NCBI GenBank assembly: GCA_949152475.1
Contig: OX424569.1
Span: 20,621,170-20,685,169 of the forward strand
DNA: 64,000 nucleotides
Direction: 5' to 3'
From: Terebella lapidaria
Lineage: Eukaryota > Annelida > Polychaeta > Terebellida > Terebellidae
Both the position numbers and the translations under genes were made by a program. The notes below the pieces were generated by a model. That model had not been told where the DNA came from, did no database searches, and was given only the letters and a program-made list of their open reading frames with translations. This document shows positions 1 through 64,000 of this stretch, piece by piece (positions within the stretch are counted from its first letter, which is position 1; each line of letters opens with the position of its first letter).

Positions 1-997
1 GAATGCTGTGTCATCTTGGCCAATTTTGTGATTTTAAAACTTGTACAATACAGCGGAATTTTCGCATTCATATTATAACCAAAGCCAAACATTTCCCAGC
101 TAACTAAAACAATGATGATTTGTTCATTGCATGTGAAATAGAGTTGAATAACAAAACATTCAAACAATACATGTTTGTACAATATAAATGCAGACAGGGC
201 AAATCATCCCCCAAGCATGTTGTGTCATGTGTGTTGGCTTATTAACCAACTATTGTATTCTGTGGGGTGGAACTTCATTCTTTTACCATGTACACACACT
301 AGTAAACCAGGCTTTGGAGGGGGGAGTGAGGGATTATGCATGGATATGAGCCTGGGGTCAAGTTGGACATGCTAGCTGTAGCACTTGTCAGGCATGACTG
401 AGCAGAGCTGGCTGAGAGGGCGGAGCCTATCGCTGTGCTGGACAGACTGGCTGATCTTGTAAGGCATGACTGAGCAGGGCTGGCTGAGAGGGGCGGAGCC
501 TATCGCTGTGCTGGACAGAGTGGCTGATCTTGTAAGGCATTACTGAGCAGGGCTCTCATATACTGCACTGGCTGAGAGGGCAGAGCCTAGCTTCATGCTG
601 GACATGCAGGCTGCAGTCTGTGAATACAGTAGCATGGCTCAGTTACAGTATTACATCTGCATGGGGGCAGGCGAGGGAAAAATTCCAAGTCCAAAAAAAA
701 AAAAAAAATACACCCAAAAAATTTTTTTCCCCTGGAAATTGCCTGAATCAAATTATGACATTGACAGGAATCGCCCGATTTTTTTTTCCAAAATGGCCGC
801 TGGCGGCCATCTTGGATTTCGGATCTCGACGAAAAACAATAGGGGTTAGGAGCAAAGTATTTCGGATGAGCTGTGAAAATTTCGGAAAGATAGATCAAGG
901 CGTTCAAGAGTTATGATCCGGAAACCGAACTGCGGAAGAAAAAAAAAAAAAACAGACAAAAACATAAGGCCTCCCGATTTTCAATCGGGATGCCTAA
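1..997 (+). repeat. Family R element, right part (copy 1)
   Basis: The same sequence recurs at 6,400-7,470 and 24,950-26,005. It contains two to three ~73-bp subrepeats (GGCATGACTGAGCAGGGCTG...), an A-rich tract, and a palindromic CCAAAATGGCCGCTGGCGGCC block. It ends in a hairpin with arms AGGCCTCCCGATT and AATCGGGATGCCT. The left end lies outside the window. Confidence 0.8.
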
Positions 998-1346
998 TTA
1001 TGAAGGACATAATAAGGCATCCTTGTGCAAAAAAAGAAAAAAAGTTACTGAACAGATTTTGAGAAAGCGGCCGTTTTCGTCGAAAATCGGCCAATTTTGG
1101 ACTTTGGCGGCCATTTTGTCAAAATCTGTTCAGTAACTTTTTTTCTTTTTTTGCACAAGGATGCCTTATTTGAAAATATTGCGAAAATCAAAAAACTAAA
1201 AAATAGCTCCTTCTCGAATTATTTTTGTGCATTTTTGTGCAAAATTTCGGAAAGATTGGTCCGTAAACAAAAAAGATAAAAATGTCAACACCGACGCCGG
1301 ACGCAACGCCATGCCAATAGGTTATCTGACCATAGGTCCGGTAACC
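998..1346 (+). repeat. Family A right-end fragment with a foldback
   Basis: Arms at about 1,012-1,078 and 1,108-1,170 are inverted copies of the same sequence (AAGGCATCCTTGTGC at one end). The standard family A tail follows, ending in the hairpin and GGTCCGGTAACCC. Confidence 0.65.
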
Positions 1347-1850
1347 CAAAAAGTTACTGAACAGATTTTGAGAAAATGGCCGCCAAAGTCCAAAATTGGC
1401 CAATTTTTTACGAAAACGACAAATTCAAAATGGCCACCACACGCAGACCGGCGATTCAAGGGCAACGAAACTTATACACATCATGGAGGACATAATAAGG
1501 CATCCTTGTGCAAAAAAATAAAAAAAGTTACTGAACAGATTTTGAGAAAATGGACGCCAAAGCCCAAAATTGACCGATTCTCGACAAAAATGACAAATTC
1601 AAAATGGCCGCCACACGCAGACCAGCGAATCAAGGCCAACGAAACTTATACACATTATGAAGGACATAATAAGGCATCCTTGTGCAAAAAAAGAAAAAAA
1701 GTTACGGACACAGATTTTGAGAAAATGGCCGCCAAAGTCCAAAATTGGCCGATTTTCGACGAAAACGGCCGCCATTTTGAAAATATTGTGAAAATCAAAA
1801 AACTAAAAAATACCTCCTTCTTGAATTATTTTTGTGCATTTTTGTGTTAC
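1347..1850 (+). repeat. Three tandem units of about 177 bp
   Basis: GTTACTGAACAGATTTT or close variants recur at about 1,350, 1,527 and 1,703, with matching flanks. The units are expanded family A tail sequence. The long plus-strand frame across them is a repeat artefact. Confidence 0.7.
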
Positions 1851-3947
1851 CGGAGAAATATACAGAGCTAAGCCGAGAAAGTTGAAGGTCAAATTCAAGG
1901 TGACCACTGAAATCGCCATATCTCTAACCTTGAAAATGGGATCAAAGGTTAAATTCTAGATCACCAAACTATTCAGCATACATCATTTCCTATATGTTCA
2001 CTATGGACCCCTAAGCTGTAAATTTGATAATAAGCGAGATACAAGCCATTTTGTAATCTGACTTTGAAAATAAAATGACTGACCTTGAAATTTAGGTCAA
2101 AGGTCAAATTCAATATCATTAAAATATTCAGAATATATCATTTCCTATATGTTCACAATTGATTCCTAAGCTGTAAAGTCGATAATAAGCGAGATATTAG
2201 CCATTTTGTCCTGTTGACCTTGAAAATGAGGTCAAAAGTCAAATTCAAGGTCACTAGAATATTCAGCATATATCATTGACATTAGAGCGTTGGGGGCGAA
2301 GCCCCCAACTCTCTACATGTCTATGTGCTGACTTTTTTGTGGAGGTTTCATGCCAACCTATCGACGCCCGTTTTGGGGTGTAAACGTTTGTATACCTACT
2401 TCAAATGAGGATTTTCTTCGTCCTTGACATAAAATCTCTCGATTTGATGGCAAGTTTTGAATATTCCACAGATATATAATGCATAAATGGATGTGTTATG
2501 TTTGAGAAAATTACGCAAAATGCTCAGCTCGTCTGAAAAAACGTCAAAATGGCGGAGCCGATGGAAATTCACGTTCCCAGAATGCAAAGCAAATTTTACC
2601 GCAATGACGCGTATTTAGGAAAGCACAGTTTTCTGTGCAGCATTTCGTGCATGCATGTACATGGAACCTTGCGTGTGCCCTTCTTTGGCGTAATGAAGTA
2701 AACACAACGATTCGTTTGCGATACCACAACTACGTTTACCGTAATTTGACGTATTTTATCACATGACAAGGTGTTCCATGTTGGGTTGCGAAACCTTTTT
2801 ATTTTAAACTGGTCTTTCAATTTTCCCAGTATGCATGCATGTGTTAGCTAGATATGACGATCTCAGATGCAGATATTCCTCATAGTTTCCAATATTTTAA
2901 GGATATTTTATTGAGGTTGAATATCATTTTATCAGGCATATCTGTTTCATTGAGTTCAAAATAAATGTTTATAAGAATATGATTGAAGTAGGCCTATGTG
3001 TTTCATCATAATATAGGCTGAATGATTTGGAATCATGTGGAGGAGGATATGGTTCAATTTTCTTTTATTGCGGGGGGGGGGGGGGGGGGGCAGTCACGTT
3101 GTGTAAGATACATTCAGCTTTTGTGGTTCTGGTGATATGCTCGAGCTCTAATGTCGTCTCCCGCAGTTAACTGCATTTTCTTGTTTCCTATATGTTCACA
3201 ATTGATTTCTAAGCTGTAAAGGCGCTAATAAGCATGATATTAGCCATTTTCTCCTGTGACCTTGAAATGAGGTCAAAGGTCAAGTTCAAGGTCATGAGAA
3301 TATTCAGCATATATCATTTCCTATATGTTCACAATTGATTCCTAAGCTGTAAAGTCGATAATAAGCGAGATATTAGCAATTTTGTCCCGTGACCTTGGAA
3401 ATGAGGTCAAAGGTCAAATTCAAGGTCATGAGAATATTCAGCATATATCATTTCCTATATGTTCACAATTGATTCCTAAGCTGTAAAGTCGATAATAAGC
3501 GAGATATTAGCAATTTTGTCCTGCGACCTTGGAAATGAGGTCAAAAATCAACTTCAAGGTCACGAAAATATTCAGCATATATCATTTCCTATATGTTCAC
3601 AACTGATTCCTAAGCTGTAAAGTCGATAATAAGCGAGATATTAGCCATTTTGTCCTGTGACCTTGAAAATGAAGTCAAAAGTCATATTCAAGGTCACGAG
3701 AATATTCAGCATATATCATTTCCTATATGTCCACAATTCATTTCTAGTCTCTAATTTCAATATTAAGTGAGATATTAGGCTTAATGTGTGCCATTATAAA
3801 GCATAGGAAAATTTAACATGGGAAAGTCACATTTGGGCCGAGTTTGGGCCCAAAATGGAACACTTCAAGTGATTCAAGCGCAACGAAATTTATACATGTC
3901 ACAGGGGTACATATGAGGAGTGTTTTTCATCAATAAGAAAAAAATTA
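1851..3947 (+). repeat. Family A core array (134-bp satellite), split by an insertion
   Basis: Begins GTTACCGGAGAAATATAC and contains 134-bp units with AGGTCAAAGGTCA and TCAAGGTCA. The array is interrupted at 2,278-3,182 and ends in the family A tail (CATTATAAAGCATAGG...). Confidence 0.75.
2278..3182. mobile_element. Hairpin-ended insertion inside the satellite
   Basis: The satellite reading ATATCATT/TTCCTAT is split here. The ends carry inverted GACATTAGAGC. Next to one end is a strong hairpin, GTTGGGGGCGAAGCCCCCAAC; next to the other is GCAGTTAACTGC. A run of 19 G lies at 3,072-3,090. Read on the minus strand, the hairpin-then-terminal-repeat order matches the other families. No transposase is visible. 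Confidence 0.55.
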
Positions 3948-5600
3948 GCCCAATGGGCTAGAAAGGTTACCGGAGAAATATACAGAGCTAAGCCGAGAAA
4001 GTTGAAGGTCAAATTCAAGGTGACCACTGAAATCGCCATATCTCTAACCTTGAAAATGGGATCAAAGGTTAAATTCTAGATCACCAAACTATTCAGCATA
4101 CATCATTTCCTATATGTTCACTATGGACCCCTAAGCTGTAAATTTGATAATAAGCGAGATATAAGCCATTTTGTAATCTGACTTTGAAAATAAAATGACT
4201 GACCTTGAAATTTAGGTCAAAGGTCAAATTCAATATCATTAAAATATTCAAAATATATCATTTCCTATATGTTCACAATTGATTCCTAAGCTGTAAAGTC
4301 GATAATAAGCGAGATATTAGCCATTTTGTCCTGTTGACCTAGAAAAAGAGGTCAAAAGTCAAATTCAAGGCCATGAGAATATTCAGCATATATCATTTCC
4401 TATATGTTCACAATTGATTCCTAAGCTGTAAAGTCGATAATAAGCGAGATATTAGCAATTTTGTCCTGTGACCTTGGAAATGAGGTCAAAGGTCAAATTC
4501 AAGGTCATGGGAATATTCAGCATATATCATTTCCTATATGTTCACAATTGATTCCTAAGCTGTAAAGTCGATAATGAGCGAGATATTAGCCATTTTGTCA
4601 TGTGAAATTGAAAATGAGGTCAAAGGTCAAATTCAAGGTCATGAGAATTTTCAGCATATATCATTTCCTATATGTTCACAATTGATCCCTTAGCTGTAAA
4701 ATCGATAATAAGTGTGATATTGGCCATTTTGTCCTGTGACCTTGAAAATGAGGTCAAAGGTCAAAATCAACGTCATCAGAATATTTGGCATATATCGTTT
4801 CCTATATGTCCACAATTGATTCCTAAGCTGTAAAGTCGATGATAAGCGAGATATTAGCCATTTTGTGCTCTGACCTTGAAACTGAGGTCGGAGGTCAAAT
4901 TTGAGGTCACGAGAATATTCAGCATATATCATTTCCTATATGTCCACAATTGATCCCTAAGCTGTAAAATCGATAATAAGTGAGATATTAGCCATTTTGT
5001 CCTGTGATCTTGAAAATGAGATCAAAGGTCAAATTCAAGGTTATCAGAATGGCGGTAACCTAAAAATTAGGTCAAAGGGCAAATTCAAGGTCACGAGAAT
5101 ATTGAGCATATATCATTTCCTATATGTCCACAATTGATTCCTAGTCTCTAAACTCAATATTAAGTGAGATATAAGGCATAATGTGTCCCATTATAAAGCA
5201 TAGGAGAATTTAACATGGGAAAGTCCCATTTGGGCCAAGTTTGGCCCAAAATGGCCCACTTCGAGCGATTCAAGAGCAACGAAACTTATACACATCACAG
5301 GAGTACATATGAGGAGTGTTGTGTATCAAAAAGAAAAAAAGTTCTTGAACAGTTTTTGAGAAAATGGCCGCCAAAGTCCAAAATCAGGCATTTTTCGTCG
5401 AAAACGGCCGCCATTTTGAAAAAAATGCGAAAATCGAAAAACTAAAAAGAACCTTCCCTTGAAATATTTTTAGGTATTTTTGTGCAAAATTTCAGAAAGA
5501 TTCGATCATATACTTTAAAGATAAAAATGTGAACAGACGACGGACGACGGACGCAACGCCACGGCAATAGGTTATCGGACCAAAGGTCCGGTAACCTAAA
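3948..5600 (+). mobile_element. Family A element, both ends present
   Basis: The left hairpin TTAGCCCAATGGGCTA and GGTTACCGGA are followed by about eight 134-bp units. Then come the tail and a short GACG-type tract (5,535-5,560). The right hairpin GGACCAAAGGTCC with GGTAACCTAA closes it. Another family A left end follows at once. Confidence 0.75.
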
Positions 5601-7389
5601 AATTAGCCCAAGGGCTCAGCAAGGTTACCGGACAATGTTTTACATTCTATATATTAGCCATTTTGTCCCGAGACCTTGACAACAAGGTCAAATTCAAGGT
5701 CACAAAAATATTCAGCATATATAATTTCATGTCCACAATTGATTCCTAAGCTGCAAAATCGACAATGAGCAAGATATTAACCATTTTGTGTTCTGACCTT
5801 GGAGATGAGATCAAATTCAAGGTCATGAGAATATTCAGCATATATCATTTCCTATATGTGCTCAATTGATTGCAAAGCTGTAAGTTCGATAATAAACGAG
5901 ATATTAACCATTTTGTGCTTTGACCTTGAAAATGAGGTCAAATGTCAAATTCAAGGTCATGACAATATTCAGCATTTATCGTTTACTATTTGTTCACAAT
6001 TGCTTCCTTAACTGTAAAAATGATAATAAGCGAGATATTAGCCATTTTATGCTCTGACCTTGAAAATGAGGTCGAAGGGCAAGTTCAAGGTCAATGACAA
6101 GATTAACTAGACATAAAAGCCTATAGGCTTTGTGGCATCCCCCATTTTGTTCTTATCATTTCAAATGGTCATACTGGACTGAGAAAAAAGGATACATAGG
6201 CCATTGTATGTGGGTAAGAGTGAGAGCTCATCAGACAGTTTCTTACCAGAACTGCTTTTTATCATCTTGACAACTTGGCCCACCAGACATTTGCCACCCC
6301 AAATGAATGGACAATTACCCAGCCAATATTATTCAGCGTACTAGTATATTTAATCAGAATGTTCGTGATATTTTTCAGGTGCTCCTGTCAAATATAAAAT
6401 GATACGTGACTAAAAGAATACTGTGTCATCTTGGCCAATTTTGTGATTTCAAAACTTGTACAATACAGCGGAATTTTCGCATTCATATTATAACCAAAGC
6501 CAAACATTTGCCAGCTAACTAAAACAATGATGATTTGGTCATTGCATGTGAAATAGAGTTGAATAACAAAACATTCAAACAATACATGTTTGTACAATAT
6601 AAATGCAGACAGGGCAAATCATCCCCCAAGCATGTTGTGTCATGTGTGTTGGCTTATTAACCAACTATTGTATTCTGTGGGATGTAACTTCATTCTTCAT
6701 TCACACACTAGTAAACCAGGCTTTGGAGGGGGGAGTGAGGGATAATGCATGGATATGAGCCTAGGGTCATGTTGGACATGCTAGCTGTATCACTTGTCAG
6801 GCATGACTGAGCAGGGCTGGCTGAGAGGGGTGGAGCCTATTTCTGTGCTGGACAGACTGGCTGATCTTGTCAGGCATGACTGAGCAGGGCTGGCTGAGAG
6901 GGGCGGAGCCTATTTCTGAGCTGGACAGCCTGGCTGATTTTGTAAGGCATGACCGAGCAGGGCTGGCTGAGAGGGGCAGAGCCCATTGCTGTGCTGGACA
7001 GACTGGCTGATCTCCTGCACTGGCTGAGAGGGCAGAGCCTAGCCTCATGCTGGACATGCAGGCTGCAGTCAGTGAATACAGTAGCATGGCTCAGTTACAG
7101 TATTACATCTGCATGGGCGCAGGCGAGGGAAAAATTATAAGTCCAAAAAAAAAAAAATGCACCTACAAAATTTTTTTTCCTCTGGAAATTGCCTGAATCA
7201 AATTATGACATTGACAGGAATCGCCCGATTTTTTTTTCCAAAATGGCCGCTGGCGGCCATCTTGGATTTCGGATCTCGACGAAAAACAATAGGGGTTAGA
7301 AGCAAAGTATTTCGGATGAGCTGTGAAAATTTCGGAAAGATAGATCGAGGCGTTCAAGAGTTATGATCCGGAAACCAAACGGCGGAAGA

Positions 7390-7421
<32 letters not shown>

Positions 7422-9840
7422 AAAAAACAGATAAAAACATAAGGCCTCCCGATTTTCAATCGGGATGCCTAAATATATATATATCATCTCCTACATGTGC
7501 ACAATTGATTCTAAGCTGCAAAGTCGATAATAAGCGAGATACTAGCCATTTAATGCTCTGACCTTGAAAATGAGATCAAAGGTCAAGATCAAGGTCATGA
7601 CAATATTCAGCATATATCACTTCCTACATGGCCCCAATTGATTTGTAAGCTGTAAAGTCGATGATAAGTGAGATTTTAGCCATTTTTTCCTATGACCTTG
7701 AAGATGGAGAACAAGGTCAAATTCAAAGTCATCAGAATATTCGGCGTATATCATTTCCTATACATCCACAACTGATTTTCTAACCTGTGAAGTCAATAAT
7801 AAGCGAGATATTAGCCATTTTGTGCTCTTGACTTTGAAAATTAGGTCAGAGGTCAGATTCAAGGTCACTAGAATATACGGCATATATCATTTCCTATATA
7901 TCCACAATTGATCCCTAAGCTGTAAAATCGATAATAAGTGAGATATTAGCCATTTTGTCCTGTGACCTTGAAAATGAGGTCAAAGGTCAAATTCAAGGTC
8001 ATGACAATAATCTGAATATATCATTTCCTATATGTTCATAATTGATTCCTAAGCTGTAAAGTCAATAAGAAGCGAGATATTAGCCATTTTGTCCTGTGAC
8101 CTTGAAAATGAGGTCAAAGGTCAAATTCGAGGTCATGAGAATATTCGGCATATATTATTTCCTATATGTCCACAATTGATTTCTAATCTGTAAAGTCGAT
8201 AATAAGCGAGATATTAGCTATTTTGTGGTCTGACCTTGGAACTGAGGTCAGAGGTCAAATTCAAGGTCACGAGAATGTTCAGCATATATCATTTCCTATA
8301 TGTCCACATTGATCTCTAGTGTCTAATCTCAATATTGAGTGAGATATTAGACATAATGTGTCCCATTATAAAGCATAGGAGAGTTTAACATGGAAAAGTC
8401 TCATTTGGGCCGAGTTTGGGCCAAAAAGGCCCACTTCCAGCGATTCAAGCACAACGAAACTTATACACATCACAGGAGTACATATGAGGAGTGTTATGTA
8501 TTAAAAAGAAACTTGAAAATGAGGCCAAAAGTCAAATTCAAAGGCACAAAAATATTATGGATATTTCATTCCATATATGTCCACGATTGATTATTAACCT
8601 GTAAAATCGATAATAGCGAGATAGTAGCCATTTTGTGCTATGACCTTGAAAATAAGGTCAAAGGTCAAATTTAAGGTCATCAGAATATTCAGTGTATATC
8701 CTTTCCAATATGTCCACATTTGATTCCTAAGCTGTAAAGTCGATAATAAGCGAGATATTAGCCATTTTGTCCGGTGACCTTGAAAATGAGGTCAAAGGTC
8801 AAATTCAAGGTCACGTGCATATTCAGCACATATCATTTCCTACATGTCCACAATTGATCCCTAAGCTGTAAAATCGATAATAAGTGAGATATTAGCCATT
8901 TTGTCCCGTGACCTTGAAAATGAGGTCAAAGGTCAAATTCAAGGTCATGACAATAATCTGCATATATCATTTCCTATATGGTCATAATTAATTCCTAAGC
9001 TGTAAAGTCGATAAAAAGTGAGATATTAGCCATTTTGTCCTGTGACCTTGAAAATGAGGTCAAAGGTCAAATTCAAAGTCACGACAATAATTTGCATATA
9101 TCATTTCCTATATTTCCACAATTGATCCCTAAGCTGTAGAATCGATAATAAGTGAGATATTAGCCATTTTGTCCTGTGACCTTGAAAATGAGGTCAAAGG
9201 TCAAATTCAAGGTCATCAGAATATTCAGCATATATCATTACCTATATGTCCACAATTGATTCCTAAGCTGTAGAGTCGATAATAAGCGAGATATAAGCCA
9301 TTTTTTCCTGTGACCTTGAAAATGAGGTCAAAGGTCAAATTCAAGGTCATCAGAATATTCGGTATATATCATTTCCTATATGTCCACGATTGATTTCTAA
9401 GCTGTAAAGTCGATAATAAGCGAGATATTAGCCATTTTGTTCTTTGACCTTGAAACTAAGGTCAGAGGTCAAATTCAAGGTCACGAGAACATTCAGCATG
9501 TATCATTTCCTATATGTCCACAATTGATTCCCAGTCTCTAATCTCAATATTAAGTGAGATATAAGGCATAATGTGTCCCATTATAAAGCATAGGAAAATT
9601 TAACATGGGAAAGTCCCATTTGGGCCAAGTTTGGCCCAAAATGGGCCACTTCGAGCAATTCGAGCGCAACGAAACTTATACACATCACAGGAGTACATGT
9701 GAGGAGTGTTGTGTATCAAAAAGAAAAAAAGTTACTGAACAGTTTTTGAGAAAATAGCCGCCAAAGTCCAAAATCAGGCATTTTTCGTCGAAAACGGCCG
9801 CCATTTTGAAAAAAATGCGAAAATCGAAAAACAAAAAATT
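5601..9840 (+). repeat. Family A array split by a family R copy, right end missing
   Basis: Left hairpin TTAGCCCAAGGGCT at about 5,600. 134-bp units run to about 6,113 and resume at 7,471. Tail sequence appears twice (about 8,340-8,510 and 9,550-9,840). The next left end follows without a right hairpin. Confidence 0.7.
6114..7471 (+). mobile_element. Family R element, both ends present (copy 2)
   Basis: Left hairpin AAAGCCTATAGGCTTT at 6,117-6,132, then GGCATCCC. The right hairpin ends GGGATGCC at 7,462-7,469. It is inserted in a family A core, and the satellite resumes just after it. About 1.36 kb, no coding capacity. Confidence 0.75.
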
Positions 9841-11319
9841 AGCCCAAAGGCTAAGATAGGTTACCGGACAATTTTGGTTTGGCCATGGCAGCATTGGCAG
9901 GTAACAGACCTTGAGATTTACCAATCAAGGTTCGCAGTGTAAACATATGACCTTGGGATTTACCAATCAAGGTCATCCGTATGAACTTCGATGTAACCAT
10001 TACATGTATGTGTGCGGCATTTGATATTCTATATGTTGGGTGGAATCGTTTAGGCCGCTCAGGTCAATTTACACATTCCAAGTCAGACATTTGGCACTCA
10101 AGGTCATCTGACGTCAAGTTCAAGGTCATCATTAGTTGTGCCATATATGTCTTCCTATATGTTCATAATGCAAACATGAGCTCTATCTGCAAGCATTTCA
10201 TCTACAAAGGCAAATCTGGGCATTTTTTGACCCCAAAATGGCTGTTTTGACCTTTCAAGGTCATCGAAGGTCAAATTCAAGGTCACCACACAAGTCGCCA
10301 TATATGACTTCCCATTTGAAAGTGCCAATTTCTAAGCTCTATCTTTAAGCGTTCTATGAGTACAGTCCAAACAGCTCCCATTTTGAAGGAAAAAAGTGCC
10401 GAAAATTTTCTAAGTCCAAAATTTTTTTCAAAGGGTGAAAAAAATTTTTTCCCTAGGAATGGCCCAAAATGGATAGTAATGCGATTTGGGGCGAAAAATG
10501 TTTTTTTCGCAGACTCGTCAAAAATTCAAAATGGCCGCCACACTGAGATCGGCGATTCAAGGGCAACAAAACTTATACACGTCACAGAGGTATATAAGAG
10601 GAATCTTCTTAAGCAAAAATCTCAAAACTGATTAGACAGTTTTTGAGAAAATACAGACCAGGTGCAAATTTGAGCGTTTTTCGACCCAAAAATGGCTGTT
10701 TTGACCTTTCAAGGTCATCCGAGGTCAAATTCAAGGTCACCACACAAGTCGCCATATATGACTTCCCATTTGAAAGTGCCAATTTCTAAGCTCTATCTTC
10801 AAGCGTTCTATGAGTACAGTCCGGACAGCTCCCATTATGAAGGAAAAAAGTGCCAAAATTTTTTTCAAAGGGTGAAAATTTTTTTTTGCTCTAGAAATGG
10901 CCCAAAATGGATAGTAATGCAATTTGGGGCGGAAAAAATTTTTTTCGTCGACCCGCCAAAAATTCAAAATGGCCGCCACACATAAACCGGCGAATTTAGG
11001 GCAACCAAACTTATACATATCACAGAGGTATATGAGGGGAATCTTTTGAAACCAAAAACTCAAAACTGATCAGACAGTTTTTGAGAAAATGGCCGTCAAA
11101 GTCCAAAATTGAGCGTTTTTCGACAAAAACGGCCGCCATTTTGAAAAAAATGCGAAAATCAAAAAACAAAAAAATACCTCCTTCTCAAAATATTTTTAGG
11201 CATTTTTGTGCAAAATTTCAGAAAGATTCGATCGTTAACTTTAAAGATAAAAATGTTAACGCCGGACGGACGGACGGACGGACGGACGGACGGACGGACG
11301 GACGGACGGACGGACGGAC
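9841..11319 (+). repeat. Family A variant (A') without a right end
   Basis: Left hairpin AGCCCAAAGGCT with GGTTACCGGAC, then a different core built on AAGTGCCAATTTCTAAGC and TCAAGCGTTCTATGAG. It stops in a (GACG)n tract at about 11,262-11,319. Confidence 0.7.
11262..11319 (+). repeat. (GACG)n microsatellite
   Basis: An uninterrupted GACG run of about 14 units. In family A such tracts sit just before the right-end hairpin. Confidence 0.9.
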
Positions 11320-12707
11320 CCACCAGAGCATAATTGTGGGGCAAGTAAGTTATGGGGTGTACAAAGTACAGAATACATTTGTGGGTACCACCTTGGCTGT
11401 CCGAAATGTGGGTTGTGGTTAAACAACGGGGTGATCATGGATGTCCAATTCAATAGAGGGTTGTGTTATAGAGTGGGGTGCAACAAATGACACTTTAATA
11501 AATTATCCAAAGACAAACAGGTTTCAGAATTTGATCAAAGAAATAGCATCATTACATAGCGCATCGAAACAGCATGTAACTGAAATTAAAATTGTGTGGA
11601 AAAACTTGGAAATAGCCATGCAAATTTCAATTCCCTTGATCATTCGAGAATCCTTTTCTTAATACTACTGAATGAAAATAAAATTGGCTTGTTAAACTTT
11701 CCAAAGGTCTTGATGAGTGTTTTGATAATATGAATTATTGAGGATTTATATGTTACACTCACAAAATAAGTCTCTGACAATTAAAAAACATTTATTTGAA
11801 CTCGCACATAATTACATCACTGCAGGACTGTTTTTGTTTATCGACTACTACACACATGTAATCTGCTCTGAAAAATTTACTGGTACACTTGAAATATCCA
11901 AAACAATGAATAGGAAATATCCCATTGTTTCATGTGATAGACCTGCTGAAAATTCCCTGGGCAGTATTTTGCTAGAATATTAGAAAGAATCAAGGAATTC
12001 AGATGAAAACTTCCTCCAAAGCTAAAATCCAAAACCAGTGCAAATCTCTCAGATTTCAAGAAGAAAATGCAATTTGCACTCCAACTAATACAATCATGGT
12101 GTTTCGAAAGGCTTCCAGTTTACACACAATATAGTCTACAGTAACAAATAAACTGGTTGGAACTGTAGTCGGTTACTAACCAATTAGACCACAAAATGTC
12201 ACCATACTGCATCAATGACACACACAACTCGAAAACAAAACAAAAATATATTCAGAATTGTCAAACGACTGGAAATAGTTTCATTCGCCAAAGATACAGG
12301 CAAAACCAATTACTAGTTCACAATTCTCAAACAACATATCAAGCAGTCCATATTCCCTAATGTTCGTATTTTTTGCTTCAATTGTAAATGAAGAATGACG
12401 AAACAACACCCCATCGTTGATTTATATTACAAGCAAACTTTACTATTGAATAAAATGAAAACATGTCTGCAAAACTTGACACTCATTCATGTTCCGTTAT
12501 TTCAGATGTGTCTGAAACATTACAATAAAGACATTGTTGTCAATTTTCTATTAGAAAGGAACCAATCATACTCTGGACAAGATCATACCATTACCAGATT
12601 GCGAAACTCAACAGTTTTACAAAGCTTCTATCATTTACTGAAGTATTACAGTTACTGTCAATTCTCAATCATATTTTGAGCAACTTGAAACATGAAAGTG
12701 AAACTAG
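11320..12707. other. 3' flank / possible 3'UTR, no gene recognised
   Basis: Low-repeat, AT-rich sequence between the (GACG)n tract and the stop codon of the recombinase-like gene. No open frame is convincing. Part of it is probably the 3'UTR of the minus-strand gene. Confidence 0.5.
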
Positions 12708-13066
12708 TGTTTACAAAGCATCAATCATTCGAAAAATCTTTTTCTTCAAAACATCTTTTGCTCTTCTAGCAATACAAGATTCAGTATTACGCTTAACAAT
12801 TCTTTCCACATCTTTAGGTTTGGGCCTCTCTTTCTTATCGAAAAAAGTTTTGAACAAGGTTTTTATTTCTGTTTCCTCTTCATTCGTCCATTTTTGTCTA
12901 GTTGTATGGCTTGCAGCTCTGGACGCACGAGAAGGCTGATCCGTGCTTTCTGATTCATCGTCGAAGAGATGAGCAGACTCCTCTAAGACCTCGTCGATCT
13001 CAGGTCGCGCCACATCCGGTTCTGCACTGTCCATCTGTTGGTCATCCTCATCCGGCAGCACAAGGT
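12708..13066 (-). CDS. Terminal coding exon with Myb/SANT-like segment and stop
   Basis: Acceptor GCATGTAG. An acidic linker is followed by QKWTNEEETEIKTLF and a basic helical stretch ending FRMIDAL then TAA. The W-x3-E-E pattern, three predicted helices and basic tail resemble Myb/SANT-like DNA-binding modules often found at the C-terminus of this family. A possible AATAAA for the 3' end lies near 11,793 on the minus strand; it is not certain. Confidence 0.72.
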
Positions 13067-16000
13067 CTACATGCAAAACAAAAGTATTCACACTACTGAG
13101 ATGTTTTGGTATGGCATATTGGATGCAATGCCCCAGACAGAGTCAAAAAGAAAATATAACATCACCAGTCCAAAATAAAAAGAAACGTGGCTTTTTCTGC
13201 AAGGTCACCTTCAATCTGGATTTCCGACAAGTTTTTATTGAAGAAATCCCTCATCCGTCCGTGATCCTGTAGCAGAAGGATCTTTGCGATCTGGGTGCGC
13301 TCTAACGTATCCGATGTCTGACGGTAGTGTATCTTGTGGACATCCAGGGAGTGTCCCAGGTGGTTCGTAACCCACTGCATCTCATGCTCCTTCAAGTCAA
13401 GGGCCTAGAAAAAAGAATGTTGTTTGTTTTTTAATGAAAAACATCTGGCAATACGGCCAAAACCATAATATCTCCCGACTACATCACTTGGAGATGATCT
13501 TTGAAAACAACACACAACATTGCCTATATATGTAGATGTACCTGTGTCATGGTCGCCATGTACTTCCGCAACTGTGTGCTTGTCACTCTCTGTGCGTCTT
13601 TCAGTTGAGCTTCCTGTGTCGCTTTTGCAAGAGAATTGTATCCCCGGAAAACATTGTTCCGACCTGAAATAATATGTCAAGACTTCAATTCAGTCAGATA
13701 TGAACACAGACATTTTTAGAATATTACAGTAAATGCTATAATCTATAGTTTTTGCCTGAATGAATGTTAACTGTTGATGAAATACCTTTTTTGGAGAACA
13801 GGTATGGATTGTCCTTGTCAATGCCAACTTGGGTTCTTATCTTGCCCAAGAAGTTGAGTCCTTCATCACACATCTTTGGAATTAGGACAGGCACTCCTCT
13901 TCCAGTCTGCAATCATCATATTTGTAGTCACATTAAATGCCTATGTGTGTGCACATGCCCAACAGCTCGATGCAAAAATAACTAGATGCTCTCCGGTTCA
14001 CAACATGGATGTATTCCCCCCCCCCCTCCCACCACCATCTCCGATCATCTCCATTGCAAAAGATAATGTAATTAGAGACGAATATCTTTACTGTCGAGTG
14101 TTGAGCCAGGGTCTTTCATGAATCGCGAGAAGACAGATTCAGGCCCTCCGATTGAGGGGCTATAATTCCGTTACAACTGATTGCACATACCTTTCCGCGG
14201 ACTTCCATGACAGACTGTGAGGTCAACAAATGGTTTTCGAATGGAGTTAGTTGAGACATCTGGAGGTTGTCACTCTCAGCACCTGATCGTCTCTCTCTGT
14301 AGTCCCTGAGTCTGCAGATAGAAAGCAGTGGTTTACCGTACATGCTCAACACTGTTGTCATCAATGCTATGCAAATAGGCTGAAACTCATTTCTTACCGC
14401 AAAGATTCAATTTCCCCAGTTCTTCTCCTGTTGTACATTATCAGCTTCGCCATCATCAATTCGGCAACTTTGCAGTAATTGCTGTAACTGACGTCCTCGA
14501 ATTCGAGCTCATTGATTTTGTCTGTCAGGTACGTGTTCAATTTTTCGATGTCCTCTGCTTCTGGTAGTTTACTGCGCTTATTGAAGTGACGTTCCTGTAG
14601 AGTCACCCTGGCCTGTTTTGTGACTGCCGTAGGCCAGTCGATTTCCATTAACTTCATCATGTCTTTCGCTTCGGTTTTCCCAATTGCAAGTCCATTATTC
14701 TTGTTTTTGGCTCGGATGGCGATTCCCCACTTCGCGTTAATCATCCTTTTCAGATCAAATCCTAGCTTTACCGCATTACTCGGTGACAGGAGTTCCTCAT
14801 TGTTGTCATCTTGGGCTGCAGTCATTAGGGTTGCTTTCACAAGAGTATCGAAGTGATCAGGATGTAGATATGCCCACATGGATTTGATTGCCAGTGGTTT
14901 AAGTTTTCGAAGGTTCAACAAAAGACGAGATACTAGACGGATAACTTGGGAAGTGTAGGTTCCTCTTTTCAAACGATTCCCTACGTTTTTGTCAAGCCAC
15001 TGATTCCCTAAGGCAACGATCAGAGGGTCTTGCTTGGCAACCATTGCTACCTCGTCATTCTTCATTATTGAAAACACTTCATCCACCAGTCGCTTGCTTG
15101 CCGTTATTTGTATGCGTTCTGCGATGACATCAGACTGTGTTAGCAGTGATGTAGTACTTAGAGTAGTAGGTTTGACAGGACAGACTGCCTGGTGTACTTT
15201 GAGTAATTTCTTCCTGATCCACGCCATGCATGATGGGCAGGGGCCATAGGCTTCGATATCCAGTTGATCGGTGGGCCTTCGATGTAGGATCACTTCACCT
15301 CTTCCTTTCCTTATCGTTTCAACGTTGAGAGTGTGGTTATGGCGCTCACGCAGTAATGCCAGCTGACGTTTCCGCTCTTTTCCAGTGTGGTTCAATATGT
15401 CGATAACTTCTTGTACAGTGCGATGTTTTCTGGTAACATGCTGTGCAAAATTAGACACCTTCTTGTGACAAAATGCACAGAAATTGTACGCGTTATACAC
15501 TCGACTGCTCTTCTTTGCTTTTCCTAGTTTTGTCGTCATTGATGTCTCAATCCTCCTGATGTAAATGTTTGGTCTATTGACATCGCGCAGGAGACTACAA
15601 TCTATATCTTCGTCAACCAGGTCGCCATCTGAATTTTCCTGATGAGCTGTTGCCTCCCTGTGTCTGGATTCTGGATCTGGAACTTTCAAGGGTCCGGTGA
15701 CTGGGATACTCTCACTGCCATCACCACTTTCGGAGGCTGACACAATCTCTGTCTCCTCACATGCCTTGGAACTTGTAACTTTTGGAGACTGTATGTTTTT
15801 TTTCTGAACATTTGGTTTGGTTGCATGCTCGATCTCCTCATCTGAAGATGATGTAGAGCTCGTTTCTGGCCTGTAATCGCTTTCCGTATCATCGTCAGTG
15901 AACAGGGGCGGTGAAGTACAATACTTTCTCTCCTGGCTGACTGATGTTGGTGGCTGCCGATTTCTAGATATCCTGGAACCTACGAAAAAACATCACATCT

Positions 16001-19000
16001 GTTTGTGTATTCCTACATGCAAAGCTTTTGGAAACTTGAGAGTACATCTATTATTCAAAGACAGGGAGAGTGAGAATGTGTATGCCACGAATTACATATT
16101 ATACATGCTGTATCACAGGCCCTGACACAGGGTATGATCTGCCTACTGATACATACCGGCTGCCTCTGTCATGTCATCTGAAACACAGCCAGTATCAAGT
16201 AGATCAAACAACGCATCAGTTGGACCTGTAAAATAGAAGGGAACAATGAACTACAAAATAAAAACTAGAAAAAAGACATATTTGCAATGAGAAACATTTT
16301 CGTCAAAATAAAGCTGTGTACATATTTCAAATTTTTCATGCAACACGTCATGCAGACAATGCCACAAACAGCTAACATAAAATATTGAAGCTGAACATTG
16401 ACATCACAGTTCCATACCAGCTGCCAATAATGGAACACGTAGCTCCGGTCTCTCTGCAGACTCTGGCTCTGTTGGCTCCATTCCTTCTGTGTGCGACTGT
16501 GACTCTGCAGGCTCCATTCCCTCTGTCTGTGACTCTGCAGGCTCCATTCCCTCTGTGTGCGACTGTGACTCAGCAGGCTCCATTCCCTCTGTGTGCGACT
16601 GTGACTCTGCAGGCTCCATTCCGTCTGTGTGCGACTGTGACTCTGCAGGCTCCATTCCCTCTGTGTGCGACTGTGACTCTGCAGGCTCCATTCCGTCTGT
16701 GTGCGACTGTGCCTCTGCAGGCTCCATTCCCTCTGTGTGCGACTGTGACTCTGCAGGCTCCATTCCCTCTGTCTGTGCCTCTGCAGGCTCCATTCCCTCT
16801 GTGTGTGACTGTGACTCTGCAGGCTCCATTCCCTCTGTGTGCGACTGTGACTCTGCAGGCTCCATTCCGTCTGTGTGCGACTGTGACTCTGCAGGCTCCA
16901 TTCCCTCTGTGTGCGACTGTGACTCTGCAGGCTCCATTCCCTCTGTCTGTGACTCTGCAGGCTCCATTCCCTCTGTCTGTGCCTCTGCAGGCTCCATTCC
17001 CTCTGTGTGCGACTGTGACTCTGCAGGCTCCATTCCCTCTGTGTGCGACTGTGACTCTGCTGGCTCCATTCCCTCTGTCTGTGCCTCTGCAGGCTCCATT
17101 CCCTCTGTGTGCGACTGTGACTCTGCAGGCTCCATTCCCTCTGTCTGTGACTCTGCAGGCTCCATTCCCTCTGTCTGTGCCTCTGCAGGCTCCATTCCCT
17201 CTGTGTGCGACTGTGACTCTGCAGGCTCCATTCCTTCTGTGTGCGACTGTGACTCTGCAGGCTCCATTCCCTCTGTGTGCGACTGTGACTCTGCAGGCTC
17301 CATTCCCTCTGTCTGTGACTCTGCAGGCTCCGTTCCCTCTGTGTGCGACTGTGACTCTGCTGGCTCCATTCCCTCTGTCTGTGCCTCTGCAGGCTCCATT
17401 CCCTCTGTGTGCGACTGTGACTCTGCAGGCTCCATTCCTTCTGTGTGCGACTGTGACTCTGAAGGCTCCATTCCCTCTGTCTGTGACTCTGCAGGCTCCG
17501 TTCCCTCTGTGTGCGACTGTGACTCCGCTGGCTCCATTCCCTCTGTCTGTGACTCTGCAGGCTCCATTCCCTCTGTCTGTGCCTCTGCAGGCTCCGTTCC
17601 CTCTGTGTGCGACTGTGACTCTGCAGGCTCCATTCCCTCTGTCTGTGCCTCTGCAGACTCTGAACCCATCATTTCTTCTGGAAGAGTTACAATTCTTGAC
17701 TCATTATTGTAATATGTATCAAGTAATATGAGAATTCAATAGTCATACAACTTAGTCAAAGTTACCTTGTGCCCAGCAATAGTCGACCAGGAAGCATTGC
17801 TTGGTTCTCTCAAGTTTTTTGTTGGTTAGGTGCTCTATGAAACAAAACAAAATAACCTGTGATATTATTAAAATAGGCATTACTTGTTTCAACAACTTTC
17901 AAACACTATGCTCACGAGATTACCATGAAATATGACAGGACTTATATTAATTCAACATGAAAGTATACTTTTGACCTTAGTTATCTATACATGAAATGGT
18001 AGAAGACTTGGGACATGAACAAAAAAGATTGCTAATATTCTGTTGTTCACAGTGATCATCACAGCCGGACCAGAACTTCTTAAATATTTTTAGTAGCAAT
18101 ACTCCAAGCAAGTGTGTATTTCATTAGTTATTATTAGTATTAAACAGAGAACAATAAATCCAAAATGTTGTCTATAGTGCCTAGTACTGCTAATCTTCTG
18201 AAAACATTGACTACTAGTACATGTAATTTGGTTTCTCTAGTGCAGTTGGAAAACAGAATGTGTATTCTGAGAATGACCATAAATCCTATCAAATGTAGTA
18301 TGATCTCATTCTCAATAATATACTAGTAGCAATTACCTAATATTAATAGAACATGAATAACTCATTTCCCATGAGATAACAAAATTCGTATCATATAGTT
18401 ATGAGACATTGCTCCTTCAACAATGTCTAACTCATTCACGAACAGTGGATTAATCGTTTCCACAGACATGTCATGAAAACAGAAGGGTTAGAAAACTTCT
18501 CTTAGTTCAGATGTAAACCTTAGTGTATTAACTATACCACATACCAAGGGCTTCATCCCTGATTTTTGTATCATCACAGGTAAATGGTTTCATTATATCG
18601 GTCTCCTTGATAGTTAGCCTACAAACCAGACCGAGATGATATGCAAACCTGAGCTTTAACTTCAAGATGTGATTTGAGAGAATTCCCCAATATGTCTCTT
18701 CATTATTCATTACAACATGTATCATGTTCAATCCAAAAACAAGTAGGTGAACTCCCTTAGCAGTTAGTTATACAGCGGCGACAGTATATTCACAACAAAC
18801 AGCTGGACCAGGGAGATACTATTATCATGATTATACTGTTGAAGAGATGTGCAATGAACATTCATACTAGTATGTAGGTAAAACTGATGGGAAAACAGTA
18901 CATACTCTGCATCATCGGCATGACAGTAGACCGTGTTGGAGTTTATGAGTTTCACCGGCCATGGTATCCGTATCCTGTTCATCCTGGCCCACACGATGAT

Positions 19001-19199
19001 TCCTGGTGGTCCGATGTCATCTGTCAAAACTAAATAATTTGAAAAGGTAGTTTCAAACAAAATTGCTCTGCACTAGTACCAAACGAGTTCAAGGACAGAC
19101 TACTCTGTATCTTGACATTTTGTACAAAAACCAACTTGACTCACTTTTGGCCTTCTTGACACATGTATTCCCTTCAATACGTTTCCTTTTCCGGCCCAT
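12708..19199 (-). CDS. Multi-exon gene: PWWP-like, acidic repeat, zinc finger, tyrosine-recombinase-like protein
   Basis: Reconstructed host gene of 12 coding exons: 19145-19199, 18906-19020, 18545-18648, 17766-17834, 16418-17677, 16157-16225, 14398-15979, 14191-14311, 13786-13906, 13542-13663, 13209-13404 and 12708-13066. All introns are GT-AG, every phase matches, and the sum is 4,173 nt (about 1,390 residues plus stop). Domains seen: PWWP-like (about 19-92), repeat region (about 115-534), C2H2 and C2HC fingers (about 725-745 and 806-825), tyrosine-recombinase-like catalytic region (about 1077-1233) and a Myb/SANT-like C-terminus (about 1330-1390). From family knowledge, this finger-recombinase arrangement recurs in large uncharacterised families of fish, cnidarians and other invertebrates, and may descend from a Crypton-type DNA transposon. 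A nuclear, DNA- or chromatin-binding role is inferred. The start is the first Met in exon 19145-19206, with A at -3 and G at +4; the frame stays open upstream through exon 19317-19357. Confidence 0.8.
13209..13404 (-). CDS. Catalytic-domain exon with LGH box and catalytic Tyr position
   Basis: 196-nt exon, acceptor TTTTTTCTAG, donor GTGACC. It encodes VTNHLGHSLDVHKIHYRQ. The LGH motif is followed nine residues later by Tyr, exactly the spacing in XerD-type recombinases. His (about 1224) and Tyr (about 1233) are both kept. Confidence 0.8.
13542..13663 (-). CDS. Catalytic-domain exon with Arg II box
   Basis: 122-nt exon, acceptor TTATTTCAG, donor GTACAT. It encodes STQLRKYMATMTQ, which aligns with the H-x-x-R box of tyrosine recombinases (H-x-L-R-H-x-x-A-T). 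The Arg is kept (about residue 1198). The position three residues before it is Thr, not His, so DNA cleavage may be weakened or lost. Confidence 0.78.
13786..13906 (-). CDS. Catalytic-domain exon with GRGVPVLIP and NPYLF motifs
   Basis: 121-nt exon, acceptor GATTGCAG, donor GTATTT. It encodes TGRGVPVLIPKM and ends in DNPYLFSKK. These are typical of the strand-helix-strand segment before Arg II in this family (K..R.VPVLL..., NPYLF). Confidence 0.78.
14191..14311 (-). CDS. Catalytic-domain exon following the Arg I box
   Basis: 121-nt exon, acceptor CTATCTGCAG, donor GTATGT. It continues the recombinase-like fold: RLRDYRERR, then LTPFENHLL and VMEVRGK. The last motif leads into the next exon as RGKTGRGVPV, the beta-hairpin region where tyrosine recombinases carry their catalytic Lys. 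Confidence 0.75.
14398..15979 (-). CDS. Main exon: two zinc fingers and start of the tyrosine-recombinase-like region
   Basis: A 1,582-nt exon encodes an acidic linker, then a C2H2 finger (CAFC...HVTRKH), a basic helical stretch, and a C-x2-C-x11-H-x3-C finger (CPSC...HQAVC). A long helical domain follows, resembling the core-binding half of tyrosine recombinases. It ends with NRRRTGEIESLR, which fits the Arg I box (R-x2-E-[IL]) at the start of the catalytic domain. Acceptor TTTTTTCGTAG, donor GTAAG. This is the most conserved-looking part of the gene and the best anchor for homology searches. Confidence 0.85.
16157..16225 (-). CDS. Short acidic exon
   Basis: A 69-nt exon encoding PTDALFDLLDTGCVSDDMTE, with acceptor TTTTACAG and donor GTATGT, phase 1 at both ends. 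It links the repeat region to the zinc-finger exon. It may be an acidic protein-binding motif, but that is speculative. Confidence 0.7.
16418..17677 (-). CDS. Large repeat exon, about 35 units of MEPAESQSHTEG / MEPAESQTEG
   Basis: One exon of 1,260 nt (420 residues) is built almost wholly of about 35 tandem units of two lengths, 12 residues (MEPAESQSHTEG) and 10 residues (MEPAESQTEG), with A/S, T/M and D/E variants. It is acidic, Ser/Glu-rich and predicted to be disordered. Acceptor CTCTTCCAG, donor GTATGG. Unit lengths of 36 and 30 bp keep every variant in frame. The sequence has no stop in several other frames on either strand, so the long plus-strand reading frames here are shadows. Function unknown; a flexible spacer or phosphorylatable linker is inference. 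Confidence 0.78.
17766..17834 (-). CDS. Short exon linking PWWP-like domain and repeat region
   Basis: A 69-nt exon between acceptor CATAG and donor GTAAC encodes a charged, probably helical stretch (HLTNKKLERTKQCF...). Phase 1 at both ends matches its neighbours. The intron to the repeat exon is only 88 nt. Confidence 0.7.
17835..18544. other. Intron of the recombinase-like gene
   Basis: AT-rich sequence without repeats of the flanking families and without a phase-compatible exon. It separates exons 18545-18648 and 17766-17834. Confidence 0.6.
18545..18648 (-). CDS. Exon encoding the second half of the PWWP-like domain
   Basis: The exon uses the acceptor AAAGCTCAG, which was chosen because it is the only one matching the upstream phase. 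It encodes YHLGLVCRLTIKETDIMKPF followed by a charged helix-like stretch, as expected for the last strands and helical tail of a PWWP domain. The reading frame is open further upstream, but those residues would break the phase. Confidence 0.6.
18906..19020 (-). CDS. Exon encoding the PWWP-like domain core
   Basis: This exon reads GPPGIIVWARM followed by IPWPVKLI. That pattern (V-W-A-R/K-M, about ten residues, then P-W-P) is the hallmark of the first strands of PWWP domains, which bind methylated histone tails and DNA. Acceptor TTTTGACAG, donor GTATGTAC. PWWP identity is from motif pattern only; a Tudor-like relative is the alternative. Confidence 0.72.
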
Positions 19200-19206
19200 A
19201 ATGTAC
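19145..19206 (-). CDS. Exon with initiator Met and basic N-terminus
   Basis: The acceptor GTTTCAG is followed by a short leader and ATG at 19,199-19,197. The encoded N-terminus is MGRKRKRIEG, a cluster of basic residues that could act as a nuclear localisation signal. The exon ends at a GTGAGT donor in phase 1 and joins the PWWP-like exon. Confidence 0.7.
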
Positions 19207-19316
19207 CTGAAACCAATCAAAATAGAAATACTTGTACATGTCTACTTCATCAGATGACCTCGAGGTGTGCGACAGTCATTGATGCCAATCCAAATATTTG
19301 GAAACAATGTTCTTAC

Positions 19317-19357
19317 CTCAAGAGTTGTTCTTCAGATGACACAATTGTAGGGTGTAC
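19317..19357 (-). other. Probable upstream exon of the recombinase-like gene (5'UTR or N-terminal extension)
   Basis: A 41-nt segment is bounded by a TTTTGCAG acceptor and a GTAAGAAC donor on the minus strand. It joins in phase to the acceptor just upstream of the ATG in the next exon. Its frame is open (VHPTIVSSEEQLL...), so an earlier start is possible. If it is preceded by the exon ending at 22,464, however, that frame has no upstream ATG before a stop, which favours 5'UTR. Confidence 0.5.
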
Positions 19358-20039
19358 CTGCAAAAGCACAGACACATCTTTACAATGTGTAGTATGCATA
19401 CTGTCAAAATAGCATATAATTAGTAACCTACATGTTAGACTACACAGCGTTGAGAAAATAATATATTTTTAGCAGTAAGAATTATAGGCCTATGCATTCA
19501 GATATTCACTGAATGAAATCCATAGCAGAAAAAAAAACAACCATAGTTTGCATTTACGATTCACCCAACGTGCATTCATGACCTGTGTAGCAAAAACTGT
19601 CATGCTGTCATTTATACCAAGTTCGCCTTTGAAATAGTGTAAACCCCTGAACTATGAGAATCAAAAATACCTAGGACATCAAATGAGACAGCAAAAGGTA
19701 TGCTCCGAGAATGATAATATACAAGCCTGTTGTGATCAGTACCAGGCTGTTCGCGACCGTTGCAGTGAAAGACATTCTGGAAAAATGTATGAACACAACT
19801 GTGAATACAAATGGGCATGCTGTTTGGAAAGTGTGACTATCGTGAATTCGGAGTACATATATCTGATTCAATAATTGATTCCAACTGGATCAGCAGCATC
19901 TGGCCCATGTGCCCAGTTTTAACTTAACCCCGGTCTCGATTGTCTACAAGATCCTACCAGCAACCTGTACGTTCATAGTTTACATGTTATATCAGTATTA
20001 TTCTGTCATTTCTTCCTTGATTTACTTACCATTACACCT

Positions 20040-21090
20040 CACTTTTCACGGACAACTCACCTCGTGTCTCAAGTACAACGCACCTCACAATTCATGGACG
20101 AGTCCCTTCACATATAGATCATTCCTTCAATTTCTATCATTGCACCTCACTTTTCACGGACAGCTCACCTCACATTTCACGGACAGCTCACCTCACATTT
20201 CACGGACGGCTCACCTCACATTTCACGGACGGCTCACCTCACTTTTCACAGACGGCTCACCTCGTCTCTCAAGGACAACGCACCTCACAATTCATGGACG
20301 AGTCCCTTCACATATAGATCATTCCTTCAATTTCTATCATTGCACCTCACTTTTCACGGACAGCTCACCTCACATTTCACGGACGGCTCACCTCACATTT
20401 CACGGACGGCTCACCTCGTCTCTCAAGGACAATGCACCTCACAATTCATGGACGAGTCCCTTCACATATAGATCATTTCTTCAATTTATATCATTGCACC
20501 TCACTTTTCACGGACAGCTCACCTCACATTTCACGGACGGCTCACCTCACATTTCACGGACGGCTCACCTCACTTTTCACGGACAGCTCACCTCACTTTT
20601 CACGGACAACTCACCTCGTCTCTCAAGGACAACGCACCTCACAATTCATGGACGAGTCCCTTCACATATAGATCATTGCTTCAATTTCTATCATTGCACC
20701 TCACTTTTCACGGACAATTCACCTCACTTTTCACGGACAGCTCACCTCACTTTTTACGGACAGCTTACCTCTCTCTTTAAGGACAACGCACCTCACAACT
20801 CATGGACAACTTATTTCAGATGTAGATCATATCTCCTTCAATTTCTATCATTGCACCTCACTTTTCACGGACAATTCACCTCACTTTTTAGTTTTTACGA
20901 ACAATTCACCTCACTTTTCACGGACAACGCACCTCACAACTCACGGACAACTTATTTCAGATGTAGATCATATCTTCTTCAATTTCTTTCATTGCACCTC
21001 ACTTTTCACGGACGGCTCACCCCACTATTCACGGACAGCTCACCCCACTTTTCACAGACAGCTCACCTTACTATCACAGTCACACTTCAC
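20040..21090. repeat. Hierarchical minisatellite in the proposed first intron
   Basis: Tandem units of about 23 bp (CACCTCACTTTTCACGGACA plus a few bases) form clusters. The clusters alternate with a repeated ~90-bp spacer containing CTCAAGGACAA and TTCACATATAGATCATT. At least four higher-order blocks are visible. A 444-codon plus-strand frame across it is translated repeat and is not annotated as a gene. Confidence 0.85.
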
Positions 21091-22312
21091 TGTCAACAAA
21101 CCACATTTCCTAAGCCACCTAACAGTTCAATTCTACTGCAGTTTCTGCGATTACACTGCAAACTATTGCTGAAAATGTCGAAGTGTGTCACTCGTAGTGA
21201 ATATTGTTACAAGGTCAATTTAGATTTCAAGGTCTCTTTCTAGACTGAATTACGACCATATCTGACCATTAAATTACACATACGGGCTAATAACCAAACG
21301 GTGAAAAATTACGGCATGATACCCAATTGACACATACAAAATTTCAAGTTGATTCGATTATCCAAAACAAAACTATGGAAAAAAGCTTGTTTCACTGACA
21401 GATGAATTTGACTTTAATATCTCCAATTAAATCCATTCTTACCTGAACCAGGGACCAATGAAAGAATGATCGGTCTGTGTATGCAATGTGCCCGATATCG
21501 AAATGAGCTTTTGTCGTAGATTTAATGCATCATTTCTGTGGTTTCATGATATATTTTGTACGCCGACCGACAACTGGTCCCTGATCAATCACTGCTCTGG
21601 TTATGCTAGTGACTACAAACCTACTCAACGACTACATAGATCTACATTCGGCGACCAAGTATTACTGTTGAATCCTATCACTGTATCACATCTATTTGGG
21701 TTGCATAGATCGTGGGCAATCTGAGACATAGGCTGTGATTGGTTCGAAACTGGTCAGATGGTGCAGATAGCATGTGCTGATTGGACACGCCCATATGTGC
21801 CCAAAAGGGCATTTCATCCTACATGTGATCCATCATTTTCTTCAGATATGAATTTCTAGCAGCTTTCAAATTATGCATTCTGTTGGTAACAAACCAAAGA
21901 AAATAGCGCCAAACGCAGTAATAAGACGCCACGATGATAAGTATATGTAGGTCGGTAGAAGGTTACCAAGCGATAAGGCCGCCAAAGCGATCAGGCCGCT
22001 TATTATCATACCCGTATGCACGAGTGTCATAATACTCATCATCCATCACTTAACCTGTAGTTTGATGGCGGCCTGATCACTTTGGCGGCCTTATCACCTG
22101 TACCCCCGGTAGACAGGTAGACTGTGACAAACGAGGCCTAAACGATCTAGAATAAGGCGACAGCATGAAAGTAATTGCATCTGCACGAGTAGCCGTTTCG
22201 ATGACACAAACGATTTTAGGTCAATGACACTAAAGTAGTGGGCAATGAAAGAGCATAGAGACGGCAATTTCTGTATGGCTCGTAAGCAGTAAGTAAGCGC
22301 CAAAACCAATTT
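21091..22312. other. Low-repeat intronic sequence with one palindrome
   Basis: No coding exon was recognised. An inverted repeat at about 21,966-22,100 has arms containing GATAAGGCCGCCAAAG and CTTTGGCGGCCTTATC separated by roughly 70 bp. Its termini could belong to a small foldback element. Confidence 0.4.
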
Positions 22313-22326
22313 CCAAAATGGCGGAC
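22313..22326 (+). promoter_or_regulatory. YY1-like site
   Basis: CCAAAATGGCGGAC matches the YY1 consensus (AAnATGGCGGC) at 9 of 10 core positions. It lies about 140 bp inside the proposed first intron. YY1 sites often sit just downstream of animal promoters; the role here is inferred. Confidence 0.3.
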
Positions 22327-22464
22327 TCCTCGAAAATTTCCAGCAAACGAACACGACTGCAGATATAGTTAGTTTCTGTGAGCTATCAGTGGTTGTCCGA
22401 GTGCCTGATTCACTTCTCCTGCTCCCTATTAAGACATTCACTCACAATTTGACTGACACTTACT

Positions 22465-22590
22465 GTTAAATATCGTTTTTTCTGCGGTTTTCACGAATCT
22501 TCACTGGCTGTTCCGGTTCGTTGTGGAAGTTGTGTACTGCGCATGCTCACGCATAAATTTACAGTATGTTGCTCATGCGCAATGGGCCTA
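22465..22590 (-). promoter_or_regulatory. Candidate promoter and 5'UTR exon of the recombinase-like gene
   Basis: TGCGCATGC at 22,538-22,546 matches the NRF-1 core. A related TCATGCGCA lies at 22,573-22,581. Just downstream on the minus strand is a good donor, ACA/GTAAGTG, at 22,464/22,463. An exon from here could splice to 19,357, leaving the minisatellite inside a 3.1-kb first intron. This is inferred from position and motifs only. Confidence 0.35.
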
Positions 22591-23608
22591 CCCAGTGATC
22601 GCTACTGTGGGGCCACCTAGTGAATAGAATCACGGGTATTGGCACAGACAACAGGTGGAGCCACGATCTGGTGTGCAATTTAATTTCTGTCCGTGGGACG
22701 GACGGACAAGCTTGTCCAATATATTTCTGGGGTGAAACTTGAAACTTTCACACGCAACCCAGAATAGCCAGATGTACGTGTTGGAATAGTTTAGTTGTGG
22801 GTTGCAACGCAAAACTTGCAATAATCCCCACAACTGGTGTCTGTACTGATAACTCAACCCGAAACTATGCTCTGGTGAGAGCGGACGTACGGACGGACGG
22901 ACGGACGGACGACGGACGCAACGCCATGCCAATAGGTTATCGGACCAAAGGTCCGGTAACCTAAAAAATACCTCCTTCTCAAAATATTTTTAGGCATTTT
23001 TGTGCAAAATTTCAGAAAGATTCGATCGTTAACTTTAAAGATAAAAATGTTAACGCCGGACGGACGGACGTGCGGACGAGACCTTCTTGTGTGCCTTTTA
23101 CATGTTAAATTTCCTATCTAAAATAGGCACACAACTCCCCAAAATAGGCACACAAGAAGAAATTTCCTCACAACTTATGGTTGTGTGCCTTTTCTAGTCA
23201 CACAACCATACTCTCGTCCGCCCGGACGGACGGACGGACGGCTAGACAGACGGACGGACGGACGGACGGACGGACGGACGACGGACGCAACGCCATGCCA
23301 ATAGGTTATCGGACCAAAGGTCCGGTAACCTAAAAACTAAAAAATACCTCCCTCTCGAAATATTTTTAGGCATTTTTGTGCAAAATTTCAGAAAAATTCG
23401 ATCGTAAACTTTAAAGATAAAATTGTTGACGGACGACGACGACGACGACGACGGACGACGACGCCGGACACATCGCCATGCCAATAGGTTACGGACCATA
23501 GGTCCGGTAACCTAAAAATGTGGACGACGACGATGACGACAACGGCGGACGACGGACGCAACGCCATGCCAATAGGTTATCGGACCATAGGTCCGGTAAC
23601 CTAAAAAG
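22591..23608 (+). repeat. Stack of family A right ends
   Basis: Four right-end hairpins (GGACC, three-base loop, GGTCC, then GGTAACCTAA) end near 22,964, 23,332, 23,516 and 23,608. They are separated by partial tails and GACG or GAC tracts. A 145-bp foreign piece is embedded in one tract (about 23,075-23,222). Confidence 0.7.
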
Positions 23609-26010
23609 ATACATAGGCCATTGTATGTGGGTGAGAGTGAGAGCTCATCAGACAGTTTCTTACCAGAACTGCTTTCTATCATCTTGGCAACTTGGCCCAC
23701 CAGACATTTGCCACCCAAAATGAATGGAAAATTACCCAGCCAATATTATTTAGAGTATTATTATTTATATATTATTTGTTATTTATATATATTCAATATT
23801 ATTTATATATACTAGTATACATGTATACAGTGTTCCCGAAAAACTTTCACACCTTACCTGACAAAATGTCAGACAGAAATATCATTCTTGTCTGACATTT
23901 TTTCATCATGTCTGACATTTTTTTTACCGATAGATCATTCAAGTAATACCAGAATACCTAGAGTAGGTGTCATAGACGCACATTTATCACTTGAAATAAA
24001 TGTGTTGAGTTTTGAAATTGAAAAGGTGAAAAATTGTAGCATGCTTTGCCATGAAACAAACAATGAATAGACATCATGGTGAATACCACACAAACTTTAT
24101 TCAAAATTGTAGACAACATTATCATCAATGATCATAGCCATAGTATTATAGTAATCACTAATCAGTCAGAGTCCACAAGCTCAAGCCGGAACTTGTCCAG
24201 TCTTTCGTAGTTCTCTGCCGTTTCTCCATAGTCGATGTCACTTTCTGTGGAGTAGTGACGCTCAGACTGGTCTGAGTCCTGCCCTGGCTCGGTGACTGGG
24301 AGCCGAGATCCAGCGTCAGCAGCTTGTGTGGGGGCTGTGGACCTGCTGGGCCCGCTGGTCTCCAACTCGCCTGGGTTGGCCGACTGTCCAGTGGACCCAG
24401 GAGTCTGCCTCTTCCCCCTCGTCTAAACTGGAATACTCTATGCACAAATCACAAAACATACGTCTGCCATCAAAGCTCAGCCATCCTCGGCCGACTTTCC
24501 AGCTCTGCTGGAATTTTCGCACTCGAAAACGCTTCGAACTTCGAAGTTGTGCCCAGGCTTGCCATCTTTATTTAGGTAGTTTCGTACCCGATGCACTGAC
24601 AACTCGTACCCAGGTCAACCCGACTCTAAGCGTGTTGCGTCTTGACAAGCCACCGGTTACAGATGGGCCGCGCATGGTGTTAAAACATACGAGTACGTTA
24701 TGATAAAAGAGCAAATATCAGACCAGAACGGAAATGGTACGAATCTAAGATGCCGCGATGTATTGGGAGCGAGTTGAGCATAAGATATTGAGAAATTGCA
24801 AACTGGAAATATTTTGGGGGGGCAAACGTGACCGGACATTTTGTCCGACGATCTGCTGTGTTTTGTCTGACATTTAATTTTTCTGTCGGCTATGTCCGAC
24901 GGTCCGACAGTTTTTCGGGAACACCGCATGTATATAATCAGGATGTTCATGATATTTCTCAGGTGCTCCTGTCAAATGTAAAATGATATGTGACTAAAAG
25001 AATGCTGTGTCATCTTGGCCAATTTTATGATTTCAAAACTTGTACAATACAGCAGAATTTTTGCATTCATACTACAACCAAAGCCAAACATTTCCCAGCT
25101 AACTAAAACAATGATTATTTGCTCATTGCATGTGAAATAGAGTTGAATAACAAAACATTCAAACAATACATGTTTGTACAATATAAATGTAGACAGGGCA
25201 AATCATTCCTCAAGCATGTTGTGTCATGTGTGTTGGCTTATTAACCAACTATTGTTTTCTGTGGGATGGAACTTCATTCTTTTACCATGTACACACACTA
25301 GTACCAAGCTTTGGAGGGGGTAGGGGGGATTATGCATGGATATGAGCCTAGGGTCATGTTGGACATTCTAGCTTTGCTGCTGTATCACTGGTCAGGCATG
25401 ACTGAGCAGGGCTGGCTGAGAGGGGCGGAGCCTATTGCTGTGCTGGACAGACTGGCTGATCTTGTAAGGCATGACTGAGCAGGGCTCTCATATACTGCAC
25501 TGGCTGAGAGGGCGGAGCCTAGCCTCATGCTGGACATGCAGGCTGCAGTCAGTGAATACAGTAGCATGGCTCAGTTACAGTACTGACTGCATGACTGACC
25601 AGGCTTCAAGTATCTGGCTGCATGGAGTGGCAGCATCTGCATGGGTGCAGGCAAGGGAAAAATTCCAAGTCCAAAAAAAAAAAAAATACAACCCAAAATT
25701 TTTTTTACCCTGGAAATTGCCTGAATCAAATTATGACATTGACAGGAATCGCCCGATTTTTTTTCCAAAATGGCCGCTGGCGGCCATATTGGATTTCGGA
25801 TCTCGACGAAAAACAATAGGGGTTAGGAGCAAAGTATTTCGGATGAGCTGTGAAAATTTCCGAAAGAAAGATCAAGGCGTTCAAGAGTTATGATCCGGAA
25901 ACCAAACGGCGGAAGAAAAAAAAAAAAAAAGAAAAAAAAAAGAAAAAAAAAAACCAGACAAAAACATGAGGCCTCCAGATTTTCAATCGGGATGCCCGAT
26001 TATAAGGCCA
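23609..26010 (+). mobile_element. Family R element (copy 3), left-truncated and split by a hAT element
   Basis: It begins GATACATAGGCCATTG, joined directly to a family A right end, so the left hairpin is absent. The sequence matches copy 2, stops at 23,827, resumes at 24,935 and ends in the family R right hairpin near 26,005. Confidence 0.8.
23828..24926 (-). mobile_element. hAT DNA transposon, internally deleted, with 8-bp target duplication
   Basis: The inverted ends are CAGTGTTCCCGAAAAACT and its near-complement. CATGTATA flanks both sides (23,820-23,827 and 24,927-24,934). On the minus strand there is a BED/TTF-type finger start (KFQQSW..., MFCDLC) near 24,430-24,550. In another frame an acidic C-terminal end, ENYERLDKFRLELVDSD, stops at 24,162. 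An AATAAA follows at about 24,091. The middle of a transposase (RNase H-like and dimerisation region) is absent. The likely ATG lies at about 24,556, but a 7-bp tandem copy (TTCGAAG twice) puts it out of frame with the finger. Confidence 0.82.
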
Positions 26011-26683
26011 ACCTTATAGGTTGAGAATAACATCAAATCTGGAAACTACTTTCAGAGATTTTTCAAACGAGCTACTACTCGTTGTTTTTGCAAAAGGCCA
26101 AGGTCAAAGTCAATTATAAGGTCAATTTCGACCTTGGGCGCATGGAAGGGCTATAGGTCAGAGACCTTAGGTCTAAAGACAAAAGTTGTTAAGCTGATCG
26201 AATAGTACATTATGATTTTACCTTTGTGCTTCTATCCTAATTAGTTCCTGACATATAGAGACCTACTTGATTTTCACCTGAAGGTATTGACCTTAATCAT
26301 TGACCCTTGACCTTGAAGTTTGGGACTCTCACTCCAGAGTGACCATCATGCCAGTGGTCTTCTACAGAGGATTCACTTGTACACATCTTGCCATTATCAT
26401 GAGTCATTCCTAGCTGAATGTGGCAATGTACCTGTGGTTTGGTTGGTGCCGTTTTTTTACCACGCTTTTTCCCTGGTGTCTTCATCAATTTCCTGGAACG
26501 ATATTGAAGCACATACATCACATGCAGAAAATATGTTAACTGGTATTGGAAATAAAAAGCACTAAACGTCAAGGCCTAAAGATGCCTTGGAGGCATTTCG
26601 GTGTTAAGACTAATTTATAATATTTATAACACGTTTACCACGAGCTCTACGACACACCATTTCTGAGATATCGCCGAAATTAA
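26011..26683. other. Low-copy spacer
   Basis: No gene or full repeat end was recognised. It contains scattered TGACCTTGA-type words but not the 134-bp unit. Confidence 0.4.
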
Positions 26684-27956
26684 AATTAGCCCAAGGGCTA
26701 AGATAGGTTACCGGACAATATATGATAGCTAGTTTGTCCCGTGGCCTTGAAAATAAGGTCACTGGTCAAATTCAAAGTCACGAGAGTAATCAGCATATAT
26801 GATTTCAAATACTTTCACAATTGATTACTAAGCTGTAAATTCAGTAATAAGAGAGATATTAGTCATTATGTATTGTGACCTTGAAAATGAAATCAAAAGA
26901 CAATGAAAGGTCATCAGAATATTCAGCATATATCATTTGCTGTAAGTCCACAATACATTTCTAAGTTGTAAATATGATAATAAACAAGATATCAGACAAA
27001 TTGTCCTGTGAAACCTTGAAAATGAGGTCAAAGGTCATGACAATAATCAGAATATATCATTTCCTATGTGTCCACAATTGATACTCAAGCTGTGAAGTCG
27101 ATAATAAGCGAGGTATTAGCCATTTTGTTTGAAAATGAGGTCAAAGGTCAAATTCAAATTCATGACAATATTCAGCATATATCATTTCCTATCTGTCCAC
27201 AATTGATTCTCAAGTTGTAAAGTCGATAAAAAGCCAGATATTAGCCATTTTGTTCTCTGACCTTGAAAATGAGGTCCAAGGTCAAATCCAGGGTCATCAC
27301 AATATTCGGACTATATAATTTCCCATCTGTCCACAATTGATTCTCAAGTTGTAATGCGATAATAAGCGAGATAACAGACCTTGAGATTTACCAATCAAGG
27401 TTCGCAGTGTGAACAAATGACCTTGAGATTTACCAATCAAGGTCATCCGTGTGAAATTCGATGTCATCATTACATGTATGTGTGCGGCATTTGATATTCT
27501 ATATGTTCATAATACAAAGATATATCTGGGTGGAACCGTTTAGGCCGCTCAGGTAAATATACATAATACGAGTCAGACATTTGGCACTCAAGGTCATCTG
27601 ACGTCAAGTTCAAGGTCATCATTAGTTGTGTCAGATATGTCTTGCTATATGTTCATAATGCAAACATGAGCTCTATCTGCAAGCATTTCATCTATAGAGG
27701 CAAATCTGGGCATTTTTTTCAACCCGAAAATGGCTGTTTTGACCTTCCAAGGTCATCGAAGGTCAAATTCAAGGTCACCACACAAGTCGCCGTATATGAC
27801 TTTCTATTTGAAAGTGCCAATTTCTAAGCTCTATCTTCAGGCATTCTAGGAGTACAGTCCTGGCAGCTCCCATTATGAAGGAAAAAAGTGCCGAAAAGTC
27901 CAAAAAAATTTTCAAAGGGGGAAAAAAAATTTTTTGTCTAGAAATGGCCCAAAATT
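26684..27956 (+). repeat. Family A / A' element, left part, interrupted by DIRS
   Basis: Left hairpin TTAGCCCAAGGGCTAA with GGTTACCGGACA at about 26,695-26,725. 134-bp-type units follow, then the A' core from about 27,380. It stops at AATGGCCCAAAAT, and the matching continuation resumes at about 33,177. Confidence 0.7.
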
Positions 27957-30900
27957 CCCAAATTTTAATTGTAAATTTGCCGTTTATTGTTATACTCACC
28001 TCTAAACTACTACATGCTCCTTTTCGATCCTGCGGATCGTTTTGGATAAGAAAATTCGCGTGATTGAACTAGGCATGACCGTCTGCTTCATGACTGCGCT
28101 CCTTTTCCCGCCCAAACCATCGCGCACCTGCGCGCGCGCATGCGCAGCAACTTCAATTTTCTGTCTCTCACAAAAGGAAGCCACTTAGCACAATAAATGG
28201 TGGGGAGGCTGGGAGGGCTTTCACTGTAGTAGTTTAGAGGTGAGTATAACAATAAACGGCAAATTTACGATTAAAATTTGGGAAGTTTATTTTATACATC
28301 ACCAATCTAAACTACTACATGCTCCTTAGAATCGAAGGAGAGGCGGTGGAGCATTTTGTGCTAGAGTGTCATGAAACAGACGATCAGTCAAGGTTCAAGC
28401 GAATTAACCAAATCCAGTGATATGCCTAATAATAATAAAGCATACATACCTGCATTCGGCGTTCACTCGACGAAAAAGTGCACAATAATTTTTCCTCCTA
28501 ACGGTGGAAAGTTGGCGCTCTACTTGAGCCCAACAAAACAAAGACTAAAAACACACGAGTGTAATATCTACAAGTGGACATAAAACCCTTGACTTTTCTG
28601 TCCAGCTGGTCACACAAGACTTTGAGCAACGATCAGCGGCCCTAGCCTAAATCTAGCGGCTTGGGACTGGAGCTCGGCAGCGTTGGACAGGTAAAACCCG
28701 ATGAATGTCGTGGAATTAGTCCACATTCCGGCCCTTACGATATATTCCAACGGAATATTCGATCAGGACGCCAAAGACATCGAGATGTGTCGGACTTGGT
28801 GTGACGATATTTTGTAGGTGCAACGATCGTCAGCACCTGACTCCATATAGACAGTTCGCACCAGTATTTTCACCCATCGCGATAGTGTAACTGGTGAAAT
28901 ATCCGTAGCCCTGTTAGGCTGATAGGAAATGAACAATCGCTTCCTGTCTTTCCTAATTGTTTTCGTGCGATCAATGTAAATTCTGAGCGCCCGCACTGGA
29001 CATAACAGAGCATCCGACTTATTGCGTCCGACGTGACTGACGATAGACGGCAGCACAATCGGACTAAAAGCCTTCCCACCCTCTACCGCAGCACGTGTTT
29101 TAGGCATAAAATCACGAACTGGGTAGAGAGAAACTGAACCATCATTCGAATATGCAACCCTAGTAAAATCGATAGCAGCAAATATCCGATCGTCTCCTTC
29201 CACTGGCTAATAAGACCAAAAAGAAGGTTTTAACCGTTGCAAAGAAACACTCTGCAACGGCTCCCAAGGAGCTTTGTGAGACAATACAGCACAAAAGCCA
29301 TGTCCCAATCCGGAAGAGACGGTACCCCCGGGGGACGTTGCGTCCTGAAGGATGCCAAGAGGTCTGAGAGGGTTCGATTATTAGACAAATCAATCCCCCT
29401 CGCCCGAAATACAGGTCCTAACATAGACCTATATCCCTCAATAGTTGAAGGTTTCAAATTGAGCCTATCAAACAGATAGCACAAGAAATCTAGCACCGTG
29501 CCTATAGAGGCAGAGAGCGGATCCACACGCCTTCCGTTACACCAACGAACGAAAACTCTCCATTTAGCCTCGTACGTGGCAGATGAAGACTTTCGATTTT
29601 TCTTTGAGAGATGTTGAGACACCCGTCTAGAAAAACCTGCCTCCTGGAAGGATCGCTCAATAGCCTCCACACGTGTAATTTGAGAACGTGGGCGGAATCG
29701 TGAAATATGTCCCGACCCGGCTGCTTCAGCAGACGATTGGAGACCGGAAGTACCCTCGGTACATCGATCACCAGGGACAACAGCAGCGGGAAGGAACCAT
29801 GCTTGCGTCGGCCAACATGGCGCCACCAACAGAATCTCGCAATGAGACCTGGCCACTTTGTGAAGCACTTCCGTGAGAAACCGGGTTGGCGGGTACGCAT
29901 ACCCGTACATCCCGTCCCACGACTGAGACATCGCGTCCACAGCCAGTGCCTCGCTCTCTGGGAGGGGTGAGAAGAAGACCGGGAGTTTGTGATTCCGAGA
30001 AGTCGCGAACAGGTCTATGTTCGGTGTCCCGAACACCTGACAAATGCACCGAAATACTTCTGGATTGAGACTCCACTCGGTGCCAATCACCTTGTCTAGC
30101 CGCGACAGGGCATCCGCTAGAACATTCCTGCGACCCGGTAGATGGCGTGCTCTGATGAACAGCCGATGCCGAAAAGCGAATCTGATCAAAGCTTCGGCCT
30201 CCAAACAGAGATCCCTCGAACGAGTTTCCCCCTGTTTGTTTACATGTGCTACGACCGTGCTGTTGTCCGTGAAGACCTCAAAAAACAGGGTACTTCCCTT
30301 CGGGGTCGCCACAGCCCCGTATGTATTCGTCCCTGGGGGACGAATACATACCAGCCACCTCGAATACATACCAGCCACGAATACCCAGCCACCTCGTCCC
30401 TGGGGGACTGAGGGGGCCCAAGCGCTTGAAAGCACACCTCACCGCTCGAAGCTCCAGGACATTGATATGCATTTCCTGTTCCGACACATTCCACATGCCT
30501 GACAGCTCCTGCTCGTTTATGTGAGCCCCCCCACGCGACATCGGACGCGTCCGTGAAGAACGTCCGATCGGGCAGATATTCTGACAGCGGCATCCCCCTG
30601 TTTAGGTTGACAGGGTCGAGCCACCACCTCATAGCTCTCCTGGCGGAGCTGTCCAACACCACGATCTGGTCCAATCGATTGGTCAGAATCCGCCATTGCA
30701 GTGCCAGACACCACTGAATGGGCCTGAGAAAGCACCTGCCGAAGGGAACTTGCTTCTCCATAGACGCTAACAGGCCTATGATCGAAAGCAACTGACGTGC
30801 CTTAACGGAGGGGAGACCCAAGGCCTCCTCGATCACCATCTTCGTCTTGAGTATTCTCTTCCTGGGAGGAAGAGCTACTCCTCTCAGCAAATCGTACTCA

Positions 30901-33176
30901 ACTCCGACGTACTCGAAGGACTGTGTTGGAGTGAGCTGAGACTTTTCCCAATTTGGAATCCACCCCAGACTCGTGGCCAAACTGAGGACGAACCCGGACT
31001 GGTCGATCGCCTGTGACGGAGAGTCAGCTACCACTAACCAATCGTCGATGTAATGGTGGAATTGAATTCCTGCCATCCGACACCTGGCTGCCATAGCCCG
31101 TACGATCCGAGTGAATACATACGGGGCTGTGGCGACCCCGAAGGGAAGTACCCTGAATTGGTACACTACGCCCTCGAATGCGAACTTGAGATAGCGTCGA
31201 AAAGCGTGATGGATTGGAACATGTAAGTAAGCGTCCTTGACATTGATACTCACAGCCCACTTTCCCCTTACTAGAGCCTTTTGAACAGAAAGCGCCGACT
31301 CCATCCGAAACCTGGGTATGATCAGGAATTTGTTGAGGTTCGACAGATCGAACACGGGACGCCACCCGCCTGTCTTCTTTGGTACCAGGAAGATCAGAGA
31401 ATAAAATCCTCGCTCGTCCTTTACCACCTCGATCGCTCTCTTCTGTAGCAACTGGTCTACTTCGTGCTTCAAGAGAGAGTACTTTTCCTGATTGCCGGGC
31501 ACAGGGAAGAACCACGCATTTGGTCTTAGCGGCGTTTTTGAAGTCTCCCATCGAAAGGTGAGACCCTCCGTCACCCATGCCATGACACTGTTGTCGGAGG
31601 CCGCGACGTCGCGCCAGTTTCCTGAAAACTGCGCTAGCCGAACACCAACTGGACCAGGTTGTGGGACCTGTTTGTTCACCAGAACTAGAGATCCCACAGA
31701 GCCTACGCTTCCCGGCAGCAAGTCACTTCTTAGCCGACTTGCCCTTGCCCTTGAAGCGCCCACCTGCCTTACCACCCCACTTGCCATCCCCCTGGGGAGG
31801 GGGAGGCTGAGCGCCCCGAAAGGGCGCCTGCGAGGAGGAAGGTGCCTGGGGTGCCTGAGACTGTGCTGGCTTCTGGCTCTTAGCCTTCTTGCCAGACTGC
31901 ACCGCCTTGCCCACGAGCGCCTTGGCGAGAAGCTCATCCCGGAGATGCTCACGGAAAACCGTGACATCAGCCTGGGAGAGTCCCCCAAAGACATGACCCG
32001 AGAACAACGGCCTCCCACGCAACTCTGACTCATCCCCAGGGGTGACATCAAGAGTGCGAAGGTCGGCATCGTGCGCGGTGAGATCCAAATCAGGTGCGCA
32101 CTATCGCGCTCACCAGCCTGGAGCACTCCGGACAAAACTCCGAGTGCTGCCAAGATGTTGGCACGATCCCCATCCTCCAAGTCCGCCTCATCCACGAACT
32201 CCTGCACCAAGGTGGTGAGGTGGTCCGCCAACGAGAGTTGACCCATCACTTGATGAGCCATTGTCTGCCAGTGAGCAAGGCGAGCCTTCTTCACATATGC
32301 AGACCAGACTACCCCCTGCTTCCGGGAAAGCAGGTGGAGGTTGGGGTCGTCGACCGGGACGGCCGTCTGACTGGCATCAGGCGTCTGTAACGCTCTGTAC
32401 GTGTCAATAGACTCTGGTCGAACCCAACGAGTAGGTAACACGGCCTCTGATCGAGCCATATCCTTCCTCGCCGTAACCCCAGTATTGATCTTGGTCATGA
32501 CCTTGTTCAATGCTGGAGCCACAGGGAGCCGGACCGGTCGACGAACTGGCGCCGACGCGAACCGTTCGGTCCGCTTAGAGGACTCCGAAGCCTCGATAGG
32601 CAAGTCCATACGCCTTGCTATTGACTCCAGAGCCCAGCGAAAGTTAGAACCTTCGGCCCGATCGTTACCCTCGTCCTCCGATGAGGAATGGTCCCGATCG
32701 TCGTCCCCCCGCCGCCCCACAACCCCCCCGATCGTTGGATCTGAAAGATCCGACCGAGGTTCTCATGGACGACCCAGAGGGTCCGTCCTGAGCGAGATGA
32801 GAGGCCGCCTGGTCACTTGTTGAGGAACGACCCCAACAACACCCTGAACGACCCTCGATTACGCGATCGAGAGTACGATCATAGAGCTGTGACTCACGAT
32901 CGCAAGAACGATCATGAGCCTGCTCCCGAAACCTGGGATTCCCTGCCCCCTCGAACCTCGAAACTGAGGACCCGAATGACTGATCGAGCAAAGCTCCGTG
33001 GTCTATGCCCAAAGCATAACCATCGGCCGACGAGATTCCGGCCGAGAAGCCCTGATCGCCGTCAAAAAGGGACGATCATACCTAGTTCAATCACGTGAAT
33101 TTTCTTATCCAAAACGATCCACAGGATCGAAAAGGAGCATGTAGTATTTTAGATTGGTGATGTATAAAATAAACTG
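27957..33176 (-). mobile_element. DIRS-type retroelement (tyrosine-recombinase retrotransposon), fossil, broken
   Basis: About 5.2 kb, inserted in family A' sequence with no evident target duplication, as known for DIRS. Parts in order on the minus strand: gag-like region (about 31.7-33.0 kb), reverse transcriptase with FHHYIDDW (about 30.9-31.5 kb), RNase H-like region (about 30.2-30.7 kb) and tyrosine recombinase (about 28.75-29.8 kb). Inverted terminal sequence near 28,010-28,085 matches 33,070-33,150 with about five differences in roughly 75 bp, so it is of modest age. It looks broken, with roughly three to six interruptions. DIRS1-like group is inferred. Confidence 0.8.
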
Positions 33177-33948
33177 GATAGTTATGCGATTTGGGCCGAA
33201 AAAAATTTTTTCGTCGACCCGTTGAAAATTCAAAATGGCCGCCCCACGCAGACCGTCATTTCAAAGGCAACAAAACTTATACACATCACAAAGGTACATA
33301 AGGAGAATCTTATACATGATTTGGAGGAAAACTGTCTGGACAGATTTCGAGAAAATGGCCACCAAAGGCAAAATTCATCGTTTTTTCGACAAAAAAGGTC
33401 GTTTTGACCAAAATTCAACGTTTTTTCGACAAAAAAAGGTCGTTTTGACCTTTCAAGGTCATTGAAGGTCAAATTCAAGGTCACCACTCAAACCGCAATA
33501 TATGATTTCCCATTCGAATGTGCCAATACTTAGGCTCTATCTTGAAGTGTTCTATGAGATTATTCTGCATAGCTCCCATTATGAAGCAAAAATTGGGTGA
33601 AATTTTCCAAGTCCAAAAAATTTTCAATGGCCCAAAAAAAAATTTTTTGAGAAAAAAAAACAGTTTTTGAGAAAATGGCCACCAAAGTCCAAAATTGGCA
33701 ATTTTTCGTCAAAAATGGCCGCCAAATCGGCAAAAACGATTCAATCAAAAAAATTTAAAAAAGGTTTTTAGATATTGGCCTAAGGTTTGTTCTGGAAAAT
33801 TAATGGGGAAATTCATTATATCAAAAAAAAGTTACAGACCCGGACGGACGACGGACAAAAAATGTTAACAGATTATGTGGCGGACGACGACGGACGAAAA
33901 ACCACCACAATAGCTTATCAGCCCTTATGGGCCGGTAAGCTAAAATTA
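33177..33948 (+). repeat. Continuation of the interrupted element, ending in a family B right end
   Basis: It resumes GGATAGTTATGCGATTTGG, the same point in the A' core. It carries a weak GACG tract and ends in TAGCTTATC, GCCCTTATGGGC and GGTAAGCTA, the family B right hairpin. Confidence 0.65.
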
Positions 33949-34974
33949 GCCCAAAAGCTAAGATAGGTTACCAGACAATTTTGGTTTCAAGTATGGCAGG
34001 TGACATATGACCTTGAGATTTACCAATCAAGGTCACCTTTGTGAACTGCAATGTCACAATTAGGTATGCTGCATATGACTTTATATAAGTTTATAATACA
34101 AACATACTAGTATAACCTCTATCAATAGGTAATTTGTCTGTAGAGGCCAATTTACACATGTCAGATCAGGCAAGATTTTGAAATTTGGCATTCGAGGTCA
34201 TTTAAGGTCAAATTCATGGTCACCAAAAGATGTGCCATAAATACATGAAATCTTGTAAGCTTATACACAATTCTAACCAGTATGTGCATGTGTTTGAGCC
34301 TCAGTGGCTAATTTACACATTTCACGTCTGACATTTAGCACTCAAGGTCATCCGAGGTCAAGCTCAAGGTCATCATCAGTTGTTCCATATATGACTTCCT
34401 ATATGCTCATAATGCAAACTTAAGCTCTATCTACATGTATTTCATCTGTAGACGCAAATATGGGCATTTTTTGACCCCAAAATGGCTTATTTGACCTTTC
34501 AAGGTCATCCAAGGTCAAATTAAAGGTCACCACACAAGTCGCCATATATGACTGCCAATTTGAAAGTGTCAATTTCTAAGCTCTATCTTCAAGCGTTCTA
34601 TAAGTACAGTCCCGGCAGCTCCCATTATGAAGGAAAAAAGTGCCGAAAATTTTCTAAGTCCAAAATTTTTTTCAAAGGGTGGAAAAAAATTTTTTGTCCA
34701 GAAATGGCTCAAAATGGAAAGTGATGCGATTTGGGCCGAAATCTTTTCTTTTCGTAGACCCGTCGAAAATTCAAAATGGCCGCCATACGCAGACCGGCGA
34801 TTCAAGGGAAACCAAACCTATACACATCACAGAGGTACATAAGGAGAATCTTTTGAAACAAAAATCTCTAATCTTATCAGAGAGTTTTCGAGAAAATGAC
34901 CGCCAAAGTTCAAAATTGACCGTTTTTCGACGAAAACGGCCGCCATTTTGAAAAAAGTTAAAAAATAAAAACAT
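33949..34974 (+). repeat. Family A' element, right end missing
   Basis: Left-end AGCCCAAAAGCT with GGTTACCAGAC, then A' core units. It is followed directly by a family B left end. Confidence 0.6.
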
Positions 34975-35593
34975 AGCACCAAGGGTGCTGTAGCTTACCG
35001 GCAATCATGTAAATTGCGTGGAATACTGAATACATATAAATTGTTACACTGGTGTTAAAATCTATATGTTGAAACATGTCGTAAATGTTGATAGAAACAC
35101 ATTTTCTGTATGGGCTTTAATACGAAATCAAGTTACATCTTGAAAGATTTTTTTCGTTAATGACAAATTTTCACAGACAGTCCATTCAAAGGCAACAAAA
35201 CTTATACACATCACAAAGGTACATGAGGATAATCTTATACATGATTTCGAGGAAAACTGTCTGAATAGATTTCGAGCAAAATTCATTGTTTTTTCAACAA
35301 AAAAGGTTTTTTGACCTTTCAATGTCTTTGAAGGTCAAATTTAAGGTCACCACTCAAACCGCAATATACTACTTCCCATTTGAATGTGCCAATACTTAGT
35401 CTCTATCTTGAAGTGTTCTATGAGATTACTCTGCATAGCTCCCATTATGAAGGAAAACTTGGGTGAAATTTTCAACGTCCAAAACAATTTTCAATGACCA
35501 AAAAAAAATTATTTTTTTTTTTGCTGGAAATGGCTCAAAACGAATAGTGACTCGATTTGGGACAAAAACATTTTTTTTTGCTGACTCATCAAA
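34975..35593 (+). repeat. Family B left part
   Basis: Hairpin AGCACCAAGGGTGCT followed by TAGCTTACCGGC, then a core with AATGTGCCAATACTTAG. The complementary GCCGGTAAGCTA is seen at family B right ends. Confidence 0.65.
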
Positions 35594-36677
35594 AATTAGC
35601 CCAAAGGCTAAGATAGGTTACCGGACAATTTTGGTTTGGCCATGGCAGCATAGGCAGGTAACGGACCTTGAGATTTACCAATCAAGGTTCGCAGTGTGAA
35701 CATATGACCTTGAGATTTACCAATCAAGGTCATCCGTGTGAACTTCGATGTCACCATTACATGTATGTGTGCGGCATTTGATATTCTATATGTTCATAAT
35801 ACAAAGATATATCTGGGTGGAATCGTTTAGGCCCCTCAAGTCAATTTACACATTCCGAATCAGACATTTGGCACTCAAGGTCATCTGACATCAAGTTCAA
35901 GGTCATCATTAGTCGTGCCATATATGTCTTCCTATATGTTCACAATGCAAACATGAGCTCTATCTGCAAGCATTTCATCTATAGAAGCAAATCTGGGCAT
36001 TTTTTGACCCCAAATGGCTATTTTGACCATTCAAGGTCATCCAAGGTCAAATTCAAGGTCACCACACAAGTCGCCATATATGACTTCCCATTTGAAAGTG
36101 CCAATTTCTAAGCTCTATCTTCAAGCGTTCTACGAGTACAGTCCGGACAGCTCCCATTATGAAGGGAAAAAGTGCCGAAAATTTTCTAAGTCCAAAATTT
36201 TTTTCAAAGGGTGAAAATTTTTTTTTGCTCTAGAAATGGCCCAAAATGGATAGTAATGCGATCTGGGGCGAAAAAATTTTTTTTCGCCGACCCGCCAAAA
36301 ATTCAAAATGGCCGCCACACGGAAACCGGCAGATTTAGGGCAACCAAACTTATACATATCACAGAGGTATATGAGGGGAATCTTTTGAAACCAAAAACTC
36401 AAAACTGATCAGACAGTTTTTGAGAAAATGGCCGTCAAAGTCCAAAATTGAGCGTTTTTCGACAAAAACGGCCGCCATTTTGAAAAAAATGCGAAAATCA
36501 AAAAACAAAAAAATACCTCCTTCTCAAAATATTTTTAGGCATTTTTGTGCAAAATTTCAGAAAGATTCGATCGTTAACTTTAAAGATAAAAATGTTAACG
36601 CCGGACGGACGGACGGACGGACGGACGGACGCAACGCCATGCCAATAGGTTATCGGACCAAAGGTCCGGTAACCTAA
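35594..36677 (+). mobile_element. Family A' element, both ends present
   Basis: Left AGCCCAAAGGCT and GGTTACCGGAC, two A' core units, tail, (GACG)n at about 36,603-36,630, and right hairpin GGACCAAAGGTCC with GGTAACCTAA. Confidence 0.75.
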
Positions 36678-36868
36678 AAATGCAACAATCAAAAAACTAA
36701 AAAATACCTCCCTCTTGAAATATTTTTAGGCATTTTTGTGCAAAATTTCAGGAAGATTCGATCGTAAACTTTAAAGATATTAGTGTTGACGGATGACGAC
36801 GACGGACGACGATGACGGACGCAACGCCATGGCAATAGGTTATCGGACCAAAGGTCCGGTAACCTAAA
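36678..36868 (+). repeat. Family A right-end fragment
   Basis: Partial tail, GAC-rich tract and a complete right hairpin; no left end. Confidence 0.65.
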
Positions 36869-38455
36869 AAATTAGCCCAAAGGCTAGATAGGTTACCGGA
36901 CAATTTTGGTTTGGCCATGGCAGCATTGGCAGGTAACAGACCTTGAGATTTACCAATCAAGGTCATCCATGTGAACTTCGATGTCACCATTACATGTATG
37001 TGTGGCATTGTGTGCGGTATTTGATATTCTATATGTTCATAATACAAAGATATATCTGGGTGGAATAGTTTAGGCCACTCAGGTCAATTTACACATTCCG
37101 AGTCAGACATTCGGCACTCAAGGTCATCTGACGTCAAGTTCAAGGTCATCATTAGTTGTGCCATATATGTCTTCCTATATGTTCATAATCATGATAATGC
37201 AAACATGAGCTCTATCTGCAAGCATTTCATCTATAGACGCAAATCTGGGCATTTTTTGACCCCAAAATGGCTGTTTTGACCTTTCAAGGTCATTGAAGGT
37301 CAAATTCAAGGTCACCACACAAGTCACCATATATGACTTCCCATTTGAAAGTGCCAATTTCTAAGCTCTATCTTCAAGTGTTTTATGAGTACAGTCCTGA
37401 CAGCTCCCATTATGAAGGAGAAAAGTGCCGAAATCTTTCCAAGTCCAAAATTTTTTTCAAAGGGTGAAAAAAAATTTTTGTCTAGAAATGGCCCAAAATG
37501 GATAGTAATGCGATTTGGGGCGAAAAATTTTTTTTTTGCCTACTCGTCAAAAATTCAAAATGGCCGCCACACGGAGATCGGTGATACAAGGGCAACAAAA
37601 CTTATACACGTCACAGAGGTATATAAGAGGAATCTTTTTAAACAAAAATCTCAAAACTGATCAGACAGTTTCCGAGAAAATACAGACCATGTGTAAGTTT
37701 GGGCATTTTTCAACCCAAAAATGGCTGTTCTGATCTTTCAAGGTCATCCAAGGTCAAATTCAAGGTCACCACACAAGTCGCCATATATGACTTCCCATTT
37801 GAAAGTGCCAATTTCTAAGCTCTATGTTCAAGTGTTCTATGAGTACAGTCCGGACAGCGCCCATTATGAAGGAAAAAAGTGCCGAAAATTTTCCAAGTCC
37901 AAAATTTTTTTCAAAGGCTGAAAATTTTTTTCGCCCTAGAAATGGCCCAAAATGGATAGTAATGCGATTTGGGGCGAAAAAAATTTTTTTCGCTGACCCG
38001 CCAAAAATTCAAAATGGCCGCCACACGGAAACCGGCGAATTTAGGGCAACCAAACTTATACATATCACAGAGGTATATGAGGGGAATCTTTTGAAACCAA
38101 AAACTCAAAACTGATCTGACAGTTTTTGAGAAAATGGCCGTCAAAGTCCAAAATTGAGCGTTTTTCGACAAAAACGGCCGCCATTTTGAAAAAAATGCGA
38201 AAATCAAAAAAAAAAAAAATACCTCCTTCTCAAAATATTTTTAGGCATTTTTCTGCAAAATTTCAGAAAGATTCAATGGTTAACTTTAAATATAAAAATG
38301 TTAACGCCGGACGGACGGACGGACGCGTTTTCAGCTTTATTCCCCCTAAGAAATCCCCATAACTCCGTTCCGTTTGCCCGGACGGACGGACGGACGAACG
38401 ACGGACGCAACGCCATGCCAATAGGTTATCGGACCAAAGGTCCGGTAACCTAAAA
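36869..38455 (+). mobile_element. Family A' element with interrupted microsatellite
   Basis: Left hairpin, three A' core units, tail, and right hairpin GGACCAAAGGTCC. Its (GACG)n tract is split by about 55 bp (38,325-38,380) containing ACTCCGTTCCGTT. Confidence 0.7.
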
Positions 38456-38800
38456 TGTGGACGGACGACGACGACGCCGACACCGGACGGACGGACGGCT
38501 AGGCAGACGGAACGGACTTACGGGCCTTTCCCATGTTAAATTTTCTATCTCGACTGGTCCCTAAAATTGCAAAACTGGCCCCTAAAATCTAACTTTTGGC
38601 CTAAACCATGGTTAGGGGCCGTTTTCAGCTTTTCCCAGGCCCCCAACTCCGTTCCGTTAGCCCGGACGGATGAACGACGGACGAACGGACGCCGGACGCA
38701 ACGCCACGGCAATAGGTTAGGTAACAATAGGTTAGGTCCGGTAACATAAAAATCAGACAAAACCATAAGGTCATTTCGTGCCGAAATGACATAATTACAG
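38456..38800 (+). repeat. Right-end fragments of two families
   Basis: A GAC tract holds a ~145-bp insert (about 38,518-38,665) that shares CATGTTAAATTT and CTATCT with the insert near 23,110. A degraded family A right end follows, then a different right-end hairpin with arms GTCATTTCG and CGAAATGAC at about 38,771-38,791. Confidence 0.5.
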
Positions 38801-40105
38801 GAAATTACCCGCTTTCTTCTCCTTGCCAGGAATTTTCTTCAGCATCATCCCTCGACTTTCGAAAAGACAGAAAAAAAAAACATTTCTAAATGGTCTGACA
38901 GAAATAACACAATATGCTTGTCAACTAGATGGTCTGTCATGGCAGGCAACCAGGTTGTATCTCCTCATCAGGCTCTATCACAGGTTCACTGTAATTAAGT
39001 CTGACGTACGTGTTATCACAGTAATGACAATTAAACACAAACAGGAGACCTCTTGGCCTTGAGAGCTTCGCTGCAAAAGTTCAAATAGTAGTTATATTGA
39101 AATTCCAAATTTGATCCAAATGTTTGACAAAAAGTGGCCATTCTGATCTTTCATGCAAAATTTTTTTCAAAAAATAAATTTTTTTTTGGCTGGAAATGGC
39201 TCAAAATGAATACTTGTAGTGACTTTATTTGGGACAACAACCTTTTTTCGCCAAGCCTTTGAAAAATCGAAATGGCCACCACACAGAGACCTGCAGTTAA
39301 AGGGCAAGGACACTTCTACACATCACAAAGATACATAAGGGGAATCTTTTGGAACAAAAATATCAAAACTGCTAAGACAGTTTTGAGAAAATGGCTGCCA
39401 ATTGCCAAATTTGGGTGTTTTCCGTCAAAAAGTGGCTGTTTTTACTTTTTAAATGTTATCAAAGGTTAAATCCAAGGTCACTACACACATCATCACATAT
39501 GACTTCCCATTTGAAAGTGCCAAAATATGCTCTCTGTTCTATGAGTACAGTTGTGGCAGTTCTCATAATGAAGGAAAAAAGTCCAAATTTTTTTTCAAAG
39601 GAAAAGAATTTTTTTCCTTACCTGGAAATGGCTCAAAACGAATAGTGACTTGATTTGGAACAAAGAATTTTTTTCTTTCGCCTAGCCGTCAGAAAATCAA
39701 AATGGCCGTCCCACGTAGACCATCGACTCAACAAAACGGCAACAAAACTTATACACATCACAAAGGTACATAAGCAAAATCTTATGCATGATCTTGAGAA
39801 AAATTGTTTGAATAGAAAATGGCCGCCAAAGACAAATATCAATGTTTGTTTTTTTGACAAATAAAGATCGTTTTGACCTTCCAAGGTCATTGAAGGTCAA
39901 ATTCAAGATCACCATTCAAACCGCAATATATGATTTCCCATCTGAATGTGCCAATATTTAGGCTCCATCTTGAAGTGTTCTATGGTGTTTACTCTGCAAA
40001 GCTCCCATTATGAAGAAAAAATTGTGTGAAATTTCTAATAAAAAAATGATTCAATGGCCAAAAAAAATTATGGGACAAAAAATTTTTTTTCACCGACTTG
40101 TCAAA
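38801..40105. repeat. Short unique stretch then diverged A'/B core
   Basis: 38,801-39,080 shows no recognised feature. From about 39,090, older and more diverged units of the A'/B core run up to the next left end. Confidence 0.5.
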
Positions 40106-43100
40106 AATTAGCCCAATGGGCTAGAAAGGTTACCGGAGAAATATACAGAGTTAAGCCGAGAAATTTGAAGGTCAAATTCAAGGTGACCACTGAAATCGCC
40201 ATATCTCTAACCTTGAAAATGGGATCAAAAGTTAAATTCTAGATCACCAAACTATTCAGCATACATCATTTCCTATATGTTCACTATGGACCCCTGAGCT
40301 GTAAATTTGATAATAAGCGAGATATAAGCCATTTTGTAATCTGACTTTGAAAATAAAATGATTGACCTTGAAATTTAGGTCAAAGGTCAAACTCAATACC
40401 ATTAAAATTTTCAGAATATCTCATTTCCTATATGTTCACAATTGATTCCTAAGCTGTAAAGTCGATAATAAGCAAGATATTAGCCATTTTGTCCTGTTGA
40501 GCTTGAAATTGAGGTCAAAACTCAAATTCAAGGTCACTAGAATATTCAGCATATATCATTTCCTATATGTTCACAATTGATTCCTAAGCTGTAAAGTCGC
40601 TAAGAAGCAAGATATTGGCCATTTTGTCCTGTGACCTTGAAAATGAGGTCAAAGGTCAAATTCAAGGTCACGAGAATATTCAGCATATATCATTTCCTAT
40701 ATGTTCACAATTGATTCCTAAGTTGTAAAGTCGATAATCAGCGAGATATTAGCAATTTTGTCATGTGACCTTGGAAATGAGGTCAAAGGTCAAATTCAAG
40801 GTCACGAGAATATTCAGCATATATCATTTCCTATATGTTCACAATTGATTCCTAAGCTGTAAAGTCGATGATAAGCGAGATATTAGCAATTTTGTCCTGT
40901 GACCTTGGAAATGAGGTCAAAGGTCAAATTAAAGGTCATGAGAATATTCAGCATATATCATTTCCTATATGTTCACAATTGATTCCTAAGCTGTAAAGTC
41001 GATAATAAGCGAGATATTAGCCATTTTGTCATGTGACCTTGAAAATGAGGTCAAAGGTCAAATTCAAGGTCATGAGAATTTTCAGCATATATTATTTCCT
41101 ATATGTTCACAATTGATTCCTAAGCTGTAAAGTCGCTAATAAGCAAGATATTGGCCATTTTGTCCTGTTGACCTTGAAAATGAGGTCAAAAGTCAAATTC
41201 AAGGTCACTAGAATATTCAGCATATATCATTTCCTATATGTTCACAATTGATTCCTAAGCTGTAAAGTCGCTAATAAGCAAGATATTGGCCATTTTGTCC
41301 TGTGACCTTGGAAATGAGGTCAAAGGTCAAATTCAAGGTCACGAGAATATTCAGCATATATCATTTCCTATATGTTCACAATTGATTCCTAAGCTGTAAA
41401 GTAGCTAATAAGCAAGATATTGGCAATTTTGTCCTGTGACCTTGAAAATGAGGTCAAAGGTCAAATTCAAGGTCATGAGGATATTCAGCATATATCATTT
41501 CCTATATGTTCACAATAGATTCCTAAGCTGTAAAGTCGATAATAAGCGAGATATTAGCCATTTTGTCCTGTGACCTTGAAAATGAGGTCAAAGGTAAAAT
41601 TCAAGGTCATCAGAATATTCAGCATATATCATTTCCTATATGTTCACAATTGATTTCTAAGCTGTAAAGTCGATAATAAGCGAGATATTAGCCATTTTGT
41701 CCTGTGACCTTGAAAATGAGGTCAAAGGTCAGATTCAAGGTCACGAGAATATTCAGCATATATCATTTCCTATATGTCCACAATTGATTCCTAGTCTCTA
41801 ATCTCAATATTAAGTGAGATATTAGGCTTAATGTGTCCCATTATAAAGCATAGGAAAATTTAACATGGGAAAGTCACATCTGGGCCGAGTTTGGGCCCAA
41901 AATGGCCCACTTCGAGTGATTCAAGTGCAACGAAGTTTATACATGTCACAGAAGTACATATGAGGAGTGTTATGCATCAATAAAAATTAGGCCAAAGGCC
42001 AAAGATAGGTTACCGGACAATGTTTAATATTTTAAATGTTAGCCAGGTCACTGGTTCAATTCAAGGTCAAGAGAATATTCAGCATATATAACATTAAGCA
42101 TATATCATGTCCACAGTTGATTGCTAAGCTGTAAATTCAATAATCAGCGAGATATTAGCAATTTTGTGCTGTGGCCTTGAAAATGAAGGGGCAAAGGTCA
42201 AATTCAAGGTCATCAAAATATTCAGTGTATATCATTTTCTATATCATGTCCACAATTGATTCCCAAGCCATACAGTCAATAGAGGAGCAAGATATGAGCC
42301 AGTTTGTCCTTGGACCTTGAGAATGAGGTCAGAGGTCAAATTCAAGGTCCGAGAATATTCAGCATATATCATTTCCTACATGTCCACAATTGATTCCTAA
42401 GCTGTAATATCGATAATAAGTGAGATGTTACCCATTTTGTCCTGTGACCTTGAAAATGAGGTCAAAGGTCAAATTCAAGGTCATGACAATAATCTGCATA
42501 TATCATTTCCTATATGTTCATAACTGATTCCTAAGCTGTCAAGTCGATAACAAGCGAGATATTAGTCATTTTGTCCTATGACCTTGAAAATGCCGTCAAA
42601 GGTCAAATTCAAGGTCATCAGAATATTCAGCATATATCATTTCCTATATGTACACAATTGATTGCTAAGCTGTAGAGTCGATAATAAGTGAGATATTAGC
42701 CATTTTGTCCTGTGACCTTGAAAATGAGGTCAAAGGTCAAATTCAAGGTCATGACAATAATCTGCATATATCATTTCCTATATGTTCACAATTGATTCCT
42801 AAGTTGTAAAGTCGATAATCAGCGAGATATTAGCAATTTTGTCCTGTGACCTTGGAAATGAGGTCAAAGGTCAAATTCAAGGTCACGAGAATATTCAGCA
42901 TATATCATTTCCTATATGTTCACAATTGATTCCTAAGCTGTAAAGTCGATAATAAGCGAGATATTAGCCATTTTGTCATGTGACCTTGAAAATGAGGTCA
43001 AAGGTCAAATTCAAGGTCATGAGAATTTTCAGCATATATTATTTCCTATATGTTCACAATTGATTCCTAAGCTGTAAAGTCGCTAATAAGCAAGATATTG

Positions 43101-45485
43101 GCCATTTTGTCCTGTTGACCTTGAAAATGAGGTCAAAAGTCAAATTCAAGGTCACTAGAATATTCAGCATATATCATTTCCTATATGTTCACAATTGATT
43201 CCTAAGCTGTAAAGTCGCTAATAAGCAAGATATTGGCCATTTTGTCCTGTGACCTTGGAAATGAGGTCAAAGGTCAAATTCAAGGTCACGAGAATATTCA
43301 GCATATATCATTTCCTATATGTTCACAATTGATTCCTAAGCTGTAAAGTAGCTAATAAGCAAGATATTGGCAATTTTGTCCTGTGACCTTGAAAATGAGG
43401 TCAAAGGTCAAATTCAAGGTCATGAGGATATTCAGCATATATCATTTCCTATATGTTCACAATAGATTCCTAAGCTGTAAAGTCGATAATAAGCGAGATA
43501 TTAGCCATTTTGTCCTGTGACCTTGAAAATGAGGTCAAAGGTAAAATTCAAGGTCATCAGAATATTCAGCATATATCATTTCCTATATGTTCACAATTGA
43601 TTTCTAAGCTGTAAAGTCGATAATAAGCGAGATATTAGCCATTTTGTCCTGTGACCTTGAAAATGAGGTCAAAGGTCAGATTCAAGGTCACGAGAATATT
43701 CAGCATATATCATTTCCTATATGTCCACAATTGATTCCTAGTCTCTAATCTCAATATTAAGTGAGATATTAGGCTTAATGTGTCCCATTATAAAGCATAG
43801 GAAAATTTAACATGGGAAAGTCACATCTGGGCCGAGTTTGGGCCCAAAATGGCCCACTTCGAGTGATTCAAGTGCAACGAAGTTTATACATGTCACAGAA
43901 GTACATATGAGGAGTGTTATGCATCAATAAAAATTAGGCCAAAGGCCAAAGATAGGTTACCGGACAATGTTTAATATTTTAAATGTTAGCCAGGTCACTG
44001 GTTCAATTCAAGGTCAAGAGAATATTCAGCATATATAACATTAAGCATATATCATGTCCACAGTTGATTGCTAAGCTGTAAATTCAATAATCAGCGAGAT
44101 ATTAGCAATTTTGTGCTGTGGCCTTGAAAATGAAGGGGCAAAGGTCAAATTCAAGGTCATCAAAATATTCAGTGTATATCATTTTCTATATCATGTCCAC
44201 AATTGATTCCCAAGCCATACAGTCAATAGAGGAGCAAGATATGAGCCAGTTTGTCCTTGGACCTTGAGAATGAGGTCAGAGGTCAAATTCAAGGTCCGAG
44301 AATATTCAGCATATATCATTTCCTACATGTCCACAATTGATTCCTAAGCTGTAATATCGATAATAAGTGAGATGTTACCCATTTTGTCCTGTGACCTTGA
44401 AAATGAGGTCAAAGGTCAAATTCAAGGTCATGACAATAATCTGCATATATCATTTCCTATATGTCCATAACTGATTCCTAAGCTGTCAAGTCGATAACAA
44501 GCGAGATATTAGTCATTTTGTCCTATGACCTTGAAAATGCCGTCAAAGGTCAAATTCAAGGTCATCAGAATATTCAGCATATATCATTTCCTATATGTAC
44601 ACAATTGATTGCTAAGCTGTAGAGTCGATAATAAGTGAGATATTAGCCATTTTGTCCTGTGACCTTGAAAATGAGGTCAAAGGTCAAATTCAAGGTCATG
44701 ACAATAATCTGCATATATCATTTCCTATATGTTCATAACTGATTCCTAAGCTGTAAAGTCGAAAACAAGCGAGATATTAGCCATTTTGTCCTATGACCTT
44801 GAAAATGGGGTCAAAGGTCAAATTCAAGGTCATCAGAATATTCAGCATATATCATTTCCTATATGTCCACAATTGATTCCTAAGCTGTAGAGTCGATAAT
44901 AAGCGAGATATCAGCCATTTTGTGCTCTGACTTTGAAATTGAGGTCAGAGGTCAAATTCAAGGTCACGAGAATATTCAGCATATATCATTTCCTATATGT
45001 CCACAATTGATTCCTAGTCTCTAATCTCAATATTAAGTGAGATATTAGGCATAATGTGTCCCATTATAAAGCATAGGAGAATTTAACATGGGAAAGTCCC
45101 ATTTGGACCGAGTTTGGGCCAAAATGGCCCACTTCGAGCGATTCAAGCGTGACGAAATTTTTAGACATCATAGGAGTACATATGAGGAGTGCTATGTATC
45201 AAAAAGAAAAAAAGTTACTGAACAGATTTTGAGAAAACGACCGTCAAAGTCCAAAATTGGCCATTTTTCGACGAAAACGGCCGCCATTTTGAAAAAAATG
45301 CGAAAATCAAAAAACTAAAAAATACCTCCTTTTTGAATTATTTTTAAGCATTTTTGTGCAACAATTCAGAAAAATCCGATCGTAAACTTTAAAGATAAAA
45401 TTGTTTACGGACGACGGACGGACGGTCGGACGACGGACGCAACGCCATGGCAATAGGTTATCGGACCATAGGTCCGGTAACCTAA
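40106..45485 (+). repeat. Large family A satellite array
   Basis: Left end AGCCCAATGGGCT at 40,113. 134-bp units are regularly spaced (starts at 40,561, 40,695 and 40,829). Internal left ends AGGCCAAAGGCC occur at about 41,986 and 43,933, then tail, GACG tract and right hairpin ending near 45,485. Much of it is a 1,947-bp tandem duplication. Confidence 0.85.
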
Positions 45486-45656
45486 AATACCTCCCTCTCG
45501 AAATATTTTTAGGCATTTTTGTGCAAAATTTCAGAAAAATTCGATCGTAAACTTTAAAGATAAAATTGTTGACGGACGACGACGACGACGGACGACGACA
45601 ACGACGGACGCATCGCCATGCCAATAGGTTACGGACCATAGGTCCGGTAACCTAAA
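45486..45656 (+). repeat. Family A right-end fragment
   Basis: Partial tail, GAC-rich tract and right hairpin GGACCATAGGTCC with GGTAACCTAA. Confidence 0.65.
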
Positions 45657-46032
45657 AATCAAAATGGCCGCCACAAGCAGACCGGCGATTCCAGGACAAA
45701 GAAACTTATACACATCATAGAGGTATATGAGGGGAATGTTTCCAAACAAAAATCTCAAAACTGATTTTGAGAAAATGGCCATCAACGTCCAAAATTGGCC
45801 ATTTTTCGGCAAAAATGGCCACCATGAATCAACAAAAACGATTGAATAAAAAAAATGAAAAAAAAGGTCTCAGGGTATTGGCCCAAGAAATGTTTTGGTA
45901 AATTTTCAGAAAAATTCATCAAGGCAAAAAGAGTTATTTGCTGGACGGACAATGGACGGATGGCTGGACGGACGTACGGACGGATGAAAAACCTTGACAA
46001 TAGCTTACCAGCCCATATGGGCCAGTAAGCTA
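45657..46032 (+). repeat. Family B right-end fragment
   Basis: B-type tail with a GACG tract, ending in TAGCTTACC, AGCCCATATGGGCC and AGTAAGCTA. Confidence 0.6.
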
Positions 46033-46128
46033 AAAATGAACCACTGTCAGCTGAACCAATTGACATCGATGCCATAGGGAAGGATATAGCGGAAACGATC
46101 TACAAAGCTGCCAAAAAAGCCAGTGTAA
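46033..46128 (+). pseudogene. Coding-like fragment between two repeat ends
   Basis: About 96 bp with no match to the surrounding families. It reads NEPLSAEPIDIDAIGKDI, then AETIYKAAKKAS, in one plus-strand frame. Composition and periodicity look coding. It may be a captured exon or LINE piece; not identified. Confidence 0.3.
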
Positions 46129-48009
46129 AATTAGCCCAAGGGCTAAGAAAGGTTACCGGAAGAATGTTTAGTTTTCAAACAACTTTCTTCATCAAAATTG
46201 GTGTATTGACCTTTCAAGGTCAATCAAGGTCCAAATTACAGTCACCATTGAAACTGCAGAATATGAATTCCCATTTGATATTACCAATATTTAAGCTTTA
46301 CCTTGAAGTGTTCTAGAAGTTTATACAGCTCCCATTATGAATGAAGAATATCAATGGTCAAATTCAAGGTCATAACAATATTCACCATATATCATTTCCT
46401 AAGCCATAATGTTGCTAACAGACAAGATAATATCCATTTTGTGCTTTGACCTTGAATATAATGTCAAAGGTCAAATTCAAGGTTATGAGAATATTTAGCT
46501 TATATCAGTTCCTATATGTACACAATCGATTCACAAACTGTAGAGTCAATAATCATGATAATAAGCAAGATATTAGTCATTTTGTGCTCTGACTTATAAG
46601 GTCAAGGTCAAGTTCAAAGTTATGACAAAACCTGTGTTCAGCACATATCATTTCCTATGTGTTCACAATTGATTCCCAAGCTGTAAATTCAATAATAAGC
46701 AAAGATAATAATCATTTTGTTCTGTGATCTTGAAAATGAGGTCGAAGGTCAAATTCCAAATCATGAGAATATTCGGCATACATCATTTTCTATGTGTCCA
46801 CAGTTGACTCCTAACCTATTAAGTTGATATTAAGCAAGATATTAGTCATTTTGTGCTCTGACCTTGGAAATAGTGTCAAAGTTCAAGTTCGAGGTCATGA
46901 CAATATTCAGCATATATCATTTCCTGTATGTGCACAATTGATTCCTAATCCGTAAAGTTGATAACAAGCGTTATATTACCCATTTTGTGCTTTGACCTTA
47001 ACAATTAGGTGCAAAGTCAGGTTCAAGGTCATGAGAATATTCAGCCCACATGATTTCCTATATGTGCACAATTGACTATAAATCTATAAAGTTGATGATA
47101 AGCGAGATATTACCCGTTTTGCTCTTTGACCTTGAAAATGAGGTCCAAGGTCAAGCTCAAGGTCATGAGAATATTCAGTATATATATCATTTCATATATG
47201 TGCACAATTGATTCCTAATCTGTAAAGTCGATAATGAGCGAGATATTACCCATTTTGCAATTTGACCTTAACAATGAGGTCAAAGGTCAAATTCAAGGTC
47301 ATCAAAATATTCGGCATACATCATTTCCTATATGTTCAAAATTGATTCCTAAGCTGTAAAGTCAATAATAAGCGAGATATTAGCTATTTTGTGCTCTGAC
47401 CTTTAAACTGAGGTCAGAGGTCAAATTCAAGGTCACGAGAATATTCAGCATATATAATTTCCTATATGTCCACAATTGATCCCTAAGCTGTAAAATCGAT
47501 AATAAGTGACATATTAGCCATTTTGTCCCGTGACCTTGAAAATGAGGTCAAAGGTCAAATTCAAGGTTATCAGAATATTTGGCATATATCATTTCCTATA
47601 TGTCAACAATTGATGCCTAATCTCTAATCTCAATATTAAGTGAGATATCAGGAAAAATGTTTCCCAGTGTAAAGCATAGGAAATTTTAACATGGCAAAGT
47701 CCCATTTGGGACCCGTCGAAAACATCAAAATGGCTGCACACGCAGACCGACAATTCAAAGGCAATGAAACTTATACATGTCACAGAGGTATATGAGGGGA
47801 ATCTTTTGAAACAAAAATCTCGAAAGTGATCAGACAGTTTTCGAGAAAATGGCTGCCAAAGTCCAAAAATGGCCATTTTTCATCAAAAATGGCCGCCATT
47901 TTGAAAAAAATTGTGAAAATCAAAAAACTAAAAAATAACTCCCTCTTGAAATATTTCTAAATATTTTAAAGCAAAATTTCAGAAAGATTCGACCCTAACT
48001 TTAAAGGTA
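46129..48009 (+). repeat. Family A element, diverged, right end missing
   Basis: Left hairpin TTAGCCCAAGGGCTAA, about ten diverged 134-bp units, then tail. A family B left end follows. Confidence 0.65.
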
Positions 48010-49372
48010 AACATAGCACCAAGAGTGCTGTAGCTTACCGGCAGATCATGCAACTGGAGTATTGATTTTCCAAAATATTAATTGTTACATTGATCTTCAA
48101 CTCTATTGTCAAAACATGTTCCTAAATGTTCCCAAACACACATTTTCTGTATCAATTATAATACGGAAAATACGAAAACGAGTTACATCTTGAAAGGTTT
48201 TCTTTGTTAATGACAGATATTCACGGGCGGGGGGAGGGGGGTGGAATGGGGGGGGGGGGAATTGAAATTCATTAAAGGTCAAATCAAAGGTGATCATTCA
48301 TACCGCAACAAATGATTTGATTTTACTTTATCACCCCATCTGATAACATTCGAAACCTTGGTGTTATCTTCGACAAGAATCTGTCCATGCAGTCACAAGT
48401 TAATGCAATCTGCAGGTCCTGCTATCAAAGCATTCGGTCTATTGGACGCATTCGCTGTATGATCAATGCTCAGTGCGCCAAGAGTCTGGTCCAAGCTACA
48501 GTTATATCGAAACTGGATCACTGTAATTCACTCTTGTACGGGATTCCGCAAACCCTCCTGGACAAGTTAGCACGCATCCAAAAAACTGCCGCCCGTCTCA
48601 TAAGTCGCACTGGCAAATACGACAGCATTACGCCGGTAATGAAGTCTCTACACTGGCTACCGATTTCACTGCGTATTGACTTCAAAATACTTTGCCACGT
48701 GTATCGCTGTATCAAAGGCCTAGCACCGCAATATCTGTCTCAAGAAGTCACCATTGTCCATCGCCCTGAGCGCAGTCTCCGCTCCAATAACAGAAATGTC
48801 CTGGTGGTCCCGCTCTGTCACCACAAGCAAGGCGATCAAGCTTTTGATATGGCCGCTGCAAAGCTGTGGAACATTTTACCTGGCAGAGTTAAAGACGCTG
48901 AATCTTTGAAATCATTCAAGAGAGCACTAAAGACTCACTTCTTCACATCTGTATACTAGTCGTCTATTTGTTCTAGTCAATCAATGCTGTTTTGGTTTTA
49001 TCCAGTTCTTAATGTCGCCTTTTATTTTTTCCTGTTGTGTAATACTGTCTCTGTCATATTTACAATCCTCTTTCACACATTTTTTATGTACAGCGCCGTA
49101 GAGCAGATTCATATCTGGATAGGGCACTATAAAAGTTGCCATTTAATAATAATAATGATTTCCCATTTGAATGTGTCAATACTATGTCTTTAAGTGTTCT
49201 AGAAGTTTACTCCGCACAGCTCGAATTGTGAAGGAAAAATTTAGTGAAATTTTGTTAAGTGCAAAAAAAATTTCTTCAGCCAAAAAAAAAAATTGGTTTT
49301 TGCAGGGAATCACTCAAAACAAATAGTGACTCGATTTGGGAGAAAAAATTTTTTTGTCGACCAGTCAAAAAC
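48010..49372 (+). repeat. Family B left part, split by a LINE
   Basis: Hairpin AGCACCAAGAGTGCT with TAGCTTACCGGC at about 48,013-48,042. The core is interrupted by the LINE at about 48,318-49,150 and resumes CCCATTTGAATGTG. Confidence 0.6.
48318..49156 (+). mobile_element. 5'-truncated LINE (CR1/L2/Jockey-like group), 3' end
   Basis: The frame from before 48,387 to 48,959 encodes the C-terminal end of a non-LTR reverse transcriptase: NIRNLGVIFD, LDHCNSLLYG, ARIQKTAARLI, LHWLPI, RIDFKILCHVYR, GLAPQYL, LKTHFF then stop. The 3'UTR ends GGGCACTATAAAAG and an (AAT)n tail, typical of this group. ATGATTT flanks both ends, a likely target duplication. Endonuclease and the RT catalytic core are missing. 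The reading frame is open over its whole remaining length, so the copy is fairly young. Confidence 0.85.
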
Positions 49373-52300
49373 TAGATGCTTCCGGTCGCCTACGACCGCT
49401 TGAGTGTATCCCCCGTAACCCCATCGTCCATGTCGCCCCAAATATTAAACTGGTTTTTTTCTACCAAAATTGCTGCATTGCCCTTTCAAGGTCATTGAAG
49501 GTCAAATTCAAGGTCACCACTGAAATCAGTGCATATGAATTTCCATTTCATCATGTTCAATAAGATAACAAAGTTATAGCCAGATCAAACTTCTCATCAA
49601 AAGTTATATTTCAACTCAGAATATTTGACAAACTTGGTTTCAAGTTGAAATTCAAAGCAAAAGTTGACCAAAACTGATATTTCAACCCAAAATATCTGAC
49701 AAACTTGGTTTCAAGTTGAAATCCAAATAAAAGCTGACCAAAACTAAATTTCAAGATGACAAAATTAGAGCCAGATCGAACTTTTCACCATAAGTTAGAT
49801 TTTAATTCACAATATGTACCAAATTTGGTTTCAAGTGAAATGCAAAGTAAAAGTTTACCAAAACTGAATTTCAAGATGACGAAATTGGAGCCAGATCAAA
49901 CTTTTCACCATAAGTTATATTTTAACTCATAATTTGTGCCAAACTTGGTTTCAAGTTGAAATTCAAAGTAAAATTTGACAAAAGCTGTATTTCAAGATGT
50001 TAAAATTGGAGCCAGGTTTAACTTTTACCACAAGTTATAATTCAACTCATAATATGTGCCCAATAATGAATGTTCCTCACCTTAACTATTTTTATTGTGG
50101 TCAATAATAGACTTAACCAGCCAAATTAATGTTAAATTATTCAGTAATATCAATGATATTCACCATAAAAGCACTACTGGATAACCTTTTCCTCATTGAT
50201 CCGAATAATAAATGTCCTTTGCCTTAACATTTTTTATTGTGCTCAGTAATAGACTTAACTAGCAATATTAATGTTAACTTATTCACGAATATCAATGGTA
50301 CTGCAGCCATAAAGTCAATACTGGACACAACCTTCACATGTACCTTGTTGAGCCCAATAATAAATGTTTCTTTGCCTAACTATTTTTATTTTGGCCAGTA
50401 ATAAACTTAACTAGTGAAACTAACGTTAAACTAGTCAAATTTCTGTTAACTTATTCAGTAAAAGTAATCTCTCCACACAAAACCATCACCTGTAAATAGG
50501 TAAAAATGCCCAGTGTGATTTGTTTGCAGATATCAACCAAATGAAATGATCATACATCTCAAACTGGATATTTCACATTTTTGTAATGAGTTATCTCATA
50601 AACTTATTAATGTTTATTCAATCTTTCTGAAAAACAACCGGTTTCGTGCCTGAGCATTGCTCAACAGGCCTGTTCAATATTGTAGTGATTCCTGTAAAAT
50701 TACAACTTTTAGAGCGTTCAAAAGTCATGGGTATTGAAATGGCTGATTTTGTCACAAAATGTGTCGCCAATCGGCCATTTTGGTTGCTATGGCAACCAAA
50801 ATCGATAGGTGTCGTGATCTCACCATAAGACATGTCCATATAAAATACTAGACGCTTCCGGTCGCCTACGACCGCTTGGGTGTATCCCCCGTAGCCCTAT
50901 CATCCCTGTTGCCCCAAATATATCGCTGATGTACATTGTGAGTGTGAAACCTTTCAGACTTATTGAAGGTCGAATTCAAGATCACCACTAAAATCACTGC
51001 ATTCGAATTTCCATTTCGACATGTTCGAAAAAAATAACGAAATTACAGCCAGATAAAAGTTTTCACCTAAAGCTATATTTCAACTCAGAATATTTGACAA
51101 ACTTGGTTCGCAACTAAGTTGCGAGATGACTAAATTGGAGCCAGATCGAACTTTTCACTGTAAGTTATATTTCAACTCATACTATGTGCCAAACAACTCA
51201 TACTATGTTCCAAGTTGAAATTCAAAGTAAAAGTTGACCAAAACTACATTTCAAGATGACGAAATTGGAGCCAGATCAACTTTTCACCATAATTTAAATT
51301 TTAATTCATAATATGTGCTAAACTTGGTTTCAAGCTGAAATTCAAGTAAAAGTTTACCAAAACTGCATTTCAAGATGACGAAATTGGAGCCAGATCGATC
51401 TTTTCACCATAAATTATATTTTAATTCATAATATGTGCCAAACTTGGTTCCAAGTTGAAATTCGAAGTAAAAATTGACTTTACTGGTAAAAATAATGTTA
51501 ACTTATCCGGTTACACCCATGAAATCTCTACTGGACAAAACTTTTAAATTGTTGAGTTCAATAATAAATGTTTCTTGTCTTAACTATTTTTCTTGAGGTC
51601 AATAATAGACTTAACTAGTAAAACTGATGTTAACTTATTCGGCTACAGCCATGAAATCTCTACTGCACAGAAGCTTTACCTTGTTGAGCCCAATAATAAA
51701 TGTTTCTTGTCTTAACTATTTTTATTGTGGCCAATAATAGACTTAACTAGTAAAAATAATGTTAACTTATTCGGTTACACCTGTGAAGTCTCTACTGGAC
51801 AAAACCTTTACCTTGTTGAGCTCAATAATAAATGTTTCTCGTCTTAACTATTTTTATTGTGGTCAATAATAGACTTAACTAGTAAAACCAATGTTAACTT
51901 ATTCAGTAATATTGTTCTTTTTTCACCAAAAACATCAGTTCTGTATTCTGAACAAGAATCCAGTGCAATTTGCTTTCATAGTACGGGTTATTGGAGTGAT
52001 CACACATGTCAAAGTAGGTATTTTAATTGTCGTAATAAGTTAACCTCTCAAACTTATTAATAATCATTCGATCATTCTGAAAAACAATAGGTTTCGTGTG
52101 ATGGTCTTTCTCATTGAGCCTGTGCGATTTCATCATCATTCATTGAAAACTCCCACCCGTAGTGCGTTCACAACCCATGTGTGTTAAACAGGCTAATTTG
52201 AGCACAAAATGTTACGCCAATCGGCTATTTTGGTTGCTATGGCAACCAAAATCGATAGGTGTCCAGATCTCACCATAAGACATGTCCATATAAAATATTA

Positions 52301-52550
52301 TCAAAATCGGTTCATATTTGCAACCTGCAGCGCGTTCACAAGAAAGTGTCTGCGGACGCGGACGCGGACGCGACGATCGTAAATCCATAGTATCCGCCGA
52401 ACTTTGTTCGGGGGATACAATTATCAAAATCAGTTCAGATTTGTAAGCTGTAGCGCGTTCACAAGAAAGTGTCTGCGGACGCGAACGCGGCGGCGGCGCG
52501 ATGATCGTAAATCCATAGTATCCGCCGAACTTTGTTCGGGGGATACAATA
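49373..52550 (+). mobile_element. Family C element(s)
   Basis: The left end has hairpin CCGGTCGCCTACGACCG followed by GTATCCCCC (49,405-49,413), repeated at about 50,851. Core units of about 120 bp contain TCAAGTTGAAATTCAAAGTA and ACGAAATTGGAGCCAGAT. Right ends near 52,420 and 52,548 carry CCGAACTTTGTTCGG followed by GGGGATAC. Non-coding. Confidence 0.7.
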
Positions 52551-52930
52551 AAAATGGCCACCACACGCAGACCGGCGATTCAAGGGCAACGAAACTTATA
52601 CATGTCATAGAGGTACATGATAGAAATGTTTTGAAACAAAAATATCAAAACTGATCAGACAGTTTTTGAGAAAATGGCCACCAAAGTTCAAAATTGGCAT
52701 CTAAAATGGCCCTCAAATCGGCAAAAACAATTCAATCAAAAAATTTGTTCTTTAGATATTGGCCCAAGGTATGTTCTGACAAATTTGTGGGGAAATTCAT
52801 TATGCCCAAAAAAAAGTTACAGACCCGGACAGACGACGGACGAAAAACCATGACAAGATACCATTGGCCTGAAGGCCAAACTCGTCGAAATCTTTTTTTA
52901 CATGCGTGGCCTACTTTAAGCATAATTGAA
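52551..52930 (+). repeat. Family A/B-like tail with a variant right hairpin
   Basis: Tail-type sequence, then a short GAC tract and a hairpin with arms TTGGCC and GGCCAA at about 52,864-52,878. Confidence 0.5.
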
Positions 52931-55570
52931 TGAGGTTTCCGACGGTGTAATCCATTTCATTAAGGATTAATACTTACCCAGATACAATCCTATTTCGAAA
53001 ATGGACGTTTGACGTCATGACGTCATTGTTGTTGAATGTGATGTGTTTAAACTCGGTACATGGCTGGGTATTATTATTCGACATAGGTTCCCATAATTAC
53101 AGTCTAATAACTTCAAATTTGAGTGCACTGTGGATGTTTGCTGAAAAGTCGAAAAATTGGTACGGCAGGCATTACGTTTATTACTTCATAGCGGAAAATC
53201 TATCATGGCGGAAAAGTATCGGACAGTACTCTCCTAAACCAGAATTCAACGAGCTTTCCAATGGTGCAATCCACTTCTCTGTACGACAAATACTTTTCGA
53301 TATACAGCCCCGTTTTGAAAATTGACGTTTTGCGTCATGACGTCATTGACGTTGAACGTAGCGCGTTGAATCTTGGTATATCGCTGTATAATAATATTTC
53401 ACATAGGTTCTCATAATTACAGTTCGATACTTTTAAATTTGAGTACACTGTGGATATTTGAAAGTTTGCTGAAAAGTCAAAAAAAAATTTAGGACAGGCC
53501 TTACGTTTATGACGTCATAGCGGAAAATCTATCAGAGCGGAAACGTAACGGACAGTACCCCTCTAAACCAGAATTCAACGAGCTTTCGAGTGGTGCAATC
53601 CGCTTCTCTGTGCGACAAATACTTTCAGATATATAGCCCCATTTTTAAAATTGACATTTTACGTCATGACATCATTGAGGTGAACGTAGCGTGTTGAAAC
53701 TTGGTATATGGCTGTATATTAATATTTCACATGGGTTCTCATAACTACAGTTCAAAACCTTCAAATTTGAGTGCACACTGGATGTTTGAATGTTTGCTGA
53801 AAAGTCGAAAATTTTGTATTACAGGCCTTACGTTTATGACGTCATAGCGGAAAATCTATCAGGGCGGCAAAGTATCGGATAGTACTCTCTTAAACCAGAA
53901 TTCAACGAGCTTTCCAGCGGTACAATCCGCTTCTCTGTACGACAAATCCCTCTCGACATATAGCTCCATTTTTAAAATTGACGTTTTACGTCATGACGTC
54001 ATTGACGTTGCATGTAGCGTGTTGAAACTAGGGATGTGGCTGAGCAATAACGTTCCACATACGATCTTATAATTACAGTCTATTACCTTCAAAATTGAGT
54101 GCACTGTGGTTGTTTGAAAGTTTGCTGAAAAGCCGAAAAACTTGTATGACAGGCCTTACATTTATGACGTCATAGCGGAAAATTTATCATGGCGGAAAAG
54201 AATCGGACAGTACCCTCCTGAACCAGAATTCAACGAGCTTTCCAACGGTACAACCCGCTTTTCTGTACAACAAATACCTCTCGATATATAGCTCCATTTT
54301 GAAAATTGACGTTTTACGTCATGACGTCATTGACGTTGCACGTAGCGTGTTGGAACTCGGTGTATGACTTGGTAATAAAGTTCCACATACGTTCTCATAA
54401 TCAGAGTCTATTACCTTCAAAATTGAGTGCACTGTGGTTGTTTGAAAGTTTGCTGAAAAACCAAAAACTTCTATAACAGGCCTTACGTTTATGACGTCAT
54501 AGCGGAAAATCTATCATGGCAGAAAAGTATCGGACAATACCCTCCTAAACCAGAATTCAACGAGCTTTCCAGTGGTGCAATCCGCTTCTCTGTACGACGA
54601 ATAGTTTCCGAGATATAGCCCATTTTTAAAATTGACGTTTTACGTCATGAAGTCATTGACAAACGTAGCGCGTTGAAACTTGGTATGTGGCTGTATATTA
54701 ATATTTCACATAGGTTCTCATAATTACAGTTCAAAACCTTCAAATTTGAGTGCACTGTGGATGTTTGAATGTTTGCTGAAAAGTCGAACATTTTGTATGA
54801 TCCATTTTGAAAATTGACGTTTTACGTCATGACGTCATTGACGTTGCACGTAGCGTGTTGAAACTCGGTGTGTGGCTGGGTAATAAAGGTCCACATACGT
54901 TCTCATTATTACAGTCCAGTAACTTCAAATTTGGGTGCACTGTGGATGTTTGAAATTTTGCTGAAAAATCGAAAAACTGGTATGACAGGCCTTACGTTTA
55001 TGACGTCATAGCGGAAAATTTATCATGGCGGAAAAGTATCGGACAGTACCCTCCTGAACCAGAATTCAACGAGCTTTCCAATGGTGCAATTCACTTTTTT
55101 CTACGACAAATACTTTCCGATATATGGCCCCATTTTAAAAATTGACATTTTACGTCATGACGTCATTGACGTTCAACCGATCAACGTATAACTTTGTTGT
55201 TCGATGGATAATATGAACATATATCAGTGTATCAAATTTCAAAACAATCGGTTCAAATTTGACTGCTGTGCGAATTTTTTAAAATTCGCCAATGATGAGA
55301 GATAGGGATTTTTCGAGTTTTTAAGAATTTTTGGTGACGTCATCAATGGACCGATTTTTTTCAAAAACGTTCGGTCCCGTCCTTGGCCGAATACCTATCC
55401 ACCAAAAAAGTTTCGGAATGTTACCGTGAAATCTGTGGCCGCTAGAGAGGTAACAAACAAACAAACATACATACAAACAAACATCCGCGAGTGACCAACA
55501 TACTTGGCGAAAATCGAAGATTTCGCCAAGTAATAATAGCTTATCGGCCCAAAAGGCGGTAAGCTAAAAA
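52931..55570 (+). mobile_element. Family D array rich in CRE palindromes
   Basis: About seven units of roughly 320-330 bp, each with ACGTCATGACGTCATTGACG and TTTATGACGTCATAGCGG (some mutated), CTGAAAAGTCGAAAA and CCAGAATTCAACGAGC. The array closes with an AAAC/ATAC-rich tract and a B-like right end (TAGCTTATC, GGCCCAAAAGGC, GGTAAGCTA). Confidence 0.75.
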
Positions 55571-55865
55571 TGAGCCCAAGGGCTAAGATAGGTCAATGGA
55601 CAATTTTGGTTATAAGCATTGCAAGTGACATATGACCAAGAGATCTTGGTCATCTGTGTAAACTTCAATGTCACCATTAGGTATGCTGCATATGACTATA
55701 TATTTCATAATACAAAAATGTAAGCTCTATCAACAAGTATTTCATCTGCAGAGGCAAATCTGGGCATTTGTTGGCCAAACAAAGTTGCGAGAATATTCAA
55801 CATATATCATTTCCTATATGACCAAAATTGATTCCTAACCTGTAAAGTTGACAACAAGCGAGATA

Positions 55866-56072
55866 CTGTAAAACGACTAGTATTGGTGGACGATTTATTT
55901 AGCGGATTTGGCGGCAGGGAAAAAACCGCCAAATTAAATCGTCCACCAAATTAACTAGATATATATATTTGGCAATACATGTGGTTTTGAAACCGCCAAA
56001 TTAAATCTCCGCCAAATAACATGAAGCTCACAACTGCCAAATTTAATATCCGCCAAAATTAGACTTTTACAG
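55866..56072. mobile_element. TA-flanked MITE, copy 1
   Basis: 207 bp, ends CTGTAAAACGACTA and AGACTTTTACAG, flanked by TA on both sides. Internal GGCGGATTTGGCGG and CCGCCAAATT blocks make it strongly self-complementary. The TA duplication suggests Tc1/mariner-type mobilisation. Confidence 0.65.
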
Positions 56073-56241
56073 TATTATCAATTTTGTACTTTGACCTTGA
56101 GGGTAACGGTCAAAGGTCAAATTCAAGGTCACGATATGAGGTCAAAGGTCAAATTCAAGATCATCAGAATATTCAACATATATCATTTCCTATATGACCA
56201 AAATTGATTCCTAACCTGTAAAGTTGACAACAAGCGAGATA

Positions 56242-56448
56242 CTGTAAAACGACTAGTATTGGTGGACGATTTATTTGGCGGATTTGGCGGCAGGGAAAAA
56301 ACCGCCAAATTAAATCGTCCACCAAATTAACTAGATATATATATTTGGCAATACATGTGGTTTTGAAACCGCCAAATTAAATCTCCGCCAAATAACATGA
56401 AGCTCACAACTGCCAAATTTAATAGCCGCCAAAATTAGACTTTTACAG
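56242..56448. mobile_element. TA-flanked MITE, copy 2
   Basis: Identical to copy 1 except at about two positions. It was duplicated together with its satellite flanks, not by transposition. Confidence 0.65.
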
Positions 56449-56826
56449 TATTATCAATTTTGTACTTTGACCTTGAGGGTAACGGTCAAAGGTCAAATTC
56501 AAGGTCACGATATGAGGTCAAAGGTCAAATTCAAGATCATCAGAATATTCGGCATATATCATTTCCTATATGTCGACAATTGATTCCTAAGCTGTAAAGT
56601 CGATAATAAGTGAGATATAAGTCATTTTGTGCTCTGACCTTGAAACTAAGGTCAGAGGTCAAATTCAGGTCAAATTCAAGGTCATGACAATTTACAGCAT
56701 ATCATTTCCTATATGTCGACAATTGATTCTCAAGTTGTGAAGTTGATAATAAGAGAGATATTACCCATTTTGTGCTTTGACCTTGAAAATGAGGTTAAAG
56801 GTCACGAGAATATTCAGCATATTATC

Positions 56827-57434
56827 ACCCTGTCAATTTCCATATATTATCAATGATTGTCATACTATGAATGTTGGATGTTTGATGTGTATTATCTTGT
56901 AGGGCTCTGGTGGTAGATAAAGGTTACTTGCAGAATTAGTAATTAGGGTTACAGATACAATTACAATAGTACAAATTAGACATCATGACAGAGTTCCATT
57001 TCAGATTAAGAAGTAATTACTAGAAGTCCATCCAGTATGTAGATTAGGTAGTGTGTCATTTGGATTACAGATAGAATGCCAATAATGTTACATAATACAG
57101 ACAGACCAGAATACAGATAGCAACATCACATTGTAGGAAGATACCACAACAGCAGCTAGGGTAGAAGTAGATGTCACGCATATCAAGTAGATGTCACAAT
57201 AAGTAGCTGAATAATGAACCATTAGACATGATAGTATAAATACAGCAGCGGTACAGCTAGCAGACACAGACTACATCGGGTAGGAGACCACACAACAACA
57301 GCCTGCCGCCAGAGCCACCACCTATCTTGGACGTTTTGAAATAAACAAGTATAGGAACCAAGAAGGAGTCTGTCTCAATAGAAGTACAACACAACATCAA
57401 CATAGTTCACCACAGCAACGGTGAAAATATATCA
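56827..57434. mobile_element. Unclassified insertion, possibly a solo LTR (fossil)
   Basis: It interrupts the satellite at TTCAGCATAT and the satellite resumes ATATATCATTTCC. It contains GTATAAATACAGC (TATA-like) and GAAATAAACAAG downstream, an LTR-like order. Termini TATTATCACC and GGTGAAAATA are near-inverted. No protein remains. Confidence 0.35.
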
Positions 57435-57442
57435 TTTCCTAT

Positions 57443-58096
57443 CAGGGTTGGCAGGATTTTGCCATGGGGAGTTTGGATTAAACCGGTTTAAACCATCCTG
57501 GCAAAAACAGGTTTTTGCCATATTTTTGGCAAAAACTGGCAAAAACCTCTTCCATGAAAAATTGTTAACCTAAAATAAATTCTGTTCATTTGATACGAAC
57601 AATATATACTAGGATGTAGTTTAATCAACAATATAATGCTGTTAGAGTCAGGATCACAGCATGCAAGGTCCTGTGTTATGACATGCCTGCCAAGGGGGGG
57701 TTGTGTAATTCCAGATGTTGCTATTATCTCAGTAAAATAGCTGGTGTGGGTGGTTTCATGTAATGTGATTTCTGTGAACATCATGGTACTATCAGCAGCA
57801 CATGATGGATCACAATGTGCAATTTGTGACTGAAATGATCAATTTGACAATTGAAATTTTACTTCTGATATAATTTCTGAAAAATGCACAAGCCACAATG
57901 TTAGAGTAACTAGTAAGGAGACAACTCTGATATCTCCTTATATATTTTGGTCATACCCACTGTTACATGCTTACAATTCATTGTTCAGGGATAGTTGAGA
58001 AGTTTTTGCCGGTTTAATCCGGATTTAACCTGATTAAACTAGTTTTTGCCAATGTCCTGGCAGAAACAGGTTTTTGCCGGCAAAAACCCAACCCTG
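57443..58096. mobile_element. Non-autonomous hAT element with 8-bp target duplication
   Basis: 654 bp, ends CAGGGTTGGCAGG and its partner CCCAACCCTG, flanked by TTTCCTAT at 57,435-57,442 and 58,097-58,104. Inner ends are rich in paired GGTTTTTGCC / GGCAAAAAC words. It is inserted inside a 134-bp satellite unit. No transposase. Confidence 0.82.
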
Positions 58097-58104
58097 TTTC
58101 CTAT

Positions 58105-58540
58105 ATCATATGTCCACAATTGATTCCTAAGTTGTAAAGTCGATAATAAGCGAGATATTAGCCATTTTGTCCTGTAACCTTGAAAATGAGGTCAAAGGTC
58201 AAATTCAAGGTTACGAGAATATTCAGCTTATATCACTTCCTATATGTCCACAATTGATTCCTGGTCTCTGATCTCAACATTGAGTGAGATATTAGCAATA
58301 ATGTGTCCCATGATCATGATGATAAAGCATCTAGAAGAATTCAACATGGGAAAGTGCCATTTGGGACCCGTCGAAAAAAATCAAAATGGCCGCCACACGC
58401 AGACCGTCCATTCAAGGCCAATGAAACTCATACACATCACAGAAGTATATGAGGGGAATCTTTTGAAACAAAAATCTCAAAACTGTCCGAACAGTTTTTG
58501 AGAAAATGGCAGTCAAACTCCAAAATTGGGCAATTTTCAA
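58105..58540 (+). repeat. Family A core and tail, right end missing
   Basis: The 134-bp unit resumes after the hAT element, followed by family A tail up to CAAAATTGGGCAATTTTC. Confidence 0.65.
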
Positions 58541-58874
58541 TATAAAATCAAATATATGCTAGCCAATTGATTTATAACGAATTTCGGAAACAGATTATTC
58601 CAATTTAAGACTTACATTTATGCTGTACAAGCATTGTGAGGTGTATGCATTCGACAATACTGCTCATTCTGTGTACATGTATGCGTCAATAAGCCTCACA
58701 AATATACCAGTGAGTGTACGAGCATTTAGAAGACATCACATGAATTTTCCCTTTCACTGCTAAATATCTTCTTTAGCAACATGCTCAATATGACAAGTTG
58801 CATTGCAAGATTCACGTAAACATCATGCACAATTACAAGACTAACAAAATGACTGTTTCAAGAACTTTACTCAC
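58541..58874. other. Intron or flank of the AT-hook gene, nothing recognised
   Basis: AT-rich, no repeat-family match and no phase-0 exon that convincingly continues the AT-hook protein. Confidence 0.4.
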
Positions 58875-59981
58875 TTGATGTTCGTTGATTCCCATCGAGT
58901 GTCTAGAGTTGCCCATGTCATTGTGGCTTGCATCCAAACTCCTATCACGCTGGCTGCCTCTCAATGCTCGCATGGATTGCACTGTAATACTCACTGATTC
59001 TGTGCCTTCCTGTGATGAGGCTGCAATCTTTGCGAGTCTGCCACGTTTCCTTTTTCCCAAGCTGACATTTGCTTCAGTTTTCTCTTTATCTATAGGTCGT
59101 TTATCTTTATCACCCGAATGATCACCTTCTAAGACAGGAACCTTTTCGTCATGTGCAGTGAATTTGTCCACTGAAATGTCAGTCAGTCTTGTTTTCTTTG
59201 GTCTTCCTCTTTTTCTCATTGTTGAACTGTCAAAGTCATCTGGATTATCTTTTCCAAACCCTGAACTTCCCAGCTTTCGTAAATTCTGCAGAAATCCTCC
59301 AGATCTTTCAGGAACTTCACTAATGTCAGCTGCTGGACTGACTTGTACTGACCTTTGAGGTGGTCTGCCTCTTCTCTTTGGACCACCTGAGATATCCGGC
59401 CCAGTGCTGTCTGATAAGTTTCTGTACTCAACTGCCTCATCAGAGGAATAACCAGTCTCCACTTGCATATTTCCAGATTGACCACTGTCCACACATTGGG
59501 TTTTGGCCTTTGACAGATTTGTTTCAGTAAGAGGCACTTCCTCAATAGCAGATGAGTCCATTTTCATTTTTTTGGGTCTGCCTCTTTTTTTCATGTTCGC
59601 TGGATGAACTGGTGTAGATGTTAAAACACTTTCTACTATGTCAGTATGTTTGCTCTTGGGTCTAACTTGATTTTGCACATGCTCCATGGTTTCTGTATCC
59701 ACCAGGCAAGTTTGACTGTTATTGGGCTGATCTGAAGTGGAAGGGTGTTCCCTCAGTTGACCAGATCGACGTGCTGTATATTTTGGTGGTCTTCCTGGCT
59801 TTCTCTTAGTTACAGCTGCTTGTCCAGAACCTGACATATTCTCTGTTGCCAAGGCTACCACACTGTCACCTCGGCTACCCCTTGTTCCATCATTAGATGC
59901 CAATGAAACATTGGATGGGCATCCTGACCTTCGTTTGGCAGTGCCAGTAGATGGAGAATCATCCATTATGCTGCCAGCACT
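58875..59981 (-). CDS. Exon of a multi-AT-hook nuclear protein (partial gene)
   Basis: An open exon from acceptor ACATTCCAG (59,982) to donor GTGAGT (58,874). From ATG at 59,966 it gives 364 codons ending in phase 0, so the protein continues in exons that I could not find. Five AT-hook-like motifs lie at about residues 54-62 (KRKPGRPPK), 126-134 (KKRGRPKKM), 197-205 (KRRGRPPQR), 251-259 (RKRGRPKKT) and 305-313 (KRKRGRLAK). The last is degenerate, with Leu for Pro. AT-hooks bind the minor groove of AT-rich DNA, as in HMGA and many chromatin regulators. The linkers are acidic, Ser/Thr-rich and probably disordered. The frame is also open 5' of the acceptor (MCYIYDN...), so an unspliced start upstream near 60,113 is possible. 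A chromatin role is inferred; no second domain identifies the family. Confidence 0.75.
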
Positions 59982-60637
59982 CTGGAATGTTGATTGAAAT
60001 ATGAACTTCCATACAAAAGGAAGTTGAATAGGGTCACGGCGTATAATGTCGGACGGGTGGGGCAATTCCTTACACAAGGCTGACCTATACATATTGTCAT
60101 AAATATAGCACAATAGTCAATAATATAGATATTGTGTCATGTATATTATTATAAGAAATAGAAACATTATCCAAATCCGAAAACAAAAGGTGAATAAAAT
60201 ATTGATCAAATCGTGGAAGCCCTTGTGATGTTTCTTTCTGCATGCGATTATTTGGGAGAATCATTGGGAGTCACCGAATTTGATTCAGGTGACTTTGGTT
60301 TGTATATTCGTAAATAACTTGTGTTATGGAATTATACTAGGGCAATGTTCATCAGAAAAAGGTGAAAAGCTCTTGCAGGAATCAGAACACCCCGTCTTCA
60401 TGATGGTGAAGCATATATTTCTCACACAAACACATTCTAAGCAGGTGTCCGACATTGCCCCACCCACACAGAACCTACGTCATAACGTCCCCCCCCCCCC
60501 CCCCATTCAAATGTACAAGGCGGATTCCCAGCTCATTTGCTATCAAATATGAAATAGGGTTCTCCAATGATATGGAAATTCTCAAATCGTGGAAGAGAAG
60601 TTTGAGAATTATAATAAAACTGTGGTATTTATTAGAA
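59982..60637. other. Upstream flank of the AT-hook exon
   Basis: Mostly low-repeat sequence with a run of 16 C at 60,489-60,504. No promoter could be assigned. A short motif, GTCGGAC next to a GGGTGGGGCAAT block, occurs twice near 60,045 and 60,455 in different arrangements. Confidence 0.4.
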
Positions 60638-60735
60638 CTAGACGCTTCCGGTCGCCTACGACCGCTTGGGTGTATCCCCCGTAGCCCTATCATCTCTGTT
60701 GCCCCAAATATATCACTGTCAAGTGTGAAAAAAAA
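60638..60735 (+). repeat. Family C left-end fragment
   Basis: ACTAGACGCTTCC, hairpin CCGGTCGCCTACGACCG and GTATCCCCC, then cut off by a family A left end. Confidence 0.65.
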
Positions 60736-62355
60736 AAAATTAGCCCAAGGGCTAAAATAGGTTACCGGACAATTTTGGTTTCAAGCATTGTAGGTGACAT
60801 ATGATTTTGAGATTTACCAGTCAAGGTCATCTTTGTGAATCTCAATGTCACCATCAGGTATGCTGCATATGACTTCGTATGTTCATAATACAAACATATA
60901 AGTTTTATCAACAAGTATTTCGTGTGTAGAGGCCAATTTCAGATTTTGAGAATCGCCCTTCAAGGTCTTTAAGGTCAAGTTCAAGGTCACCAAAAAATGT
61001 GCCATTTATACATGACTTTTTTACAGGCTTATACACAATCCTTACCTGTATGTGCAAAAGTTTATGGTTCAGAGGCCACTTTCAAGATTTCATGTCAGAC
61101 ATTTAGCACTCAAGGTCATCCAAGGTCAAAATCAAGGTCATCATTAGTTGTTCCATATATGACTTCCTATATGTTCATAATGCAAACTGAAGCTCTATAT
61201 ACATGCATTTCATCTGTAGAGGCAAATTTGGGCATTTTTTCACCCAAAAATGGCTGTTTTGACCTTTCAAGGTCATCAAAGGTCAAATTCAAGGTCACCT
61301 CCCAACTCGCTATATATGACTTCCTATTTGAAAGTGCCAATATCTAAGCTCTATCTTCAAGCGTACTATGAGTACAGTCCTGGCAGCTCCCATTATGAAG
61401 GAAAAAAGTGCCGAACATTTTTTTCAAAGGGTGAAATTTTTTTTTTGTCTGGAAATGACCCAAAATGAATAGTAGCGCGATTTGGGGCAAACAAAATTTT
61501 TTTCGCCGACCCGTCAAAAATTCTAAATGGCCGCCACACGGAGACCGGCGATTCAAGGGCAACAAAACTTATACACATCATAAAGGTACATAAGGGGAAT
61601 ATTTTGAAACAATAATCTCAAAACTGATCAGACAGTTTTCGAGAAAAGACAGGCCAGGTGCAAATTTGAGCATTTCTCGACCCAAAAATGGCTGTTTTGA
61701 CCTTTCAAGGTCATCCAAGGTCAAATTCAAGGTCACCACACATTCGCCATATATGACTTTCCATTTGAAAGTGCCAATATCTAAGGTCTATCTTCAAGCG
61801 TTCTATGAGTACAGTCCCAGAAGCTCTCATTATGAGAGAAAAAAGTGCCGAAAATTTTCCAAGTCCAAAATTTTTTTCAAAGGGTGAAAAAAAATTTTTG
61901 TCTACAAATGACCCAAAATGGATAGTAACGCGATTTGGGACAAAAAAAATTTTTTTTCGCCGACCCGTCAAAAATTCAAAATGGCCGCCACACGGAGACC
62001 GGCGATTCAAGGGCAACAAAACTTATACACATCATAAAGGTACATAAGGGGAATCTTTTGAAACAAAAATCTCAAAACTGATCAGACAGTTTTTGAGAAA
62101 ATCGCCACCAAAGTCCAAATTTGACCATTTTTCGTCAAAAATGGCCGCCATTTTGAGAAAAATGCGAAAATCAAAAAACTAAAAAATAACCCCCTCTTGA
62201 AATATTTTTAGGCAACTTTGTGCAAAATTTCAGGAAAATCCGCCTATAAACTTTAAAGATAAAATTGTGGACGGACGACGGACGATGGACGACAGACAGA
62301 CGACGGACGCAACGCGACGGCAATAGGTTATCGGACCATCGGTCCGGTAACCTAA
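60736..62355 (+). mobile_element. Family A' element, both ends present
   Basis: Left hairpin TTAGCCCAAGGGCTAA with GGTTACCGGAC. The A' core units carry TTCAAAATGGCCGCCACACG or a close variant. A tail, a GACG-type tract (about 62,268-62,310) and right hairpin GGACCATCGGTCC with GGTAACCTAA complete it. Confidence 0.75.
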
Positions 62356-63236
62356 AAACTAGAGCAAGGGCTAAAAAAGATTACCAGAGAAATGTTAAAT
62401 CTCAAGTCACAACTGTTTTCTTTTCCCCACCAAAATTGCTGCACTGATTTTCCGAGGTTATTGAAGGTCGAATTCAAAATCACCACTGAAATCTCTTTAT
62501 ATGAATTTCCATTCGACATGTTTGATAAAATAACGAAAATACAGATAGATCAATCTTTTCACCTATTTATATTTCAACTCTGAATATTTTACAAACTTGG
62601 TTCCAAGTTGAAATTCAAAGTAAAATTTGACCAAAAATGCATTTCAAGATGACGAAATTGGAGCTAGATTGAACTTCTCACCATAAGTTATATTTCGATT
62701 CATAATACATGTATGTGCCAAACATGGTTTCAAGTTGAAATTCAAAGTAAAAGTTAATCAAAACTGCATTTCAAGATGACAAAATTGGAGCCAGATCAAA
62801 CTTTTCGTTATGAGTTATATTTTAACTCATAATACCTGCCCAACTGGATTTCAAGTTGAAATTCAAACTAAAAGTTGACCAAAACTGCATTTCAAGATGA
62901 CGAAATTGGACCCAGATCAAACTTTTCGCCATGAGTTATATTTCAACTCATAATATGTGCCAAACTTGGTATTAAGTTGAAATTCAATGTAAAAATTGAC
63001 CAAAACTGCATTTCAAGATGACGAAATTGGAGCCAGATAGAACTTTTCGTCATAAGTTATATTTTAACTCATAATATGTGCCAAACTTGGTTTCAAGTTG
63101 AAATTTAAGCTAAAAGTTTACCAAAACTGCATTTCAAGATGAAGAAATTGGAGCCAGATCGAACTTTTCATCATAAGTTATATTTTAACTCATAATATGT
63201 GTCAAACTTGGTTTCAAGTTGAAATTCAAACTAAAA
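62356..63236 (+). repeat. Family C-type core array with a variant left end
   Basis: It begins with an A-like left end (GGGCTAAAAAAGATTACC). About six ~120-bp units of TCAAGTTGAAATTCAAA and ACGAAATTGGA follow. It is cut by the next family A left end. Confidence 0.65.
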
Positions 63237-63530
63237 ATTAGCCCAAGGGCTAAGAAAGGTTACCGGACAATATACATTTTAGATATTAGCCTTTTGTCCA
63301 GTGACCTTGAAAATAAAGTCACTGATAAATTCAAGGTCATGAAATTTTCAACAAATATATCACTTCTAGTATGTCCACAATAAATTCCTAAGCTGTAAAG
63401 TCGATAATAAGTGAGACATTAGCCATTCTGTGATGTGACCTTGAAAATGAGGTCAAAGTTCAAGTTCAAGGTTATGAAAATATTCAGTATATATCATTCA
63501 TCTATATTCGCAATTGATTCCTATGCTGTA
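63237..63530 (+). repeat. Family A left end and two core units
   Basis: TTAGCCCAAGGGCTAA, GGTTACCGGACA, then 134-bp-type sequence that stops where the next direct repeat begins. Confidence 0.65.
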
Positions 63531-64000
63531 AATGTAAGTATCAATCTATTACCACCAATACAATCAGATTTTGATGATGCCAATAAGAAACAAAAAATAC
63601 TACATTTTGCAAAGCCGACCAAATAGTTTATCCAAAGACACACTGGCGTCTTCAGGGGCAGACAATGTGTTAAATGTAGTTGTTTCTACTGTACACCAGA
63701 TGGAATTAGTATACAACTGCCCAACAACCTATGAAAATAATTTAGAAATCCGAATCTAACCCCATGGAATAGATACATGACAAGTACAAAAGTACCCATT
63801 CACAAGCCCGAAGGCTACTGAGTTGATGGTATCCTCGGGAACAGATTTAACGTCCGCCAGTAGTGACACCGACTCAGTGGTACAAATGTAAGTATCAATC
63901 TATTACCACCAATACAATCAAATTTTGATGATGCCAATAAGAAAGGTAAAATACAACATTTTGCAATAGAAACAAAGCCCGACCAAATAGTTTATCCAAA
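63531..64000. repeat. Direct repeat with ~355-bp spacing, running off the window
   Basis: AATGTAAGTATCAATCTATT and the following ~105 bp occur at 63,531 and again at about 63,886. Differences are few, with one small indel. It may be the start of a tandem array or a pair of element ends; the window edge prevents a choice. Confidence 0.5.

Follow-up and report, generated by a model that had tools for sequence, protein, structure and literature searches.

The repeat families A, B, C, R and I of the window, as we call the whole 64,000-nucleotide stretch of Terebella lapidaria DNA that was analyzed, are very probably non-autonomous rolling-circle transposons with Helitron2-type ends. Judged from sequence, A would be a HINE family mobilized by a Helentron that bears an endonuclease and has the same termini, B and I would probably be moved by related Helentrons, and C and R would represent a second type.

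Paired termini are real in all five families. Viewed along the plus strand, the families A, B, C and R each have an inverted repeat beside the left hairpin, and the outer arm of the right hairpin is complementary to that repeat, as an earlier note had described for all five; in I, the hairpin containing the repeat is the left one, and the right palindrome GCAGTTAACTGC is not complementary to the repeat. The note's left and right do not represent the order of the elements: at an edit limit of 27%, all 41 termini of A, B, C and R were on the minus strand and 0 on the plus strand, the true 5' end being the right one, and the plus-strand reading holds for I alone. The end architecture of the five families is the published one of Helitron2/Helentron elements, as the note had proposed together with HINE derivatives, with a 5' repeat forming the hairpin and its complement placed just 5' of the 3' hairpin (available parts of PMC3627910, PMC4067079 and PMC7492417). 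Each repeat matches its own partner, as had been claimed: the longest exact pairing was 12 nt in A, 12 in B, 10 in C, 8 in R and 11 in I, against a maximum of 7 (mean 3.75) in the 20 non-partner combinations, and shuffled controls reached at least 8 in 1 case of 2000. The sequences are not completely different, contrary to the note. A and B cross-pair over 7 bp and align over the whole hairpin, which on this comparison makes them related families; C and R also cross-pair over 7 bp and may be related. Two end types exist inside the Helitron2/Helentron kind, one finishing in CTAG|T (C and R) and one with T-rich ends lacking CTAG (A, B and I). Taken alone, some 3' hairpins fold weakly (z of -1.5 in B, -1.05 in R and -0.7 in I).

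Family A has the subTIR and IR at its 5' end and the subTIR and palindrome at its 3' end, and all its copies listed here are on the minus strand. The element at 35596..36675 has its 5' repeat and hairpin at 36648-36675 and its 3' repeat and palindrome at 35596-35629. Its neighbor at 36872..38451 (5' end 38424-38451, 3' end 36872-36904) is joined via AAAAAA to a further A 5' end at 36838-36865. The copy at 43934..45483 contains 134-bp central repeats and aligns at 88% with the initial 577 bp of the autonomous Helentron described below, and another is located at 60740..62353 (5' end 62326-62353, 3' end 60740-60773). At 3940..5597, a variant A' 3' end (3940-3979), 97.5% identical to the Helentron 3' terminus, is presumably paired with the 5' end at 5570-5597. 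Moreover, four A 5' ends follow in succession at 22935..23602 (22935-22962, 23304-23331, 23487-23513 and 23575-23602).

Full Rep-carrying copies between the same termini, suggested by the earlier note as a check for each family, were found for A. Two elements of about 19.1 kb (C12:34685803-34704952 and C14:31982134-32001267) are bounded by A-type termini and show 99.5% identity across 3.78 kb. Both start with AGGTTACCGGACC, the hairpin and (GTCC)n after different left flanks, and share a 3' terminus beyond which the right flanks differ again; the T-runs at both boundaries correspond to a T-rich/TT target. A Helentron Rep is encoded between these termini on the same strand, in open frames of 1907 codons. 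The 5' boundary is based on these 2 copies. A third copy, on C17, has a rearranged 5' end, and the A-type fusion upstream of it was rejected as the Helentron 5' end, since each of 20 additional copies remained homologous farther upstream. In the 3' region and at the end of the coding sequence, the two complete elements are collinear with E4, a locus whose examined stretch stops before its own 5' end. The E4 protein has Helitron_like_N (3.8e-28), PIF1 (4.1e-21) and Exo_endo_phos domains, the last of these (2e-5) barely above threshold with 24.9 bits at a cut-off of 24.5, and HUH (PHIHM) and Y2 (YACAMY) motifs. From E4 and this collinearity, we infer helicase and endonuclease in the two complete units as well. 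The 3' boundary recurs in the E4 family: 28 of 83 match rows, obtained from 40 scored candidates of 4,805, stop at query 2544-2551, right after TCTCCGGTAACCTTTCTAGCCCTTGGGCTAATTTTT, and one copy (C17:1137765) extends beyond it. Family A is thus a HINE family, and the A-bounded units carry the Rep of a Rep/PIF1-helicase/endonuclease family.

In a second Helentron subfamily, represented by E5, both the helicase and the endonuclease were read (Exo_endo_phos 3.6e-8). The A-type 3' terminus of E5 was at first taken for a separate HINE, a view countered by the family boundary at that very point: two other loci stop at query 2731-2732, just past this terminus. One of these, on the small contig C413, is 100% identical to E5 and possibly an assembly duplicate of it, and two more relatives break off earlier, at query 1762 and 2386. 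The A-type end may have been derived from a HINE-A fused onto the tail of E5.

Family B combines the Helentron/HINE end architecture with T-run ends. On the minus strand, a B 5' end (repeat and hairpin) at 33910..33942 is followed by AAA and an A 3' end at 33946-33979. Two probable B elements, each delimited by ends that we take to be partners, were recognized on the same strand: one at 34971..46032 (3' end 34971-35003, 5' end 46000-46032) with nested A elements, and one at 48011..55566 (3' end 48011-48043, 5' end 55536-55566) enclosing C elements. Family I is represented by a complete plus-strand copy at 2278..3185, consisting of a 5' hairpin with the repeat GACATTAGAGC (2278-2321), a 3' subTIR at 3145-3155 and the 3' palindrome. 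In this 44-nt hairpin (z of -7.5), the repeat makes up the outer arm. The 3' extremity is CTTGTT, and two T's are assignable to neither side. A total of 39 other scored copies are 92-97% identical, and the homology boundaries coincided with the end motifs in 5 copies inspected at both ends; in 3 additional copies, the 5' end was inspected. The copy in the window interrupts a 134-bp satellite (CATT[I]TCC), where nothing but the ambiguous T's is duplicated; the absence of a TSD at the TT target of I is based on this one insertion into satellite. With their T-rich ends as in A, B and I are probably moved by related Helentrons.

Families C and R, all on the minus strand here, have ATIRs and hairpins at both ends. 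A C element at 50848..52420 begins with TT and the hairpin (52389-52418) and finishes with the 3' repeat, hairpin and CTAG (50848-50893); further C 3' ends with hairpin and CTAG are at 49372..49417 and 60638..60683, and a second C 5' end is at 52517..52548. An R element is located at 6107..7470 (5' end 7443-7470, 3' repeat and palindrome 6115-6145, CTAG 6107-6110), and R 5' ends without a partner in the window are at 968..995 and 25970..25996, the R 5' end being known from the 3 window copies. Genome-wide, the A 5' end was found 15,754 times at up to 1 mismatch, the C 5' end 1,859 times, the R 3' end 880 times and the I 5' end 1,735 times at up to 2 mismatches, whereas the reversed-pattern control gave 0 for each. 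Flanks were tabulated for the first 100 listed of the 15,754, 1,859 and 880 places, all on contig C1, with the letter H in both flank patterns barring G at one outer place. In these first 100, the left flank of C is TNA|TT (TT in 100/100, A at -3 in 96/100, T at -5 in 98/100) and its 5' end is TTGTATCC in 100/100, while the R 3' end reads CTAG|T in 98/100. This second type, with 5' T or TT and 3' CTAG, is most like Helitron2/proto-Helentron.

The earlier note had concluded from the shared architecture that one type of transposition machinery serves all the families; a common Helitron2/Helentron kind stands, but it comprises two end types. That one and the same Helentron machinery moves all five, with neutral differences between the ends, is unlikely in our view. 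The order of parts is identical in the five families and the imperfect design of the 5' hairpin is common to them, as such a reading would have it. Against it are the CTAG ends of C and R and the TNA|TT left flank of C, as opposed to the T-rich ends of A, B and I, the repeats of these two groups, which cross-pair over 4 bp at most, and the several diverged Rep groups present in the genome. The stretches examined around the Reps of these groups stop short of the element ends. Within them, no autonomous copy of B, C, R or I turned up: termini of these families were absent around E1, E2, E3, g32, g115 and g28, no I end was found around the Reps read, no Helitron2-clade Rep-helicase was located between C or R ends, and downstream of the E1 ORF there was no hairpin+CTAG end able to be a 3' terminus. 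In the g32 tail, the sole relevant terminus was a B 3' end, reversed. For g32, g115 and g28, two copies are 98-100% identical across 5 kb lying 5-10 kb past the Rep, and the 3' extents of E3, based on no more than 2 scored candidates from a tandem cluster, were uninformative.

A canonical Helitron1 identity (TC...CTRR, A^T target) for C and R, with a superficial likeness to the others, is considerably less probable. In C and R, the 3' hairpin does end a few nucleotides before CTAG, and T came next in 98/98 of the CTAG-ended R copies listed, so that R agrees with the 3' CTRR half of the signature. The 5' TC, however, fails in C, which has TT-GTATCC in 100/100 listed copies, and both families possess the paired end repeats and 5' hairpin that, according to the available part of PMC3627910, Helitron1 lacks. 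Cut-and-paste MITEs with terminal inverted repeats would share the terminal inverted repeats and the high copy number, but are hardly credible here: the repeats are placed asymmetrically, at the extremity on one side and internally on the other, the I copy was inserted into satellite without duplication beyond the ambiguous T's, and the partner family of A encodes a Rep-helicase-endonuclease.

That the palindromes arose by chance or from satellites, with no terminal function, has a negligible probability, even though the region is full of simple and tandem repeats and one repetitive satellite word passed the loose detector with 15 hits; controls were near zero, and the coincidence of homology boundaries with the motifs refutes this for A and I. 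A first detector, supplied with no motif and with rules including TTT at both ends, recovered A and B from the minus strand of the window and, from its plus strand, a single palindrome overlapping itself; 40 Markov controls averaged 0.07 and never exceeded 2. In the window, it missed C, R and I, whose ends violate its rules (e.g., TTT at both ends). A second, looser detector, applied de novo to 354 kb, recovered A and C, with 0 in two Markov copies; in those 354 kb it missed B, R and I and produced no convincing new family, its extras being two further words, namely the satellite word and a single hit.

All five 5' hairpins have one 1x1 mismatch, situated within the 5' repeat, for which the 3' repeat holds the pairing base. 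Since the 3' repeat supplies the matching base at the mismatch, the two ends are predicted to bind each other more strongly than the hairpin arms do; a DNA model favors the end-to-end duplex over the hairpin fold of the same nucleotides by 2.5 to 8.0 kcal/mol. Independent cases number three or four, given the relationship of A with B and a possible one of C with R. In the rolling-circle model, a Rep Y2/HUH enzyme would nick the 5' end and the helicase would strip off a single strand; with synthesis at the 3' end, the 3' repeat would pair with the 5' repeat, open the 5' hairpin and mark the end, the 3' hairpin would act as terminator, and the strand would be joined to a T-rich or TNAT target, with a lack of target duplication expected generally, as observed in the one I insertion. 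We tentatively propose that the 5' hairpin might be built imperfect, with the mismatch as a one-way switch for strand exchange, by which rolling-circle copying would be terminated and end recognition would become family-specific. If true, an imperfect hairpin against a perfect end pairing would be a simple, testable rule for end definition.

The mismatch within the 5' hairpin repeat is a candidate new detail. Helitron2 (Bao and Jurka, 2013; PMC3627910) shares with these families a 5' ATIR 0-2 bp from the end and inside the 5' hairpin, a 3' ATIR immediately preceding the 3' hairpin and compensatory changes, and in the published model ATIR-ATIR pairing opens the 5' hairpin; the available text of that paper has neither 'mismatch' nor 'bulge', and its one 'imperfect' refers to Sola2. 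In comparison, the available part of a Fusarium paper (PMC5148889) mentions two subgroups in which ATIRs are overlapped by imperfect palindromes. In the oyster Cg_HINEs, the end repeats often differ by one mismatch (PMC7492417, in part), which means that not all such elements pair perfectly end to end.

Of the known systems, the Helentron/HINE/DINE-1 elements (Thomas, Vadnagara and Pritham, 2014; PMC4067079, available part) have in common with the present families the subTIRs, the IR beside the 5' subTIR, the 3' palindrome, the T-rich target, central repeats and a microsatellite; A further agrees in having a Rep-helicase-endonuclease family that bears its termini. They differ in that the 3' palindrome of A adjoins a T-run, the 3' end of C and R is CTAG, and the A partner has about 19 kb. 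Family A is similar to the Pacific oyster Cg_HINEs, with 5' subTIR, IR and GTCC-type microsatellite, satellite-like central repeats and 3' subTIR and palindrome; their authors, in the part of PMC7492417 available, could link no autonomous Helentron to the HINEs, and the A-ended Helentron fills this gap for oyster-type satellite-carrying HINEs. The AT-inserting TIR elements ATon of Aedes (PMC3422177, in part) were discarded as not close. FoHeli1/2 of Fusarium (PMC5148889) share the TNAT target, an ATIR and two hairpins, and proto-Helentron-Pi (PMC4067079) shares the 5' TT and 3' CTAG. Unlike both, as far as the available parts of these papers describe them, C and R join ATIR/hairpin ends to a CTAG 3' end. 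Two end types of one architecture coexist in one genome.

The genome searched comprised 762 Mb in 438 contigs, with the window at G000:C16:20621170-20685169. Tandem repeats, a 134-bp unit among them, fill the window, and nested copies of the repeat families A, B, C and R are also abundant; these copies were located through the terminal motifs of an earlier note, which gave no coordinates for them. In element orientation, the order runs from the 5' end and a repeat of 8-14 nt that folds back on the following nucleotides as a hairpin, through the interior, to the complement of the 5' repeat, a second hairpin and the 3' end. All 41 termini found for A, B, C and R (21 of 5' type and 20 of 3' type, spanning 968-63271) were on the minus strand and none on the plus strand, so the "right hairpin" of the earlier note is the 5' end in these families and its left/right placing has to be reversed. 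The insertion I (2,278-3,182) is a plus-strand element, whose 5' repeat forms the outer arm of a 44-nt hairpin. The claim that the hairpin ends are paired, each with its own partner, was borne out: exact own-partner pairing covered 12 nt in A and B, 10 in C, 8 in R and 11 in I, compared with 7 nt at most (A with B, C with R) in 20 non-partner combinations, and a pairing of 8 was reached by shuffled repeats in 1 of 2000 cases. A motif-free detector run on the window recovered A and B, plus one self-overlapping palindrome, and missed C, R and I; its hits in 40 first-order Markov sequences averaged 0.07, with a maximum of 2. Fold z-scores were -4.9 to -7.5 for the five 5' hairpins and weaker, -0.7 to -2.4, for the 3' hairpins. 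This terminal architecture is well observed but already known.

Whole-genome pattern counts on the two strands gave 7986 + 7768 A 5' ends (up to 1 mismatch), 906 + 953 C 5' ends (exact), 445 + 435 R 3' ends (exact) and 853 + 882 I 5' ends (up to 2 mismatches), with 0 for all reversed-pattern controls. Among 40 scored of 2,705 candidate places for I, 39 besides the window copy showed 92-97% identity over most or all of the length, some arranged in tandem.

The Rep domain Helitron_like_N (PF14214) gave 150 scored matches of 234 genomic candidates, with long open frames in most. In one group, E4, a frame of 2548 codons (HUH motif PHIHM, Y2 motif YACAMY) combines Helitron_like_N and PIF1 with an Exo_endo_phos domain at the C terminus, which is barely above the cut-off (24.9 vs 24.5 bits; 33.9 in the relative E5). 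A comparison of the E4 3' region with the genome gave 83 match rows, of which 28 stopped at query 2544-2551, directly behind the T-run of an A-type 3' terminus; the sequence continues past this point in E4 itself and in one C17 copy, and the remaining rows stop elsewhere. Two copies, on contigs C12 and C14, share 99.5% identity over 3.78 kb on the 5' side and begin with AGGTTACCGGACC, a hairpin and a (GTCC)n microsatellite, a start equal to the A right end as seen in the window; both stop at the A-type 3' terminus, and their left and right flanks are unrelated. Each unit is ~19.1 kb long, with a same-strand Rep in a 1907-codon open frame that lies ~12 kb in from the 5' end, leaving ~7 kb on the 3' side, and both are collinear with E4 and 90-94% identical to it over the last part of the coding region and the 3' region. 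The search suggested earlier, for full copies with a Rep-helicase between the same termini, thus succeeded for A, with Rep found in the two units and the PIF1 helicase and endonuclease read in E4. A HINE-A of the window, a non-autonomous copy (45483-44925), shares 88% identity with the first 577 bp of the ~19.1-kb unit. For a second subfamily, E5, an A-type 3' terminus is the stop point at two other loci, of which one, on a small contig, is 100% identical to E5, and two further relatives stop before that terminus; the E5 tail includes HINE-A-like sequence. As judged from shared termini, the Helentron/HINE pair is demonstrated for A; B and I are probable members of the same class.

The E4 family carries nested insertions, including a C-like HINE. 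A 2.4-kb repeat (C2:57079600-57082004; L049:1076-3480) sits inside the E4 Helentron, is absent from the C16, C5 and C17 copies and recurs in at least 38 further copies that are 97-99% identical. In the C17 copy of this Helentron (L056:360-400), an A 5' end is joined to an internal site with CATAG microhomology, reflecting either rearrangement at the 5' end or the birth of a shorter element.

The sequences had been said to differ completely between families, which does not hold for A and B: an alignment of 5' ends from 10 A and 3 B copies shows the two to be relatives. Two main repeat positions differ, both hairpin arms changing together (in 3/3 B copies at the first position and 2/3 at the second), with a matching change in the 3' repeats, which is evidence that pairing is maintained.

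The ends themselves are of more than one kind. Among the first 100 C 5' ends listed, the bases preceding GTATCC were T (98), any, A (96), T (100) and T (100), a TNAT^T flank as in a passage on FoHeli1/2 (PMC5148889); one exceptional end is a head-to-tail junction, CTAG followed directly by TTGTATCC. CTAG was found in 98 of the first 100 R 3' ends listed, followed by T in 98/98 and TT in 93, and at all four exact C 3' ends examined, with T beyond the boundary, as in a diverged fifth at window 49372. C and R thus end in CTAG. No CTAG end occurs in A, B or I: T-runs lie at either end of A and B, and I has TTTTT before GACATT at its 5' boundary in 4/5 copies compared (ATT in the window copy) and CTTGTT at its 3' boundary in 5/5. 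The grammar common to all five families therefore spans at least two end types, and the single transposition machinery proposed earlier is only partly supported. C and R are the second, Helitron2-like type, whose 5' TT and 3' CTAG resemble proto-Helentron-Pi as portrayed in a section of PMC4067079. Autonomous B, C, R and I copies were not found around E1, E2, E3 and three further Rep-bearing groups, in stretches short of the element ends, which is no evidence of absence. At C8:2112985-2124984 (L039+L040), a 2018-codon Rep-helicase frame includes an OTU protease domain, without an endonuclease match, and is followed by a separate 255-codon frame. This element is a candidate for the C/R type; matching C/R-type ends were looked for and not found.

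By folding, each 5' hairpin contains one 1x1 mismatch (C.A in A and B, C.C in C, A.G in R, C.T in I, the latter with an additional one-base bulge), and in all five families the 3' repeat has the Watson-Crick partner base at that place. Over the shared segment, energies for hairpin arm and 3' repeat were -10.2 and -15.0 kcal/mol in A, -7.4 and -15.4 in B, -7.5 and -12.6 in C, -7.8 and -10.3 in R, and -7.4 and -11.8 in I. The base facing the mismatched C in 15 matched A 5' ends examined was A in 13 and missing in 2, and in no case the pairing G; C.C was kept in both matched C 5' ends examined. Opening of the 5' hairpin by end-to-end pairing was already proposed by Bao and Jurka, the text of whose paper, figures aside, does not mention a kept mismatch under the words mismatch, bulge or imperfect (PMC3627910). 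In Fusarium, imperfect palindromes overlap the ATIRs in two subgroups, in a passage that does not include a repairing 3' base (PMC5148889). A rule of imperfect hairpins, with the pairing base held in the 3' repeat, is the one detail worth testing. Against it, the end repeats of oyster HINEs are often mismatched with each other, according to part of PMC7492417, the independent families number only three or four, and the invariance within A is explained by an inherited founder sequence.

Neighbouring A 5' ends, among the first 100 places listed, pointed in the same direction in 21/21 cases at <2 kb, 9/10 at 2-5 kb, 11/19 at 5-20 kb, 16/21 at 20-60 kb and 12/28 beyond. In the window, four 5' ends adjoin an A 3' end across 3-6 A's. 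New elements may insert into the T-runs at their neighbours' ends, and we infer that such insertion would fix direction and give close elements their common orientation; the single-strand placing of the 41 termini and the co-orientation at short distances fit this. Local duplication could contribute further. A local tandem duplication of ~1,947 bp at window 41702-43933 has left an A 3' end in two copies (41987 and 43934).

The window also contains, at 30249-32720 (-), a retroelement whose open frame of 823 codons encodes a reverse transcriptase domain (PF00078, 1.2e-21), and at 16385-17731 an open frame built for the most part from 35 copies of a 36-bp minisatellite. Elsewhere, an 850-bp repeat (L048, about 4877-5728) often occurs in inverted pairs a few kb apart, possibly as terminal repeats of another transposon. 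Two stretches 5-10 kb past Rep on different chromosomes, C2:57576468-57581467 and C4:20611956-20616955 (L083, L084), are identical over 5 kb, and Rep copies are clustered ~20-40 kb apart on C3, C4, C6 and C14, which may mean that very long Helentrons either spread very recently or were duplicated in the assembly.
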